Part shown: piece by piece, positions 1 to 64,000 of the stretch
Layout of the letters: the number at the start of each line of letters is the position of its first letter
How positions within the stretch are numbered: the stretch's first letter is position 1
Assembly (NCBI GenBank): GCA_022828085.1
Contig: JAJEIY010000049.1
Location: 148,007 to 212,006, forward strand
DNA: 64,000 nucleotides
Direction: 5' to 3'
Source of the DNA: Acidobacteriota bacterium
Lineage (GTDB): Bacteria; Acidobacteriota; Vicinamibacteria; Marinacidobacterales; Marinacidobacteraceae
Made by a program: the position numbers and the translations under genes
Notes under the pieces: model-generated
Database searches by the model: none
Told to the model about the DNA's origin: nothing
Seen by the model: the letters and a program-made list of their open reading frames with translations, nothing else

Positions 1-1
1 A

Positions 2-478
2 GACACCGAGAGCCTGTATCGGGCGCTGCTCGACATTCGTCCCCGGGATGCCGAAGCTCACCTGCAGCTCGGCTATCTCCACGCCCTGCGCTCGGACGAC
101 ACCGGCGCCGAGGCAGCGTTCGAAATCGCGTTCGAAACGGACTTCGACTATCTCATGCACGATCTCGCCCCGTTCCTGATGGCGGTGCGGGAGCGGTCCA
201 GCAACCCGGACATCCTCTACGAGCCTCCGGTGTTGCGGAGCACGCCGGTACCCATGCGGGATTCGGGGGGGTCGCGGCGTTCCTCGGAGCGAGACGGAAT
301 CATGGTCCTCATCGACCACCGGGGCCGGGTCAAGTCCGCGCACTTTGCGCCCGAGAGTTCGGGGCGGGTCCACCAGTTGATGATGTCCCTGGTGCGCGGC
401 CGGTACACCCCGGCAACGCTCAACGGAGTGGCCGTGCCGGCCATCATGGCCCTCGGCAACTTCGGCGCGGACCGGTAA
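2..478 (+). CDS. TPR protein with TonB-C-like end, 3' fragment
   Basis: The reading frame is open from the first bases of the window to a TAA at 476-478, so this is the last 158 residues of a larger protein whose start lies outside. The first ~50 residues look like tetratricopeptide helices (a YRALLDIRPRDAEAHLQLGY stretch has the TPR spacing of small and large residues). After a polar linker, the last ~65 residues (VLIDHRGRVKSAHF, then RYTPATLNGVAVPA) resemble the C-terminal domain of TonB-type energy transducers. TPR plus TonB-C is a known arrangement of periplasmic or envelope proteins in this kind of bacterium; the exact role cannot be read from the fragment. It converges on the thioredoxin gene, with 10 bases between the stops. 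Confidence 0.7.
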   Translation, partial: DTESLYRALLDIRPRDAEAHLQLGYLHALRSDDTGAEAAFEIAFETDFDYLMHDLAPFLMAVRERSSNPDILYEPPVLRSTPVPMRDSGGSRRSSERDGIMVLIDHRGRVKSAHFAPESSGRVHQLMMSLVRGRYTPATLNGVAVPAIMALGNFGADR

Positions 479-488
479 ACGGGCCGTT

Positions 489-1259
489 TCAGGGCGTTCC
501 CGCCGGGAGCGCCAGAACCCGGTCCACCTCGGCTTCGAGCACCTCGAAGGGTTGGTCGGTGCTCGGGGCCGGATGCAGGAGCCCCTCGCGGTCGATGAGG
601 AAGTTGGCCGGATAGCGGGCCGTCTCGACGAAGATGTCCGGCATGACGCCGTCCTCGAGGGCTCCGGGAAGGAGCAGCGGGTAGTCCACGGACAGGACAT
701 CCCGGCGGAAGTCCTGCTGGATGGCCTCCTCCTCGGTCGAGATGCCGTAGACGAGGAAACCCTGCTCGGCGCGTTCCCGCGCCAGCCGGTCCAACTCCGG
801 CATCTCGGCGCGGCAGGGTGGGCACCAGGTGGCCCAGATGTTGACGAGCACCACGGATCCGCGGTGATCGGAGAGGCGGTGGACCCCGCCGTCGAGATCC
901 CGGGCGACGAAGTCGGGAGCGGCCACCCCGGAAAGCGCGAGGTTGGCAGCCTGACGGGCTCGCCGCACGGCGCCTCCGATGGGAACGGTGACGAGCCCGA
1001 GGGACAGGATCGCCACCGACGCGGCCATCCATCCGGTCCACCGGAGGCCGCCGTCCCGGTAGCCGCGGAAGGCGCGGTGCAGCGCGAACGCGGGAGGGAG
1101 CAGCATGACGAACGCCACCGTCCCCAGGCGAAACACATAGTCCGCGTCCGGGTTCGAACTCAGCCGGGTAAGGACGAGATACGTGCCGGCGCCCAGCGCC
1201 GCAGACACGAAGGGAGAAAGCACACCGGGCCAGAAGGGAGAGCGGCGCGCGCGGGTCAT
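489..1259 (-). CDS. Membrane-anchored TlpA-like thioredoxin
   Basis: This 256-residue protein has three hydrophobic segments in its first 100 residues (about 13-31, 42-61 and 73-97), followed by a thioredoxin-fold domain from about residue 113. The redox motif WCPPC lies at 145-149 and the cis-proline segment (RYPANF) near 217. This is the TlpA/ResA pattern: a thiol-disulfide oxidoreductase held at the membrane and acting outside the cytoplasm, for example on cytochrome c cysteines or on secreted proteins. Having three membrane helices before the domain is unusual; most TlpA proteins have one. It is the last gene of a five-gene minus-strand operon and starts 9 bases after the stop of the dehydrogenase gene. 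Family assignment is firm; the partner is unknown. Confidence 0.85.
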   Translation of the reverse strand: MTRARRSPFWPGVLSPFVSAALGAGTYLVLTRLSSNPDADYVFRLGTVAFVMLLPPAFALHRAFRGYRDGGLRWTGWMAASVAILSLGLVTVPIGGAVRRARQAANLALSGVAAPDFVARDLDGGVHRLSDHRGSVVLVNIWATWCPPCRAEMPELDRLARERAEQGFLVYGISTEEEAIQQDFRRDVLSVDYPLLLPGALEDGVMPDIFVETARYPANFLIDREGLLHPAPSTDQPFEVLEAEVDRVLALPAGTP

Positions 1260-1268
1260 CGCGCCAGT

Positions 1269-2288
1269 CTACCCGGCCGCCCGCGCGTCCCCGAGGTAGC
1301 GCCGCCGGATGCCCGGTATCAGATACCGGGAAAAGAGCGTTTCCTCGTCGTGTTCCGGAGCGAAACCGAAGTCCCGGCGGGCCGCGGTGTCGTCCACCGC
1401 GCCCGGCCAGCCGGCCACGATCCGGTCGCGCGCCCGGTCGAGCCGGAATCGGACTTCGAGGTCCGGAAAATCCCTGGCCACGCGCGCGATGATCTCGGCG
1501 GCGGAAAGGCTGGGCCCGCCCAGGTTGTAGGCGCTCCGGGTCAGGGAGGCCTTTTGGCACAGCGCGAGACGCAGGACACCCTCCACCGCGTCGGGCATGG
1601 CGCAGAAGGGGAGGCGGGCTTCCCGGTTGACGAAGCAGCAGTACGGCTCACCCCGGGCGGCCGCGTGGATGAGTTCCGGGGCCCAGTCGCTCGTTCCTCC
1701 CTGGGGCAGGGTGTCCGAGGAAATGAGACCCGGGAGGCGCACCGCCCGGAAATCAAGGCCATTGCCCAGCCGCTCGATGGTCGCGCCGAGGCGTTCGACG
1801 TACAGCTTCTGGGCGCCATAGAGCGTTGCCGGATCGAGATGCTCGTCCTCGCTGACGGGCGCCGCCGCCTCCTTGGCCTCCCGCGACGGGAGGCCGTACA
1901 CCGCGATCGAACTCGGGAACACGAAGCGAACCGGTTCGTCCGGGGTGGCGAGATCCGCGGTCATGGCGAGGAGGCGGGCGGCCCCGTCGGCGTTCACGCG
2001 GTGGGCGAGCACCGGGACCGATTCAGCCCGGGTCGAGAGGATCGCGGCCAGATGGAAGATGAGGGTGGGGCGGTACCGGCAAAGGAGTTGCTCCCAGAGC
2101 GCGGAGTCGAGGATGTCTCCCTGGAAATGCTCCCGGTGCAGGTCCCCGGGTCCCGCGGTGGACAGCGAACGAAGATCCACGGTCACGATGGGGTCGCCCC
2201 GGCTTCCAGCCAGCCGGTGGAGGAGAGCCTGGCCGATCTCGCCCGCGGCGCCGGTGATCAGCGTGACCGGCACCCGTCCGCCGCTCAT
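1269..2288 (-). CDS. SDR-type L-threonine 3-dehydrogenase-like enzyme
   Basis: This 339-residue extended short-chain dehydrogenase has the NAD-binding motif GAAGEIG at 13-19, an acidic residue after strand 2 (D38) that favours NAD over NADP, the serine segment PSS at 125-127, and the catalytic YGAQK at 157-161. The C-terminal half (LPGLISSDTLPQGGTSDWA, the PDAVEG segment and WPGAVDDTAARRDFGF) closely follows the SDR-type threonine dehydrogenases, which oxidise L-threonine to 2-amino-3-ketobutyrate. A related NAD-dependent sugar-acid dehydrogenase is the alternative. The ATG at 2288 is chosen because it overlaps the esterase stop in an ATGA, which indicates translational coupling; reading further upstream gives only low-complexity shadow sequence. 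The gene lies downstream of the phospho-lyase fusion, so an amino-acid catabolic role fits. Confidence 0.78.
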   Translation of the reverse strand: MSGGRVPVTLITGAAGEIGQALLHRLAGSRGDPIVTVDLRSLSTAGPGDLHREHFQGDILDSALWEQLLCRYRPTLIFHLAAILSTRAESVPVLAHRVNADGAARLLAMTADLATPDEPVRFVFPSSIAVYGLPSREAKEAAAPVSEDEHLDPATLYGAQKLYVERLGATIERLGNGLDFRAVRLPGLISSDTLPQGGTSDWAPELIHAAARGEPYCCFVNREARLPFCAMPDAVEGVLRLALCQKASLTRSAYNLGGPSLSAAEIIARVARDFPDLEVRFRLDRARDRIVAGWPGAVDDTAARRDFGFAPEHDEETLFSRYLIPGIRRRYLGDARAAG

Positions 2289-2974
2289 GCGGAGATGTCG
2301 CCCCCGGCCGGGGAGGTTGCCAGCACGCGCCGCAGGAAGATGCCGATGTCCCGGCTCTCGGCCTCCGCGACCTGGTGCGCCATCGGATACTCGTGGTATT
2401 CCACGGCCCACCCCACCTTCGTGAGGGCCCGGCAGCTCGCGCCGGCGAAGTGGACCGGGATCAGTGGATCGAACGACCCGTGCGCCCGAAAGATGGGCGG
2501 CGGCGGCTCCGGCGGAGGCGCAACGCTGTCGGTGACCGGGAGGTAGGTGGAAAGCGCCACCACTCCGGCCGGCCGGATGGGTGGTTCGCCGGCGGGGCCG
2601 GCGCCGGTGGCCGCGCGGAGGACGACGGCCCCACCCTGGGAGAATCCGGCCAGCACCAGGCGGTCGGACGGAATTCCCCGCGCGGCCTCCAGACTCGCCA
2701 GGGAGCGCACGCCGGCGACCGACTCCGCGAGGTGCTCCCGATTCACGCCTGTATCGCGCTGCACCGACTCGATGTCGAACCAGGCGCGCATTTCCATCCC
2801 GCCGTTGATGGTCACCGGACGGACGGGCGCTTCGGGAAACAGGAATCGGATCCCCAGCGAATCGGGCAGCCGTAGCGCCGGAATGATCGGCTCGAAGTCG
2901 TGCCCGTCGGCCCCCAGTCCATGGAGCCAGATGACCGTGGCGCGATGCGGACCGGGCGGAGGCACTTCCACCAC
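2285..2974 (-). CDS. Phospholipase/carboxylesterase-family alpha/beta hydrolase
   Basis: This 229-residue protein belongs to the lysophospholipase/carboxylesterase group of alpha/beta hydrolases. The oxyanion loop reads HGLGADG (18-24), the nucleophile elbow is GFSQGG with Ser112, and the other triad members appear as Asp169 (HGSFDP) and His200. Length and motif order match the family (about 220 residues). These enzymes hydrolyse short acyl esters or thioesters in the cytoplasm; the substrate here is not known. The start is a GTG at 2974, because no ATG precedes the first conserved strand. It lies 68 bases downstream of the phospho-lyase fusion and overlaps the next gene by 4 bases. Confidence 0.85.
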   Translation of the reverse strand: MVEVPPPGPHRATVIWLHGLGADGHDFEPIIPALRLPDSLGIRFLFPEAPVRPVTINGGMEMRAWFDIESVQRDTGVNREHLAESVAGVRSLASLEAARGIPSDRLVLAGFSQGGAVVLRAATGAGPAGEPPIRPAGVVALSTYLPVTDSVAPPPEPPPPIFRAHGSFDPLIPVHFAGASCRALTKVGWAVEYHEYPMAHQVAEAESRDIGIFLRRVLATSPAGGDISA

Positions 2975-3042
2975 GCTCCAGGGGGGCGCGGTGGGAGGAG
3001 CCGGGCCGAACGGGGTCCCGGGGTCCGGTGCAGGGGTCTGGG

Positions 3043-6000
3043 TCAGAACTGCTCCTCCAGGACGGTTTCGAGGACTTCCAGGTAGTAGGCGGCGTCGGCG
3101 AAGGAGAAGGGCAGGGGCGGTTTGAGCTTGATGACGTTGGCGTCGGGGCCGTCGGTGCTGTTGAGAATCCCGAAATCCCGAAGCCGGTTCACGAGCCGCC
3201 GGGCTTCCTCGGTGGCGGGCGCGCGGCTCTCTGGATCCCGGACCATTTCAAACCCGAGAAAGAGGCCGCGTCCGCGGACCTGGCCGAGGATAGGGTAGCG
3301 GCTCCCGAGCCCCGTCAGTCCGGCAAGTAGCGTCTCGCCGACGGCTGCGGCGCGCTCGGCGAGCCGCTCTTCCCCGATCACGTCGAGGACGGCGAGCCCC
3401 GCGGCGCAGGAGACCGGGTTTCCCCCGAAGGTGTTGAAGTACTCCATCCCGGTCTCGAAGGACCCGGCGAGTTCCCGGGAAGTCACCACGGCTCCGAGCG
3501 GATGCCCGTTGCCGGCCGGTTTTCCGAGCGTGACGATGTCCGGAATCAGCGGTTCCCTGTTGTCCTGAACGGCGAGAAAGGCCCAGAACGCGGGCCCGGT
3601 CCGGCCGAAGCCGGTCTGGACCTCGTCCGCCACGATCACGCCGCCGGCGCTCCGTACGGCTCGGTAGAGCGCTTCCAGGTAATCCGGAGGCGGCACGATC
3701 TGGCCGCCGCAGCTCAGGATGGCCTCTCCGATCAGGGTCGCCGGGCCCGCCCCCCGGACCCGGGACTCGGCGTCCTCGATCAGTGACGCCGGGAAGTTGC
3801 CATCACCCTCCCGGAAGCGGCCGCGGTACCCGTCCGGCATGGGCAACCGGTGGAGCCACGGTGGCCCCGGGCGCCCTCCCCGGCCATCCAGCTTGTAGGG
3901 GCTGACCTCGATGAGGGAGGTCAGGTTGCCGTGATATCCGCCATCGAAGGCCAGGGTCTCCTGCCGCCCCAGGTGGGCCCGGGCGATGCGCAGCGCCAGG
4001 TCGTTCGCTTCGCTGCCGGAGTTCGTGAGAAAGACCACTTCCAGCGGGGCGGGCAAGGTGTCCGCCAGGCGTTCGGCATAGTCGGTGAGCTGGCGATAGA
4101 GGTAGCGCGTGTTCGTGTTGAGGAGGGCGGCCTGGCGGGAGATGGCGTCCGCGACCCGCGGGTGAGCGTGCCCCACGTGAGCGACGTTGTTGACCATGTC
4201 GAGGTAGTCGCGCCCGGTGTCGTCGTAGAGGCGGGCGCCCCGGCCGCGCACCACCCGGATGGGGACGTCGTATGAGATGCTGAGGGCGCTGCTGAACCGC
4301 CGCCGGCGAGCCTCGAGGAGGGGGCCGACGTGTTCCTCGCCGGCTGCGGGGCGAACGCGAGCCTCGGGACCCAGGCCGAAGAAACCCAGCGGATCGGCGC
4401 TCAGTGCCGAAAGGACCGGCAGGTCGGCGGCGGAGGTCCGCCGTGGCGGATGGCCGCGCGAGTCGCCGAGAAGCACCTGGAACTGGAGGTGGGGCGGCGG
4501 AGCGCCGCTCCGGTCGGGCTCTGCGACGGTTCCGAGGACTTCCCCGGCCTCGAGGCCGCGCCCCGGAACCAGTGTGTCGAGGCATCGGGGGTCGAGGTGG
4601 CGATAGGAGGTCCAGAAGACCTCTCCGTCGAACGCATGGCGGATGCCGGCCGAAACGCCGTTCCCCGAATCGCCGGGGCGATCGCTGATCCAGTCCACCT
4701 CCCCGGCAAGGGGCGCCCGAACCGCCGTCCCCGCGGGAGCGAAGACCTCGATCCCCAGTTGATGGGTGGCCGGCTCCGCTTGCGGCCCCCGGGGACCAGT
4801 CCGCGCCACCGTTTCGGGTACCCGTGGTTCGAGATACCGGCCGATTGCGGCGCCCCCCGCCTCGGTGGCCGCCGCGACGGCCGCCCGGAGAGTCTCGGCG
4901 GCAGCGCCCGGATCGATCGCCGGGCTCTCCGGGGAGAGGTCCACAGCGACCGGGGCCGCGGGCAGCGTGACCGGAGGTGTGGCGTGCGCGGCGGCGCGCC
5001 GGACGGCGGCGCGCCGTTCCGCCAGGCGCGGCAGGGGGGAGAAGCCCGCGGCCATCCGGAACCGTCCGGTGGTGACTTCCGCCGCCTCCGCCTCGATGGC
5101 CCGGAGGACACGCCACACTCCGGCCTGGCTCACCATCAGGTACTCATCCGCCGCCGCTCCGGCAACCCGCGTCCGCCTGAGGGCCGCAACCCCGGCGCTC
5201 ACGAGCGCCCGGGTCGCGAGGGCGACCCTGAAGAGATCCGCCTCGGTCTCGCTCAGCGGCCGTTCACCCGCGAATCCGGCGAGCACCCGCGCGGCTGCCG
5301 GAAGCGGTTCGAAGGCGGTGGCGGTGGTGTAGAGGGCTGCCGTCGCCGCTTCGCAGATCAGCGGACCCCGGACGGCGTCCCCGAAGTCCAGGAGCGCAAC
5401 GTCCTCCGGTTTCGCCGTTTCGGGTGTTCCCGCGGCGAGGAGGAGGTTGTCGTCGTTGGCGTCGTTGTGAAGGGCGCCGCCGGGCAGAGCCAGGAGGTCC
5501 GGCAAGCCGTCGTGCACGGCGTCGGCGACACCCTGGTAGGTCGCGAAGCCGTCCTCCCCGCGGAGGATCCCGGAAGCCGCCGCGATGACGGCGGGAGCGT
5601 GGGCCGGCGCCCAGGGAATCTCGTGGACGTCCAGTTCCGGGTGATCGAAACCGTCGAGGGCGCGCTGTACCCGCCCGGCGAGCCCGCCGACCGATGCCAG
5701 CAAGGAGTGCGGACGCCGCCGGAAGGCGGAGAGCGGCAGGCCCTCGAGGTAGCGGAACAGGCGTACCTGGTGCTCGCGTCCGCCGAAATCGCGTCGTCCC
5801 GGCAACGCCCCGGATTCGGTCGCGACGGCTTCCGGGAGGTGCAGCGCCGGGTCCCGCTCGCGGATCCGGGTGATGAGATCGTGCTGCAGGCCGAGCCGCT
5901 CGGGGCGCTCGGAGGCGCTGCTGATCTTGAGCACGAACCGGTCGCCCGAACGGTCTTCCAGAAGGAAATTGGCGTCGCGTTCGCCGGAAAGCGGAGTAGC

Positions 6001-6123
6001 GCGCGCCTTCAATCCCCACAGTTCGCCGGCGGCGCCCGCCGCCTCCGAAGGGGCGACCCGCGGCCGGTACCGCAGAGGGTCGATGGGGAACGGGAGCCCC
6101 ACGGCCTGCCCGGCGTCCGGCAT
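3043..6123 (-). CDS. Kinase / LytM-like / phospho-lyase (class III aminotransferase fold) fusion
   Basis: This 1026-residue protein has three domains. Residues ~1-350 are an APH/choline-kinase fold, with a catalytic loop H219-x-D221 ending in N226 and the metal site DFGD near 246. Residues ~450-560 resemble peptidase M23/LytM, but the usual HxGxD reads HQLGIE and the HxH reads HLQ, so the zinc site looks degraded. Residues ~605-1026 are a class III aminotransferase fold with D833 ([11 protein letters not shown]) and the PLP lysine K868 in [10 protein letters not shown]. The last motif and the [11 protein letters not shown] segment match the phospho-lyases acting on phosphoethanolamine or 5-phosphohydroxylysine rather than true transaminases. 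In animals hydroxylysine kinase and its phospho-lyase are separate proteins of these two families. The ATG at 6123 overlaps the ALDH stop (TGATG); a TTG at 6126 is a possible alternative. Confidence 0.85.
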
Positions 6124-7496
6124 CAACGCAGCAGCAGCCGCAGCAGCCCCAGCTTGCCGCGGTAGGGGGGATAGCGCACCGGGGGATCGAGCCAGGTCGC
6201 GGCGTTGAGGACCGCCCGCTTCTGGGAGAGCAGGTCGAAGCCGTGGACCCCGTGATAAGAACCATGGCCGCTCCTTCCGACGCCGCCGAAAGGAAGCGCG
6301 GGATTGGCGCAGTGAACGACGGCGTCGTTCGTGACGAGCGCCCCGGAACGGAGCACGGCCACGGCGCGCCGAATCGCTTCGCGCCGCCGCGCAAATACAT
6401 AGAGCGCCAGCGGATCCGGATGTGCGCGGATCTCGGTGAGGGCTTCGTCGAGGTTCCGGTAGGGGAGTAGCGGCAGGATGGGTCCGAAGATCTCCTCACG
6501 CTGCGCCGGGTGCCGGTCGGGCCATGGCCCGGTCACCGTGGGGCCGAAATAGAGCCGCTCCGGATCCCGCTCGCCGCCCCACCGCAGGGGAAGGCCGGTG
6601 AGGAACCGCTCCAGGCGCCGGAAGTGGGACTCGTTGACGATCCGGCCGTAGTCGGGGCTTTCCGCGGGCGCTCCCCCGTAGAACCGCTCGAGGTTCTCGC
6701 CAAGTCGGTCCGAGAATTCGTCGTAACGGTCCTCGGGTACGAGGACGAAGTCGGGCGCCACGCAGGTCTGTCCGGCGTTCAGGAACTTGGCCCACGCGAC
6801 ACGGCGCGCCGCAAGGCGCAGGTCGGCGCTCCGGTCCACGAGCGCCGGGCACTTGCCGCCCAGTTCGAGGGTGACGGGAGTGAGGCGGCGTCCGGCCGCC
6901 TCCGCCACCAGCGCGCCGACCCGCTGGCTGCCCGTGAACAGGACGTGGTCGAAACCCTGGCCGATCAGGGCGTGGGCCGTGTCCGGTCCGCCTTCGACCA
7001 CCTGGACGAGCCCGGGCGGCAGCGCGGCGGGCACCCGTTCGGCGAGCCTCGCCGCCGTTCGGGGCGCGTGCTCCGAGGGTTTGATGACCACGGCGTTTCC
7101 GGCGGCGATCGCCGCCACCGCGGGCGCCAGGCTGAGTTGCAGCGGATAGTTCCAGGGAGCGATGACCAGGACGACACCGACCGGGGCCGGCTCGATCCGG
7201 CTCCGCGCCGGCATGACGGCGAGCGGGGTGCCGACCCGGCGGGGGCGCATCCAGCGCCACAAATGACGTTTTGCGTGGCGGATCTCGGCGAGGAGCAGAC
7301 CGGTCTGGGTGGCCCAGGTCTCGAACGCGGGGGCCCCGAGGTCCTCCCGGAGCGCCCCTTCCCAGATCTCGCGGTGGTCTCGCAGGACCGCCGCCAACGC
7401 CGCGAGCGCCTCGCTTCGGAAGCTCCGGGCGGCGGTTTCGCCGGATTCCACGAGCCGCCGGGCCCGCTCCAGGACTGCTGGCAGGTCGTTCGTCAC
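6123..7496 (-). CDS. Aldehyde dehydrogenase (ALDH3-like)
   Basis: This 457-residue NAD(P)-dependent aldehyde dehydrogenase carries the standard landmarks: PWNYP around N116, K139, the coenzyme loop FTGS at 187-190, the general base E211 in LELGGK, and the nucleophile C245 in NAGQTC. The short length and a hydrophobic C-terminus (a leucine-rich end) resemble the ALDH3/fatty-aldehyde subfamily. It oxidises an aldehyde to the acid. It is the first gene of the operon and touches the kinase/phospho-lyase gene, whose reaction releases an aldehyde (aminoadipate semialdehyde or acetaldehyde in the known members), so it probably removes that product. The start is the GTG at 7496; further upstream the frame runs into the divergent msrA gene. 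The 69 bases to msrA should hold both promoters. Confidence 0.88.
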   Translation of the reverse strand: MTNDLPAVLERARRLVESGETAARSFRSEALAALAAVLRDHREIWEGALREDLGAPAFETWATQTGLLLAEIRHAKRHLWRWMRPRRVGTPLAVMPARSRIEPAPVGVVLVIAPWNYPLQLSLAPAVAAIAAGNAVVIKPSEHAPRTAARLAERVPAALPPGLVQVVEGGPDTAHALIGQGFDHVLFTGSQRVGALVAEAAGRRLTPVTLELGGKCPALVDRSADLRLAARRVAWAKFLNAGQTCVAPDFVLVPEDRYDEFSDRLGENLERFYGGAPAESPDYGRIVNESHFRRLERFLTGLPLRWGGERDPERLYFGPTVTGPWPDRHPAQREEIFGPILPLLPYRNLDEALTEIRAHPDPLALYVFARRREAIRRAVAVLRSGALVTNDAVVHCANPALPFGGVGRSGHGSYHGVHGFDLLSQKRAVLNAATWLDPPVRYPPYRGKLGLLRLLLR

Positions 7497-7565
7497 CGGG
7501 GCGGCGAGTATACGGAGCCGAAGGGCTGTCGAAGGGGCGGCGGGTAGACTTCCGGCCGGTTGGTC

Positions 7566-8207
7566 ATGCGATTCCTCGAGCCCGTGTTGCCGTCCCCCGA
7601 AAGCGCCCTGGCGGGGCGGGTGGAACTCATGCGGGTCCCGGAAAAACACTTCGTCCTCAAGACCCCGCTGGTCCCGCCCTGGCCGGAGGGTCTGGAGGAA
7701 GCGTTCTTCGGGATGGGATGCTTCTGGGGCGCCGAGCGCCTGTTCTGGACCGCGCCTGGGGTGTACACGACCGCGGTGGGGTACGCCGGAGGGTTGACTC
7801 CCAACCCGAACTACCGCGAGGTCTGCACCGGCCGCACCGGACACGCCGAAGTCGTCCGGGTGGTTTTTGACCCCGCGCAGGCGGCCTACGGAGAGCTCCT
7901 CCGGGTCTTCTGGCAGAACCATGATCCGACGCAGGGAATGCGGCAGGGCAACGACGTCGGGACGCAGTACCGATCGGCGATCTATACCGTGGGCGGCGAA
8001 CAGGGCGAGACCGCGCTCAGGAGCTCGGACGCGTATGCCGAGCGGCTCCGGACCGCTGGATACGGCCCGGTCACCACCGAAGTCCGGGATGCTCCCGTCT
8101 TCTACTACGCCGAGGACTACCACCAGCAGTACCTGGCGAAGAACCCGGGCGGCTACTGTGGCATCGGGGGCACCGGCGTCACGTGTCCGACGGGCCTCCC
8201 GGGCTGA
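7566..8207 (+). CDS. msrA: Peptide methionine-S-sulfoxide reductase
   Basis: This 213-residue MsrA reduces the S-epimer of methionine sulfoxide in proteins using thioredoxin. The catalytic motif GCFWG is at 51-55 (Cys52), followed by the family segments [20 protein letters not shown] and QYRSAI. Resolving cysteines are present near the C-terminus (Cys198 and Cys207). A 45-residue N-terminal extension precedes the core, which is usual for longer MsrA forms. An ATG at 7566 is preferred to a TTG two codons earlier. The gene is divergent from the aldehyde dehydrogenase and overlaps the ferredoxin gene by 25 bases. Confidence 0.93.
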
Positions 8208-8578
8208 GTTTGGCCGAGGCCGCCGGTTCCGCCGCCGAGAAGGCGAAGTCGCTGGATCTCTCGCGGGTCGAGCGCCACATCTTCCTGTGTGCGGACGCCG
8301 ACAAGCCCAAATGCTGCGAGCCGCTCGTCGGCTGCGAGAGCTGGCTGTACCTGAAACGGCGTCTGGATGAGCTGGGCCTTGCGAACGGCCCGGCCGGCGG
8401 GCACGTCGCCCGCAGCAAGGCGAACTGCCTGCGGGTCTGCGCCGAGGGGCCCATCGCGGTGGTCTACCCGGAGGGCGTCTGGTATTCGGGGATGACTCCC
8501 GGCGCGCTGGAGGAGGTCATCCAGGGGCACCTCATCGGGGGAACGCCGGTCGAGAAGTACCGCATTCCCAACAGTTGA
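8183..8578 (+). CDS. Thioredoxin-like [2Fe-2S] ferredoxin
   Basis: This 131-residue protein has the cysteine layout of thioredoxin-fold [2Fe-2S] ferredoxins: Cys36, Cys44/45 and Cys51 in the first half, then Cys82 and Cys86 in [10 protein letters not shown], followed by the typical VVYPEGVWY strand. Such proteins are small cytoplasmic electron carriers. The GTG at 8183 lies inside the end of msrA, so the two genes are probably translated from one mRNA; a TTG at 8210 is an alternative start. A functional link with methionine sulfoxide repair is suggested only by adjacency. Confidence 0.85.
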
Positions 8579-8599
8579 AGCCCGTGGGGGTGCGGGCGC

Positions 8600-8998
8600 T
8601 CAGGAAGCGTCGGCCCCGAAGAGCCGGAATCCGGCCGTGACGAAATCCGTGTCGAGCGTGAGCGCTTCGCCAATCCCTCGGCGGCGCATTACGGCGAAGC
8701 TCACCTGATCCACGAGAGTGGTCCCGGCTCCCGCTGCCAGCGCGCGTACGGCTTCACGGTGAAGCGCGGCGCTGACCCACTCGATTTCAAACGCCGACGC
8801 ATCCCGGGAGAACTGAAGCGCCGCCTGGAGACCCAGCCGCCGTTGCAGCAGCGCCATGGATTCCACCAGCACGTAGCTGTGGGTGACGAGCGCCCGGCGG
8901 CTCTGGAGGGCGGTCTCGAATCGGCCGCGTGCGACCCGATGGAACGGGTCCCGCTGGTCGGCGAGCGCGTAGACGAGCGACGTGTCCAGAAAGATCAC
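8600..8998 (-). CDS. PIN-domain toxin (VapC-like)
   Basis: This 132-residue PIN-domain protein has the acidic residues expected for the metal-dependent RNase site: Asp5 (MIFLDTS), Glu46 (VLVES), Asp97 (LVDQVS) and Asp116/Asp118 (TLDTDF). Its size and position directly after a ribbon-helix-helix gene make it the toxin of a type II toxin-antitoxin pair. VapC toxins cleave tRNA or rRNA; the target here is unknown. The start codon overlaps the antitoxin stop by 4 bases (ATGA), giving coupled translation. It converges on the ferredoxin gene. Confidence 0.85.
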   Translation of the reverse strand: MIFLDTSLVYALADQRDPFHRVARGRFETALQSRRALVTHSYVLVESMALLQRRLGLQAALQFSRDASAFEIEWVSAALHREAVRALAAGAGTTLVDQVSFAVMRRRGIGEALTLDTDFVTAGFRLFGADAS

Positions 8999-9258
8999 GG
9001 CTTCGGGAACCGCGCCGCAATGGCTTCGTCCAGAAACTCATCGTGCCGCACGGACACCGGACCGCCGGCAGGCGGTTCGCTGCTTCCGGCGCCGATGAAG
9101 CCAAAGTCGTCGAGGGTGGACTGGGGCGGTTGGACGCTCTTGAAGGATCCGGCGAGAGCGTCGCGGACGACCGACGCCATGGAAGCCTGCTCCTCGAAGG
9201 CGCGCCGGCGCAGAGCGTCGTAAAGGGGTTCGTCCAACTGGATCTGCAGACGCTTCAT
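8995..9258 (-). CDS. Ribbon-helix-helix antitoxin (VapB-like)
   Basis: This 87-residue protein begins with a short strand (KRLQIQLDEPLYDAL) followed by two helices (RRRAFEEQASMASVVRDAL), the ribbon-helix-helix DNA-binding fold. The remaining ~45 residues are Pro/Gly/Ser-rich, as in antitoxin tails that wrap the toxin. It precedes the PIN-domain gene with a 4-base overlap. Direct repeats immediately upstream of its start are a likely site for autoregulation. Confidence 0.82.
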   Translation of the reverse strand: MKRLQIQLDEPLYDALRRRAFEEQASMASVVRDALAGSFKSVQPPQSTLDDFGFIGAGSSEPPAGGPVSVRHDEFLDEAIAARFPKP

Positions 9259-9266
9259 CCGCGAAC

Positions 9267-9290
9267 GATATCATGATGTAATGATGTAAT
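9267..9290 (-). promoter_or_regulatory. Putative operator/promoter of the toxin-antitoxin pair
   Basis: This AT-rich island sits 9 bases upstream of the antitoxin start in otherwise GC-rich DNA. On the minus strand it reads as the octamer ATTACATC twice in direct repeat, followed by ATGATATC. Ribbon-helix-helix antitoxins normally bind short repeats overlapping their own promoter, so this is the expected place for one. The promoter elements themselves cannot be assigned with certainty. Confidence 0.5.
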
Positions 9291-9338
9291 CCCGTCGGCA
9301 TCCATCCCGCCGAACGAGGGCCTGACGAACATGTCCGA

Positions 9339-12989
<3,651 letters not shown>

Positions 12990-13095
12990 CCGCGAGCGGA
13001 AGTCTAGGAGCGCACGGAACTTCGGGGCGTCCGGCTGCGGTGTCCGGCCACCTGCGTCAGGGGTACCATCGGCGGTTCTTCGGAGGACTCCGCCA

Positions 13096-14319
13096 ATGCC
13101 GCTTCACCTTCAGGTCGTCGTGGGAGCGGTGGGTGGCGTGCTCGTGGGGATGCTCTTCGGCGAGGCGGCCGTCGTGCTGCAGCCGATCGCGGACCTCTTC
13201 GTGCGGCTGCTCCGCATGATCATCGCTCCCCTGATCTTCGTCACGCTGGCGCTGGCGCTCACGCGGACCGGGGGCAAGGGCGCGGGCAGGATCGGAGTTC
13301 GGGCGATCGTCTACAACCTCAGCACCCTGTCGGTGGCGCTGGCGCTCGGCATCGGGGTTGCCGTGTGGCTCGGGCCCGGGCGGGGGGTGGACATTTCGGC
13401 GCTCGGAGGGACCGAGCAGGCGGCTGGAGCGGCCGCCGGGCAGGCGCGGTCCATCATGGACATCCTGGTGAGCATCGTGCCCACGAATGTCGTGGGGGCG
13501 TTCGCCGAAGCCGAGGTCCTCCAGGTCCTGTTCCTCGCGATCCTGTTCGGCGTCGCCGTGAACGCGCTCGGCAGCGAACGGGTAAAGCCGCTCATCGATG
13601 TCCTGCAGGCGGTCAACGACGTCCTCTACCGGGTCGTCCACTGGGTCGTGCGGCTGGCGCCGGCCGGGGTGTTCGCCATTCTGGCCGCGGTGGTGGGCCA
13701 GTCCGGCCTGGACATTCTGGGAACGCTGGCCTGGTACGCCACGGTCTGCCTGATCGCCACTGTGGTGCACGTGGGCGGGGTCCACGCCATGCTGCTCCGG
13801 CTATGGGCCCGCCAGCCTCTCCGGAAGCTGGCCCGGGCGCTGCGCGAGCCACTGCCGATCGCCTTCGCCTCGGTTTCGACGGCGGCGGCGCTGCCGGTGT
13901 CCATGGCGGCGGTCCCGCGCGAGACCGGAATCTCCGAAAAGGTCGCCGGATTCGTGTTGCCCTTCGGCGCGGCGGCCGGCCGCGACTCCAGCGGGATCTA
14001 CCAGGTGGTGTCGGTGGTCGCGATCGCCCAGCTCGTGGGGCGTCCGCTGGACATGAGCGAACTGGGCCTCCTCTGGGTGACCGCGATCCTGAGTTCCCTC
14101 GCGGTTTCGGGCGTGCCCGCCGCCAGCTTCGTGAACCTCACGATCCTGCTCGGCGCGCTGGGGCTCCCGGTCACGCTGTCGGCGCTGGTGCTGGCGGTCG
14201 AGCGTCCGCTCGACCACCTCCGGACGAGCGGGAACCTGATCGGTCAGATCTCCAACGCGATCTTCACCGGGGCCACCACCGGGGAGATGACCTCGCGGGG
14301 AGCGGCGCGGAACGAATGA
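13096..14319 (+). CDS. Dicarboxylate/amino acid:cation symporter
   Basis: This 407-residue membrane protein of the DAACS (GltP/DctA) family has about eight hydrophobic segments, an [10 protein letters not shown] segment near the N-terminus, and the re-entrant and transport regions with [11 protein letters not shown] and [13 protein letters not shown] in place of the usual serine-rich and NxDG motifs. Such carriers bring glutamate, aspartate or C4-dicarboxylates into the cell with protons or sodium. The ATG at 13096 is chosen because a good ribosome-binding site (GGAGGA) ends 8 bases before it; the frame upstream lies across the start of metH. The stop overlaps the next start in an ATGA. Confidence 0.9.
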
Positions 14320-15308
14320 AGGCTGGCTGGTTCGCAGCCTGCGGCCTGGTCCTCGGTTCGTGCGGCGGGGGAGAGCCGCCCGCGCCCACCACGCCGCCGG
14401 CGCCCCCCGCCTCCGCCAGCGTCCGCGGGGTTCTCACGAGGACGGTGGAAGGCGGCCCGGTGGCGGGGGCGACGCTGAACGCCGGCGGGGTGACGGCGCG
14501 CTCCGCAGCCGATGGATCCTTCGCGCTCGACCTCCCCGCCGGGGAACACCGGATCACGGTTTCCGGCCCCGGAATCGTCGAGCGCACCACCAGCATCCGG
14601 GCGCCGAACGGGGCCCTGGCGCTCGACGCGATCCCGACGGGAGGGCCCTGGACGCTCGACTTCTACCGGGAACTCGCCCGGAACGGCGCCGGCGGCGGCG
14701 ATCTGCAACCCCTCATCCCCTGGGAAGCCGAGCCGACCTTCTATATCGACGCCCGCCCGGAACCGACGACCGGCGCCGAGATCCCCGCCGAGACCATCGA
14801 CTTCGTGAGGGAGGCCATCCGGATCACGGTGCCGCTGCTCAGCGCCGGGCGCTACCGGGGCGAGCGGATCGAGGTGACGCGGGAGCCGCCGGCGGACATG
14901 ACGCCGGGCACCGTGATCCTCCGCTGGAACACCGCCGAGGTGTCCGAGCACGCGGAGACGGCGAACGCCTTCGCCTACCGGGTCGGCGGCGACGCCAACG
15001 TGGTGGTGTTCCGCCATATCCCCGAGACCTGGGCGGTGCACCACGAGATCGGGCACGTGATGGGGCTCTACCACCCGCTGGGCGGCCTGCGGCCCTCCCA
15101 CATGTGGTACTCGGGAGAACTCGAGCCGCCGCACTTCACCGAGTGGGACATCTTCCACGCCCAGGCGATCTACGCGCGGCCTCCCGGCAACAAGGACGTG
15201 GACGTGGACCCACCCGGGTTCGTGATCGGCGGGACGGCCGCCGCGGCCCCGACACGGGCCGGGCCGATCGTCTGTTCCTTCCCCGAGCGGCCCCCCCAGG
15301 GCCACTGA
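14316..15308 (+). CDS. Metzincin-type zinc metalloprotease lipoprotein
   Basis: This 330-residue protein starts with a lipoprotein signal (lipobox LGSC, lipidated Cys about residue 16) and a Pro/Ala-rich linker, followed by a carboxypeptidase-regulatory-like beta domain (residues ~35-100). The C-terminal half has the full metzincin signature HEIGHVMGLYH (H243, E244, H247, H253) and a methionine ten residues on (SHM, M263) that could be the Met-turn. It should be an outer-membrane- or inner-membrane-anchored zinc endopeptidase; the substrate is unknown. It is translationally coupled to the symporter gene (ATGA), which suggests the pair releases and imports amino acids. It converges on bshC with only 4 bases between stops. 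Confidence 0.82.
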   Translation: MKAGWFAACGLVLGSCGGGEPPAPTTPPAPPASASVRGVLTRTVEGGPVAGATLNAGGVTARSAADGSFALDLPAGEHRITVSGPGIVERTTSIRAPNGALALDAIPTGGPWTLDFYRELARNGAGGGDLQPLIPWEAEPTFYIDARPEPTTGAEIPAETIDFVREAIRITVPLLSAGRYRGERIEVTREPPADMTPGTVILRWNTAEVSEHAETANAFAYRVGGDANVVVFRHIPETWAVHHEIGHVMGLYHPLGGLRPSHMWYSGELEPPHFTEWDIFHAQAIYARPPGNKDVDVDPPGFVIGGTAAAAPTRAGPIVCSFPERPPQGH

Positions 15309-15312
15309 CCGC

Positions 15313-16956
15313 TCAGCGGACCAGCAGGTTCCGGGCCCTCCGGTCGGCGGCCGGGTCCTCGAGCGCCGCCAGCAGCCAGGCCCCGAAGTGCGGCCCGTAG
15401 CGGTTTGCGAAGACGAGCGGACTGAGCCGGCGTTCCTGCGGCGCGCCGCCGGGGAAGAGCGCGTTCCGGGCGCGCAGGAAACGCTGCCGGCGTTCGTCGT
15501 CGCGGCGCTTCGCGGCGCGGACGCTCTTGGCCTCGAGATCCGCGAGGATCGCGCGCACCTTGCCGCGGGCGCGCCGGACCGCCGCCGTGAGGCTCCTGTC
15601 GACGGCGCCGGCCGCCCGCTCGACGTCTTCAAGCGAGGAGTCCACGACGTCGTTGGCCTCGGCGAAGGCCGCCTGGGCGGCGGGATCGGCGGCCCGCCGA
15701 TTGAGGGCCGCCTCGTCGCCGGCCGAGAGTTCGTCGAATCCGATCCCGTCCTCGTCCAGCACGCGAAGCTGGGAGTTCGTGAGGACGGCGATCTGATGAC
15801 GGGGGATCACGAGGGGACGCGGGATCCGGTGGAGGCGGTAGAGATCCCCCATCTGGGCGTGGTAAGCGATCTCCGACGGCCCGCCGACGTACATCGCGGT
15901 CGGCAGCAGGAAATCCTGGACCAGCGGCCTGAGCAGCACGGCGGCGCTGAGGCGCTCGACGCAGCCGTCGAGGACGGCCTCCGGCCGGCCTCCGGCGGCA
16001 TCGGTCCGCACCCGGGCCCGCACTCCGTCACTCCCGGTGCAGAAGACACCGTAACCCTCGGGGGCTGCCTGTCCCTGGAATCCGATCGCCTCGATCTCCC
16101 GGGTGCGGTCCGTGATGTGACGGCGGCCTTCGACCTCGTGCCGGATCGCGGTCTCATACACCGGAAAGGCGAGCCGCTTCAACTCCGGACTGGTAGGGTC
16201 CATCACCACGAGACCCGAACCGCGCGAGAGGTGGAGGAGGAGGCGGCCGAACGCTTCCGAAAGCGACCGGCCCGGCGCGTAGCAGTCCCGGGCGGCGAGC
16301 AGCAGATCCCCCGTGTATTCCGTTTCGGGAAGGATCTCCGGCAACTGCTCGTGCAGGTCGAGGATCGAGTCGTCCAGGACCCGGCGGAACGCCGGCAGCC
16401 CGACGTGTTCGTCCTCCGGCTCGTAGCGAAGCGCGTGGGGGGAGCCCGAGCGGTCCAGCAGCCAGGCGTTTCGAATCTCCTCGAAGTCGTGATCGTCACC
16501 CTCGATCCAGAAGACCGGGACCACGGGCTGGCCCGTCCGCGCCTCCAGCTCGCGGGCGGCGGCGGCGGTGGACATCGCCTTGATGAGCGAATAGAGCGGG
16601 CCCCCGAAGAGTCCGGGTTGCTGGCCGGTGACGACCGCCAGCGTTTGCGGATCGCCAAGCCGCTCTGTCGAAGCGAGAGCGTCCGCGTCGGCGCCCCAGG
16701 CGCGGTTCGTCGTCCCGATCACCTCGGCGGCGGCGGCCCGCGCGGCGTCGGGAGGTCTGGGGATCCCGATGCGCGCGTAGGCTGTCGCCGCGAAGGGGTC
16801 GGGAAGCAGGTCGGAGAAACGTTCGGGACTGCGGGTCCAGGCGTCGAAGAAGGTCCCCGGGCGGAAGGGAAGGGTGCGGAGACTGGTGGGGGTCTGCGCG
16901 GCGGCCGGCCCGTGGCCGGGGACGGTAGTTTCGCTGGGGATTCCTGGAGGGGTCAT
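15313..16956 (-). CDS. bshC: Bacillithiol biosynthesis cysteine-adding enzyme
   Basis: This 547-residue protein has the BshC hallmarks VVTGQQPGLFGGPLY, VPVFWIEGDDHDF and the segment PTAMYVGGPSEIAYHAQ, with a long helical C-terminal region. BshC adds cysteine to glucosaminyl-malate in the last step of bacillithiol synthesis in the cytoplasm. The length matches the family (530-550). BshA and BshB are not in this window. The ATG at 16956 overlaps the signal peptidase stop (ATGA); an in-frame ATG nine codons further upstream is less likely. It is the last gene of a five-gene operon. Confidence 0.95.
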   Translation of the reverse strand: MTPPGIPSETTVPGHGPAAAQTPTSLRTLPFRPGTFFDAWTRSPERFSDLLPDPFAATAYARIGIPRPPDAARAAAAEVIGTTNRAWGADADALASTERLGDPQTLAVVTGQQPGLFGGPLYSLIKAMSTAAAARELEARTGQPVVPVFWIEGDDHDFEEIRNAWLLDRSGSPHALRYEPEDEHVGLPAFRRVLDDSILDLHEQLPEILPETEYTGDLLLAARDCYAPGRSLSEAFGRLLLHLSRGSGLVVMDPTSPELKRLAFPVYETAIRHEVEGRRHITDRTREIEAIGFQGQAAPEGYGVFCTGSDGVRARVRTDAAGGRPEAVLDGCVERLSAAVLLRPLVQDFLLPTAMYVGGPSEIAYHAQMGDLYRLHRIPRPLVIPRHQIAVLTNSQLRVLDEDGIGFDELSAGDEAALNRRAADPAAQAAFAEANDVVDSSLEDVERAAGAVDRSLTAAVRRARGKVRAILADLEAKSVRAAKRRDDERRQRFLRARNALFPGGAPQERRLSPLVFANRYGPHFGAWLLAALEDPAADRRARNLLVR

Positions 16957-17522
16957 CGGGTCACGAGTCCGATCCGGCGCCACGGAAACACCCGGAACAC
17001 GGCCTCCCCAAGGATGGCGTCTCGGGAGACGGCGCCCCAGTGACGGCTGTCGCTGCTGCCGCTCCGGTTGTCGCCGAGCACGAAGTACTCGCGGGCGGCG
17101 AGGGCGATCGCGACGGAGCCGGGTCCGCCGATGGTGGCGGGATCGCCCGTCCCCGCGGCGTTGGCTACCGGTGTCACCACGTCGTGGAGTGGGCGGCCGG
17201 TTCCGGACCCGGGCAGCACCCGCACCTCGTTGCCCAGAAAACGGACCGTGTCACCCGGCACGCCGATGACGCGCTTCACCATGACGGTGTCCTGGTTGGA
17301 GGGGTCACGGAACAGCACCACGTCGCCGCGGGTGATGGAAGCGAGGCGCATTCCCACCTTGTTGACCAGCACCCGTTCTCCGGAGCGGAGCGTCGGCGCC
17401 ATGCTCGAGCCCTGGATCCGGTAGACCTGAGCCCCATGCGCCATGACCACCCAGGCGACCGCGGCCGCGATGGCCGCGGTCCGCGTGAAACGCAGCATCG
17501 GGTGGAGGAGGCGCGGCGGCAT
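16953..17522 (-). CDS. lepB: Signal peptidase I
   Basis: This 189-residue protein has one membrane segment (about 14-29), then the S26 signature GSSMAPTL with the catalytic Ser40, and the general-base lysine K83 in TVMVKRVIGVPGD. Box E appears as VLGDNRSGSSDSRHWG. It cleaves signal peptides of exported proteins at the outer face of the inner membrane. The start ATG overlaps the argS stop (TGATG) and the stop overlaps the bshC start (ATGA), so these three genes are tightly coupled. The size is at the short end of the family and lacks a second N-terminal helix. Confidence 0.93.
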   Translation of the reverse strand: MPPRLLHPMLRFTRTAAIAAAVAWVVMAHGAQVYRIQGSSMAPTLRSGERVLVNKVGMRLASITRGDVVLFRDPSNQDTVMVKRVIGVPGDTVRFLGNEVRVLPGSGTGRPLHDVVTPVANAAGTGDPATIGGPGSVAIALAAREYFVLGDNRSGSSDSRHWGAVSRDAILGEAVFRVFPWRRIGLVTR

Positions 17523-19432
17523 CACATCCGTTCCGGAACCGGGATTCCGAGGAGGGCGAGTCCCTGCCGGTGCTGGGCGAGGAAGGTCTCCACCGCGTAG
17601 GTGCGCAGCGCGCGCGCGGCGTCGTCCCGCTCGCCGGCGATGCGGTAGCGGTGGTAGAAGCCGTTGAAGCGCTGCGCTCCTTCGTAGGCCCAGCGGGCGA
17701 GGACCTGCGGGTCCTCGCTGGCGGCGGCCGCCGCGGCCGCTTCCCGGAGGCCGAGGGCGCCGCGCAGCAGGATCCAGAGGTCCGCGGCCTCCTCCGGGTC
17801 CCGTTCCGCGAGGAGGCCGTCGAAATCCTGCGGGGGAGGGGGCGGGCCCTCGGGAAGGGGGCGCCCGATGCGGGCCAGGATCTTCGCCGCCCGGACCGCC
17901 GCGTACTGCAGGTACGGCCCGGTGGCTCCCTCGAGGCTGAGCGCCTCTTCGAGATCGAACACGATGAGCTGGTTCTTGGTCACCCGCACCATCAGGTAGC
18001 GCAGCGCCCCGACCGCGATGGCGAGCGCTACGGCCTGCCGCTCCTGCGCCGGCAGGTCCGGATTGCGCGCCGCGACTTCCTCGGCGGCGCGTCCCAGCAG
18101 GGCGTCGAGGAAATCGTCGGCCTTGATGCCGACGCCCTTCCGGCCGGAAACCTCCACCGCACCATCCCCGGCGGCGGAGCCAAGCCCGAGGGCCGCGACC
18201 GTGCCCGGGGTCAGGGCCACCATCTCGTAGGAAAGGTGCCGGGTCCGGGACCGGTCGGTTTCGGAAGTCAGGCTGGCGACCGCCTGCTGCACGACCTGCT
18301 GGGTATAGGACTGCCGGGCGTCGATGACGTGATGGACGAGCGCCGCCGAACCGAAACGGGGCGTGTCGGGCTCTTCCGGCCCGGAGGTGCTGATCCAGGC
18401 CCGGCTGCCGCCGGGATACTCGTGGAACCGCCGCCAGCGGAAATCGCGGTCCAGCAGACCCAGTTGCCACATCTGGTAGGCGATGTCCTTCCCCACATAG
18501 GTCACCGTGGCGTTCGAACGCACGATGACCTTTTCGCCGTCCTGGGCGAGATCGGTGTCCATGACCCAGCAGCCGCGGTTCCGGCCGGAATCACTCAGGC
18601 GGATGGCGCGGGCGTCCCGGAGAAGCTCGAATGCCCGCTCCCAGAAGTGGAGGCGAAGGATCGACTTCTCGCACGGCAGGAGGTCGTAGCGGACCCCGAT
18701 CCGATCCATGGTCTCCAGGTGCCGGCGCGCGACGGCCCTTGCCACGATGGTCCCGATCCCGGCCCACGGTTCCTCGCCGCGCTCGAGTCCGTGGAGGGCT
18801 TGCTGGCGCGCCGGGGGCCCTTCCGGGTCCTCTTCGATCCAGCGGGACACCTCGGTGTAGAGATCCCAGCAGAGATAGTCGAAGCGCGGTTGTCCGGCGA
18901 GCCGGCGCACGTCCTCCGCGTTCGCGCCGCGGAGCCGAACAAAGCCGAGGACCACGTCCGCGACCTGGACGCCGGTGTCGTCGGTGTAGGTCTGAATCTC
19001 GATCCGGTGCCCGAGGAAACGCAGAATGCGGGCGAAGGAATCCCCGAGCGCGGCGTTCCGCAGGTGCCCGATGTGGGCCGCCTTGTTGGGGTTGATGCTG
19101 GTGTGCTCGACGACGTGGATGCCGTCGGGAACGTCGGCGTTCGTTCCGGCGAGCGACTCCCGGATCCACATTTCCCGGTTCAGGAACACGTTGACGTACC
19201 CGGGGCCGGCCACTTCCACCCGCCGCACTTCCGGACGCTCGGAGAGCGCCTCGGCGAGCGTCTCGGCGATCTCCCGGGGCGGCCGGCGCAGGGTGCGCGC
19301 CAGTCCGAAGGCCGCCGGGAACGCGAGATCCCCCTGGTCCGGCGACGGAGGAATCTCCGACACCACGGAGAAATCCGGAGCTCCGGCGTTGGCGGCGGTC
19401 TCCCGGATGACCTCCTCGAGCGCGGCGAACAT
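17522..19432 (-). CDS. argS: Arginyl-tRNA synthetase
   Basis: This 636-residue class I synthetase has the HIGH box (HIGH, 120-123, in NPNKAAHIGHLRNAALGDS). In the KMSKS position it has the GRKGVGIKADDF form that is common in bacterial ArgRS. The N-terminal additional domain (~1-80) and the C-terminal helical anticodon-binding domain ending at about residue 636 are both present. It charges tRNA-Arg. It sits 11 bases downstream of the VWA gene and touches lepB, so it belongs to the same operon. Confidence 0.95.
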   Translation of the reverse strand: MFAALEEVIRETAANAGAPDFSVVSEIPPSPDQGDLAFPAAFGLARTLRRPPREIAETLAEALSERPEVRRVEVAGPGYVNVFLNREMWIRESLAGTNADVPDGIHVVEHTSINPNKAAHIGHLRNAALGDSFARILRFLGHRIEIQTYTDDTGVQVADVVLGFVRLRGANAEDVRRLAGQPRFDYLCWDLYTEVSRWIEEDPEGPPARQQALHGLERGEEPWAGIGTIVARAVARRHLETMDRIGVRYDLLPCEKSILRLHFWERAFELLRDARAIRLSDSGRNRGCWVMDTDLAQDGEKVIVRSNATVTYVGKDIAYQMWQLGLLDRDFRWRRFHEYPGGSRAWISTSGPEEPDTPRFGSAALVHHVIDARQSYTQQVVQQAVASLTSETDRSRTRHLSYEMVALTPGTVAALGLGSAAGDGAVEVSGRKGVGIKADDFLDALLGRAAEEVAARNPDLPAQERQAVALAIAVGALRYLMVRVTKNQLIVFDLEEALSLEGATGPYLQYAAVRAAKILARIGRPLPEGPPPPPQDFDGLLAERDPEEAADLWILLRGALGLREAAAAAAASEDPQVLARWAYEGAQRFNGFYHRYRIAGERDDAARALRTYAVETFLAQHRQGLALLGIPVPERM

Positions 19433-19443
19433 CGGCGCGGAGT

Positions 19444-20409
19444 CTAGTCGCCGACTTCCGGTTCGCTCGAGGGTTCGTAGGGCCCGTAGTAGCCCCGGCG
19501 GGCCCGTACTTCCACGTCGTCGAGGCCCGGCGCCGTCACCTCCACCTCGATTCGGCGGTAGCGTCCCTCGCGCCGCGTGTTCGACGAGGCGTAGCCGATC
19601 GTGTACTGACTGTAGAGCTCGTCGAGGATGCGGTCGTAGAGCTCGTCGAGCTTCTCGAGGGACGAAGCCAGGGCGTAGGAACCACCGGTAGCATCGGCAA
19701 TGGCGCGCAGGAAGCGGCCGTGCTCGAAGACCTGGGCATGCCGGCTGCGGTCCCCGAACTGGATCGAGTGGATCGTGGTGTCCCCGAGCTTCACCAGATC
19801 GAGGGCCTCCGAGAACATCAGGGTGGACCGGGAGTCGGCGCCGTCGCTGAGCACCGCGAGCGTCTTCCGGCCGTCGTAGTCGTAGACGCGATCCAGAAAG
19901 GTGGCCACCGCGTCGTAGAGCGCCGTCCAGCCCTCCGCCTCGATGTCGTAGATCCGGTTGGAGATGATGCGCTGGTCGTCGCTCGAGTACTCGGACAGCC
20001 AGATGTTCTCGTCGAAGCTGATGACGAACAGGTTCTCGGTCCGCGGGATGTTCGTGAGGAACTTGATCGCCGCTTCGTGGAGGAGCGGCAGATCCTCCTC
20101 CATGCTGCCCGACGAATCGAGGAGCAGCCCCATCACCTGTTTCTGGGAGAGTTCTTCCTTCTGGTCCGGGGGCAGATCCACCCAGGATTCCTCGAGTCCC
20201 GCTCCGAAGACGAGGATCTCCTGTTCGACCCCGTCCTCCAGGACCCGGAAGTTCCCGGCGCCGAGACCGGTGACGAACTCGCCATCCTCGGTGGAGACCG
20301 CCACCGGTACCGAAACCAGGTCCACGCCTCCCTCGAACTGGAAGATCTCCTGTTCCTGGGCAGCGGCGGTGGAGGCGATCAGGATCGCCCCGGTCATGGC
20401 CAGGCGCAT
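19444..20409 (-). CDS. Secreted VWFA-related protein (acidobacterial type)
   Basis: This 321-residue protein has a short signal peptide (cleavage likely after ASTAAA, about residue 17). The N-terminal strand region (VDLVSVPVAVSTEDGEFV, then GNFRVLEDGVEQEI) and the C-terminal RRGYYGP define the VWFA-related family typical of Acidobacteriota. Between them is a von Willebrand A domain with an intact MIDAS motif (D98-S-S100-G-S102, then T and D further on). It should be an envelope or periplasmic metal-dependent binding protein; its partner is unknown. It lies between the methyltransferase/MTHFR gene (34 bases upstream) and argS (11 bases downstream), with no obvious functional link to either. 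Confidence 0.85.
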   Translation of the reverse strand: MRLAMTGAILIASTAAAQEQEIFQFEGGVDLVSVPVAVSTEDGEFVTGLGAGNFRVLEDGVEQEILVFGAGLEESWVDLPPDQKEELSQKQVMGLLLDSSGSMEEDLPLLHEAAIKFLTNIPRTENLFVISFDENIWLSEYSSDDQRIISNRIYDIEAEGWTALYDAVATFLDRVYDYDGRKTLAVLSDGADSRSTLMFSEALDLVKLGDTTIHSIQFGDRSRHAQVFEHGRFLRAIADATGGSYALASSLEKLDELYDRILDELYSQYTIGYASSNTRREGRYRRIEVEVTAPGLDDVEVRARRGYYGPYEPSSEPEVGD

Positions 20410-20443
20410 TCGGGAGATTCTGCCACTGCTCCCCCTGCCGCGT

Positions 20444-22309
20444 TCAAATCAGTCCGGTCACGCTCCGAATGGCCAGGTCGAATCGATTGAAGGGCGGCAT
20501 CACATAGACCCCGGCGGCGAGATCCCGCGCCGCGGCGACCATGTCGCGCGCCACCGAGACACCGACCTCCCGCGCCCGCTGCCGGGTGGGCGCCGCCGCC
20601 AGGCGGTTCCGGACCGACTGCGGGACGCTCATTCCGGGAACCTCGTTGTGGAGAAACTCCGCGTTTCGGGAGCTGACCAGGGGCAGGACCCCCGCGAGAA
20701 CGGGAATGCCGTAGCCGCGGACGTCGTTCACGAAGCGCTCGAGCAGGCCGGTTTCGTACACCGGCTGGGTGAGGCAGTACTGGGCGCCGGCTTCGGCCTT
20801 CTTCTCGAACTTCCCCATCTCCCCTTCGAGATCGGCAGCCGCCGGGTTCGCACCCACCCCGATGTGGAACGGAAGGGCTGCCCCGAGCGGATTCCCCGCG
20901 AGATCCAGGCCGTGGTTCAGGCCGCGGAGGATGCGTACGAGGCCGACCGAGTCCACGTCGAAGACCGGGGTCGCGTGGGGATAGTCGCCGAGCTTCGGCG
21001 GGTCGCCGGTGACCGCCAGCAGATTGCGGATGCCGAGGGCGTGGGCTCCCAGCAGGTCCGACTGGATGCCGATGAGATTCCGGTCGCGGCACTGGTAGTG
21101 GAGGATGGTCTCGATTTCGCCGCCCCGCTCGAGCAGCGCCGCGAACGCGATGGCGCTCATCCGGGCGGTGGCCCGAGGCCCGTCCGCCACGTTCACGAAG
21201 CGGATGCCCGCCTCCGCCAGGTCACGGACCCTGGCGAGGAATTTGTCCGGCTCGGCGCCGCGCGGCGGATCCATCTCCACCGACACCGCGAACCGGCCCT
21301 CCGCGAGGCAGCGGGCCAGGCCCGAGCGTTCGGGGACCGGCACAGCCGGGGCTTCGACCGGCCCCTCCGCCGCCGGAGCGGCGGCGGGCAGCCGCGCAGG
21401 GGCCTTCACCCGGTCCGCGCGAGCACCCGCGGAGGCCGCGCGGACGACCCCGGCCACCGCGCCGATGTGCTCGGCGCCGGTTCCGCAGCAACCGCCGATG
21501 AGCGAGACCCCGAGACGCAGATACCGCTTGGCGTAGTGAGCCACGTAGTCCGGAGACGACGGGTAGAGGAAACGCCCTTCGATCCGCTCGGGAATACCGG
21601 CGTTCGGTTGGGCGATCAGAGGGAGGTTCACGGCGTCCCGCATGCGCTCGAGCGCGGTGAGGGTGGTGTCGGGGCCCACCCCGCAGTTCGAGCCGACCGC
21701 GTCGGCCCCGTCTCGCTCGAGCGTCTGCGCCGCCTGGTCCGCCGCCACCCCGAACAGGGTCGTGGCCTGCTCGGAGAACGTCATCAGCACCACGACGCCG
21801 ATGTCGGGCGCCACCTCCCGGGCGGCCAAAAGCGCCAATCGGGCTTCCGCGAGGCTGGTGAAGGTTTCGATCAGGATCGCGTCGGCGCCGCTCTCGACCA
21901 GCGCGACGATCTGTTCCCGGAATCCGGCGGCGAACTCCGGAGCCTTCTCCTCGTCGAGCGGGCCGACGACTTCCCCGCTCGGCCCCACGGATCCGAACAC
22001 CAGGTTGCCGGGTCGGACGGCGTTCCGGGCCACTGCGACGCCGGCCGCGTTGATCTTCGCCACTTCGGAGGCGAGCCCGTGCCGGCCCAGCTTCCACGGG
22101 TTGGCTCCGAACGTGTTGGTGCTGATCACCTCGGCGCCGGCGGCGAGATGGGCGGCGTGGACGGCGCGGACCCGGCCGGGATCCGACCGGTTCAGATCCT
22201 CGAAGGAGCGCCGGGCGGCGACGCCGCCGGCATAGAGCGCGGTGCCGAGAGCCCCGTCGCCGACGCGCGGCCGCTCCCGCAGGAAAGCGGCCAGTTCGGA
22301 GCGGCGCAT
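20444..22309 (-). CDS. Bifunctional homocysteine S-methyltransferase / methylenetetrahydrofolate reductase
   Basis: This 621-residue protein is a YitJ-type fusion. The N-terminal barrel (~1-295) has zinc cysteines in VGSNCGVG and SLIGGCCGTG. The C-terminal flavoprotein barrel (~330-620) has the MTHFR segments VSVEMDPPRGAE, the NVADGPRATARMS stretch and AVTGDPPKLGDYP. It should reduce 5,10-methylene-THF to 5-methyl-THF and carry a homocysteine methyl-transfer domain without a cobalamin module. Together with metH (about 7.5 kb away) this supplies both the methyl donor and a second methyltransferase. It is the first gene of an operon running to bshC, and a MITE-like element lies 57 bases upstream of its start. 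Confidence 0.92.
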   Translation of the reverse strand: MRRSELAAFLRERPRVGDGALGTALYAGGVAARRSFEDLNRSDPGRVRAVHAAHLAAGAEVISTNTFGANPWKLGRHGLASEVAKINAAGVAVARNAVRPGNLVFGSVGPSGEVVGPLDEEKAPEFAAGFREQIVALVESGADAILIETFTSLAEARLALLAAREVAPDIGVVVLMTFSEQATTLFGVAADQAAQTLERDGADAVGSNCGVGPDTTLTALERMRDAVNLPLIAQPNAGIPERIEGRFLYPSSPDYVAHYAKRYLRLGVSLIGGCCGTGAEHIGAVAGVVRAASAGARADRVKAPARLPAAAPAAEGPVEAPAVPVPERSGLARCLAEGRFAVSVEMDPPRGAEPDKFLARVRDLAEAGIRFVNVADGPRATARMSAIAFAALLERGGEIETILHYQCRDRNLIGIQSDLLGAHALGIRNLLAVTGDPPKLGDYPHATPVFDVDSVGLVRILRGLNHGLDLAGNPLGAALPFHIGVGANPAAADLEGEMGKFEKKAEAGAQYCLTQPVYETGLLERFVNDVRGYGIPVLAGVLPLVSSRNAEFLHNEVPGMSVPQSVRNRLAAAPTRQRAREVGVSVARDMVAAARDLAAGVYVMPPFNRFDLAIRSVTGLI

Positions 22310-22366
22310 GCGATCCCGGTGTCGTCCGCTACGGGTCCGGGCGCCCGCGCCGGGCTCCTGGCGCCC

Positions 22367-22553
22367 CTAGCAGCCTGTGGAGAAAGTCACGTGAGCAACG
22401 AGAACAGGGAGGCGCCCGCCTGACAAGGCGCGTGAGGGAGGAATACCGAGCGTATTCCGGCCGAAACGCAACGATGAAGGTCGCGCAGCGGCCCGGTTCA
22501 GGCGGGATGCATCCACGTTCGAATGCCGCGTGACTTTTTCCACAGGCTGCTAG
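22367..22553. mobile_element. MITE-like element with 25-bp terminal inverted repeats
   Basis: The left end (22367-22391) and right end (22529-22553) are inverted copies of the same 25 bases with one mismatch. Each begins CTAGCAGCCTGTGGA at the outer edge. CTAG at both borders may be a palindromic target site. The 137-base interior has no open frame of note but includes a small hairpin (GGAATAC and GTATTCC around 22441-22459). No transposase is present, so it would be moved by a partner elsewhere. It sits between the yitJ-like gene and a small unknown gene and reaches into the latter's stop codon. Confidence 0.7.
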
Positions 22554-22861
22554 TACCCGGTCACCCAGCGGTGATCCACGACGAAGCGGAAACCGGACGC
22601 CAGCGGGCGGAGGCCGAGTTCCGCGACCAGCGAACGCGAAAAGGCCCGCCCCAGGATGGCGTTCACGTCTTCTCCGCTGCTCGCGGCCGCTTCGTCGGCG
22701 GCGCTCGACGCCAGGTCGGTCACCAGCATGGTGCCCTCGACCGTTTGGCTCCCGGAGACCACCCTCAGGGACCAGGGTTGGTGCTTGTCGGTTTCGGCCC
22801 GTTCGGCGATTTCCGCGGCGCCTTCCCAGCGGGCGCCACGGCCTTCAAAGCTGACCTGCAT
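22550..22861 (-). CDS. Hypothetical protein
   Basis: This 103-residue protein is not recognised. It has no signal peptide, membrane segment or cysteine. The middle is acidic and Ala/Ser-rich (DLASSAADEAAASSGEDVN) and the end basic and aromatic (FRFVVDHRWVTGY). The ATG at 22861 lies 30 bases after the stop of the peroxidase gene on the same strand, which supports co-transcription. The stop codon TAG lies inside the terminal repeat of the MITE-like element, so the original C-terminus may have been altered by the insertion. Codon use looks normal for the window. Confidence 0.5.
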   Translation of the reverse strand: MQVSFEGRGARWEGAAEIAERAETDKHQPWSLRVVSGSQTVEGTMLVTDLASSAADEAAASSGEDVNAILGRAFSRSLVAELGLRPLASGFRFVVDHRWVTGY

Positions 22862-22891
22862 GCCGCGGGATTCTAGTGTGGTGTCCCGGAA

Positions 22892-23956
22892 CTAGGGCAG
22901 GGTGGGCGGTTCGAAGATCTGGGCGCCGCTGTTGCAGTCGAGGGTATGCAGGAAGGCCACCAGGTCGGCGATCTGCTCGTCGGACAACTGCCGGTCCATG
23001 AGTTCGTCGGTGTCCAGGTAGGGGTTGGCCAGTCCACCGCTCGCCATCAGCCGGACGGCTTCCTCCAGCGTCGCCACGCTGCCGTCGTGAAAGTACGGCG
23101 CACTCTTCGAGATGTCGCGGAGGGTGGGGGTCTTGAAGGCTCCCTGGCACGGTTCGTCCTCGGTGGTGCTGCAGACGTCCTCTTCCGTCACCCGGGCTCG
23201 GCCGAGATCCGGCTCGTCGGCGTCCATCCCGATCCCCACGTTGTGGAACTTCATGTCGGTGAAGAGCACGCCGCTGTGACAGGTGGCGCAGCCGGCGCCG
23301 GCGGTGAACAGCTCCGCTCCGCGCATGGCCTCCTCCGACATGGCGCTCGCGTCGCCGCGCCGCCAGTCGTCATAGGCGGTGTCGCCGCAATAGAACGCGT
23401 CCCGCTCGAAGGCGGCGATCGCCTGCACCACGTTGTCGGGGGTAGCGGGTCCCCCGAAGACCGCTTCGAACTGCTCCGAATAACCGGGAATCGCGTTCAG
23501 CTCGGCCACCACCGCATCGGCGTCGGCCCCCATGTTGCCGCCGGTCCAGGCCGCGCGCGCCTGGGCCTCGAGCGAGCCGCTGCGGCCGTCCCAGTAGAAC
23601 TGGGTGTGGTACGCGATGTTCCACAGCGTGGGGCTGGACCGCGTCAGCACCCGGCCGAGGGCGCCCTCCGCCACCGGCTTGCCGTCGGTGAGGCCGTTCT
23701 CGACCAGGTGACAGGTGTAGCAGGAGCGGGTGCCGTCCGCGGAAAGGCGGGCGTCGAAGTAGAGCTGTTTCCCGAGGGCGACCTTTTCGGGAGTCTGGGG
23801 ATTGTCCGGGGGAATGACGGGGCTCTCGAAGTCCGCGGGTGGCCCGGGCACGAAGGCCGGCGGAGGCATGTTTTCAGCAGGCTCTTCGGCCGCCGGGGCG
23901 CAGGCGAGCGCGGCGGCGAAGGTAGCGAAAGCAAGGAGAAGTGAGAAGACCCGCAT
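22892..23956 (-). CDS. Di-haem cytochrome c peroxidase/MauG-family lipoprotein
   Basis: This 354-residue protein has a lipoprotein signal (lipobox ALAC, Cys19) and two haem-c motifs: CYTCH (C79, C82, H83) and CATCH (C223, C226, H227). The surrounding segments (ALGKQLYFDARLS, then FYWDGRSGSLEAQA, then FKTPTLRDISKSAPYFHDGS) are typical of bacterial cytochrome c peroxidases and MauG relatives. It should reduce hydrogen peroxide, or oxidise a substrate, in the periplasm. The start ATG at 23956 is set by the signal peptide. A short extra cysteine-containing loop (VCSTTEDEPC) is unusual. It is divergent from the DUF4159 gene. Confidence 0.9.
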   Translation of the reverse strand: MRVFSLLLAFATFAAALACAPAAEEPAENMPPPAFVPGPPADFESPVIPPDNPQTPEKVALGKQLYFDARLSADGTRSCYTCHLVENGLTDGKPVAEGALGRVLTRSSPTLWNIAYHTQFYWDGRSGSLEAQARAAWTGGNMGADADAVVAELNAIPGYSEQFEAVFGGPATPDNVVQAIAAFERDAFYCGDTAYDDWRRGDASAMSEEAMRGAELFTAGAGCATCHSGVLFTDMKFHNVGIGMDADEPDLGRARVTEEDVCSTTEDEPCQGAFKTPTLRDISKSAPYFHDGSVATLEEAVRLMASGGLANPYLDTDELMDRQLSDEQIADLVAFLHTLDCNSGAQIFEPPTLP

Positions 23957-24119
23957 GGCTGTACCCCGCTTCGGAAACGCCAGAACTGGGAGGCCCGATG
24001 GTACCAGCCGGTCAGCGTGGTTCCCCGATCGTTTTGCCACCGGCGGGACGGACGGATCCGGCGGTGGACGGCGGGCGAGAAGGATCATCCGCCCGTGGGA
24101 CGCGATAGGCTCCGGCGAC

Positions 24120-24947
24120 GTGTCCCGCCGAGGAATTCTGGCCGCCGCCTTCGTCCTCGCCGCCTCGGTCCTGTTCGGGGGAACGCTGCTCGTCCGCCAT
24201 CTGCCCCCTGCGCTGCAGGCCACCCCGCGGCAGATCCGCGAGATGCTGGCCGAGGCGATGCGGGAGGACCTCGGAGGCCCGCGCTTCGGACGGCCGCCCG
24301 CCCATGACTTCTATTTCACGCGGGCCGCGTACACGAGCTATGGCTGGCGCGGCTGGAGCGTGGACTACCCCAAGGCGGACGTGCAGTTCCTGATCGGGCT
24401 GCGGCGGATCACGAACCTCAACTCCTACGCGAACGAGAACAGCGTCCTGCTCACGGATCCCGACCTCGGGAGGTACCCCTTCCTCTACACCGTCGAGGTC
24501 GGACACATGGCCATGACCGAAGAAGAGGTTCTCGCCCTCAGGCGTTACCTCCATCAGGGAGGTTTCCTGGTCGTGGACGACTTCTGGGGAACCGCCGAGT
24601 GGGTGAACTTCGCGCACGAAATGGGCAGGGTCCTCCCCGGCCGGCCGATCGAGGACATCCCGCTGGACCACCCCGTGTTTCGCGCCTTCTTCGAGGTGGA
24701 CGAGATCGTCCAGGTGCCCAACGTGGGCCAGGGGATGCGCGGCGGGCCGACATGGGAGCGCGACGGCTACCACCCGGTGGTGCGCGGGATCCTCGACGAC
24801 GAGGGGCGCCTGATGGTCCTCGTGAACTGGAACACCGACCTGGGCGACGCCTGGGAGTGGGCCGAAAACCCGTACTACCCGCTCCACTTCTCCAACTACG
24901 CCTACGCGATGGGAATCAACTTCATCATCTACGCGATGGCGCACTGA
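24120..24947 (+). CDS. DUF4159 protein (first copy)
   Basis: This 275-residue protein has an N-terminal signal or anchor segment (residues ~6-27), then a DUF4159 domain with the typical segments DFYFTRAAYTSYGW, a FLVVDDFWG turn, HPVFRAFF and the aromatic end FIIYAMAH. DUF4159 has a Rossmann/GATase-like fold and is found in the envelope near MoxR and VWA genes. Its biochemical role is unknown. The GTG at 24120 is chosen from the hydrophobic segment that follows it. It is the first gene of a plus-strand cluster that runs to 39775. Confidence 0.78.
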   Translation: MSRRGILAAAFVLAASVLFGGTLLVRHLPPALQATPRQIREMLAEAMREDLGGPRFGRPPAHDFYFTRAAYTSYGWRGWSVDYPKADVQFLIGLRRITNLNSYANENSVLLTDPDLGRYPFLYTVEVGHMAMTEEEVLALRRYLHQGGFLVVDDFWGTAEWVNFAHEMGRVLPGRPIEDIPLDHPVFRAFFEVDEIVQVPNVGQGMRGGPTWERDGYHPVVRGILDDEGRLMVLVNWNTDLGDAWEWAENPYYPLHFSNYAYAMGINFIIYAMAH

Positions 24948-24968
24948 TTCCCGTCCCTTTTCTTCCTC

Positions 24969-27323
24969 GTGTTCCTGTCCGCGTTCGAATGGCTGCTGGG
25001 CAGTCCTCCGGTCGCGTTCGAGCGGGGACAGATCGAACTGCTCGTTCCCTGGGGTGTCTTCTGGATCGCGGCCGCGGTGACCGGGGCGCTGGTCTTCGCC
25101 CTGCTCGGCTACCGGCGGCTGGGAAGGCGGCTCGGCAGGAGGGGCCGCCTCCTGCTCGGCGCCGCCCGGTTCGCCGCCATCGCCCTCGTGTTGCTCTGCC
25201 TGCTTCGGCCGCAGCTGGTGCTCTCGCTGGTCGTGCCGCAGGAAAACGTCGTCGGGGTGCTCCTCGATGACTCACGGAGCATGCAGATTGCCGATGGGGA
25301 GGATGGCCGGCCGCGGAGCGCGACGCTGCTCGCGGCGTTTCCCGACGAGGCGGCGGCCGGCCGCGGGGAGGCCCCGCTCGGCGACCTCCTCCGGGAGAAG
25401 TTCGTAACCCGGCTCTTCCGCTTCTCGGACGACACCCGGCGGGTGGAGCGGGCCTCGGAACTCGGGTTTACCGGAGCGCGCACGGATCTGCTCGGCGGTC
25501 TCACCCGGGTGGCCGACGAACTCGCGTCGCTGCCGGTGGCCGGGATCGTGCTGGTGAGCGACGGCGCGGACACCGTGGCCGGAGGACGGGAGGACGACCT
25601 TGACCAGACGCTCCTTGAGCTGAGGACCCGCGGGATTCGGGTCTACCCCGTGGCGGTCGGCCGTCCTGAGTTCGAGGCCGACCTCGAGCTCGGCACCCCG
25701 GACGTGCCCGCGCGCGTCCTCCGCGGCTCCTTGCTCGAGATCCGGCTGCCGCTCCGCGCCACGGGACTCGCAGGGCGAACGGCGCGCGTTGAGGTCCTCG
25801 ACGAAGGGCGCATCATCGCCACGGAAACCGTCCGTCTGTCGGGTGACTCGGTCGAGACCACGGTGACCCTGCTGGCGCCCGCGGAGGAACCCGGGGCGCG
25901 GCGGCTGCGGTTCCGGGTCGCCCCGTTCTCCGGGGAAGTCCTGACCCGCAACAACGAGCAGAGTGTGCTGACGGAAGTGGATGACCGGCCGCTCCGGCTG
26001 CTCTATTTCGAGGGACAGCCGCGCTGGGAGTTGAAGTTCCTGCGGCGGGCCGTCGCGGGCGACCCGGAGTTGCACGTTTCCTGCCTGATCCGCACTGCCG
26101 AGGGGAAGTTCTACCGGGTGGACGTCGCGGACGCGGGGGAACTGGCCGGAGGTTTTCCGGACACCCGCGAAGAACTCTTCGCCTACGACGGGGTGCTCCT
26201 CGGCAGCGTGGAGGCGAGTTTCTTCAGCCAGGGCCAGCTCAACATGCTCCGGGACTTCGTGAGCCAGCGGGGGGGCGGCCTCCTGACCCTCGGCGGCACG
26301 AGCGCTTTCAGCGAGGGCGGTTACCGCGATACCCCGCTGGCGGAAGTCCTGCCGCTCACGCTTCCCGAAGTGGCGGCAACCCCAGCGGGCGCCGGGGAGC
26401 CACCGGTCCCGGCCGCCTTCCGGGAGCTGCGGGTCCTCCCGACCCGAGCCGGTTCGCTCCACCCGGTGGCGCGGCTCGATCCGGATCCGCTCGCCAACGA
26501 GGACCGGTACCGCAACCTGCCCCCGCTCTCGGGCGTCAACCGGTCGGGTCAACCGAAACCAGGAGCGACGGTGCTCCTCGAGGGCCTCGGTCCGACGGAG
26601 GAACCCGAGCCGGTGCTGCTGGTCCAGCGATTCGGGCGCGGACGCTCCGCGAGCCTGACGGTTCAGGACCTCTGGGTGTGGCAGATGGACGCGAGCATTC
26701 CCCTCGAGGACGAGACCCACGAGGTCCTGTCGCGGCGGCTCCTCCGCTGGCTTGCCTCCGACGCGCCCAGGCGGCTCGAAGTCTCCGCTTCGCCGGCCAA
26801 GTCCCTGGTCGGCGAACGGGTAACGCTGCGGGCCCGGGTTGAGGATGAACGGTTCCTCGCCGTGAACGACGCTCTTGTCGAAGCCGAGGTGACCGGGCCC
26901 GACGGCGTCATCTCCGGGGTTCCGCTGCGCTGGACGGGACAGGGCGACGGTGAGTACTCGGGCGTTTACGTCCCCGGGGGGCCGGGCACCCATCAAGTGG
27001 AAATCCGCGCTGCCGGGGCCGGACTCCAGGAGGGCTCGGAAGCTCCCCGGGCGGCAACCCTCTTCGAGGCCGGGGTCGTGGACGACGAGTTCTTCGACGC
27101 CGAAGCGGATCCCGGTTTGCTCGGCCGCATCGCGGAGGCCACCGGCGGCCGGCTGTTCGAGCCGGACGAGGCCGAGGCGCTGCTGACCGATCTGAGCCTG
27201 GCGGAATCGGGGACCACCGTCGTCGAGCGGCGGGAGCTCTGGAACGTACCGGCGGTGTTCCTGTTGCTGTTCGGGTTGCTGGCTGCCGACTGGGGCGTCC
27301 GGCACGCGCGGGGTCTTCCGTGA
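24969..27323 (+). CDS. Large membrane protein with VWA and GATase1-like domains
   Basis: This 784-residue protein has membrane segments at ~28-48 and ~62-88 and a third at the C-terminus (~760-778). A von Willebrand A domain follows the first two, with the MIDAS motif D100-D-S102-R-S104 and later LVSDGADT. A beta-sandwich region (~220-330) precedes a glutamine-amidotransferase-like domain (~335-560: LLYFEGQPRWELKFLRRAV, then the GGGLLTLGGTSAFSEGGY loop). No catalytic cysteine is evident there. Such proteins occur next to MoxR ATPases and may be their membrane substrates. The GTG start at 24969 is 21 bases after the DUF4159 stop; the stop overlaps the next start (GTGA). Confidence 0.8.
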   Translation: MFLSAFEWLLGSPPVAFERGQIELLVPWGVFWIAAAVTGALVFALLGYRRLGRRLGRRGRLLLGAARFAAIALVLLCLLRPQLVLSLVVPQENVVGVLLDDSRSMQIADGEDGRPRSATLLAAFPDEAAAGRGEAPLGDLLREKFVTRLFRFSDDTRRVERASELGFTGARTDLLGGLTRVADELASLPVAGIVLVSDGADTVAGGREDDLDQTLLELRTRGIRVYPVAVGRPEFEADLELGTPDVPARVLRGSLLEIRLPLRATGLAGRTARVEVLDEGRIIATETVRLSGDSVETTVTLLAPAEEPGARRLRFRVAPFSGEVLTRNNEQSVLTEVDDRPLRLLYFEGQPRWELKFLRRAVAGDPELHVSCLIRTAEGKFYRVDVADAGELAGGFPDTREELFAYDGVLLGSVEASFFSQGQLNMLRDFVSQRGGGLLTLGGTSAFSEGGYRDTPLAEVLPLTLPEVAATPAGAGEPPVPAAFRELRVLPTRAGSLHPVARLDPDPLANEDRYRNLPPLSGVNRSGQPKPGATVLLEGLGPTEEPEPVLLVQRFGRGRSASLTVQDLWVWQMDASIPLEDETHEVLSRRLLRWLASDAPRRLEVSASPAKSLVGERVTLRARVEDERFLAVNDALVEAEVTGPDGVISGVPLRWTGQGDGEYSGVYVPGGPGTHQVEIRAAGAGLQEGSEAPRAATLFEAGVVDDEFFDAEADPGLLGRIAEATGGRLFEPDEAEALLTDLSLAESGTTVVERRELWNVPAVFLLLFGLLAADWGVRHARGLP

Positions 27324-28363
27324 GCGAGGAGCGTCCCCGCCGCGTCGGAGCCGCTCTCCTCTGCGCTCTCGCCTTCGGGCCCGTCCCCGCCGGAGCGATG
27401 CAGAGCGGCGGAGGACAGGTCCCCGCGCTGGTCATCGTCGCGGGCGTCGGCGGCACCCCCGAGCACCGGGAACGTTTCTCGGGATGGGCGCGGGACCTCT
27501 GCGCCGCCGCGCTGCGGACGCCGGCTCCGAGCCGGGTGCGCGTGCTCGTGGAGCGCCTGCCGGAGGGGGGCGGGCCGGATGAACCGTGTGCTCCCGTCGC
27601 CCGGAGCACCCAGGAGGAACTCGCCCGCGAGATCGAGGCCGCTCGGGGCGCGGGAGGAACCGGGGACGGCCTCGTCCTCGTGCTGATCGGCCACGGGAGC
27701 GCGGGCGGGAGCCCGCGGTTCCAGCTTCCTGGACCCGATCTGTCCCCGGAGCGGCTTGGCGAGATGTTGAACGGCTTCGGGTCGGGCCCGGTCACCGTCG
27801 CACACCTCGGAAGCGCCGCCGGCGCCTTCGTGCCGGCGCTCGCCGGACCCGGACGGGTGGTGCTCGCGGCGACGCGCGCGGGTGAGACCAACGAGACGCG
27901 CTTCCCGCGGCATTTCATCGCGGCGCTGGCCGGTGACGAAGGCGACCGGAACAAGGACGGGCGCGTCTCGGCTCTGGAGGCCTTCGATTTCGCCCGGCGC
28001 GGGGTGGAACGCGAATACGAGCAGGAGGGTCTCCTGCGGACCGAGCACGCGCTGCTCGACGACAACGGTGACGGGGTCGGCAGCCTCGAACCGGAGATGG
28101 CGGCGGGGAGGGACGGAGTGCTGGCCGGCCGGCGGACGCTCCTCGTCCGGACGCCGGAAGCCGTCGCGGATGCGTCGGCGGATACGCCGGAGATCCTCCG
28201 CCTGGTCGCCGAACGGGACGCGCTCGCCTCCCGCGTGGATGCCCTCCGGGAGGCGCGGGAAGGCATGGAGGAGGAAACCTACCTGGCTGAACTGGAGACG
28301 CTCCTCCTGCAGATCGCCGAACTCGCGGAACGGATCGCCGCGCTCCGGGAGAAGATCGAATGA
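27320..28363 (+). CDS. Secreted caspase-fold (C13/C14-like) protein, catalytic Cys replaced
   Basis: This 347-residue protein has a signal peptide (~1-26). The core shows the caspase/legumain-like order: strand plus GHG (His125), then a strand ending HLGSAAGAFV where the nucleophile cysteine would normally be, then AATRAGETNETRFPRHFIAAL, and an EF-hand-like DRNKDGRVSALEAFDFA loop. In this alignment, made by eye, the cysteine position is Ser165, so peptidase activity is doubtful. The C-terminal ~75 residues form a charged coiled coil. The GTG start overlaps the upstream stop and the stop overlaps the next start (ATGA), so it is coupled on both sides. Confidence 0.65.
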   Translation: MSEERPRRVGAALLCALAFGPVPAGAMQSGGGQVPALVIVAGVGGTPEHRERFSGWARDLCAAALRTPAPSRVRVLVERLPEGGGPDEPCAPVARSTQEELAREIEAARGAGGTGDGLVLVLIGHGSAGGSPRFQLPGPDLSPERLGEMLNGFGSGPVTVAHLGSAAGAFVPALAGPGRVVLAATRAGETNETRFPRHFIAALAGDEGDRNKDGRVSALEAFDFARRGVEREYEQEGLLRTEHALLDDNGDGVGSLEPEMAAGRDGVLAGRRTLLVRTPEAVADASADTPEILRLVAERDALASRVDALREAREGMEEETYLAELETLLLQIAELAERIAALREKIE

Positions 28364-31101
28364 GCGGCAGGCGGCGCGGCCCCGCGCGGGTGGCGGCGGC
28401 AGTTGCAGTGCTGACGCCGCTCCTCGTGAGCCTTCCGGCCGCAGCGTGGTCGCTGTCGCCAGCCGGATCTCGACAACAGGTCGAGGACTCCGGCTCGAAC
28501 GGGTGGCCGGGGGGGCCCGACATCGCCGCGGCCGCGCTGCGCGGGGGCAGCTACGAGGAGGCCGAGGACGCCTATCGGGCGGCGCTTGCCGAACCAGGAG
28601 CCCGGCTGGGACTTGCCGAGACGCTGCGGCTGACCGGCCGCTACCGCGAGGCTCTCGACGCTCTGGAGCGAGGAGCCGAGGAGGGACCGCCGCCGGAACT
28701 CCTGGCGCGGGCCGAGATCCATCTCGAGATCGGGGAAGCGGAAGCGGCGGAAAAGCTGCTGCGCCAGCACCTCGAACGGGTGGGTTCGGCGTCCGACGGG
28801 AGTTCCCTCGAGGCGGAAACGCTTCTCGGCCTCCTCGAGCTTCGCCGCGGGAAACGAGAGGCGGGCATCACCCGGCTGGACGGGGTCATCGACGCCTACA
28901 ACACCCTCCCGGGAGGGGTGCTCCGCGCCCGGGAACTCGCCGCGGTGGGGAGGGCCGCCGCCGCGCTCGGGTTTCAGAGCCCGGGACTGTTCCGCGACGC
29001 CCTGCGGGTCTTCGACGAGGCGGCGCTGCTGGACCCGGGCGATCCGCTGCCCTCGCTGCTGGCGGCGGAACTCCTGCTCGACAAGTTCAATACCGCCGAG
29101 GCCGCGGAGAGCATCACGGCCGTGCTCCGGAACAACCCCAGGCACCCCCGGGGCCTCTTCCTGACCGCCCGGCTCCAGGACCGTCCGGCCGCCGCCCTGG
29201 CTGACGGAGGCGAGCCGGTCGACGCGCTGGCCCAGGCTCTGGCCGTCAATCCGAGTTTTCCACCGGCGCGGGCGCTCGAAATCCAGCGGCTGCTGGAGCA
29301 GGACCGCCACGAGGAGGCGGAGCGCCGCGCGGTCGCCGCGGTGGAGGCGCTGCCGGACGCCCCCGAGACCCTCGCGGCCCTGGCGGCGGTCCGTCTGCTC
29401 GGTGGAGACGAGCCGGAGCTCTTCGAGTTGGAGGCCGCCTACCTGCACAACTGGGCGGGGGACCCGCTCCTCGAGCTGGCGCTTGCCTCCGCTGCCGAGC
29501 GGCGCCGCTGGTACCGGGAGGCCGCCGCGCGGAGCCGGGAGGCGCTCCGGCGGAGCCCGGACTCGGCCGCGGCCTTTCGGATGCTGGGCCTCAATCTGCT
29601 CCGGCTCGGAGACATCGACGAGGGCCGGAGGGTGCTGGAAGACGCCTTCAGCCGCGATCCGTTCGACGCCCTGGTGAAGAACACGCTCGATCTGCTGGAC
29701 GAACTGGACGGGTTTGCGAGGGTCAGCGCGCCTCCCTTCGAGTTCGTTCTCCCGGCCGCCGAAGCGGACGTCCTCCGCCCCTATGTGGAAGCACTCTCGC
29801 GCGAAGCGGTGGACTCTTTCCGGACGCGGTACGGATACGAGGCCCCGGAGACCCTCCGCATCGAGATCTACGACCGCTCCGCCGACTTCTCGGTCCGGAC
29901 GGTGGGCATCCCGGGGATCGGCGCCCACGGGGTCTGCTTCGGGGACGTGATCGCCCTGGAGTCCCCTTCGGCGCGGGAGATCGGGACGTACCACTGGGCC
30001 TCCACCCTCTGGCACGAACTGGCGCACGCGGCGGCCATGGCCCTTACCGACAACCGCGTCCCGCGCTGGTTCACGGAAGGGCTCAGTCTGCTCGAAGAGC
30101 GCTGGCGCTTCGGGGACGGGGCCGGCCTGCCGTTCTACATGGCGCTGCGCGACGAGCGGCTTCTCGACATTCCCCATCTGGACGACGGGTTCGTGCGGCC
30201 GGCCTGGCCGGGCCAGGTGGGTGTTTCCTACTTTCACGCCTCGCTCGTCCTGGAACACCTGGAACGGGAGTACGGGTTCGCCGCGATCCTCGAGATGCTG
30301 GAGGGCTACCGGCAGGGCCTGGACACCCCGCGGGTCATCGAAGAGGTCCTGGGGATCACCCCGGAAGCGCTGGACGAAGCGGTGGACGCCGTGCTGGAGG
30401 CCCGTTTCGGGGAGACGGCGCGCGGGCTCGCGGAATCCGGCCCCGGAGGGCAGGGGATGCCGGTTCCGCCGCCACCGGAGCCCGATCGGGGCATCGAAAC
30501 CCTCGTCGCCCGGGCCGATGCGGCGCCGGCGAACTTCGTGCTCCAGATCCGGGCCGGGATCGCACTCCACGAAGCCGGGCGGAACGCCGACGCCATCGAA
30601 CGTTTCGAGCGCGCGGCCGGGGCCGCCCCGGAGTACGGTGGCGCCGATGGGCCCTACGGCTATCTTTCCCGCCTGTACGCCGAGGCGGACGAACCCGATC
30701 TGGCGCGGCTTTCCCTCCACGACCATCTGAAGCGATTCCCGGCGGCATACGATGAGTGGCTCCGACTGGCCGCCATCTATGCCGAGAACGGGAAGCCCCG
30801 GGAAGCGGGAGCCGCGTTGACGTCCGCCATCGAGGCGTATCCCATGCTTCCCGAGCCGCACGAACGTCTCGCCGAGGCCGCGGCGGCGCAGGGATTCACC
30901 GAACTGGAGGTGCGGGAGCGGCAGGCGGTGCTGGCCAGCGGAGCGCCCGACCGCGCCGGCGCCCTCTATTCGCTGGCCCTCGCCCACTTCCGGGCCGGGG
31001 ACCGGGCCGCGGCGCGGCGCCGCGTGCTCGAGGCGCTCGAAATCGTCCCCACCTTCGATCCCGCCCTCCGGCTGCTGCTGGATCTCCGGAGAGAGGGCTA
31101 A
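28360..31101 (+). CDS. TPR-repeat protein with gluzincin peptidase domain
   Basis: This 913-residue protein begins with a signal peptide or anchor (~8-30). N-terminal and C-terminal tetratricopeptide helices (~45-430 and ~715-910) flank a peptidase-MA-like domain. In that domain HELAH (H552, E553, H556) is followed by E573 in WFTEGLS, the gluzincin zinc arrangement HExxH-(16)-E. It should be a periplasmic or surface zinc peptidase, or a peptidase-fold scaffold, that assembles with partners through its repeats. It follows the caspase-fold gene with an ATGA overlap and directly abuts the second DUF4159 gene. Confidence 0.8.
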   Translation: MSGRRRGPARVAAAVAVLTPLLVSLPAAAWSLSPAGSRQQVEDSGSNGWPGGPDIAAAALRGGSYEEAEDAYRAALAEPGARLGLAETLRLTGRYREALDALERGAEEGPPPELLARAEIHLEIGEAEAAEKLLRQHLERVGSASDGSSLEAETLLGLLELRRGKREAGITRLDGVIDAYNTLPGGVLRARELAAVGRAAAALGFQSPGLFRDALRVFDEAALLDPGDPLPSLLAAELLLDKFNTAEAAESITAVLRNNPRHPRGLFLTARLQDRPAAALADGGEPVDALAQALAVNPSFPPARALEIQRLLEQDRHEEAERRAVAAVEALPDAPETLAALAAVRLLGGDEPELFELEAAYLHNWAGDPLLELALASAAERRRWYREAAARSREALRRSPDSAAAFRMLGLNLLRLGDIDEGRRVLEDAFSRDPFDALVKNTLDLLDELDGFARVSAPPFEFVLPAAEADVLRPYVEALSREAVDSFRTRYGYEAPETLRIEIYDRSADFSVRTVGIPGIGAHGVCFGDVIALESPSAREIGTYHWASTLWHELAHAAAMALTDNRVPRWFTEGLSLLEERWRFGDGAGLPFYMALRDERLLDIPHLDDGFVRPAWPGQVGVSYFHASLVLEHLEREYGFAAILEMLEGYRQGLDTPRVIEEVLGITPEALDEAVDAVLEARFGETARGLAESGPGGQGMPVPPPPEPDRGIETLVARADAAPANFVLQIRAGIALHEAGRNADAIERFERAAGAAPEYGGADGPYGYLSRLYAEADEPDLARLSLHDHLKRFPAAYDEWLRLAAIYAENGKPREAGAALTSAIEAYPMLPEPHERLAEAAAAQGFTELEVRERQAVLASGAPDRAGALYSLALAHFRAGDRAAARRRVLEALEIVPTFDPALRLLLDLRREG

Positions 31102-31974
31102 GTGTCGCGGTCGCCGCGAGGCTGGAAGACGGTGGCGCGGATCAGCGCCGCCGGTGCCCTGCTGAGCGCGCTGGGAGCGGGCCTGTTCGCGGCCGGGCGG
31201 CTGGAGAGCGGGTCGGCCGATCCCCCGGGGACCCGGGACCGGTTCGAACTCACCGCGACCTTCCGCCCCGACCCGAACGCCGTGGAGCTCCCCCTCGACT
31301 ACGACAACTACGCCTACAGCGACCGCTTCACGTTCGCCCGGATCCGGTTCGAGCCCCCGCGGTACCGCCGGGGGCCGTTCTACTGGGGACTCGACCTGAA
31401 GTGGAATCACGACTATCCCTGGGGCGAGGAGAACTTCACCCGCATCCTGGGGGAATACACCTCGCTCACCCTCAACGAAGGCGGCGGCGACATCTACTCA
31501 CTCAACGAGGCGGCCCTCTTCAAGCGGCCCTTCGCCTACCTGTGCGAGGTCGGGTTCTGGGACCCGAGCGACCAGGAAGCCGAGAACCTGCGGGCCTGGC
31601 TCCTCAAGGGCGGGTTCCTGGTGGTGGACGACTTCGTGCAGTCCCGCGCGCTCGACAACTTCCTCTTCCAGATGGAGCGCGTCCTTCCCGGCTACACGGC
31701 GGTGGAACTCGACGTTTCGCACCCGGTCTTCGATTCCTTCTTCCACATCGAGACGCTCGACTTCGAGCATGCCGTTCGTCCGGACCTCGTACCCGTGTAC
31801 TACGGATTCTTCGAAAACAACGATCCCGGCCAGCGCCTGATGGTCATCGCCAACTACAACCACGACATCGGCGACTACTGGGAGTGGTCGGGCAACGCCT
31901 ACTGGCCGGTGGACCTCACCAACGAGGCGTTCAAGCTCGGCGTGAACTACGTGATTTACGGAATGATCCACTAG
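31102..31974 (+). CDS. DUF4159 protein (second copy)
   Basis: This 290-residue paralogue of the protein at 24120 shares FTFARIRFEPPRY, the GGFLVVDDF turn, HPVFDSFFHIE, an NYNHDIGDYWEWSG stretch and the VNYVIYGMIH end. An N-terminal hydrophobic segment (~14-31) should export or anchor it. The start is a GTG directly after the stop of the TPR gene (no intergenic base). The terminal TAG overlaps the outer edge of a 24-bp inverted repeat. Its function is unknown; the neighbouring MoxR, DUF58 and BatA genes imply a role in the same envelope system. Confidence 0.8.
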   Translation: MSRSPRGWKTVARISAAGALLSALGAGLFAAGRLESGSADPPGTRDRFELTATFRPDPNAVELPLDYDNYAYSDRFTFARIRFEPPRYRRGPFYWGLDLKWNHDYPWGEENFTRILGEYTSLTLNEGGGDIYSLNEAALFKRPFAYLCEVGFWDPSDQEAENLRAWLLKGGFLVVDDFVQSRALDNFLFQMERVLPGYTAVELDVSHPVFDSFFHIETLDFEHAVRPDLVPVYYGFFENNDPGQRLMVIANYNHDIGDYWEWSGNAYWPVDLTNEAFKLGVNYVIYGMIH

Positions 31975-32067
31975 TCCGCGGAAAGAGCGCCCCCTCATGA
32001 CGTCGATGCTCGAGTGCAGAACTCGCCAACTCGTTCGTCCCGCGAGGGGGCGCTCTCTCCGCAGACT
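31973..32067. repeat. 95-bp inverted repeat between DUF4159 and MoxR genes
   Basis: Two 24-base arms (31973-31996 and 32044-32067) are inverted copies with two mismatches. The inner 13 bases (AGAGCGCCCCCTC and its complement) match perfectly. They are separated by 47 bases with no gene. This could be a small MITE-like insertion, or a long hairpin that separates the two halves of the cluster in the transcript. No T-run follows. The rest of the 240-base gap (to 32214) holds C-rich low-complexity sequence and the ribosome-binding site of the MoxR gene. Confidence 0.6.
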
Positions 32068-32214
32068 GCTGTCGGGAATCGCTCCGCGATCCCAAACAGT
32101 TTCTTCCGGGGGGTGGGTAAACCCCTCCCCGCACCCCTCCCCGGCGACGCTGCGCGTCGCCCGTGCGCATCCCGCGCAACCTACTGACGGGCGAAGCCCG
32201 GATCGGAGGACTCT

Positions 32215-33273
32215 TTGTCAGATCAGGACCTGAACCCAGGCGGAGACGCAGCCGCGGTCGCCGAACCGCCCGAGCTTTCCGACGGCGATCTCGCCGGGCG
32301 GATGCGGGAGGCCGCCGAGCGCATCACCGGCGAGATCCACAAGCGGATCATCGGCCAGGAGGCGGCGGTGGAGGAGGTGTTGATCAGCCTCTTCGTCGGC
32401 GGCAACAGCATCATCACCGGCGTTCCCGGCCTCGCCAAGACGATGATCGTCCAGACCCTGTCGGAGGTCCTCGCGCTGCGCTTCCAGCGGATCCAGTTCA
32501 CCCCGGACCTGATGCCCTCGGACATTACCGGGACGGACATCATCCAGGAGAACCCGGAGACCGGGAAGCGCAACCTGGTGTTCGTCCCCGGCCCGGTGTT
32601 CGCCAACATCGTCCTGGCTGACGAGATCAACCGCACCCCGCCGAAGACCCAGTCGGCCCTGCTGGAGGCGATGCAGGAGCACCAGGTGACCGTCCAGGGC
32701 CGGACCTATCCGCTGCCCGAGCCATACTTCGTCTTCGCCACCCAGAATCCGATCGAGCTCGAGGGCACCTACCCGCTTCCGGAGGCGCAGCTCGACCGCT
32801 TCCTGTTCAACATCATCATCGACTATCTGCCGGTGGACCAGGAGCGCGAGGTCGTTCGCTCGACGACCTCGGACCGCGACCCGCAACTGGAGAACGTCCT
32901 CTCCGGCGAAGAACTCCTCGAGTTCCAGCGGCTGGTCCGCCGGGTGCCGGTCTCCGAGCCGGTGCTGGCCTACGCCGTCGAGCTGGCGCGGCGCAGCCGT
33001 CCCGGCGAAGCCGGCGCGCCGGACTTCGTGAACGAGCAGGTGCAGTACGGGGCCAGCGTGCGCGCCGCACAGTTCTCGGTGCTCGGTGGAAAGGCCCGGG
33101 CTCTGATGCACGGCCGCCATCACGTGGCGATCGAGGACGTGAAGGCGCTGGCGCTGCCCATCTTCCGGCACCGGGTGCTGCCCAACTTCCAGGCGCAGTC
33201 GGAAAAGGTGGACTCCGAGGCCATCGTGCGGCGGCTGATCGAGGAAGTCCCCGTGCCCGCCTCGCGGATGTAG
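32215..33273 (+). CDS. MoxR-family AAA+ ATPase
   Basis: This 352-residue ATPase has Walker A GVPGLAKT (69-76), Walker B with LADEINRT, the sensor region FVFATQNPIELEGTYPLPEAQLDRFLF, and the C-terminal AAA lid. MoxR ATPases act as chaperones that mature or load metal into VWA-domain partners, and they are almost always followed by DUF58 and VWA genes, as here. The start is taken as the TTG at 32215 because a strong GGAGGA lies 6 bases before it and no ATG or GTG precedes the conserved helix suitably. The 240-base gap upstream suggests that a separate promoter is possible. Confidence 0.93.
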   Translation: MSDQDLNPGGDAAAVAEPPELSDGDLAGRMREAAERITGEIHKRIIGQEAAVEEVLISLFVGGNSIITGVPGLAKTMIVQTLSEVLALRFQRIQFTPDLMPSDITGTDIIQENPETGKRNLVFVPGPVFANIVLADEINRTPPKTQSALLEAMQEHQVTVQGRTYPLPEPYFVFATQNPIELEGTYPLPEAQLDRFLFNIIIDYLPVDQEREVVRSTTSDRDPQLENVLSGEELLEFQRLVRRVPVSEPVLAYAVELARRSRPGEAGAPDFVNEQVQYGASVRAAQFSVLGGKARALMHGRHHVAIEDVKALALPIFRHRVLPNFQAQSEKVDSEAIVRRLIEEVPVPASRM

Positions 33274-33295
33274 AAGAGCCTTCCGGACCTGATCG

Positions 33296-34246
33296 ATGCC
33301 GGCTGCGCAGACGAGATTCATCGATCCCGTGGCGCTCGCCCGGGTCTCGAACCTGTCGCTCGTGGCGAAGATGGTCGTGCAGGGGTTCATCAGCGGATTG
33401 CACCGTTCGACCTTCCTGGGGCGTTCCATCGATTTCGCGGAACACCGGCCCTACATGCCCGGAGACGACATCCGGAGACTCGACTGGCGGCTCTTCGCGC
33501 GCTCCGACCGCTTTCACGTGAAGGAATTCGAGGCCGACACGAACGCCAATTTCGTGGTCGCCGTCGATGTCTCCCGCTCCATGGACTTCGGCTGGCGGGG
33601 CATCCGGAAGCTGGACTACGCGCGTTTCCTGGCCGGCAGCCTGGCCGCCTTCTCCCGCTCCCAGCGGGACCGCGTGGGGCTCGGCATCTTCGACCACGAA
33701 CTGCGGGAGTTCGTCCCGCCGTCGGCCAGGCACCTGGAGACCGTGCTCCAGCACCTGGCCCGGGCCAACCCGCGGCCGGAGCCGGACACGCGCCGAAGGA
33801 CCGCCGCGGCCTCCGACCTGGGACCGCCGCTCGCCCAACTCGGGGCGGCGCTCGGACGGCGCGGACTCGTCGCGGTGGTGTCGGACTTCTACGAGCCGCC
33901 CGAGCAGGTTCTGGCGGCGTTCGACCGACTGCGGGTGACCGGACACGACATCATGGCGTTCCACGTCCTCGACCCGGCGGAGGTGGACCTCGATCTCGGA
34001 GGCGTTCCCGGCTTCGAGGAAACGGGCACACGGTTCCGTGACCTGGAGTCGGGCGCCCTGCTCGACCTCTCCCCCACCCGGGCCCGGGAGCGCTACCGCG
34101 AGGCGATGGCGGAGCACACCCGGGCGCTCCGCGCGGGATTGGTCCGCCGCGAAGTGGACTACGTCCTGACCGACACGAGCACCCCGCTCGATTTCGCGCT
34201 GTTCCGCTATCTGAGCGAGCGGGAAGGCCGCCGGCGCCGGCGATGA
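33296..34246 (+). CDS. DUF58 domain protein
   Basis: This 316-residue protein has the DUF58 signature RPYMPGDDIRRLDWRLFARS followed by FHVKEFEAD and a VWA-like strand VVAVDVSRSMDFG. It has no signal peptide or membrane segment, so it is cytoplasmic, unlike many longer DUF58 proteins. It is the usual partner of the MoxR ATPase that precedes it (22-base gap). The next gene, BatA-like, overlaps it by 4 bases. Its role is presumed to be adaptor or effector in the MoxR system. Confidence 0.92.
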   Translation: MPAAQTRFIDPVALARVSNLSLVAKMVVQGFISGLHRSTFLGRSIDFAEHRPYMPGDDIRRLDWRLFARSDRFHVKEFEADTNANFVVAVDVSRSMDFGWRGIRKLDYARFLAGSLAAFSRSQRDRVGLGIFDHELREFVPPSARHLETVLQHLARANPRPEPDTRRRTAAASDLGPPLAQLGAALGRRGLVAVVSDFYEPPEQVLAAFDRLRVTGHDIMAFHVLDPAEVDLDLGGVPGFEETGTRFRDLESGALLDLSPTRARERYREAMAEHTRALRAGLVRREVDYVLTDTSTPLDFALFRYLSEREGRRRRR

Positions 34247-36291
34247 GTTTCCTGGCCCCGCTGTTCCTCCTCGGCAGCCTCCTCGTCGCCGTTCCCATCG
34301 TCCTGCATCTCACCCGCCGGCGACGCGAGCCCGTCCCGTTCCCCTCGTTCCTGCTGCTCCAGTTGACGAGCGCGACGGCGCGCTTCAAGCGGCGCCGCTT
34401 TCGGAACATTCCCCTGCTGATCCTTCGCTGCCTGGCGCTGCTGCTGCTCGCCGCCGCGTTCGCCGAGCCGGTGCTGCGCGGAGCCGCGCTCGCCGGCGGA
34501 GAAGGAGCGGCGCTCGATCGAGCGGTGCTCGTGGATCGATCCCTCAGCATGACGGTGGGGAACCGGATGGCGGCCGCCCGGGAGGCGGCGCAAGAGGAAC
34601 TGAGCGGGCTGGGCCGGGACGATCGGGCCATCTTGGTCGCCTTCGACGGACGGGCGGCGGCGCTCACCGAACTGACCGGGGACCTGGGAACCCTGGCGCC
34701 GGCGGTGGCCAACCTCACGGCGGGGGGAGGCGGCACGAGCTACACCCCCGCGCTCGGCCTTGCCGGCCGCCTGCTGCCCGCGTCCCCGGGAAGGCGCCGG
34801 GAGGTGGTGCTGATCTCCGACCTCCAGCGGAGCGGTTTCGAAGAGGGCAGGCCGCAACCCAGCCTGCCGCCCGGAGTCGAGCTCCGGGTGCGGGCGGTGA
34901 ACGCAAGCCCCCCGGCCAATGCCTGGATTGCGGACGCGACGGTGGTGTCCGAGGGCCGGGAGCAACTCGTCGTGAGCGCTGACGTGGGCTTTGCGCCTTC
35001 TCCGGCGGCCCCCGAATGGAGTGGCGAGATCGAGCTCCTTCTTTCCGGCCGCAGCGTGGACCGGACGAACGTGACGGCCGCCGCCGACCGGATGACGACG
35101 GCCCGGTTCCCTCCGATCCTGCGGCCGAGCGAACCGCTCGCCGCCGAAGTGCGGCTTCCTGAAGACGGTTTCCCGGGTGACAACAGCTTCCACCTGGTGA
35201 TCCACCCGGAGGCGGCGATCCGGGTCGCCGACCTGGACGGTAATCCGCCCTCGGTTTACGTCAGCGAGGCCCTCGGGGTGGGCGTAGCCCCCGGCTTCCT
35301 GCTGGACCGAGCTCCGGCCAGGGGGGCAGGCCCGGTGCGCGGCGCGCTCGAAGCGGTCCAGGTGGCCCTCGTCCGGGACCCGGGCCGCCTCGACGCGGGC
35401 GCCACGCGCGCGCTCGGGGACTTCGTCGAGGGCGGCGGAGGTCTGGTGATGGCCACCGGACCGCGCCGCCTCTCGCGGGCGGCGAGCGAAGAGCTGGCAG
35501 CGTTCGCGCCGGCGGTCCCGGAAGGGTTCGTGGACCGCGATCCGGCCGGACGCCTCGGAGACCTGGCGGCCCGGCATCCGCTCTTCGAGCCTTTCGGGGG
35601 GGAGGGTTCGGCGGTACTGAGTGCGCTCGCCTTCTTCCGCTACCGGGAACTCGCCGGGGTCCGGAGCGATGCCGCGGTGCTGGCGCGCTTCGACGACGGC
35701 AAGCCGGCCATCGTGGAGTCGGAGTGGGGGGAAGGAAGGACGCTCCTGTTTGCTTCTTCGCTCGACGCCGAGTGGACAGACCTCCCGCGGCGCGCCGCGT
35801 TCGTCCCGTTGCTGCACCGGATGGTGGAGGTTGCCGCGGGTCACGAGCGGATTCCGATCGCCTATCGGGTCGGAGAGAGCGTGGATCCCGGCGCCGCGTT
35901 CCGGTTGCCGAGCGGGTCGACAGGAGAAGGGGACGAGGTGTTGGCCGACTCGCCCTCGGGGGAACGCACCGTCCTCGGCGGCATGGACGCGCTTCGCCTG
36001 GCCGAACCCGGTTTCTACCGCGCCCGGCGGCCGGGGGCGGCGGAGTTTCGCCAGATCGGAGTGAATCCGCCCCTTGCCGAATCGGACCTTCGCACCCTGG
36101 ACGCCGCCGAAGTCCGGATGGCGGCGGTGGCGTCCGTGGAGGGGGAAGCTCCGGCGGCGGCGAACCCCGTGGCTCCGGACCGGCCGGGGCGGGCCGTGGG
36201 GTGGCTGCTGCTCGCCGGGTTGCTGTTGCTCCTGGTGAGCGAAGCCTGGGCGGCGAACCGGAGTGCGGCCCCGGGTCGCTTGCCGGGATGA
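34243..36291 (+). CDS. BatA-type membrane protein with VWA and GATase-like regions
   Basis: This 682-residue protein has the BatA N-terminal helix (LAPLFLLGSLLVAVPIVLHL) with a basic cluster, a second helix at ~60-75, and a C-terminal helix (~645-665). After the second helix comes a VWA domain with MIDAS DRSLSM and later LISDLQRSG. The region ~400-560 (GDFVEGGGGLVMATGPRR, then a FASSLDAEW loop) is like the amidotransferase-fold part of the 784-residue protein upstream. It should be an inner-membrane partner of the MoxR ATPase. The start overlaps the DUF58 stop (ATGA). Confidence 0.85.
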   Translation: MSFLAPLFLLGSLLVAVPIVLHLTRRRREPVPFPSFLLLQLTSATARFKRRRFRNIPLLILRCLALLLLAAAFAEPVLRGAALAGGEGAALDRAVLVDRSLSMTVGNRMAAAREAAQEELSGLGRDDRAILVAFDGRAAALTELTGDLGTLAPAVANLTAGGGGTSYTPALGLAGRLLPASPGRRREVVLISDLQRSGFEEGRPQPSLPPGVELRVRAVNASPPANAWIADATVVSEGREQLVVSADVGFAPSPAAPEWSGEIELLLSGRSVDRTNVTAAADRMTTARFPPILRPSEPLAAEVRLPEDGFPGDNSFHLVIHPEAAIRVADLDGNPPSVYVSEALGVGVAPGFLLDRAPARGAGPVRGALEAVQVALVRDPGRLDAGATRALGDFVEGGGGLVMATGPRRLSRAASEELAAFAPAVPEGFVDRDPAGRLGDLAARHPLFEPFGGEGSAVLSALAFFRYRELAGVRSDAAVLARFDDGKPAIVESEWGEGRTLLFASSLDAEWTDLPRRAAFVPLLHRMVEVAAGHERIPIAYRVGESVDPGAAFRLPSGSTGEGDEVLADSPSGERTVLGGMDALRLAEPGFYRARRPGAAEFRQIGVNPPLAESDLRTLDAAEVRMAAVASVEGEAPAAANPVAPDRPGRAVGWLLLAGLLLLLVSEAWAANRSAAPGRLPG

Positions 36292-36361
36292 GTCTTGTCG
36301 GAATGAGCTTCCGCCCGGCGGTCCGGGGCCCCGGTGCCTATACTCCGACAACCTCCCGCCC

Positions 36362-39300
36362 ATGACGACACTCGGGTTGCATTCGTCGCCACGGTCCTCC
36401 TACGACGAGCTTCTCCGGGTGATCCGCCGGGTGCGGAACCGCTGGCGCACGCGGCGGCTCATCCTCGGCTTCACGATGGTCGGGGCGGCGGCCGTGCTGG
36501 TCGTCGGGGTGTCTTCGGCGGCGATGGACGCGCTCCGCTACGCCCCGTGGGTGGTGCGCGGCCTGCAGGCGGCGGCGTGGCTCGCCTTCGGCGCCGCCGT
36601 CTGGCGTTTCGTCGTCCGTCCCCTCCGCTCCCGGGTTACGGACGAGCAGGTGGCGCGCTACGTCGAGGAGCACGATCCCACGCTGCGGGAATCGGTCAGC
36701 AGCGGAGTCGAACTGGGTGACCGCGATGCGCAGGACGACGCCGGGGGCAGCGGTATTTCCGCCGACCTCACGCGGCTGGTGGTGGAGGAGGCCATCCGGC
36801 GCCTGGAGACGCTGAACGAGGGCCGGCTGATCGAGAGTTCGGCGCTCCGGCGGGCCGGGGGCTTGCTCGCCACCGTCGGGGGCGTCGCCGTCGTGGCTTC
36901 CCTGCTTGCCCCGCCCGCGTTGCTTCGCGGGGCCGCCCTCCTCCTTTCTCCGTGGGGGGATATCAGTGACGCGAATCCCTACCGGGTGCTGGTGGACCCG
37001 GGCGACGCGGCCGTGGCGCGCGACTCGGACCGTTGGATCGCGGCGCGGCTGGAAGGGTTCACCGCGGAGCGGGTGGACCTCCGCACCCGTGTCGAGGGCA
37101 GCGCGCTCTGGGAAACGGTCCCGATGCTGCCGGACCCGGAGGACGGCGCGTTCCGGCACCTGCTGCTCGGGATTCCGGAAGCGACGGACTACTACGTGGA
37201 TGCCGACGGAGTGCTTTCGCCGACCTTTCGGATCGAGGTGGAGGACGTCCCCTACGTGGGGCGGATCGGCCTCGTGTACCGCTATCCCGAGCACACCGGA
37301 CTCAGCCCCCGCGAGGTCGAGGACGGGGGGGACATCGCCGCGGTGGCCGGCACGGTCGTGGAACTGACGGTGATCCCCACGGTGCCGGCGACGACCGGCG
37401 TGCTGCGCGTGGAGCCGGGGCCGATCGAGATCCCTCTCGAAGCCCGCGAGCCGCCCGAAGACTCGCCCACCGGCGCGGGCGCCGAGGTGATGACGGCCAC
37501 GGTGCGGCTTTCGGAGAGCGGCGCCTACCGGGTGGCGCTCGCCGGGCCGGACGGGAATCTGCGCACGGCCTCCCGCGACTACCTGATCGAGGTCCTCGAG
37601 GACCTGCCCCCCATCGTCCGGTTCGTGCGCCCCGGCAGGGACACGCAGGCCAACCCGGTGGAGGAGGTCTTCACCGAGGTCCTCGCCGAGGACGACTACG
37701 CGGTGCGGCGGGTCGAGATGCTGGTTTCCGTCAACGGCGGTGAGGAGACCCGGGAGGTGCTGGCCTCGGGAGGAGCCCGCGACGAGATCCAGTCCGGGCA
37801 CACGCTGTTCCTCGAGGAACACGATCTCGTCCCTGGGGATCTCGTTTCCTACTACGCGGTGGCGCGGGACGGGTCCGGAGCCGAAGCCGCGACCGACATC
37901 TTCTTCATTGCGGTGCGGCCGTTCGACCGGACCTACCGGCAGGGCGACACCATGCCGGGAGCGGGCGCCGGGGGCGGCGACGGCCTCGACGGCACGCTGA
38001 GCCTTCGCCAGAAGCAGATCGTCGTCGCAACCTTCAAGATCCTCCGCGATCGGGACGGCATGCCGGCGAGCGCGGTCACGGAGACGGTCGCCACCATCGG
38101 TCTCGCCCAGGGGCGGCTCCGGGAGCAGGTGGCGACCCTGAACCGCCGTCTCCGCAACCGGGGCATCGGAGCGACCCCGGAGTTCTCCGAGATCGTGGAG
38201 CACCTCGATGCCGGGCTCGTGGAGATGACGGTTGCGGAAGAGCTGCTCATTGCCGGGAATCCGGACGACGCCCTGCCGCGGGAGCAGAAGGCGCTGACCC
38301 ACCTGCAACGCGCCGATGCGGTGTTCCGCGACGTCCAGGTCGCCTTCGGGCAGGGCGGCGGCGGAGGCGGCGGTGGCGGCCCGCGGGCCCAGGCGGAGGA
38401 CCTCGCGAGTCTGTTCGAACTCGAGATGGACAAGCTCCGCAACCAGTACGAGACGGTGGAACAGCAGCGCCGCTCGTCCGCGGACAACGAAGTGGACGAA
38501 CTCCTCCAGCGGCTTGCGGAACTCGCCCGTCGCCAGGAGCAGGAGAACGAGCGGATTCGCCGCGGCGTGCGGCAGTCCGGGGGCGGCGCCGGCTCGCCCC
38601 AGAACCAGCTCGCCGCGGAAACCGAGGACGTGGCCCGGCGGCTCGAACGCCTGGCCCGCGAGCGTTCGCGCCCGGACCTCGCGGCGGTCTCCCGGAGGCT
38701 ACGTGACGCGGCGCAGGAGATGCGGTCGGCAAGCAACAGTTCCGAGGGGCTCGAAAGCGGCCTGTCCGCCGCGAACGCCCTGCGGAACGCACGCCGCGAT
38801 CTGGATGGGCAGCGGCGGGAACGCCTCGGGCGCGACGTCCAGAACGCTCTGGACGAGACGAAGCGCCTCCGGGCCGCCCAGGACCGGATCCGTTCCGCCG
38901 TCGGGGATCTCGAAGCGGAGCGCACCCGCGAGGCGATCGCCCGCGTTTCCGGCCAGAAGCAGGACCTCGCCGAGCGCGTCCAGCGGCTCGAGCAGCAACT
39001 CGACGAGGTCAGCCGCGATTGGAGCCGGGATGAACCGGAAGCCGCCGAAGCGGTCGGCGAAGCCGCCGACGGAATCCGCGACCGGAAGCTGAAGGAGAAG
39101 ATTCACTACTCGCGGGGGGTCGCCGCGCAGCGGTCACCGGAATACGCCGACCAGTTCGAGGGGATGATCGCGAACGACCTCGAAGCGCTGGAGCAGGATC
39201 TCAACGCGGCCCGGGAGGTGGTGGAGGGTTCGGACCGCGCCGGCCGCGACGATGTCCTCGACCGGGCGGCGAGTCTGGTGCGGGGGCTCGAAGGCCTGCG

Positions 39301-39775
39301 GAACCGTCTCGCCGACCGCGCCGAGCAGTCGGACTCCCAATCCGGTTCGCAGTCGGAGGGTTCTGCGGGGCAGGAGTCCGCTGAGGGGCAGGGAGGCGGC
39401 GGTGGGGGCGCCGAGGGGCGGGAAGCCCGTCAACTCCGGCGCGAACTCGACCGGCGGGTCCAGGATGCGGAGGCGCTCCGCCGCGAACTCACCGGCATCG
39501 GGGCGAGCGGAGACCGCGGGAGCGACCGATTGGGAGCGGTGGTGGACGCCCTCCGCGGTCTGACTCCCGAGCGCCTGACCGGAGATCCGCGCGGCATGGA
39601 GATCCTGGAAGCCGAAGTGCTCGACACCCTGCGTCAACTCGAGTTCGAACTGCGGCGCGCGCTTGCCGGAGGTTCCGGAGCGGATGTCCTCACCGGCTCG
39701 GACGACCGCGCCCCCGAGGCCTACCGCGACATGGTCGAGGAGTACTTCCGCGCGCTATCCCGCCGCCCGACTTAG
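36362..39775 (+). CDS. Large DUF4175-like membrane and coiled-coil protein
   Basis: This 1137-residue protein has two membrane segments near the N-terminus (~35-58 and ~65-82) and a third at ~165-190, then beta-rich segments (~200-540). The C-terminal ~550 residues are a charged coiled coil (many R, E, Q and L) broken by glycine-rich linkers (a GGGGGGG run near 663 and another near 1027). The layout resembles DUF4175 proteins, which often close MoxR/BatA operons. It may span the periplasm as a rod or filter. The ATG at 36362 is chosen by position, 70 bases after the BatA-like stop. Glu/Arg-rich composition makes function prediction unreliable. Confidence 0.72.
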   Translation: MTTLGLHSSPRSSYDELLRVIRRVRNRWRTRRLILGFTMVGAAAVLVVGVSSAAMDALRYAPWVVRGLQAAAWLAFGAAVWRFVVRPLRSRVTDEQVARYVEEHDPTLRESVSSGVELGDRDAQDDAGGSGISADLTRLVVEEAIRRLETLNEGRLIESSALRRAGGLLATVGGVAVVASLLAPPALLRGAALLLSPWGDISDANPYRVLVDPGDAAVARDSDRWIAARLEGFTAERVDLRTRVEGSALWETVPMLPDPEDGAFRHLLLGIPEATDYYVDADGVLSPTFRIEVEDVPYVGRIGLVYRYPEHTGLSPREVEDGGDIAAVAGTVVELTVIPTVPATTGVLRVEPGPIEIPLEAREPPEDSPTGAGAEVMTATVRLSESGAYRVALAGPDGNLRTASRDYLIEVLEDLPPIVRFVRPGRDTQANPVEEVFTEVLAEDDYAVRRVEMLVSVNGGEETREVLASGGARDEIQSGHTLFLEEHDLVPGDLVSYYAVARDGSGAEAATDIFFIAVRPFDRTYRQGDTMPGAGAGGGDGLDGTLSLRQKQIVVATFKILRDRDGMPASAVTETVATIGLAQGRLREQVATLNRRLRNRGIGATPEFSEIVEHLDAGLVEMTVAEELLIAGNPDDALPREQKALTHLQRADAVFRDVQVAFGQGGGGGGGGGPRAQAEDLASLFELEMDKLRNQYETVEQQRRSSADNEVDELLQRLAELARRQEQENERIRRGVRQSGGGAGSPQNQLAAETEDVARRLERLARERSRPDLAAVSRRLRDAAQEMRSASNSSEGLESGLSAANALRNARRDLDGQRRERLGRDVQNALDETKRLRAAQDRIRSAVGDLEAERTREAIARVSGQKQDLAERVQRLEQQLDEVSRDWSRDEPEAAEAVGEAADGIRDRKLKEKIHYSRGVAAQRSPEYADQFEGMIANDLEALEQDLNAAREVVEGSDRAGRDDVLDRAASLVRGLEGLRNRLADRAEQSDSQSGSQSEGSAGQESAEGQGGGGGGAEGREARQLRRELDRRVQDAEALRRELTGIGASGDRGSDRLGAVVDALRGLTPERLTGDPRGMEILEAEVLDTLRQLEFELRRALAGGSGADVLTGSDDRAPEAYRDMVEEYFRALSRRPT

Positions 39776-39776
39776 G

Positions 39777-39908
39777 GGAACGCCGGTCTCCGGACCGGCA
39801 CCCGCTGCGCGGAGCGCAGCGGAACCGCGTAGCGCCGCTCTGGCGAATGGCGCGCCCGGCTTGGAACGCCGGTCTCCGGACCGGCACGCGCGGCGCTCCG
39901 CGCCGCGC
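39777..39908. repeat. Tandem pair of REP-like half-elements
   Basis: Two direct copies of GGAACGCCGGTCTCCGGACC (39777 and 39863) are each followed by a second hairpin: CCGCTGCGC/GCGCAGCGG after the first and GCGCGGCGC/GCGCCGCGC after the second. The left ends of the 200-bp elements at 46733, 59644 and 63664 have the same plan, but here no inverted partner follows. The array starts 2 bases after the stop of the large coiled-coil gene. Confidence 0.75.
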
Positions 39909-39930
39909 GCGTCGTAACGCGGTTGCGCCC

Positions 39931-39956
39931 TAGCGGGCTACAAGTTTGCCCCGCTA
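39931..39956 (-). terminator. Hairpin at the end of the M28 peptidase gene
   Basis: TAGCGGG and CCCGCTA form a 7-bp stem with a 12-base loop, beginning at the peptidase stop codon on the minus strand. There is no T-run, so termination activity is uncertain. Confidence 0.35.
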
Positions 39957-41327
39957 CCGGCGCGCCGTCGGGAACACCACGACGCTCTCGTTGCCGTCCC
40001 TCCCGACCGACGCCACGCCGAACAGGTAGTTGTCGATCACCAGGTTCTCGAAGGTGTACTCGGTGACGTTCCCCACGAAACGCGAGTGCTCCCACTGGGG
40101 CGCGGTGGTGTCCCGCCAGTAGACGTGGTAGCCCGCGAGGTTGTCGGAGGCGACCGGATCCCACGACAGGACTGCGGACGCCCGGACCGCTCCGGCGATA
40201 CCGACTCCGCCCGGTGGGGCCGGGGCCCAGGCGAGCCCGGCGAGGGTGATCACGTTCACCCCGGTCAGCTTTGCGGCGTAGTCGAAGTTCACTCCCTCGA
40301 TCACGTCGCCGTACTCGATCCCGTCCTCCACCCGGATGTCCTGGTGCTGCCGCCGGTAGTTCTCGTGGGTCTCCATGATGCGGACGCCCGGGAAACCTGC
40401 GTCGTTGAACGGCCGGTGGTGCCCGCCGCGCCCGAAGCGGTCGAGGCGGTAGATCATCTTTGCCTCGAGATTCGGGAGGTAGAGGTCGGTCATCCGCGCC
40501 ACGTAGCGTGCGAGCTGCCGGGAGACGCCGTCCACCTCGCCGCCGGTGACGCGCCGCCGCCGCCGCGCTTCCTCTGTCTCCGTCACCGGAGTCGGTTCGG
40601 AGAACACCCGGAACACGTCGTTGCGGATGACGCCGTCCACCCCTTCGATGTTCCCGATCATGTCGTTGTTCAGGACCGCCTCGATGTCCCAGCCCTCGTC
40701 GAGGGCGACGCTCGCCATGTGCCGGCCGCCGTAAAGCCCCTGTTCTTCCCCGGAGAGCCCGGCCAGGATGATCGTGGCGGGAAAGGAACCCGCGTGCCGG
40801 CTCAGCACCCGGGCAGCCTCGATGGCGCCCGCCATGCCGCTCGCGTTGTCGTTGGCGCCCGGCGAGTCGTCCGTGAAGTTGTTCGCGTCGGAGACCCGGC
40901 TGTCGATGTCGCCCGACATGATGACGATCCGGTTCGGCTCGCCGGTCCCCCGCAGGGTCGCGAGAACGTTCACGACCTCGGTGTCCACGGGAATGCGGCT
41001 TCCCTCCCGGCCCGGAACCACGGTTCGCTGGTAGGAGACCTCGAGACAGCCTCCACAGGCATCCGAGATCAGGGTGAACTCCGCATGGATCCAGCGCCGC
41101 GCGGCACCGATCCCCCGGGTCTCGCTCTCGGTCTCGGAGAGCGTATGCCGCGTGCCGAACCCCACCATGGTGCGGATGTCCGACTCGATGCGCTCGGAGG
41201 AGACCGCCTCGAGGAGGTCGTACATCCGCGGATCCCGTCCCGGAGGTTCGCCGGACTGGGCCCGCCCCGCCGCCGGAGAGGTCAGCGAAACGATCAGGAG
41301 AGTCAGGGGGAGGAGGGGCGTCCGCAT
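39954..41327 (-). CDS. Secreted M28-family aminopeptidase with FN3-like tail
   Basis: This 457-residue protein has a signal peptide (~1-24) and an M28 zinc peptidase core: the GDIDSRVSD strand, PGANDNASGMAG with the bridging Asp, AGLSGEEQGLYG with the catalytic glutamates, and FGRGGHHRPF for the last ligand. The first ligand position reads D (GDIDS) where most M28 enzymes have His (GHxDS), a feature of one subfamily. The last ~95 residues (VRASAVLSWDPVASDNLAGYHVYWRD) are a fibronectin type III-like domain. It should remove N-terminal residues from peptides outside the cytoplasm. The ATG at 41327 is set by the signal peptide. It follows the NTF2-like gene by 42 bases. Confidence 0.85.
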   Translation of the reverse strand: MRTPLLPLTLLIVSLTSPAAGRAQSGEPPGRDPRMYDLLEAVSSERIESDIRTMVGFGTRHTLSETESETRGIGAARRWIHAEFTLISDACGGCLEVSYQRTVVPGREGSRIPVDTEVVNVLATLRGTGEPNRIVIMSGDIDSRVSDANNFTDDSPGANDNASGMAGAIEAARVLSRHAGSFPATIILAGLSGEEQGLYGGRHMASVALDEGWDIEAVLNNDMIGNIEGVDGVIRNDVFRVFSEPTPVTETEEARRRRRVTGGEVDGVSRQLARYVARMTDLYLPNLEAKMIYRLDRFGRGGHHRPFNDAGFPGVRIMETHENYRRQHQDIRVEDGIEYGDVIEGVNFDYAAKLTGVNVITLAGLAWAPAPPGGVGIAGAVRASAVLSWDPVASDNLAGYHVYWRDTTAPQWEHSRFVGNVTEYTFENLVIDNYLFGVASVGRDGNESVVVFPTARR

Positions 41328-41369
41328 GCCGGCGGGTTGTATCACCGGCGGGTGCGCCGGCCGGGACCC

Positions 41370-41879
41370 TCAGCCCGACGACGTGTGATCGTGGGAGATC
41401 TTCCAGCCGTCCCCGGTGCGCTCGAAGAGCAACGTGAAGAGCCCGGTGGGGGCGTCGTTTTCCCGCTCGAGGTTGTAACGGCCGAAGACGAACACGTACT
41501 CCTCGGACAACACCCGCACGTCGAGATCCGTGAAGGACAGCACCCCCATCGCCGCCCGGTCCGGATAGTTCCGCCGGTAGCGGTCGAGCACGTCCTCCGC
41601 GCCGTAGCGCACGCTCCCCCCCGAGACGAACCGCATCCGCGGAGAGTCCAGGTAGTCCGCCACGAACGCGACGAGATCCCCCTCGTTCCAGGCGCCCGCC
41701 TGCTGCTCCAGAAGCGCGCGGATGTCCGACTCGATGCGCTCCGCTTCCTCCGGCGTCACCGCGCGACGCTCCTCCGGAGCCGTGCTGCCGGACCCGTCGG
41801 GACCCGAGGGGCCTCCACACGCGCCGCTGAGGAGGATCAAGAGTCCGAGGGAGATCACCTGGTTCCGCATCCGGAGCAT
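41370..41879 (-). CDS. SnoaL/NTF2-like lipoprotein
   Basis: This 169-residue protein has a lipoprotein signal (lipobox SGAC, Cys about residue 21) and a Gly/Ser/Pro linker. It then has an NTF2-like domain of the DUF4440/SnoaL kind (IESDIRALLEQQAGAWNEGD, then the RMRFVSGG strand and the final GDGWKISHDHTS). Such domains bind small ligands or act as simple enzymes; nothing identifies the substrate. It starts 61 bases from the divergent hflK gene and is followed by the M28 peptidase. A second ATG three codons in is an alternative start. Confidence 0.75.
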   Translation of the reverse strand: MLRMRNQVISLGLLILLSGACGGPSGPDGSGSTAPEERRAVTPEEAERIESDIRALLEQQAGAWNEGDLVAFVADYLDSPRMRFVSGGSVRYGAEDVLDRYRRNYPDRAAMGVLSFTDLDVRVLSEEYVFVFGRYNLERENDAPTGLFTLLFERTGDGWKISHDHTSSG

Positions 41880-41940
41880 GGTAGCGGCCGGGCCGCGCTA
41901 CGATGCGGGCCATCAGCTGAGAGGCAGGAGGCGAGCGCGA

Positions 41941-43047
41941 ATGGCGTTATACGACAGCCCCGGGGGCAACGGTCCCTGGACGGGGCTCGGCGGGGAAGGC
42001 CCCGCAATGCCGGATCTGGAGGGGCTCCTGAGGCGTTTCGGCGGGAATGCCCGACGGACGGCCCTGCGGATCGCGGTGGGGGTCGCGGCGGTGGCCCTCT
42101 TTTTCATGTCCGTCTATCAGGTCCAGCCTGACGAGGCGGGGGTCGTCACCCGGTTCGGCCGCTACTCGCGGGTGACGGATCCGGGGCTCCACTTCATCGT
42201 GCCGTTCCTCGAGACGGTGACCAAGGTGCCGGTGGAGCGCCAGCTCAAGGAAGAGTTCGGCTTCCGGACGGTCGAGGCCGGCGTGCGCACCATGTACGAC
42301 GAGCGCCAGTTCCTCGAGGAGTCGCTCATGCTCACCGGCGATCTGAACGTCGCCGTGGTCGAGTGGATCGTGCAGTACAAGGTGCAGGATCCGCGGGCGT
42401 ATCTCTTCAACGTCCGCGACATCCGCTCGACGTTCCGGGACATGAGCGAGGCCGCCATGCGGGACGTCGTCGGCGACCACAGCGTGGATGAGGTGTTGAC
42501 CGTCGGCCGCGAACAGATCGCAGCCCGGGCGAAGGACCTCCTCCAGGAAATGAACGATCGCTACGAAACCGGCATCAGCGTCCAGCAACTCGTCCTCCAG
42601 GACGTGAACCCGCCGGACTCGGTGAAGCCTTCCTTCAACGAGGTGAACGAGGCGATCCAGGAGAAGGAGCGCCTCACCAACGAAGCGCTTGCCGAATACA
42701 ACCAGGCGATCCCGCGCGCCCGCGGCGACGCCGAGCGGCTCATCCAGGAGTCCGAGGGGTACGCGGCGGAGCGGGTGAACCGCGCCCGCGGCGAGGCGGC
42801 GCGGTTCGAAGCCGTGTATGCCGAGTACCGGAACGCGCCCCGGGTGACCAGGGCCCGGATGTATCTGGAGACGCTGTCCGAGGTCATGCCGAAGCTCGGC
42901 CAGAAGGTCATCCTCGACGAGAGCGGCGCCAACATCCTGCCGCTCCTGAATCTGAACGGCGAAAGGCGGCAACCCCCCAACCCCGGAGAGCCGGGCTCGG
43001 GCCAGCAGCCCGAGAGGCCAGAGTCTGAAGAGGAGAAATCGAAGTGA
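41941..43047 (+). CDS. hflK: FtsH protease modulator HflK
   Basis: This 368-residue SPFH/band-7 protein has a cytoplasmic N-terminus, one membrane segment (~42-60), the SPFH domain (VQPDEAGVVTRFGRYSRVTDPGLHFI, then LMLTGDLNVAVVEWIVQYKV), a helical region rich in R, E and A, and a Pro/Glu-rich tail. The N-terminal glycine-rich stretch with the order hflK-hflC identifies it. With HflC it forms a membrane cage around the FtsH protease. The ATG at 41941 gives the expected short N-terminal arm. The stop overlaps the hflC start (GTGA). Confidence 0.93.
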   Translation: MALYDSPGGNGPWTGLGGEGPAMPDLEGLLRRFGGNARRTALRIAVGVAAVALFFMSVYQVQPDEAGVVTRFGRYSRVTDPGLHFIVPFLETVTKVPVERQLKEEFGFRTVEAGVRTMYDERQFLEESLMLTGDLNVAVVEWIVQYKVQDPRAYLFNVRDIRSTFRDMSEAAMRDVVGDHSVDEVLTVGREQIAARAKDLLQEMNDRYETGISVQQLVLQDVNPPDSVKPSFNEVNEAIQEKERLTNEALAEYNQAIPRARGDAERLIQESEGYAAERVNRARGEAARFEAVYAEYRNAPRVTRARMYLETLSEVMPKLGQKVILDESGANILPLLNLNGERRQPPNPGEPGSGQQPERPESEEEKSK

Positions 43048-43973
43048 AGCGCGCGCTGCCGGTCCTCGGGACGCTGGCCGGAATCGTCCTCCTCTTTGCC
43101 TCGACCTACACCATTCGGGAGACCGAACAGGCGATCATCACCCAGTTTGGCGAGCCGGTGGGCGGCGCGGTCACCGAACCGGGGCTGCATTTCAAGGTGC
43201 CGTTCATCCAGCGGGTGACGCGTTTCGATCAGCGGTGGCTCCCCTGGGACGGGGACGCCAACCAGATCACCACCCGCGACAAGAAGTTCATCTGGGTGGA
43301 CACCTACGCGCGCTGGCGCATCGCCGACCCGCTGCTGTTCTTCCAGTCGGTGCGCGACGAACGCGGCGCCCAGAGCCGCCTCGACGACATCATCGACGGC
43401 GAGACCCGCAACGCGGTGGCCACCTACGACCTGATCGAGATCGTGCGGATCACGAACCGCGATTTCGAGATCACGGAGGACCTCGTCTCGTTCGCGACCG
43501 AGGAAGTGCCGAGCGAGATCGAGTTCGGCCGGAACGCCATCACCCGCAGCATCCTCGAGAAGGCCTCGGAGGTCACTCCGAACTTCGGGATCGAACTGGT
43601 GGACGTCCGCATCAAGCGGGTCAACTACGTCGAGGAAGTCCGCGCCAAGGTGTACGAGCGGATGATCTCGGAACGCCAGCGGATCGCGGAGCGGAGCCGC
43701 TCCGAAGGGCAGGGGCGCGCCGCCGAGGTCCGGGGACAGCGCGAACGCGAGCTGAAGTCCATCGAATCGGAGGCGTTCCGCCAGGCCGAGGAGATCCGCG
43801 GCCGGGCCGACGCCGAAGCCTCGGCGATCTACGCCCGCGCCTACCAGCGGGACGCCGACTTCTACCGCTTCATGAAGTCGCTCGAGACCTATCGCACCGC
43901 CCTCGATGAGGGGGTGACCCTGGTCATCGGGAGCGACAGCGAGTTCCTCGACTTCCTGCGCCGGTCGCGCTGA
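43044..43973 (+). CDS. hflC: FtsH protease modulator HflC
   Basis: This 309-residue SPFH-domain protein has an N-terminal membrane segment (~5-22), RETEQAIITQFGEPVGGAVTEPGLHFK, and the helical VRAKVYERMISERQRIAERSR region followed by EIRGRADAEASAIYA, all typical of HflC. It pairs with HflK to regulate FtsH. It starts at a GTG that overlaps the hflK stop by 4 bases, the usual arrangement for this pair. A strong hairpin follows 14 bases after the stop. Confidence 0.94.
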   Translation: MKRALPVLGTLAGIVLLFASTYTIRETEQAIITQFGEPVGGAVTEPGLHFKVPFIQRVTRFDQRWLPWDGDANQITTRDKKFIWVDTYARWRIADPLLFFQSVRDERGAQSRLDDIIDGETRNAVATYDLIEIVRITNRDFEITEDLVSFATEEVPSEIEFGRNAITRSILEKASEVTPNFGIELVDVRIKRVNYVEEVRAKVYERMISERQRIAERSRSEGQGRAAEVRGQRERELKSIESEAFRQAEEIRGRADAEASAIYARAYQRDADFYRFMKSLETYRTALDEGVTLVIGSDSEFLDFLRRSR

Positions 43974-43986
43974 GTTCCGGCCCGTC

Positions 43987-44012
43987 CACTCCGGGTTTCC
44001 GGACCCGGAGTG
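43987..44012 (+). terminator. Strong hairpin after hflC
   Basis: CACTCCGGGT and ACCCGGAGTG form a perfect 10-bp stem with a 6-base loop. The hairpin lies 14 bases after the hflC stop and about 100 bases before the metalloprotease start. No T-run follows, so it is a terminator or an mRNA-stabilising hairpin. Confidence 0.5.
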
Positions 44013-44112
44013 CGACGCGGGAAGTCCGCCGGCGCGTGCCTCATTGCCGCGCTCCGGGAGTTTCCGGCATGATTCCGGGCCACGCCTTCTTTCTCCGCAA
44101 AGGTTGAGCCCC

Positions 44113-46680
44113 ATGACGACAATGATGCTTCCGTCCCGCCTCCTGCTCAGGGCGGGCCTCTTGCTGTTGGCCGCCGCGCTCCTGAGCGCGCCGGCTTTCG
44201 CCCAGGACGCGCCTCCCACCATCGAGGAAAAGACTGCGGGAATGACCGCGATCTCCGGGTTTGTGCCCCTCTACTGGGACGAGCGCACCGGACACCTGTT
44301 CGCGGAGTTCGCCGAGATGGAGGAGGAGTTCATGTACTCGGTCTCCGCGGCCTCCGGCCTCGGCAGCAACCCGATCGGCCTCGACCGCGGGCAGATCAGC
44401 CGGCGGGCGGTGCTGATGCCCATCCGCGTCGGCCCGCGCATCCTGCTCATGGAGCCGAACTACCGCTACCGGGCGGTCAGCGACAACCCCGACGAGATCC
44501 GGGCGGTCCGCGACGCCTTCGCCCCCTCGGTGCACTGGGGGTTCGAGGTCGAGGCCGAAACCGAGGGCCGCGTGCTCGTGGACATGACCGATTTCTTCCT
44601 GCGGGACGCCCACGGCTCGGCGGCGCGGATCGCGCGGGCCGGGCAGGGGACGTTCCGGCTCGACCGGGACCGCAGCGTCTTCTACCTGGAGAACACCAAG
44701 GGCTTCCCCGACAACACCGAAGTCGAGACCATGCTGACCTTCACGAGCGACAACCCGGGTCGGCTGGTCTCCGGCGTCGCGGCCAGTGGGGACGCCGTGA
44801 CCCTCCGGCACCACCACTCGCTCGTACGCCTCCCGGGGCCCGGATTCGAGATCCGGGTCGCGGACCCACGGATCGGCGTCAACGGTCCGACCTACATGGA
44901 CTACGCCACCCCGATCGACCAGCCGATGACGGTGCGGCTGGCGGCCCGCCACCGCCTCCAGAAGACGGATCCCTCCGCGGAGCGGTCGGAGGTCGTGGAA
45001 CCCATCGTCTACTACCTCGACCGCGGCGTCCCCGAGCCGGTGCGGACGGCCCTCCTTGAAGGCGCGCGCTGGTGGGCCGAGGCGTTCGAGGCGGCCGGCT
45101 TCATCGATGCCTATCGCGTCGAGGTTCTCCCCGAGGGCGCCGACGCCCAGGACATCCGCTACAACATGATCCACTGGACCCATCGGCGCACCCGCGGCTG
45201 GTCCTACGGGGGCGGGGTCCAGGATCCCCGCACCGGGGAGATCATCAAGGGGAACGTGAACCTGGGGAGCCTGCGGCTCCGGCAGGACCACCTGCTCGGG
45301 GTCGGCATGGTGACCCCGTATGGCGGCGCGTCCGGTGCGGTCCCCATCGGGCTGCCGCCGGACCCGGACGGCCCGCACTCCTGCGGACTCTCGGCGGCGC
45401 CGGGCTTTTCCTACCTCGCCCAGGTGGGGGAGGGCGCCACCCCGCTGGACATGGCGCTCGCCCGGGTGGCGCAGCTCTCGGCCCACGAAGTGGGACACAC
45501 CCTCGGGTTTCCGCACAACTACATGGCGTCCACCTATGGCGGCCGGGCCAGCGTCATGGACTACCCGGCGCCGCTCGCGGTGCTCGAGGACGGGGTGGTG
45601 AAGCTGGATGAAGCCTACGGGGTGGGGGTCGGGTCCTACGACATCCTTTCGGTTCGCTGGGCCTACGGCCACTTTCCCCCCGAGGAGACCGCCGCCGCGC
45701 TCGACGCCATCATGCAGGAGGGGCTGATGTCGGAGACGCGGTTCATGGCCCACACCGACAACTACATCGGGGCCGGCGCGCATCCGCTGGCCTCGGTGTG
45801 GGACAACGGCCAGGACCTGGTCCGGCACCTGGGGCGCGAGATCGAGATCCGGCAGGCCGGGCTCGACGCCTTCGGCGAGAACGTGATCCGGCCCGGCGAG
45901 GCCATGTCGCTGCTGGAGCCGGTGCTGGTGCCGCTCTACCTGCACCACCGGTTCCAGATGAAGGCGGCGCTGAACACCGTCGGCGGCCAGGAGTACTACT
46001 ACGCGGTCCGGGGTGACGGGCAGCGGCCCGTCGCGCCCATTCCGGGCGAGCGCCAGCGGGAGGCGCTGGAGACCGTCCTCCGCACGCTGGAGACGGACTT
46101 CCTGGCGCTGCCGGAACGGATCGTGGAGCTGATTCCCCCTCCGGCCTACCGCGAAGCGGGCGGAGAAGGGTTCGACGGGCACACCGGGCTCGTCTTCGAT
46201 CCGCTGGCTGCGGCGGACACCTCGGCCGACTACACCGTGGAGCTCCTGCTCCACCCGGAGCGGATGGCGCGGCTCGTGAACAACCACGCCATGGATGGGG
46301 AGCAGCCCGGGCTCGGTGAGGTGCTGGACCGGATGGTGGAGAAGACCTGGGGCAACGGGGAGCCGGATGACAGTTACCGCCGCATGGTCCAGGACGCGGC
46401 CGAGCGCAGCGTCCTGAACGGCATGATGCGGGAGGCCATGAACCCGGACAACCCGGCGCGAGTGCGGGCGATCATCGAGGATCGGCTCATGGCGCTCGGA
46501 CGGACGCTCGCGGACATGAGCGACGCGACGCCCCATGACACCCTCGCCGTGGCCGACATCCGCCGTTTCGCCGATCGGGACGAAAGCCTCGACCCGAACG
46601 CCAGCCGGCCGGAGCGCCCGCCGGGTTCGCCGATCGGAGGTGCGAACGCTTCGGGAGAGCGCCGGATACCGCGGCGCTGA
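44113..46680 (+). CDS. Secreted zinc-dependent metalloprotease (DUF5117/DUF4953 type)
   Basis: This 855-residue protein has a signal peptide (MTTMMLPSRLLLRAGLLLLA, cleaved after AFA, about residue 33). The N-terminal DUF5117-like region (~75-280) is followed by a metzincin-like catalytic domain with HEVGHTLGFPH (H458, E459, H462, H468) and a Met-turn candidate in ASVMDYPAP. The C-terminal part is helical. These large proteases are common in Bacteroidota, Acidobacteriota and Gemmatimonadota, and their substrates are not known. The ATG at 44113 starts the signal peptide. The final ~25 residues are Pro/Gly/Arg-rich. It stands alone between the hflKC hairpin and a dispersed repeat. Confidence 0.9.
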   Translation: MTTMMLPSRLLLRAGLLLLAAALLSAPAFAQDAPPTIEEKTAGMTAISGFVPLYWDERTGHLFAEFAEMEEEFMYSVSAASGLGSNPIGLDRGQISRRAVLMPIRVGPRILLMEPNYRYRAVSDNPDEIRAVRDAFAPSVHWGFEVEAETEGRVLVDMTDFFLRDAHGSAARIARAGQGTFRLDRDRSVFYLENTKGFPDNTEVETMLTFTSDNPGRLVSGVAASGDAVTLRHHHSLVRLPGPGFEIRVADPRIGVNGPTYMDYATPIDQPMTVRLAARHRLQKTDPSAERSEVVEPIVYYLDRGVPEPVRTALLEGARWWAEAFEAAGFIDAYRVEVLPEGADAQDIRYNMIHWTHRRTRGWSYGGGVQDPRTGEIIKGNVNLGSLRLRQDHLLGVGMVTPYGGASGAVPIGLPPDPDGPHSCGLSAAPGFSYLAQVGEGATPLDMALARVAQLSAHEVGHTLGFPHNYMASTYGGRASVMDYPAPLAVLEDGVVKLDEAYGVGVGSYDILSVRWAYGHFPPEETAAALDAIMQEGLMSETRFMAHTDNYIGAGAHPLASVWDNGQDLVRHLGREIEIRQAGLDAFGENVIRPGEAMSLLEPVLVPLYLHHRFQMKAALNTVGGQEYYYAVRGDGQRPVAPIPGERQREALETVLRTLETDFLALPERIVELIPPPAYREAGGEGFDGHTGLVFDPLAAADTSADYTVELLLHPERMARLVNNHAMDGEQPGLGEVLDRMVEKTWGNGEPDDSYRRMVQDAAERSVLNGMMREAMNPDNPARVRAIIEDRLMALGRTLADMSDATPHDTLAVADIRRFADRDESLDPNASRPERPPGSPIGGANASGERRIPRR

Positions 46681-46732
46681 CGCGAGAGCGCAGCGCATCT
46701 CGTGACGCTGCTCACCCGAGGTGGCGCGTACG

Positions 46733-46934
46733 GCTTGGAACGCCGGTCTCCGACCGGCACGCGGCCCGAAGGGCCGCAGGCGACGCGTCGCTGTTTGTCC
46801 CCACGGGATGCCGGGACAAGCACGTCCCCTCGCTTCCGGTCGGCACCGAGGGAGAGAACCATCCCGCAGGCCGGCGTCACGACGTGGGCGGTGCGGAGCA
46901 CCGCGCGTGCCGGTCGAAGACCGGCGTTCCAAGC
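46733..46934. repeat. REPIN-like 202-bp palindromic element, copy A
   Basis: The ends are inverted copies of GCTTGGAACGCCGGTC, each containing a first hairpin (GCCGGTC/GACCGGC) and, just inside, a second one: GCGGCCC/GGGCCGC on the left and GCGGTGC/GCACCGC on the right. The core has a third pairing (TTGTCCC/GGGACAA). It is the same length as the copy at 63664 and very similar to it along its whole length. No open frame or transposase lies inside. It fills most of the 282-base gap between two converging genes. Confidence 0.82.
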
Positions 46935-46962
46935 CGTCGCGCCATTCCGCGCGGCGCTCGGA

Positions 46963-48435
46963 TCAGTGGTGCGCCGGGATCGGTAGCGCCAGCACCGACG
47001 CCCGGGCCCGGATCATCATGTGGACCGCGGGGTCCGGGCGGAAGAAGGAGCCGGCGTGGCCCTGGTCGTACCCCAGGACGAGGAGGTCGCGGGAACCGGT
47101 CAGGCGGGCCAGTTCCCGCGGGGGATTCCCCTCCGCGCGGATGATGGGGACACGCACGCGATAAAGGTCGGCCATCCGCTCGATGGCGGAGAGGACCGAG
47201 GCCATGTCGGCGCCCTCTTCGAGACCGCGGCCGATGAAGGGAGGGGGCGTCACCACGACGGCGGCGAGGGGAACGCCGAACTGGCGCGACAGCCCGATGG
47301 CGGTGTCCGCGGCGCGCACGGTGCCCTCCACATCGGTGACCGGGACGACAAGCCGTTCCCAGGGGAAGCTGCCGCCGGGAATGAGCACGGGGCAGGAAAA
47401 GCGGGCCATGGTCGAAAGGAAGCGCGCCGCATTCAGGCCCATGCGCGCCAGGAAAGAGGGTTCCCCATGGTCGATCAGGACGCAGCCGGCGTCCGGGCGC
47501 GCGGCGGCGAACGGGTCGTCGCCGGGCGCTACCCGGGAGAGCCGTTCCGCCGGCACGTCGAAATCGGCCGGAGGCTCGACCCCCTCCGGGGCCACGATCC
47601 TCAGACGCCGCGCCCGGGAGGTGCGGAACAGGTACTCGGCTTCCCGCCAGGCGATTTCGGGAAGGGCACGTTCGGCGAAGACCACGATGTGGCTCCCGAA
47701 CTGAAGGGGAAACAGCGACTTTCCCTCCCGCAGGAACTCGGCGGCGCCGGGCGCCACCTCGGGCTCGCCGGTGATGAGGAGCCGGTCCCCCGCCTCGATC
47801 ACCGCGTCGCCGTCGGGAACAACGAAGCGGTCCCCCCGGTAGATCCCGGCCACGAGCCACTTGCGGGCGCCGAGGTCCCGGAGCTTCACGTTCACCGCGG
47901 GTGAGGTCGGCAACACCTGGATCTCCCTGATCTCGCCGCGGCCGAGGCCGAGCGAAGTCGCCACCTGGTGGGAGCGCTCGACCCGGTTGCGGATCTGGCT
48001 CGCGATCACCCCCGGGCGCGCGATGCTCTCGGCGCCGGTGGCGCGGAGGCGTCCGGCCCGGTGCGATTCGCGGAGCGTGCCGATCGTGGAGGGACGGGGG
48101 GTGAGTTCGGCCGCCACCCGGCAGACCTCGATGTTGACGGTGTCCTGGTCGGTGGCGGCGATCACCCACTCGGCGCCGTCGCCGGCGGCCTCGCGGAGCG
48201 CGAGCGCGCTCGTGCCGTCGCGCAGCAGGGCCTCGAAGGTCTGGTGCGGCGCATCCTCGCGGAGCCGTTCCAGCTTGTTCGGGTCGGTGTCCAGCACCAC
48301 CACCCGCCGCTCGCCGGCGAGCTGGCGGGCAAGCTCCCGGCCGGTCTGCCCGGCGCCGACGATGACGACCCGGGGGAGGTCGTGCGGCGTCGCCGCGTCG
48401 CTCTCCGCGACGGGTTCCGGGCGGCGTTCAGGCAT
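46963..48435 (-). CDS. TrkA/RCK-domain protein with universal-stress-like C-terminus
   Basis: This 490-residue protein begins with an NAD-binding RCK domain (VVIVGAGQTGRELARQL, then the acidic VLDTD turn, residues ~20-140), followed by an RCK-C domain (~160-240: VKLRDLGARKWLVAGIYRGD, then LLITGEPE). The second half (~240-490) has strands such as HIVVFAERALPE, RLVVPVTDVEGTVRAADTAIGLS and LLVLGYDQGHAGSFF, like universal stress proteins. There is no membrane segment, so it would regulate a separate channel or transporter; none is nearby. The fusion may link nucleotide sensing to ion transport. Confidence 0.78.
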   Translation of the reverse strand: MPERRPEPVAESDAATPHDLPRVVIVGAGQTGRELARQLAGERRVVVLDTDPNKLERLREDAPHQTFEALLRDGTSALALREAAGDGAEWVIAATDQDTVNIEVCRVAAELTPRPSTIGTLRESHRAGRLRATGAESIARPGVIASQIRNRVERSHQVATSLGLGRGEIREIQVLPTSPAVNVKLRDLGARKWLVAGIYRGDRFVVPDGDAVIEAGDRLLITGEPEVAPGAAEFLREGKSLFPLQFGSHIVVFAERALPEIAWREAEYLFRTSRARRLRIVAPEGVEPPADFDVPAERLSRVAPGDDPFAAARPDAGCVLIDHGEPSFLARMGLNAARFLSTMARFSCPVLIPGGSFPWERLVVPVTDVEGTVRAADTAIGLSRQFGVPLAAVVVTPPPFIGRGLEEGADMASVLSAIERMADLYRVRVPIIRAEGNPPRELARLTGSRDLLVLGYDQGHAGSFFRPDPAVHMMIRARASVLALPIPAHH

Positions 48436-48547
48436 GGAGACGGAGAGGCCGAAACCCGGGCGGACTCAGGCCCCGGAGGCGGTTGTCCGAGGGGGCGGAC
48501 CGGAGCGGGAGCCCCGGCCCGGCCTCAGGCGAACGCGGAAGGGAAGC

Positions 48548-49324
48548 CTACTGTGCGAGCGTTGCCGTGATTTCCAGCACTGCGTCGGTGTCCCAGGGCG
48601 GCAGCATCACCCTGGTGATGGGCTCCTGGGGGTCCGTCGGAGTGTCGGGACCGGTTCCCTCGGTTCCGCCGACCGCCATGTAGGGCTCGCCGTCAACGAC
48701 TCCGGCGTCGTACATCTCGGCCCGGACCGTGAGCGTCTCCAGCCAGTTGCCGTCCTCGTCCATGGCGCAGACGTTGAAACCGATGAACCAGTCCGGGCTC
48801 GGCGTGAGTTTCTGGGCATAGCTGAGGCAGGGAAACTCCGAACTCAGGGTGAATTGCCCGGCCTGCAGAATTCCCTGAACCGCGCTGAAGTCCTCCGCAA
48901 GGACCATCCAGCCCATCTCCTCGGCCTCCTCCGCCAGGTCGTGCCCATGGCCGTCCCAGGCCAGGTGCTCAAGACCCTCGGTAGCCATGCCGCCTTCTGC
49001 CCAAAGCATTTCGCCCAGGGGATGGGCCACGAACGCGAGTTCCTCTTCGGATCGCGCGCCCTCGGGATAGGGCGTGGCTCCGAGAATCTGCACAAAAATT
49101 CCATCAGCGCTCCCATAGTTCGCCTTCACCGAGCCCAGTGGGAAACTGTAGGTCGCCATCGTGGGCTCATCGGGTTCCGGAGCCGGGGCCGGGGCGGGCG
49201 CCGGCGCGGGTGCAGGCGGCGGAGCCGGGGCGGGCGCCGGGGCGGTCCCGGAATCACCTCCGCACCCTCCCAAGACGAGCGCGCCGACCAGCGCGATTCC
49301 CATCCCGATGTTTCGTGTCTTCAT
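48548..49324 (-). CDS. Spondin-domain lipoprotein, copy 1
   Basis: This 258-residue protein has a lipoprotein signal (VLGGC, Cys about 20) and an Ala/Pro repeat linker (~28-52). A spondin-N-like domain follows: YSFPLGSVKANYG, then PLGEMLWAEGG, EFPCLSYAQKLTPSPDWFIG and NVCAMDEDGNWLETLTV. The PSPDWF motif is the clearest mark of this family. Spondin-N domains bind extracellular matrix or cell-surface partners in animals; their role in bacteria is not established. The ATG at 49324 has a strong GGAGGATC site 9 bases before it. It shares the family and linker type with the gene upstream. Confidence 0.8.
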   Translation of the reverse strand: MKTRNIGMGIALVGALVLGGCGGDSGTAPAPAPAPPPAPAPAPAPAPAPEPDEPTMATYSFPLGSVKANYGSADGIFVQILGATPYPEGARSEEELAFVAHPLGEMLWAEGGMATEGLEHLAWDGHGHDLAEEAEEMGWMVLAEDFSAVQGILQAGQFTLSSEFPCLSYAQKLTPSPDWFIGFNVCAMDEDGNWLETLTVRAEMYDAGVVDGEPYMAVGGTEGTGPDTPTDPQEPITRVMLPPWDTDAVLEITATLAQ

Positions 49325-49455
49325 GGCGGATCCTCCTTTGGTTTGCGAACGGTTCAATTCCCGTAACGCTTCCACCGCGGTCGAAATGTACCGTACTGCG
49401 TTGCGATTCGGAAGGGCTCGTATGCGGAGTGGGTTAGCCCTCTCCGTCACCTAAC

Positions 49456-50208
49456 CTACTCCGCCTTGCGCGTCGCGGTGAGCGGATACGCGACGGCGGG
49501 CGCCGCGAGGTAAGGCGGGGCGTCGAGGACGGTGATCGGCGCGCGAGGTTCGGTGTCGGCCGACTTGACCATGAAGCCCTCGCCCTCGGCGGTGCCCGCG
49601 TCATGGGCGATCACGTCGACGCTCATGCCGTCGAGCCAGCGGCCGTCCTCGTCCGTGGCGCAGGCGTTGCTGAGGCCGATGAACCAGTCCGGACTCGGAG
49701 CGATGGCCTGCGCGTAGGTGAGGCAGGGCCGCTCCAGGTGCATCTCGATCGAGGGATCGGGGCTGAGGAAGATCTGCAGGAACTCTCCGAGGTTGGTGGC
49801 GATCACCTCCATTCCGGCGGCCTCCGCCTCGGCAACGAGCGCCGCCGACGCTCCCGTCTCCGCAAGCAGCTTCAGACCATCGGAGGCAGACTCGCCCAGC
49901 GTCCACGGGGCGGTGTCCCGCGGGTGGGCGATCATCGCGAGCGGGAACGCGAAGTCCACTCCCTCGGGGAGCGAACCCGGGACCCGTGGGCCCAACTGGG
50001 CCACGGGCTGGTCGAAGGTGTAGGTGGCGGTCTGGGGTTCCGGTGGCGGTGGGGGAGGCGTGGGCGCCGGGGCCGGCGCCGGTGCGGGAGCCGGCGCTAC
50101 CGGTGTGGAATCGCCATCGTCACAGGCCGTGATCGCGACGCCGGCAGCGAGCAGCAAGCCGGCGAGAAGGGGCAGGGTGGTGGACGGGCGGACGGGGAAC
50201 TGCAACAC
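49456..50208 (-). CDS. Spondin-domain lipoprotein, copy 2
   Basis: This 250-residue paralogue of the preceding protein has a signal peptide with lipobox ITAC (Cys about 29), an Ala/Pro linker, and the same domain with RPCLTYAQAIAPSPDWFIG and NACATDEDGRWLDGMSV. The two cysteines near the PSPDWF motif are conserved between the copies and could form a disulfide. The GTG at 50208 is chosen because a GGAG lies just before it and it gives a good signal peptide; a TTG at 50256 would add 16 residues. A hairpin with a T-rich tail lies in its upstream region. Confidence 0.78.
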   Translation of the reverse strand: MLQFPVRPSTTLPLLAGLLLAAGVAITACDDGDSTPVAPAPAPAPAPAPTPPPPPPEPQTATYTFDQPVAQLGPRVPGSLPEGVDFAFPLAMIAHPRDTAPWTLGESASDGLKLLAETGASAALVAEAEAAGMEVIATNLGEFLQIFLSPDPSIEMHLERPCLTYAQAIAPSPDWFIGLSNACATDEDGRWLDGMSVDVIAHDAGTAEGEGFMVKSADTEPRAPITVLDAPPYLAAPAVAYPLTATRKAE

Positions 50209-50246
50209 GAAACTCCGTGGGGTGGGGCCGGAGAGACCCAGCCGGG

Positions 50247-50275
50247 GAAGAAACAAAACCGGGCGGGGCGCCCGG
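50247..50275 (-). terminator. Intrinsic terminator (or attenuator)
   Basis: On the minus strand CCGGGCG and CGCCCGG form a 7-bp stem with a 3-base loop, followed by GGTTTTGTTTCTT. This is the only hairpin with a clear T-rich tail found in the window. It can end the gamma-glutamyltransferase transcript or act in the leader of the spondin gene. Confidence 0.7.
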
Positions 50276-50283
50276 CGCGCGGA

Positions 50284-50310
50284 AGTCTATATTCTGAAAC
50301 CGAGTTTCAA
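50284..50310 (-). promoter_or_regulatory. AT-rich promoter-like segment with palindrome
   Basis: In a GC-rich setting this stretch reads, on the minus strand, TGAAACTCGGTTTCA (a 15-base palindrome, 50295-50309) followed by TATAGA. It is a candidate promoter with an operator-like site for the spondin gene. It lies upstream of the terminator hairpin, which would then be in the leader. Confidence 0.35.
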
Positions 50311-50312
50311 CT

Positions 50313-52058
50313 TCAAGCCGTCGCCACCGCCACGCCCGTGCCGGCGCGCACCGGATCCACACCCGGCTCGAACCGAACCCGGTCGGGAGTGGCCGAGACC
50401 CGGATGCCGCTCGCCCGCCCGAAATGCCCGGTCAGGGCCGTCTCCCGGCGCACGAGCACCTGGTGGCCCCGTTCTTCGAGGCCGCGGGCGACCCTTCCGC
50501 ACTCCGGCGTCCGCTCGTCGAGGGTCAGGGGACCCACGTCGGCATGGAATCCCGGGCCGCCCACCGCGTCCTGGATGGAGGTCCCGCGGTCCACCAGGCG
50601 CGCGACCCCCACCACCACCGCCGAGATGAGGCGGCGTCCCCCCGGCGATCCCACCACCGCCCAGGGAATCCCGTCCCGAAGCAGGATGGCGGGCGCCGCG
50701 GCGTGCAGCGCCCGGCGGCCGGGGGCCGGTGAAATCCGGCGGCCCGGCCTGGGATCGAACCACATCATGCCGTTGTTCAGGGGATACCCGAGCCCGGGAA
50801 CCGCGAAGGCGGATCCGAAGCGGCCGCCGAGCGTCCCGGTCAGCGAGACGGCCATACCCTCCGCGTCCATCGCGTTGACCTGGGTCGTGCAGTCCGCCGT
50901 GGGTGCACCGGACGGCGGAACGCCCGCGCTTTCCCCGGTCCCGGGCGGTGGGGGTTCGCTGGGGGTGTCGAGACGACGGCCATCCGGAGCTACCCCCTGT
51001 CGCCGCTCGCGGAGGTAGTCGGGATCAAGCAGACCGGGAAGCGGCACCGGCACGCTATCGGGATCGCCCAGATGCCGGAAGCGGTCCCCGAACGCGAGCC
51101 GCAGCGACTCCGCCGCGAGGTGGAGGAAACGGACTTCCCCCTCGGGCGATCCGGAAGGCGGCCCCACCGGAGGAAAAGCGTCCAGGTGGGAGAGCGCCGC
51201 GGCCAGGGTGGGGCCGCCGGAGTTGCCGGGCAGGGTCGCCACCGTGTGGTCCCGGAACCCGAAGGCGAGCGGCGGAACTTCGCGGACGGCGGCGGCTTCG
51301 AAGTCGGATTCCGAGAGGATGCCCCCCGCCTCGTTCACCGCTTGGAGCAGCCGGCGGGCGATGGGGCCCCGATAGAAGGGTTCCGGGCCCTCGTCGGCGA
51401 GCACCCGCAGCGACCCGGCGAGTTCGGGGTTGCGGAGGCGGTCCTCCTCACCCAGGGGGACAAAGGGAATCCCGTCCCCCCGCGTGTAGAGCGCGAACGC
51501 CGCCGGCGAGAGCCGGAGCCGGCGGTAACCGGCCGCTGCGTGCACCGCGAAGACCCAGTCGGGAACGAACCCCTCCTCCGCCAGCCGCACCGCGGGTTCG
51601 ACCACGGCGGCGAACGGAAGCCGGCCGAAGCGCTGGTGGAGTTCCACCAGGGTTGCCGGTGCGGTGGGAACCAGCACGCTGAGCGGCCCGGTTTCGGCGC
51701 GGTCGCCCTTGGTCGGAGGAAAACCGTAGAGGCCTCCGCCAACCCCTTCGAGGGGCTCGAACATCTCCTCCCGGGTCCGCGCCGGACACCGCGCGCTGCC
51801 GTCGAGCGCGGTGACCCGGCGGGTCTCCGGTTCGAACACCACGGCGTAGGCGGTGCCGCCCAGCCCGTTCATGGAAGGCTCCACCACCCCCGCGGCCAGG
51901 ACCGCGGCCACCGCCGCGTCGGCCGCGTTCCCCCCACCCGCCAGGATCCCGGCCCCGGCGCGCGCGGCACCCGAGGTCATCGCCGTCACAGCCCCGCCGT
52001 TTCCGGCAACGTGCGAGCGGCCGGGAAGGGGGACCTGCTCGCGTAGCGAAGCGCTCAT
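50313..52058 (-). CDS. ggt: Gamma-glutamyltransferase
   Basis: This 581-residue member of the GGT family of N-terminal nucleophile hydrolases has the autocleavage site at DCTTQVNAMD, with the nucleophile at Thr391, and the downstream substrate and oxyanion segments PLNNGMMWFDP and VVGSPGGRRL. The usual TTH reads TTQ, a tolerated variant. It should cut gamma-glutamyl peptides such as glutathione, or hydrolyse similar amides. No signal peptide is evident at the N-terminus, so it may be cytoplasmic, unlike most GGTs. The ATG at 52058 overlaps the dehydratase stop (ATGA). A terminator follows 38 bases after its stop. Confidence 0.9.
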   Translation of the reverse strand: MSASLREQVPLPGRSHVAGNGGAVTAMTSGAARAGAGILAGGGNAADAAVAAVLAAGVVEPSMNGLGGTAYAVVFEPETRRVTALDGSARCPARTREEMFEPLEGVGGGLYGFPPTKGDRAETGPLSVLVPTAPATLVELHQRFGRLPFAAVVEPAVRLAEEGFVPDWVFAVHAAAGYRRLRLSPAAFALYTRGDGIPFVPLGEEDRLRNPELAGSLRVLADEGPEPFYRGPIARRLLQAVNEAGGILSESDFEAAAVREVPPLAFGFRDHTVATLPGNSGGPTLAAALSHLDAFPPVGPPSGSPEGEVRFLHLAAESLRLAFGDRFRHLGDPDSVPVPLPGLLDPDYLRERRQGVAPDGRRLDTPSEPPPPGTGESAGVPPSGAPTADCTTQVNAMDAEGMAVSLTGTLGGRFGSAFAVPGLGYPLNNGMMWFDPRPGRRISPAPGRRALHAAAPAILLRDGIPWAVVGSPGGRRLISAVVVGVARLVDRGTSIQDAVGGPGFHADVGPLTLDERTPECGRVARGLEERGHQVLVRRETALTGHFGRASGIRVSATPDRVRFEPGVDPVRAGTGVAVATA

Positions 52059-53044
52059 CCGTCGTGCGCAGCGAGGAGCGCGGGATCGGCGTTGCCGCCG
52101 CAAAGGGGGGTGAGGATCTCGCGGCCACGAAAACGGTCGGGATGCTCGAGGAGCGCTGCGATCCCGGCGGCCCCCGCCGGTTCCACCACGACTCCGAGCG
52201 TCCGGTGAAGGAGGCGCACCGCCTCGCGAAGGGATCCCTCGCCAACTTCCACCACTTCGTGCACGACCCGCTGCATGAGGGGAATGGCCTCGGGCACCGG
52301 AACCCGGACGGCGATGCCGTCGGCGATCGTGGCCGGGGCGGCTTCGGCGGGAGATGGATCCCCCGACTCGAAGGCGCGGCGCATAACCGGCGCTTCGCGC
52401 GCCACCACGCCCACCACCGACACCTCCGGAGCAGCGTGGCGAAGCCAGAGCCCCATGCCCCCGATGAGCGCACCGTTCCCGACCGGAATCAGGGCGGTGT
52501 CGGCACGAAAAACGGCCTCCACGCACTCGAGCGCGATCGTTCCGGCGCCCTCGGTGATCTCGGGCTCGCGGCCGTCCTCGACGAACTCGGCGCCACACTC
52601 CCCGGCATAGGCGAGGGCGGCCTCCTTGGCGGCGTCGAAGTCCTCCCCGACGAGGCGGACCTCGGCGCCGAGGTCCCGCATGGCGCGGACCTTGTCGGGA
52701 TTGGCGCGGAGGGAAGAGAACACCGTGAGCGGAATCCCGGACCGCCGAGCAGCCCAGGCGAGTCCCTGGCCGAAGTTCCCGGCCGATCCGGTCACCCAGC
52801 CCGGGGTTCCGGGAGGAAGGCCGCGAAGCCGCTCTTCGGCCTCCGGGCCCCGCCGGGCGCCGAACCAGCAGGCGCCCCGGGCCTTGAAGCTGCGGATCGG
52901 GTTCACGCACTCCACCTTCACGGTGACCCGGCAGCCGGTAGCGGCGCCGAGCGGATCCGATGCGAACAGCGGCGTATCCCGGAACTCCCGGGGGATGGCG
53001 GCGAGGGCGGCTTCGATTCCCTGCGGGGTCGGTTCGGACGGCAC
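52055..53044 (-). CDS. PLP-dependent threonine/serine dehydratase-like enzyme
   Basis: This 329-residue fold-type II PLP enzyme has the Schiff-base lysine K54 in NPIRSFKARGA, the carboxylate loop GSAGNFGQGLA and a glycine-rich PVGNGALIGG phosphate loop. It resembles threonine/serine dehydratases, which release ammonia and a 2-keto acid. A racemase or another beta-eliminating enzyme of the same fold is the alternative. No regulatory ACT domain is present. The start is a GTG at 53044, since upstream sequence has no usable ATG and no conserved residues. It is coupled to the GGT gene and divergent from the asparaginase-family gene. Confidence 0.82.
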   Translation of the reverse strand: MPSEPTPQGIEAALAAIPREFRDTPLFASDPLGAATGCRVTVKVECVNPIRSFKARGACWFGARRGPEAEERLRGLPPGTPGWVTGSAGNFGQGLAWAARRSGIPLTVFSSLRANPDKVRAMRDLGAEVRLVGEDFDAAKEAALAYAGECGAEFVEDGREPEITEGAGTIALECVEAVFRADTALIPVGNGALIGGMGLWLRHAAPEVSVVGVVAREAPVMRRAFESGDPSPAEAAPATIADGIAVRVPVPEAIPLMQRVVHEVVEVGEGSLREAVRLLHRTLGVVVEPAGAAGIAALLEHPDRFRGREILTPLCGGNADPALLAAHDG

Positions 53045-53166
53045 GGCGGGGATGGTAAGGCGCGGATCGCGACAACGACCGTCGAATACACTTCGGCTCC
53101 CGTCTGGAAGAACCGTCCCGTGCCGCCGGAAGGCCGGGCATGCAAGAGGCGGGTGAGGGAAGACCG

Positions 53167-54303
53167 ATGAAGACCAAAACACCCTGGACCGGCCGCAACA
53201 TCAGCCGCCGGCAGTTCGTCCGGACCGGCGCCGCGGGCGCGGCCGCCCTCGGCGCGGCGGCGTCGGGAGCACCGGCCGTCCAGTCGTCCGGCCCGAGGCC
53301 CGTGGTGATCGCCTCCGGGAACGGCAACCGCTACAAGAACGGCGGCGACGAGGTGGTCGTGGAACGCGCCTTCCGCATGATGACCGAGGGGAAGGACATC
53401 CTCGAGAGCCTGATCGAGGGCGTGAAGATCACCGAACTCGACCCCGAGGACGCGAGCGTCGGATTCGGAGGCCGCCCCAACGCCGACGGCGTGGTCCAGC
53501 TCGATTCGTGCTGCATGCACGGCCCCAACCGGCGCGCCGGCGCGGTGGCCGGGATCGAGGGCGTCCGGACCCCGGCGTCCGTGGCCTACCAGGTCCTCCA
53601 GGTCACCGACCACCACCTGCTGGTCGGGAAGGGCGCCCAGCACTTCGCCCGCAACATGGGTTTCAAGGTCGAGGACGACCTGAACACCCCCCGGTCCCGC
53701 GAGATGTGGCTCGAGTGGAAGCGGCGCATCGATCCGGGGCATTACCTCGATCCCAAGAAACGGGCGGCCGCCGGACATGAGGCCGGCCTCTCCATGGTCC
53801 GCGACGGCCTGATGGACGAGGAGGAGTACTACGGGACGATCAACTGCGACGGCCTGAACGCGAACGGCGACCTCGCCGGCGTCACCACTACGAGCGGCCT
53901 GGCCTGGAAGATCCCCGGGCGCGTCGGCGATTCGCCGATCCTGGGCGCGGGGCTCTACGTGGACAACGCCGTCGGCGCGGCGGGCTCCACCGGCCGTGGC
54001 GAGGCCAACCTCTACGGGCTGTGCTCCTTCCTCATCGTGGAGGAGATGCGGCGCGGCGCCCATCCCAAGGACGCGGCGATGACCGCGCTCGCGCGCGTCA
54101 AGGAAAACACCGTCGAGAAGCGCCTCCTCAACAGCCGGGGCCTGCCCGCGTTCGGGCTTTCCTTCTACGTGGTGAACAAGGCGGGCGTGCACGCCGGTGT
54201 CTCCATGTATACGAGCGCCCGCTCCAGCTACGCCGTGTGCGACGAGAACGGTCCCCGCTCCGAGCCGATGGAGCCCTTCCTGGAGGGGAGTGCCTCGGAC
54301 TGA
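53167..54303 (+). CDS. Tat-exported N4-(beta-GlcNAc)-asparaginase/isoaspartyl peptidase family hydrolase
   Basis: This 378-residue Ntn hydrolase starts with a twin-arginine signal (SRRQFVR at 13-19, then an Ala/Gly-rich hydrophobic segment). It then has the family segments SVGFGGRPNADGVVQLD, the GTINCDG strand and the autocleavage region AGVTTTSGLAWKIPGRVGDSPI, with the nucleophile among Thr240-242, most likely Thr240. It closely follows aspartylglucosaminidase-like enzymes, which cut the bond between asparagine and GlcNAc, or isoaspartyl bonds. Export folded by Tat agrees with autoprocessing in the cytoplasm. The ATG at 53167 has a GGGAAGA site before it. It starts the plus-strand group to 59608. 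Confidence 0.88.
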   Translation: MKTKTPWTGRNISRRQFVRTGAAGAAALGAAASGAPAVQSSGPRPVVIASGNGNRYKNGGDEVVVERAFRMMTEGKDILESLIEGVKITELDPEDASVGFGGRPNADGVVQLDSCCMHGPNRRAGAVAGIEGVRTPASVAYQVLQVTDHHLLVGKGAQHFARNMGFKVEDDLNTPRSREMWLEWKRRIDPGHYLDPKKRAAAGHEAGLSMVRDGLMDEEEYYGTINCDGLNANGDLAGVTTTSGLAWKIPGRVGDSPILGAGLYVDNAVGAAGSTGRGEANLYGLCSFLIVEEMRRGAHPKDAAMTALARVKENTVEKRLLNSRGLPAFGLSFYVVNKAGVHAGVSMYTSARSSYAVCDENGPRSEPMEPFLEGSASD

Positions 54304-54670
54304 CTCGGTGCGTCGGATTCGTCACCGCGGCGCGCGCAGGCCGTTGTTCGCCGTGCTCCGCGCCGTCGCGCTCTCCCTGGCCGCTTCGGCCGCGGCGCAC
54401 GCGCAGGACGGGGACGACGCGAACGAACGGCCTCCTCCACCGAACATCTTCGACTTCATCGACCACGAAGTGAGGGATCCCACCGACCTGCACTCTCCGG
54501 CCCGAAAGCTCGAGGACCGCTGGCGGCGGATCTGGGGCCCCCTCGGAATGCGCTACCACCTTTATCCCACGCAGCAGACCGGCGCCGAGGACTGGCCGCC
54601 TCGTCTCTACGCCGGCGGCATGAACTACAGCATCTGGCGCGACCCCGTCACCGGGCGGCCGGAGTTCTGA
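54290..54670 (+). CDS. Small secreted protein of unknown function
   Basis: This 126-residue protein is not recognised. It has a basic N-terminus and a signal peptide (hydrophobic core ~19-36, cleavage likely after AAHA). The mature part is Pro/Asp-rich at first (ANERPPPPNIFDFIDHEV), then aromatic and basic (RWRRIWGPLGMRYHLYP, then GGMNYSIWRDP). The GTG at 54290 overlaps the hydrolase stop by 14 bases and has GGAGG just before it; a second GTG at 54308 is possible. Tight coupling suggests that it works with the exported hydrolase, perhaps as an accessory protein. Confidence 0.6.
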   Translation: MPRTDSVRRIRHRGARRPLFAVLRAVALSLAASAAAHAQDGDDANERPPPPNIFDFIDHEVRDPTDLHSPARKLEDRWRRIWGPLGMRYHLYPTQQTGAEDWPPRLYAGGMNYSIWRDPVTGRPEF

Positions 54671-54704
54671 GTCCGGCTCCAGCAAAACCGAACCTCCCGA
54701 ACTC

Positions 54705-56003
54705 GTGCGGATCCTGAGCTTCACCGCCGGAGCGGGCGAAATGCTCTGCGGGAGCTGTATCCGGGACAACGCCCTGGCCCGATCGCTCGCCGGCCGCGGA
54801 CACGATGTCCATCTCGTTCCGCTCTACCAGCGCAGCCGCACCGACGAAACGAGCGTTTCGGAAGGCCGGGTGCGCTTCGGCGGAATCTCGGTGTTCGTGC
54901 AGCACGCGGCTCCGCTCTTCGGGGCGCTTCCCGGACTCGACCGGATTCTGGATTCAGCGGCGCTGCTCGGCCTCGTCGAGCGGTTTTCCTCGTCCACCGA
55001 CCCGACCCGGCTCGGACCGCTCACCGTCACCACGCTGCAGGGGGTCCGGGGACCCGCACGGCGCGCGGTGGAGGCCCTCGCGAAGTCCGTCCGCGATGCC
55101 GCCCCCGACGTGGTGGTGCTCCCCAACTCGCTGCTCCTCGGGCTCGCCGAGCCCCTGGCCGCGGCCACCGGAGCCCCGGTCGTGGTGACCTTCTCCGGTG
55201 AGGACCTGTTCCTTGCCGGGCTCCCCTCCGGCGACCGCGAGCGGGCGCTCGGCCTCATGCGGGACGCCGCGGGGGCCGCGGATCATTTCGTCGGCGTCAC
55301 CGAGCATCACACCCGCGATATGGCGGAAACGCTGGGCATTCCGGGTGACCGGGTGTCCTTCGTGCGGTTGGGGGTGGACCCCGACGGATACCCGGCGGCG
55401 CCGAAGGACGGCCCGGGCGGCGGCGAGGGCCGGCCCGTGACGATCGGTTTCTTTTCCCGAATCGCTCCCGAGAAGGGGCTCGATCGGCTGGGGCGCGCCG
55501 CGCTCGAACTGGCCGCGCAACCCGACGCGCCGCCACTCCGGGTGCGGGCGGCCGGTTGGATGGGCCGCGGGAGCAAGGGGTACCTGGACGAGGTGCGCCG
55601 CCTGTTCGCGGCCGACGGCTCCGGTGTTTCCTTCGAGTACCTCGGCGAGCTGGATCATGCCGCGAAGATCCGCTTCCTGCGGGATGCCGACGTGATCGGC
55701 GTCCCCGCGACGTTCCCCGAAGCGAAGGGAATCCCGGCGATCGAGGCGATGATGGCGGGCACGCCCGTCGTGGTTCCGCAGCAAGGGGCCTATCCGGCCC
55801 TGCTGGACCGGGTCGAGGGCGGCGTCCTCGCGAAGAGCAGCGAGCCCGCGGACTTCGCGGCGGCGCTCTCGCAGCTCGTGCTGCACCCGGAGCGGAGGAG
55901 AAACGTTGGGGCGCGCGGGTTCCAGCGCGTGAGGGAGGAGCACTCCCTCGAACGGATGGCCGAAGAGGCCGAGGCGGCGTTCGCCCGCGTGATCGCCGCC
56001 TGA
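54705..56003 (+). CDS. Glycosyltransferase family 4 protein
   Basis: This 432-residue GT-B glycosyltransferase starts MRILSFTAGAGEMLCGSCIR, the beginning of a GT4 subgroup in which the cysteine pair is part of the motif. The C-terminal Rossmann domain has GFFSRIAPEKGLD, the ADVIGVPATFPEAKG loop with the usual E-x7-E region, and PVVVPQQGAYP. It should transfer a sugar from a nucleotide donor in the cytoplasm; donor and acceptor are unknown. It starts at a GTG 34 bases after the small secreted gene and is followed by the PaaK-like gene 21 bases on. Confidence 0.85.
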   Translation: MRILSFTAGAGEMLCGSCIRDNALARSLAGRGHDVHLVPLYQRSRTDETSVSEGRVRFGGISVFVQHAAPLFGALPGLDRILDSAALLGLVERFSSSTDPTRLGPLTVTTLQGVRGPARRAVEALAKSVRDAAPDVVVLPNSLLLGLAEPLAAATGAPVVVTFSGEDLFLAGLPSGDRERALGLMRDAAGAADHFVGVTEHHTRDMAETLGIPGDRVSFVRLGVDPDGYPAAPKDGPGGGEGRPVTIGFFSRIAPEKGLDRLGRAALELAAQPDAPPLRVRAAGWMGRGSKGYLDEVRRLFAADGSGVSFEYLGELDHAAKIRFLRDADVIGVPATFPEAKGIPAIEAMMAGTPVVVPQQGAYPALLDRVEGGVLAKSSEPADFAAALSQLVLHPERRRNVGARGFQRVREEHSLERMAEEAEAAFARVIAA

Positions 56004-56024
56004 ACCAGTTCAGGAAACCAGACA

Positions 56025-57122
56025 ATGGAAACGCAATCGCCGAACTCGGAGGCCGCCGCGGCGGCGCGCCATGACCTCGACGAGCATGTCCGGGACATCG
56101 TGCGCTGGCACTTTTCCGAGGAGACCGGATGCCCCTTCTGGCTGGATTTCCGGAAGCGGCTCGACTTCGATCCGCTGACCGGGGTCAAGGGCTTTGACGA
56201 CCTGAAGCGCTTTCCGCCGTTCGAGGACGAGTGGCTCCGGGGCGGGCCGGTGCGCCGCTTCATTCCGGCGCCGTACCAGGACCGGCCGCTCTACGTCTTC
56301 GAGACCGGCGGGACCACCGGAATTCCGAAGAGCCGCACTTCGGTGGACGATTTCCGGATCGACTACGAGCTGTTCAGCGCGGTGCTGTCCGAGGAGCACT
56401 TTCCGTCGGGTTCCAACTGGCTGATGCTGGGGCCGTCGGGACCGCGCCGGCTGCGGCTTGCCGTGGAACATCTCGCCCAGTTCCGGGGGGGGATCGCGTT
56501 CTGCGTGGATCTCGACCCCCGGTGGGTCATCAAGCTGATCAAGAAGGGCTGGACCGAGCACCTACTCGCGTACCAGGCGCACGTCATCGACCAGGCGCTG
56601 ACCGTGCTGTCGGCCGGCCACGACATCCGGTGCCTCTTCACGACCCCGAAGCTGCTCGAGGCGCTCTGTCTGCGGCTCGAGGACGAAGGGAGGACCCTGG
56701 CGGAGACGGGAATCCGGGGCATCTTCTCGGGAGGCACCGAGTTCACCCCGCAGTGGACGCGCTTCGCGATGGAGGAACTGCTCGACGGGGTGTTCCTGCA
56801 ACCCACCTACGGCAACACGCTCATGGGGCTCGCCCCGGCGCGGCCGCCGACTCCCGAGGACGGCTACAAGATCGCCTACTACCCGCCGATGCCCCGCGCG
56901 GTCCTGGAGGTCGTGGACCCCGACAGCGGGGACGTGGTGGATTACGGGCAGACCGGGCGCGTGCGTCTCACGACCCTGACGAGGGAGTTCTTCGTCCCGG
57001 GCTTCCTCGAACGCGACGAAGGCGAACGGGAACCGCCGTGGGGCCCCTACGCCTGGGACGGCGTCAGCGGCGTCCGTCCGTTCGGTCAGCTCGCCGGCGG
57101 GACCACCGTGGGGGTCTACTGA
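56025..57122 (+). CDS. PaaK-like adenylate-forming protein, short form
   Basis: This 365-residue protein has the ATP-binding loop of adenylate-forming enzymes (ETGGTTGIPK, 93-102), the QPTYGNTLMG segment and the TGRVRLTTLTREFFVPGF strand, like phenylacetate-CoA ligases. It is shorter than PaaK (about 430-440), and the C-terminal lid domain that supplies the second-step lysine is largely missing. It may activate a carboxylate to an adenylate and pass it to another partner. The ATG at 56025 follows a GGAAAC-type site. It lies between the glycosyltransferase and the amidohydrolase genes. Confidence 0.75.
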   Translation: METQSPNSEAAAAARHDLDEHVRDIVRWHFSEETGCPFWLDFRKRLDFDPLTGVKGFDDLKRFPPFEDEWLRGGPVRRFIPAPYQDRPLYVFETGGTTGIPKSRTSVDDFRIDYELFSAVLSEEHFPSGSNWLMLGPSGPRRLRLAVEHLAQFRGGIAFCVDLDPRWVIKLIKKGWTEHLLAYQAHVIDQALTVLSAGHDIRCLFTTPKLLEALCLRLEDEGRTLAETGIRGIFSGGTEFTPQWTRFAMEELLDGVFLQPTYGNTLMGLAPARPPTPEDGYKIAYYPPMPRAVLEVVDPDSGDVVDYGQTGRVRLTTLTREFFVPGFLERDEGEREPPWGPYAWDGVSGVRPFGQLAGGTTVGVY

Positions 57123-57142
57123 CGTCCCGTTCGGCAGGGCAG

Positions 57143-59608
57143 ATGACCTGGAGGACGTCGGGCCGAACGGCCGGGTGCAGACGGCTCACGGCGATCCTGG
57201 CGGTTGCGGTCGCCGTTGCCGCCGCGGCGAGCGCCCAATCCGAGACCGTCCTCGTTCGCGGGCGGACGATCCACACCGTCACGGGCGGGACTCTCCAGAA
57301 CGGCGAGATTCTGATCCGGGACGGGATCATCGAAGCGGTCGGCCAGTCCCTGGACGTTCCCGCCGGGGCCGCGGTTTACGAAGCCGAGGTGGTGATCCCG
57401 GGCCTGATCGATGCGCACGCGCACGTCGCCCTTGACCGTTCCAGCCGCTCGCGCATTCCCGGCCCGGTGACCGCCGAATGGAAGGCCGTGGAACACCTGG
57501 ACCTGTCGGATCCCATGCTCCAGGTGGCGCTTTCGGGAGGTGTGACGTCGCTGGTGACGCGCTCGGGCAGCGGCATCATTTCGAGCGGACAGGCGGTAGC
57601 GCTCAAAACGAAGCGCGCGCCCGGCGAGGAGATGATCCTCAAGCCCTACGTGGACCTGAAGATGGCGGTGCGGCCGCTGATCAACCTGCGGCCCGGCGAG
57701 ACGCCGCAGACGGTGATGGGGTGGTACGCCACCGCTGACGACTACTTCCGCCGCGCCGCGGCCTACGTGCGGGAGCAGGAAGCGCACGCCGCCGGAGAGG
57801 GAGCGGCGCCCGAGCGCGACGAGCGCCTCGAGGCCTTCGCGGCCGTGATCCGGGGCGAGGTCATGGTGCACGCCCACGCGCACTATCCGAGCGAGGTGAT
57901 GATGGTGCTGCGCCTCGCGCGCAGGTACGGCTTCTTCGACCGGCTGGCCCTCGCCCATGCGGAGGAGATCTTTCCGCTCACCGAGCTGCTCGCGGGAACC
58001 GAAATCGTCCCGGTCATCGGCCCGATGATGATCGTCCAGTACTGGGGTGATCCGGAGCCCCTGAACCTGCTGAAGGACCTCCTGGACGCGGGCGTACACG
58101 CCAGCATCCAGACCGACATGTCGAACCAGCACTTCAAGGACTTCCGGGAGTACGGGGCCTTCCTGGCGCGGCACGGGCTCACCGACGACCAGGCCCTCGA
58201 AATCATGACGATCAACGGAGCGCGCGCCATGATGCTCCAGGACCGGATCGGCAGCATCGAGGTCGGGAAGGACGCCGATCTGGTGCTGCTCGACGGGCAC
58301 TTCCTCGATCTCGCCGCCGACCGGGTGGAGCGGGTGCTCGTGGACGGGCGGCTCGAGTACGAGCGGGACCGCGTGTTTCAGTCCGCGCGGCCCCGCGCCG
58401 TGGGGCCGTTCACTCCGGTGACCGGTCGGGTCACCGCGGAGGACGCAAGCTTCGCCATCACCGGCGCCCACGTGTTCACCGTGAGCAGCGGCGCGATCCC
58501 GAACGCCACCCTGGTGGTCGAGGACGGCCGCTTCACCCGGGTGGAGGCGGACGCGGCGCCGCCCGCGGGGATGGCGGTCATGGACGCCGGGGGCAGGGTG
58601 GTCATGCCGGGAAGCGTGATCGCCCGCGCCTTTCCCAACGACTGGATCGGCGACCTCAAGTGGCAGGTGCAGAACGATGAGATCACCGCGCCGGTGGTCC
58701 CGGAGATGAACGCCCTCTATGCCGTGGACCCCTGGTTCCCCTCGTATCGGGTGAACACCACGATCGGGGTGACCGCGATCCACGTCACCCCCGGCACCCG
58801 CAACCTGGTGGGCGGGAACGGCGTCCTGGTGAAGACCCCCGGTCTCGACTTCGAGAAGATGGTGCGCCGCGAGCCCGCCAGCCTGGTGTTCGCCCTCACG
58901 GCTTCGGCGCTCCGGGAATGGACGGACGAGGCGGGAGCGGAGCTGACGCTCGAGAGCGCTTCGGCAATGATCCGGGCGGCGCTGGATGCCGCGCGGCGCT
59001 ATGCAGAGTCGGATGAATCCCGGGAGTACGACGCGCGCCTCGAGGCGCTCCTGCCGTTACTCCGGCGCGAGGTGCCGGCGATGGTCCACGCGGACCGCGT
59101 GGCGGAGATCGAAGCGGCGCTCAGCCTCGCGGAGGACTACGGCCTGCGGCTCGTGATCACTGGCGGGGTCGAGGCGCACCGGTTGGCTGGCCGGCTGGCG
59201 GCGGCCGGTGCGGGCGTCATTCTGGGGAACTCCGGAAGCTACGCGTCGGATATCCGCGGGGGAGGTGAGGGTTGGAGCGTCGAGGGGCCCGCCATCCTGA
59301 ACCGGGCCGGGGTCAAGGTGGCGTTCTACGGCCCGGGCGCCTCCCGGCGCGCCTCCCCCATCGGGCGGCTGGGCGGCGAGCCCATCCTCAACTCCGCGTG
59401 GGCCTTCCGCAACGGCGTGCCGGAGGTGGATGCGCTCCGGATGGCGACGCTGAACGCCGCCGAACTCGTGGAAATGGGCGACCGGATCGGAAGCATCGAA
59501 CCGGGAAAAGACGCCGACTTCGTGATCCTGGAGGGCCATCCGTTCGACTACCGGGTCCTGCCGCAGTGGGTGTTCGTGGACGGGCGGCTGGAAGCGGGAC
59601 CTCGCTAA
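57143..59608 (+). CDS. Secreted tandem amidohydrolase
   Basis: This 821-residue protein has a signal peptide (~1-31, after ASA) and two amidohydrolase barrels in tandem. The first (~35-425) keeps the metal site: IDAHAHVALD (H92, H94), then HAHAHYP, ALAHAEE and the SIQTDMS aspartate. The second (~440-820) has lost the HxH pair (VVMPGSVIARAF), keeping one His in AMVHADRVAEIE. So the second domain is probably structural or regulatory. These enzymes hydrolyse amide or related bonds in peptides or cyclic amides. The ATG at 57143 precedes the signal peptide and follows the PaaK-like stop by 20 bases. Confidence 0.88.
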   Translation: MTWRTSGRTAGCRRLTAILAVAVAVAAAASAQSETVLVRGRTIHTVTGGTLQNGEILIRDGIIEAVGQSLDVPAGAAVYEAEVVIPGLIDAHAHVALDRSSRSRIPGPVTAEWKAVEHLDLSDPMLQVALSGGVTSLVTRSGSGIISSGQAVALKTKRAPGEEMILKPYVDLKMAVRPLINLRPGETPQTVMGWYATADDYFRRAAAYVREQEAHAAGEGAAPERDERLEAFAAVIRGEVMVHAHAHYPSEVMMVLRLARRYGFFDRLALAHAEEIFPLTELLAGTEIVPVIGPMMIVQYWGDPEPLNLLKDLLDAGVHASIQTDMSNQHFKDFREYGAFLARHGLTDDQALEIMTINGARAMMLQDRIGSIEVGKDADLVLLDGHFLDLAADRVERVLVDGRLEYERDRVFQSARPRAVGPFTPVTGRVTAEDASFAITGAHVFTVSSGAIPNATLVVEDGRFTRVEADAAPPAGMAVMDAGGRVVMPGSVIARAFPNDWIGDLKWQVQNDEITAPVVPEMNALYAVDPWFPSYRVNTTIGVTAIHVTPGTRNLVGGNGVLVKTPGLDFEKMVRREPASLVFALTASALREWTDEAGAELTLESASAMIRAALDAARRYAESDESREYDARLEALLPLLRREVPAMVHADRVAEIEAALSLAEDYGLRLVITGGVEAHRLAGRLAAAGAGVILGNSGSYASDIRGGGEGWSVEGPAILNRAGVKVAFYGPGASRRASPIGRLGGEPILNSAWAFRNGVPEVDALRMATLNAAELVEMGDRIGSIEPGKDADFVILEGHPFDYRVLPQWVFVDGRLEAGPR

Positions 59609-59643
59609 ACCGCGGACGCCGAAAGGCGCGTTGGCGCACACGA

Positions 59644-59843
59644 GCCTGGAACGCCGACCTCTGGTCGGCACAGCGGGCCGGAGGCCCGCGCACGGCGTGC
59701 CGCTACCCGCCTTGCGGGACAGAGGTCCGGAACGTCCAGTCAGTTGCGTTGCACCAAGAGAACAGCCCCATCGGACAGGTCAGCGTTACGCCGTGCGCGG
59801 CGCGGAGCGCCGCGCGTGCCGGTCGGAGACCGGCGTTCCAAGC
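59644..59843. repeat. REPIN-like 200-bp palindromic element, copy C
   Basis: The left end starts GCCTGGAACGCC and the right end finishes GGCGTTCCAAGC. The first left hairpin is GCCGACC/GGTCGGC, with changed but still paired bases relative to the other copies. The second hairpins are GCGGGCC/GGCCCGC on the left and GCGCGGCGC/GCGCCGCGC on the right. The core differs from copies A and B. It lies between two converging genes. Confidence 0.78.
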
Positions 59844-59853
59844 CGGCGGTGTT

Positions 59854-61302
59854 TCAGAGGGGGTCGGACTGGGCGCCTTCCTGGAATGCCCAGATCCGGT
59901 TGCGCGTGAGGATGTAGAGGACGCCGTCCTTGACGACCGGGGTGCAGTAGACGGAGGCGCCGAGGTTGTACTCCCCGAGCACCTCCAGCTCCTTGCCCGC
60001 GCGCAGAACCACGACGTCCCCGTCCTCGTCGCCCAGGAAGACCTTGCCGTCGACGACGAAGGGGGAGCCCCACACCGCGGCGAAGGTGTCGTAGGTCCAG
60101 AACTCCTCGCCGGTCTCGGGGTCGAGCGCGTGGAGGAAGCCCGACAGGCTGGAGATGTAGAGCACGCCGTCAGCGATGGCCGCGGTGGACATGGTGCGGT
60201 AGAAGTCCTCGCCGCCGCGGTGCCACACCGCGTGCGTGTCGGTGACGTCGCCGGTCCCGGTCGCGTCGATCACCCAGAAGTGGCCCGGCGCCTCGCCGTG
60301 CTCCGGGTCCTGGCCGACGCCGATGTACACCTTGTCGTTGAAGACGACCGGCGTCGAGAGGATGTTGTTGCGCGTCCCGCGACCGCCGAGGATCCACTCC
60401 GAGTCCTTCGGGTTGCAGTCGAACTGCCAGATGAGCTCGCCCGTCGCGGCATCGAGGCTGTAGATCACGCCGTCGCCGCCGGGGAAGATGACCTGCGCCC
60501 GTCCGTTGATCACCCCGTAGGCCGGGTTGGTCCACGCGCCGTGCAGGACGTTCTCGCCGACCGGGGTGCTCTCCCACAGCAGTTCGCCGGTGTTCTTGTC
60601 GAGGGCGATGAAGTCGGGCGAGAAGGGCGAGGGGACGTTGACATGTCCCTCGTCGACGCCATTGCTCGTGACCGTATAGAGCACGTCGCCGATGATGAGC
60701 GGCGATCCGGTGGCGAGGTTGTGCGGGAAGACGTCCAGCTCCCCGATCATGTCGTAGGACCAGATGATGTCTCCGGCAATCTCACCGGTGTCTTCCTCGT
60801 CGGTGAAGGGGCCGTCGTTGCCGTTGGCGAAGCCGTTCGCGTCCAGACAGACGATGTGCGCCTCGTTGGAGACGTAGTAGATGCGGTCCCCCTCCATGTA
60901 CGCGGTCGAGCAGACTCCCTGCCGCGGCCAGTCGTTGACCCTGCCGGCCGGGAGCTTCGGATGCACCATCTGCCAGAGGAAGACGCCGGTGTCCGCCGCG
61001 AACGCCATGACGACGCCCCGGTCGCCCTCGATGGAAGGGTCGCGAAGCCCCTCGTTGTTGGTGCCGACGTAGACCCGGTTGTTCGCCACCACCGGGCCGC
61101 CATAGGCCTGCGAACCGACCGGCTGGGACCAGAGGACGTTCCGGCCGGTGTCCACGTCCCAGTCGCCGACGACGCCCGTCTCGTCGGACACCATGTTCCG
61201 GGACGGCGTGTTGCCGAACATCGCGATTTCCTGGGACGAAGCCGCGCCAGGCGCCGCCAGTGCCGCCAGGACTCCGAGAATCAGCGCCTGTCGTATTTCC
61301 AT
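59854..61302 (-). CDS. Secreted PQQ-like beta-propeller protein (outer-membrane assembly-like), copy 1
   Basis: This 482-residue protein has a signal peptide (~1-24, after ASS) and repeated strands of the PQQ-binding-like beta-propeller kind (for example GDVLYTVTSNG, then NTGELLWESTPVG, AATGELIWQFDC and PETGEEFWTYDTF). There is no PQQ-enzyme catalytic Asp-Glu pattern and no second domain, so it is likely a ligand-binding or scaffold propeller rather than a dehydrogenase. It begins at an ATG that overlaps the stop of the upstream propeller gene (TGATG), so the two are co-translated. Confidence 0.85.
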   Translation of the reverse strand: MEIRQALILGVLAALAAPGAASSQEIAMFGNTPSRNMVSDETGVVGDWDVDTGRNVLWSQPVGSQAYGGPVVANNRVYVGTNNEGLRDPSIEGDRGVVMAFAADTGVFLWQMVHPKLPAGRVNDWPRQGVCSTAYMEGDRIYYVSNEAHIVCLDANGFANGNDGPFTDEEDTGEIAGDIIWSYDMIGELDVFPHNLATGSPLIIGDVLYTVTSNGVDEGHVNVPSPFSPDFIALDKNTGELLWESTPVGENVLHGAWTNPAYGVINGRAQVIFPGGDGVIYSLDAATGELIWQFDCNPKDSEWILGGRGTRNNILSTPVVFNDKVYIGVGQDPEHGEAPGHFWVIDATGTGDVTDTHAVWHRGGEDFYRTMSTAAIADGVLYISSLSGFLHALDPETGEEFWTYDTFAAVWGSPFVVDGKVFLGDEDGDVVVLRAGKELEVLGEYNLGASVYCTPVVKDGVLYILTRNRIWAFQEGAQSDPL

Positions 61303-63512
61303 CACCTGGGGTTCTCCATCACCTGCACGTTGTCGTAGTAGATGTCGATGGGCGAGTAGCCGATCAGGCCCGGGCTTCCCTGGCGCACCGGCTCCGGGTC
61401 CTCCACGGTCACGGTCCAGTCGTCGGGCTCGGCCTCGCCGCGCCGCCAGACCTTGCCGCGGATGAGCGCCCGGTCGTCGTCAACGTCCACCCGAAGCTTC
61501 AGCGTGTACCAGACGTCGGGATCCCACGCGAAGGGAAACCGCTCGGCCATCCGCAGCTCGGCGGCCCACGAGCGGACCTCGATCCGCTGGTGGTTTCCCT
61601 GGAGATCCATCGTGTAGCCGCTGTTGATGAGCCCGATATCGGGACGCCGCCGGCCCCGCTCGGTCGACATCACGTCGGCCTGCACGGAGTAGTCCGACAG
61701 GGTTGACGGGCCGATGTAGATGGCGTGCCGGTGGATGCCGGTACGCGACGCGCCTTTCCGGAAGAGCTGCTCGCCCCCTTCGTCCACGGCGGCCAGACTG
61801 CCGCCCCCGCCGATCCAGTGCGGCGGGCGGCCGTTCGCGAAGTCCTCGGTCCAGGGCAGCGGCGAGAAGATGCGCACCCGGGCGGCGGCCGACACGTCGC
61901 CCACCGTCGCGATGACCCGTCCCGCCTGGTTGGCGGCCCCGGAACTCGCCTGGAACTCGCCGTCTTCACCGAGCTGCGAGCCGGTCAGGCCATCGAGCGT
62001 CCAGGTCGCGGCCTGGTCCCCGGCCGGTTGTCCGTTCGCGTCGAATGCCAGGAGCCGGAAGTCGATCGCCTGGCCCGCGGACGCGATCACCTCCGCGGGA
62101 ACCACCTGCAGGCTGGCGACCGTTCCCGTCGGCGCGGTCTCGGGCCCGAGGACTGGGCTCGCGGCCGGCGCCGGGTCGAAGGGGGCGTCGGGATCGCCGA
62201 TGCAGTAGATGCCGGACTCGGCCGTGACGTAGAGGCGCCCGTACGCCGGGGCGAACGAACCGTAGATCTCCGCCTCGCGGCCGTCGGCCACCTCGATGTC
62301 GTCGCTGTCGAACTCGGTGACGCCGTCGGCGCCGGGCTCCAGGATGTGAACGTTGCCGTTGACCTCGGTGACGTAGAGCTTGCCGTCGGCCCAGACCGGC
62401 GAGGACTTGCCGACAGTCCCGACGCTGTACTCCCAGACGACGGCTCCGCTGGCGGCGTCGATGGCCACCAGGTTCGCGGAGTTGTCGATGACGTAGAGCC
62501 GGCCGTCCTTGATGAGCGGCGAGGAGAACCCGACCGCGAGCTCGTCGATGCGCCACTTCTCGCCGGTGGCGGTGATGTCGCCGCTCCCGGTCGCGTCGAT
62601 GGCCACAACCCGTCCCAACGCTCCGGCGTCGAGGTTCTCTTCGCTGTGCGCGATGTAGACGATGTCGCCGTCGATCACGGGCGAGACGTTGATGCCGCGC
62701 TTGCTGAGGTGGAACTCCCAGACCTTCTTGCCGGTGCGGGCCTGCATCGCGTAGACGCGGCCGTCAGCGTTGCCGTCGATGAGAAGCCGCTGGCCGCCCA
62801 CGACAGCGACGATGGGTACCGACTGCGTGTTGAGGTCGGCCGGCGTGCCGCCCGGCGTCGCGACCCAGCGAACGTGTCCGGTCGCCTTGTCGAGCGCCAC
62901 GTAGCGGTGGCGCGGCGGCCCGCCCAGATCCCCCCACGCCGAGCCGATGACGCTGAGCACGAGCCGATCCTCGTCGATGATCGGCGTCGACGTCCGCCCT
63001 CCGTATCCGGACGCGCGGCCGAGGTCCTCGCCGAGCCGCCAGCTCCAGACGACGGCCCCGTCACGATCGAAGGCGTGCAGGTGGCCGTCCACATTCAGGG
63101 CGTAGAGGTGGCCGGTCTCCGGATCGCCGGTGACGCTGCCCCAGCCGACCCGGTTGTACGGGACGGTTGTGTTGAAGACGCTGAACGTGTGTTCCCAGAG
63201 CTTCGCGCCGTCCTCCGCGTTCCAGCAGGTGACGATCTCCTTCTTGGCCACCCCGTCCCCGGTGCGGCCGTTGGCGCAGACGCGCCCGTCGAACACGGCG
63301 GGGGTCGAGCGGCCGATGTATTCCTGGAACCAGACGAGGTTCTCGCCGTCCACCGACCAGTTCGAAACGAGGCCGGTCTGGTCCGATACGCCGTTCTGCA
63401 TCCGGCCGCGCCAGCTAGGCCAGTCCTGCGCCGCCGCGCTCGCGGCCGGCAGCGCGAGGAACGAAACAAGAAGCGTCACGCACGCGGCGGCGCCGTGAGT
63501 CGCCCTGGTCAT
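61302..63512 (-). CDS. Secreted PQQ-like beta-propeller protein with C-terminal beta domain, copy 2
   Basis: This 736-residue protein has a signal peptide (~1-30, after AAAQ). A PQQ-like propeller (~30-470) has the blade motifs GHVRWVATPGG, TGKKVWEFHLSK and SGAVVWEYSVG. The C-terminal ~260 residues form Ig- or lectin-like beta regions (QVVPAEVIASAGQAIDF, then a PWTEDFANGRPPHW segment and the IEVRSWAAELRMAERFPF strand) that resemble carbohydrate-binding or laminin-G-type folds. It may bind a polymer at the cell surface. The ATG at 63512 starts the signal peptide. It is the first gene of a two-gene operon. Confidence 0.82.
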   Translation of the reverse strand: MTRATHGAAACVTLLVSFLALPAASAAAQDWPSWRGRMQNGVSDQTGLVSNWSVDGENLVWFQEYIGRSTPAVFDGRVCANGRTGDGVAKKEIVTCWNAEDGAKLWEHTFSVFNTTVPYNRVGWGSVTGDPETGHLYALNVDGHLHAFDRDGAVVWSWRLGEDLGRASGYGGRTSTPIIDEDRLVLSVIGSAWGDLGGPPRHRYVALDKATGHVRWVATPGGTPADLNTQSVPIVAVVGGQRLLIDGNADGRVYAMQARTGKKVWEFHLSKRGINVSPVIDGDIVYIAHSEENLDAGALGRVVAIDATGSGDITATGEKWRIDELAVGFSSPLIKDGRLYVIDNSANLVAIDAASGAVVWEYSVGTVGKSSPVWADGKLYVTEVNGNVHILEPGADGVTEFDSDDIEVADGREAEIYGSFAPAYGRLYVTAESGIYCIGDPDAPFDPAPAASPVLGPETAPTGTVASLQVVPAEVIASAGQAIDFRLLAFDANGQPAGDQAATWTLDGLTGSQLGEDGEFQASSGAANQAGRVIATVGDVSAAARVRIFSPLPWTEDFANGRPPHWIGGGGSLAAVDEGGEQLFRKGASRTGIHRHAIYIGPSTLSDYSVQADVMSTERGRRRPDIGLINSGYTMDLQGNHQRIEVRSWAAELRMAERFPFAWDPDVWYTLKLRVDVDDDRALIRGKVWRRGEAEPDDWTVTVEDPEPVRQGSPGLIGYSPIDIYYDNVQVMENPR

Positions 63513-63943
63513 TCGCAATCTGAGATGGGGTGTCGGCCGTGCGTCAACCGGGCATTTTAGCAGCCCGTGGTCAGCCCGCATGAGCGCCGAGGTCCCCACC
63601 GGGAGAATCGCCCATGCGCGCGTCCTCCTACGCACCCCGCCCGTCATGAAAATGGCGGAAACGGCTTGGAACGCCGGTCTCCGACCGGCACGCGGCCCGA
63701 AGGGCCGCAGGCGACGTGCCGCTGTTTGCCCCCGCGGGACGCCGGGACAAGCACGTCCCCTCTGTTCCGGTTGGCTCCGAAGGTGCGAACCAACTCGCAG
63801 ATCGGCGTCACGACGTGCGCGGTGCCGAGCACCGCGCGTGCCGGTCGGAGACCGGCGTTCCAAGCCGACGGTGCCATCACGGCGCTTGGCCGACCCGCCG
63901 GACTGCCTTTTCACAGCAACTGGCCACCGAGGCATCGGGCCGG
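63513..63943. other. Intergenic stretch, 431 bp
   Basis: Apart from the dispersed element at 63664-63865, nothing further is seen. The 151 bases next to the propeller gene should hold its promoter, but I could not assign -10 and -35 boxes with confidence. Confidence 0.6.
63664..63865. repeat. REPIN-like 202-bp palindromic element, copy B
   Basis: Same length as copy A and similar throughout, including the core. The first hairpins are GCCGGTC/GACCGGC at both ends. The second hairpins are GCGGCCC/GGGCCGC on the left and GCGGTGC/GCACCGC on the right, with loop CGA where copy A has GGA. It lies upstream of the propeller operon and downstream of the gene that ends at 63944. Confidence 0.82.
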
Positions 63944-64000
63944 TCACGGACTCAAGGCCCGCTCGATGGCCCACGTCACGCCAACCAGCCCGATGACCAC
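63944..64000 (-). CDS. C-terminal fragment of a membrane protein (partial)
   Basis: From the end of the window a minus-strand frame reads VVIGLVGVTWAIERALSP and then TGA at 63944-63946. The segment is hydrophobic with a charged end, as in the last helix of a membrane protein. The rest lies outside the window, so even the reading frame is unproven. Confidence 0.3.
   Translation of the reverse strand: MVIGLVGVTWAIERALSP

What the first reader, a model, noticed from the sequence alone, without database searches (positions are those of the whole stretch)
46733..63865. Dispersed palindromic repeats whose hairpin stems vary but stay paired
The elements at 46733, 59644 and 63664 and the tandem at 39777 share a two-hairpin end. 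The second stem has at least five sequence versions (GCGGCCC, GCGGTGC, GCGGGCC, GCGCGGCGC, CCGCTGCGC), each with a perfect complementary arm and a three-base loop. The first stem also shows paired change (GCCGGTC to GCCGACC with GACCGGC to GGTCGGC). Such covariation points to selection on structure, or to copying through a hairpin, in a REPIN-like family.
Basis: seen in the sequence. Interest (0 to 1): 0.7.

Follow-up and report, generated by a model that had tools for sequence, protein, structure and literature searches.

The report
Two-hairpin mobile repeats beside their transposase
An Acidobacteria genome and its close relatives carry many copies of a short repeat, usually built of two adjacent DNA hairpins, which also flanks a transposase gene that likely copies it; in three genomes compared, the first hairpin's sequence differs between species while the second is a mixed pool of variants that the species share, which suggests that the enzyme may read the sequence of one hairpin and only the shape of the other.

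Summary
Confirmed and extended. The window's four sites hold eight copies of a unit: GGAAC foot, 7-bp hairpin, 1-4 nt, second hairpin. A 15-nt probe of its 5' end (at most one mismatch) hits 485 places in this 3.57-Mb genome (reversed control 12) and 155-496 in each of seven congeners. In 100 exact hits, hairpin 1 is fully paired in 81, hairpin 2 in 68 of 88 evaluable (control 0 of 84). The predicted RAYT gene exists: one was found, above NCBIfam's REP_Tyr_transpos cut-off, nearest solved structure TnpA-REP, flanked by inverted copies. An orthologous site differs in element content in six readable congeners; one lacks it. So this works as a REP/REPIN-RAYT system. Unusual: the foot is GGA[A/G/C]C, not GT[A/G]G; the second hairpin is frequent beside RAYTs of this genus (30 of 45 copies) and rare elsewhere (1 of 21, 2 of 164); hairpin 1 is species-specific (F 0.52) while hairpin 2, a few bases away, is not (F 0.05). 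Against: many copies are decayed, and a unique-arm test is weak. New variant of a known kind.

The parts
39777..39822 (+). two-hairpin REP-like unit, copy 1 of a head-to-tail pair: GGAAC, stem1 GCCGGTC/GACCGGC (loop tccg), stem2 CCGCTGCGC/GCGCAGCGG (loop gga)
39857..39909 (+). two-hairpin unit, copy 2 of the pair (feet 86 nt apart), with CGGCTT before the foot; stem2 CGCGCGGCGC/GCGCCGCGCG
46731..46936 (.). 206-bp REPIN-like element: two inverted two-hairpin ends, feet outside; stem2 GCGGCCC (left) and GCGGTGC (right); between convergent genes
   Evidence: absent at the orthologous site of congener G006
59642..59845 (.). 204-bp REPIN-like element; left stem1 GCCGACC/GGTCGGC with stem2 GCGGGCC, right stem1 GCCGGTC with stem2 GCGCGGCGC; between convergent genes
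   Evidence: congener G004 has a related element in the opposite orientation at the orthologous site
63662..63867 (.). 206-bp REPIN-like element; stem2 GCGGCCC (left) and GCGCGGTGC (right)
44044..46680 (+). neighbouring gene (DUF4953 Met-zincin, DUF5117), ends toward the 46731 element
46963..48435 (-). neighbouring gene (TrkA_N, TrkA_C), convergent on the 46731 element

Best explanation
These are REP/REPIN-type repeats: single copies, tandem copies and inverted pairs of a unit made of a GGA[A/G/C]C foot and, as a rule, two adjacent hairpins, which also flank a RAYT-family transposase gene in this genome and its congeners and are likely copied by that transposase acting on the folded single strand. 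Shown: the unit, its copy number, its pairing, the RAYT and its flanking copies, content differences at an orthologous site between congeners, and the agreement of foot class with RAYT clade. Inferred: the RAYT (HUH plus one tyrosine) would bind foot plus hairpin 1, cut and rejoin the single strand, probably at the replication fork as in the IS200/IS605 family; hairpin 1 would co-evolve with the enzyme and so differ between species; hairpin 2 would be kept as a structure whose exact sequence matters little, perhaps as a second contact, as a foldback that helps the strand fold, or as an RNA element between convergent genes.
For: RAYT: L031:1222-1806 passes NCBIfam NF047646 (91.6 bits, cut-off 80) and Pfam Y1_Tnp; NHVH and the tyrosine invariant in 27 of 27 aligned relatives; only convincing PDB hit 4er8 TnpArep, E 1.5e-6. 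Flanks: four units upstream and two inverted units downstream in G000. In 80 RAYT loci (of 342 found), GGANC plus a perfect 7-bp hairpin occurs 162 times in 102,586 flank bases (58 of 80 loci) against 14 in 214,469 bases further off; other feet at the same offset 0-7 times. RAYT-flanking stem 1 equals the genome's majority stem in the three genomes sampled: G000 (GCCGGTC, 57 of 79 intact copies), G004 (GCCGACC, 31 of 39), G002 (GCCGGC-ttca, 26 of 35). Foot class follows RAYT clade, also where one genome has two RAYTs (G004, G005). Probe hits: congeners 155-496 (controls 9-22), other genera of the family 91 and 34 (22 and 14). Site 46731 is unoccupied in G006 and holds other units in G001, G002, G003, G005 and G007; G004's contig ends there. 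Stem 1 F 0.521, stem 2 F 0.050 between genomes (shuffle maxima 0.096 and 0.067).
Against: No movement was observed. At the unoccupied site only the right junction aligns cleanly; the left flank has diverged. 22 of 80 RAYT loci show no such hairpin under the strict rule. 27 of 89 G000 copies lack a perfect second stem of at least 7 bp. Unique-arm test weak. Stem 1 does not map one-to-one on RAYT clade: GCCGGC-ttca flanks RAYTs of two clades (G001; G002 and G005). Beyond the family the probe still hits 4-79 times, in some genomes well over control (G047 61 against 13). The tree neither shows nor excludes one origin of the second hairpin. The genome is a 91%-complete assembly in 93 contigs.
Confidence: 0.85

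Rival explanations
1. The second hairpins stay paired without selection: when a strand folds back during replication, one arm is copied from the other (template switching), so a mutation in one arm is written into both.
For: Many distinct perfectly paired versions, 24 distinct perfect second stems in 116 copies; 22 of 47 single variants are already paired over at least 7 bp.
Against: Mismatched and hybrid-arm copies are common (15 of 88 with one mismatch), so such correction would have to be inefficient. This does not exclude it.
Confidence: 0.2
2. The repeats are kept for the host as bidirectional transcription terminators or mRNA stabilisers between convergent genes, and the RAYT is incidental.
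For: Three of the window's four sites lie between convergent genes (39777, 46731, 59642). GC-rich hairpins.
Against: No run of T directly follows the hairpins of the window's eight copies (read by eye); element content at one orthologous site differs from the window's in six of six readable congeners and one has none; the repeats flank the RAYT and their foot class follows its clades.
Confidence: 0.12
3. The units are ordinary MITEs of an unrelated DDE transposon whose inverted ends happen to fold.
For: The 206-bp elements have 33-34-nt inverted ends, 97-100% complementary.
Against: Tandem and single units outnumber inverted pairs (14 tandem and 11 inverted neighbour pairs, 53 of 100 copies without an exact-probe neighbour within 400 nt); the same unit flanks a Y1 transposase, and hairpins with a like foot recur beside its relatives. 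DDE transposases were not searched for.
Confidence: 0.03

Closest known systems
REP sequences and REPtrons of TnpA-REP/RAYT (Nunvar 2010 PMC2817692, passages; Quentin 2018 PMC6006769, abstract and two sections)
   Same: High-copy foot-plus-hairpin repeats that flank a low-copy Y1 HUH transposase in inverted orientation; transposase and repeat are described as associated and co-evolving.
   Different: Foot GGA[A/G/C]C, not GT[A/G]G (though Pseudomonas REPs written GTAGGAGC contain GGAGC); a second, variable hairpin follows.
REPINs (Bertels and Rainey 2011, PMC3116915, passages)
   Same: Inverted pairs with a spacer that folds; compensatory changes in the folded spacer are called common there.
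   Different: Pairs are a minority here; usual spacing about 206 bp; each end carries its own extra hairpin.
TIRYTs/TIRtrons (Di Nocera 2013 PMC3733652, section read, figures not held)
   Same: Tyrosine transposase genes flanked by inverted repeats, some called double palindromic; one group is from Acidobacteria.
   Different: Their shared motif is GGGGWSAS and they are mostly subclass 2.1 with a C-terminal domain (PMC6006769). Sequences of the double palindromes could not be compared, so an overlap with the present repeats is not excluded.
TnpA-Y1 subclass 2.4 (PMC6006769)
   Same: NH[IFV]H and YIxNNP signatures, median length 194 aa, scattered over phyla.
   Different: Invariant W is followed by M in 20 of 27 relatives and by Q in 3; foot not GT[A/G]G. 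Subclass was judged from the paper's table, not with its HMM.
TnpA-Y1 class 3 (PMC6006769)
   Same: REPtron-like, present in Acidobacteria, about 600 hairpins in Solibacter usitatus.
   Different: Y----Q signature and CnGA foot; here Y---NP and GGA[A/G/C]C.

Membership tests
RAYT / TnpA-REP | curated profile match | tested here: met
   NF047646 91.6 bits over cut-off 80; Y1_Tnp 31.6 over 23
RAYT / TnpA-REP | HUH motif and catalytic tyrosine followed by NP | tested here: met
   NHVH and Y...NP invariant in 27 of 27
RAYT / TnpA-REP | low copy number, gene flanked by inverted REP-like repeats | tested here: met
   one match in G000; flanks
canonical REP | 5' tetranucleotide GT[A/G]G | tested here: not met
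   the foot reads GGAAC after CGGCTT, CTTAGG or GAGCCT in the window's copies. In 80 RAYT loci GGANC hairpins 162 against GTAG 3 and GTGG 7, but with the stem fixed five bases after the foot's start, which is not the usual place for GTAG
canonical REP | GC-rich palindrome with short loop | tested here: met
canonical REP | hundreds of dispersed copies | tested here: met
   485 probe hits against 12
REPIN | inverted REP pair with folding spacer | tested here: met
   11 inverted neighbour pairs among 100 copies, all feet outside, none feet inside; consensus fold of 17 elements. Most copies are not in such pairs.
REPIN | the pair is the unit that moves | not testable with these tools
   presence/absence seen at one site only
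IS200/IS605 type transposition | single-strand cutting and joining | not testable with these tools
   needs biochemistry

The most novel reading that the evidence does not exclude
The unit is a two-part address. The transposase reads the sequence of hairpin 1, which each species has changed across its genome by paired substitutions, while hairpin 2, a few bases away, is read by shape alone and keeps one pool of paired variants across species. Since a sweep by one founder copy would have carried its hairpin 2 along, hairpin 1 must have changed in parallel in several subfamilies or been converted in place; two likely orthologous copies show a changed hairpin 1 beside a kept hairpin 2 (G000 C21:30642 against G004 C7:158051, identical second hairpin; and the copy next to the RAYT, same inner 8 bp).
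Probability: 0.35. Interest if true: 0.65.

Novelty: new variant of a known kind. Interest (0 to 1): 0.5.

Why it matters
REP/RAYT systems are widespread bacterial repeats, yet how a domesticated transposase and its hairpins change together is open. This genus gives several RAYT lineages with different feet and hairpins in near relatives, sometimes two in one genome, plus a second hairpin whose sequence is free but whose pairing is largely kept: a natural set of matched and mismatched substrates for binding and cleavage tests. RAYT relatives with GGA[A/G/C]C feet, from records labelled with many phyla, would be missed by searches for GT[A/G]G.

Tried and rejected
Rfam over the window: no match at gathering scores. 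Covariance model R1 over the genome: only 150 of 13,169 candidates were scored, and the model rewards pairing, so it was not used for statistics. Unique-arm shuffle in two fixed layouts: weak (4 of 25 and 4 of 14 perfect; 109 and 103 of 1000 shuffles reach it; with all copies, 26 of 50 and 58 of 71 perfect, 0 of 1000; of 194 copies 52 had other layouts, 17 no stem 1, 4 were short). Wobble test for RNA against DNA: single mismatches G-T/T-G 9 against A-C/C-A 6 in stem 2, and 6 against 2 in stem 1; inconclusive. Shared insertion sites by flanks among held copies: most flanks are themselves repeats, so few likely orthologous pairs were readable. Single origin of the second hairpin: unresolved. 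Structure prediction was not run. Rows dropped: 9 copies with broken stem 1 and 3 truncated, short copies 5 (G000) and 3 (G002), and copies with two or more stem-1 mismatches 6, 4 and 6 (G000, G002, G004); its arm exchange used only copies with a perfect stem 2, 56 copies without the constant frame for the stem-1 table, and 173 of 194 copies kept for stem 2, 116 of 194 copies with both stems perfect; L245 was left out of alignment A2 because its stretch has a stop codon.
Full report
What is there. The window is a stretch of a 3,565,431-base, 93-contig, 91%-complete genome. The closest named relatives by RAYT are records titled Acidobacteria MAGs (JAJDUD010000004 at 88%, MPMW01000095 at 82%); their contig positions agree with congeners G004 and G001, so the genus is taken to be Acidobacteria. 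The finding's elements are all present. The unit reads, on the strand with the foot: CGGCTT (six of eight window copies), GGAAC, 7-bp stem 1 (GCCGGTC or GCCGACC) with loop tcc, tct, ttc or tccg, then 1-4 nt, then stem 2 of 7 to 10 bp with a 3-base loop. Eight copies lie in the window: two head-to-tail at 39777-39909 and three inverted pairs of 204-206 bp. Three of the four sites lie between convergent genes; the fourth (63662) lies in the 5' part of a mechanical ORF on the minus strand and was not assigned.

Copy number. CGGCYTGGARCGCCG with at most one mismatch is found 485 times in G000 against 12 for the pattern read backwards. In 60 genomes the seven congeners have 155-496 (controls 9-22), two other genera of the family 91 and 34 (controls 22 and 14), and the rest 4-79 (controls 0-44), some well over control, such as G047 with 61 against 13. 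The first 100 places listed in G000, all exact matches, were taken as a sample chosen by the 5' 15 nt alone.

Pairing. In that sample stem 1 is 7 of 7 paired in 81 of 100; stem 2 is a perfect hairpin of at least 6 bp in 68 of 88 evaluable copies, has one mismatch in 15 and is not found in 5; the same scan 45 nt downstream gives 0 of 84. With a 7-bp minimum, stem 2 is perfect in 62 of 89 copies of G000, 25 of 37 of G002 and 37 of 44 of G004; controls 0 of 6, 1 of 36 and 0 of 44; among copies with a perfect stem 2, arms exchanged between copies with different 5' arms pair in 194 of 3440, 185 of 3545 and 169 of 3135. Stem-1 positions 5-6 pair in 129 of 138 copies (shuffles: mean 56.6, maximum 74), within G000 in 81 of 85 (maximum 59), within G004 in 39 of 44 (maximum 32), and in G002 in 9 of 9, which is uninformative because they do not vary; 56 further copies lacked the constant frame. 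Of 66 distinct stem-2 starts, 15 of 19 recurrent (by majority) and 22 of 47 single ones pair over at least 7 bp, against 899 of 19,531 with a foreign 3' part. Against this, with rows collapsed to unique arm pairs within two fixed layouts, 4 of 25 and 4 of 14 are perfect and about one shuffle in ten does as well: many copies are decaying and there the arms do vary independently. These counts do not correct for shared descent of copies; the difference between genomes in stem 1 is the better evidence for paired change.

The transposase. One Y1_Tnp gene was found in G000, at C83:11289-11873. Its protein passes NCBIfam NF047646, REP-associated tyrosine transposase, and its only convincing PDB match is 4er8, named TnpArep there (that it is the E. 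coli protein is recalled). NHVH, the tyrosine and a tryptophan are invariant in 27 aligned relatives; the residue after the tryptophan is M in 20 of 27 and Q in 3. The gene has four units upstream and two inverted units downstream. Among 80 loci (the best of 342) with relatives of this RAYT, from records labelled with many phyla, GGANC followed by a perfect 7-bp hairpin occurs 162 times within 700 nt of the gene (58 of 80 loci; 36 distinct stems, 34 starting GC), against 14 in twice as much DNA further off; feet GTAG and GTGG give 3 and 7 with the stem at the same offset, other feet 0-1. The stems were sought as perfect pairs on both strands, so their pairing is by construction and some places may count twice; the enrichment near the gene and over other feet is the evidence. 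Upstream of the foot the commonest bases are C, T, G (73%, 55%, 74%), so the extended foot is CTGGGAGC, possibly related to the GTAGGAGC of Pseudomonas REPs in PMC2817692 (passages seen).

Lineage match. Within the genus, RAYTs are flanked by: GGAAC with GCCGGTC (G000), GCCGACC (G004) or GCCGGC-ttca (G001, G002, second RAYT of G005); GGAGC with mostly GCCGGCC (G003, G005, G006); GGAGC with GCCGCTC-ttca or GCCGGTG-ttca (second RAYT of G004); GGACC (G007, one copy). The foot agrees with the supported RAYT clades (G000, G004, G001; G002 and second G005; G003, G005, G006), but GCCGGC-ttca occurs in two of them, so stem 1 does not map one-to-one on clade. The stem 1 beside the RAYT is the commonest in the genome in the three genomes sampled.

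Mobility. At the orthologue of 46731 G006 has no element: 6 nt separate aligned parts that lie 252 nt apart in the window; the right junction aligns cleanly, the left less so. G002 has one unit with other stems, G001 two, G005 a GGAGC unit, G003 and G007 arrays of GGAGC units; G004's contig ends there. At 59642 G004 has a related element in the opposite orientation (77% over 216 nt); G002, G003, G005, G006 and G007 have a cold-shock-like gene there (recognised by eye), some with repeat units beside it; G001 gave no orthologous match.

The second hairpin. Under one rule (at least 6 bp, loop 3-6, within 4 nt) it follows 30 of 45 hairpins beside ten RAYTs of the genus, 1 of 21 beside five RAYTs of other relatives and 2 of 164 at the 78 other named loci; the last two sets may overlap, since the contig of L175 has the length of G009's C55. 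One genus locus (G005, L256) has 0 of 4. Between three genomes the probability that two copies share stem 1 is 0.591 within and 0.146 between genomes (F 0.521, shuffle maximum 0.096), but for stem 2 it is 0.162 and 0.117 (F 0.050, shuffle maximum 0.067; G000 against G004 alone 0.004), in 116 of 194 copies with both stems perfect. Eight of 24 stem-2 sequences are shared by at least two genomes. Two likely orthologous copies show a changed stem 1 beside a kept stem 2: G000 C21:30642 and G004 C7:158051, with upstream flanks 78.7% alike over 94 nt, and the copy next to the RAYT, where stem 2 differs only in its outermost base. Limits: tandem copies are not independent, stem-2 sequences may recur by chance from a narrow GC-rich set, and only three genomes were sampled.

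How it likely works. From established knowledge of IS200/IS605 and E. coli TnpA-REP, the enzyme would bind foot plus hairpin in single-stranded DNA, cut nearby and join. That foot and stem 1 differ between species together with the RAYT's own flanking copies fits recognition of their sequence. Stem 2 keeps pairing with little regard to sequence, which fits recognition of shape, help in folding, or a role in RNA; the data do not choose among these.

Known work. GT[A/G]G is given as a defining feature of REPs (PMC3686654 and PMC2817692, passages); PMC6006769 (abstract, sections 12 and 15) reports subclass 2.6 and class 3 without it; PMC3733652 (abstract, sections 5 and 16) lists GTAG and CGTC families with complementary stem changes, and Acidobacteria TIRYTs and double palindromic TIRs whose figure was not held; PMC3116915 (passages) reports compensatory changes in REPIN spacers; PMC8049555 (passages) calls single REPs decaying remnants; PMC8266576 (passages) shows that GTAG and palindrome matter for cleavage. 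Searches whose listings showed no description of GGA[A/G/C]C-footed or two-hairpin REPs: (titles and abstract starts, and the papers above only as stated). PMC2267715 was seen only in a listing. The library lacks most subscription papers.

Verdict. The system works like REP/REPIN-RAYT; its enzyme meets the RAYT tests made here, while the repeat fails the literal GT[A/G]G test for canonical REPs and adds a second hairpin: a new variant of a known kind.

Noticed in passing
G000 loci, for example L028:1417 + and L018:1418 +: A second dispersed class in the same genome, GGAGC(GCCGGCC)tcc(GGCCGGC)ATCGC...GCGAAAC, although only one RAYT was found; in congeners G003, G005 and G006 this class flanks another RAYT clade, so here it may be an orphan of a lost or unassembled RAYT.
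   Followed up: partly
G000 contig ends, for example C43:3-57, C23:6-60, C64:2-56, C34:42314-42356: A number of copies sit at contig ends, so the repeats probably break the assembly and copy number is undercounted.
   Followed up: no
L321-L325, orthologues of window 59608-59854: Five congeners carry what looks like a cold-shock protein gene between the two convergent genes where the window has the 204-bp element.
   Followed up: no
L188:3660 -, L189:2006 -: Nitrococcus RAYT loci also show a second hairpin after a GGACC hairpin, of unrelated sequence: possibly a parallel case.
   Followed up: no
L395 (G004 C25) and L253 (G004 C2); L256 and L396 (G005): Two genomes hold two diverged RAYTs flanked by different repeat classes.
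   Followed up: partly
L260 (G009), positions 8-132: A RAYT contig of another genus of the family starts with five head-to-tail single-hairpin units of 31-bp period.
   Followed up: no
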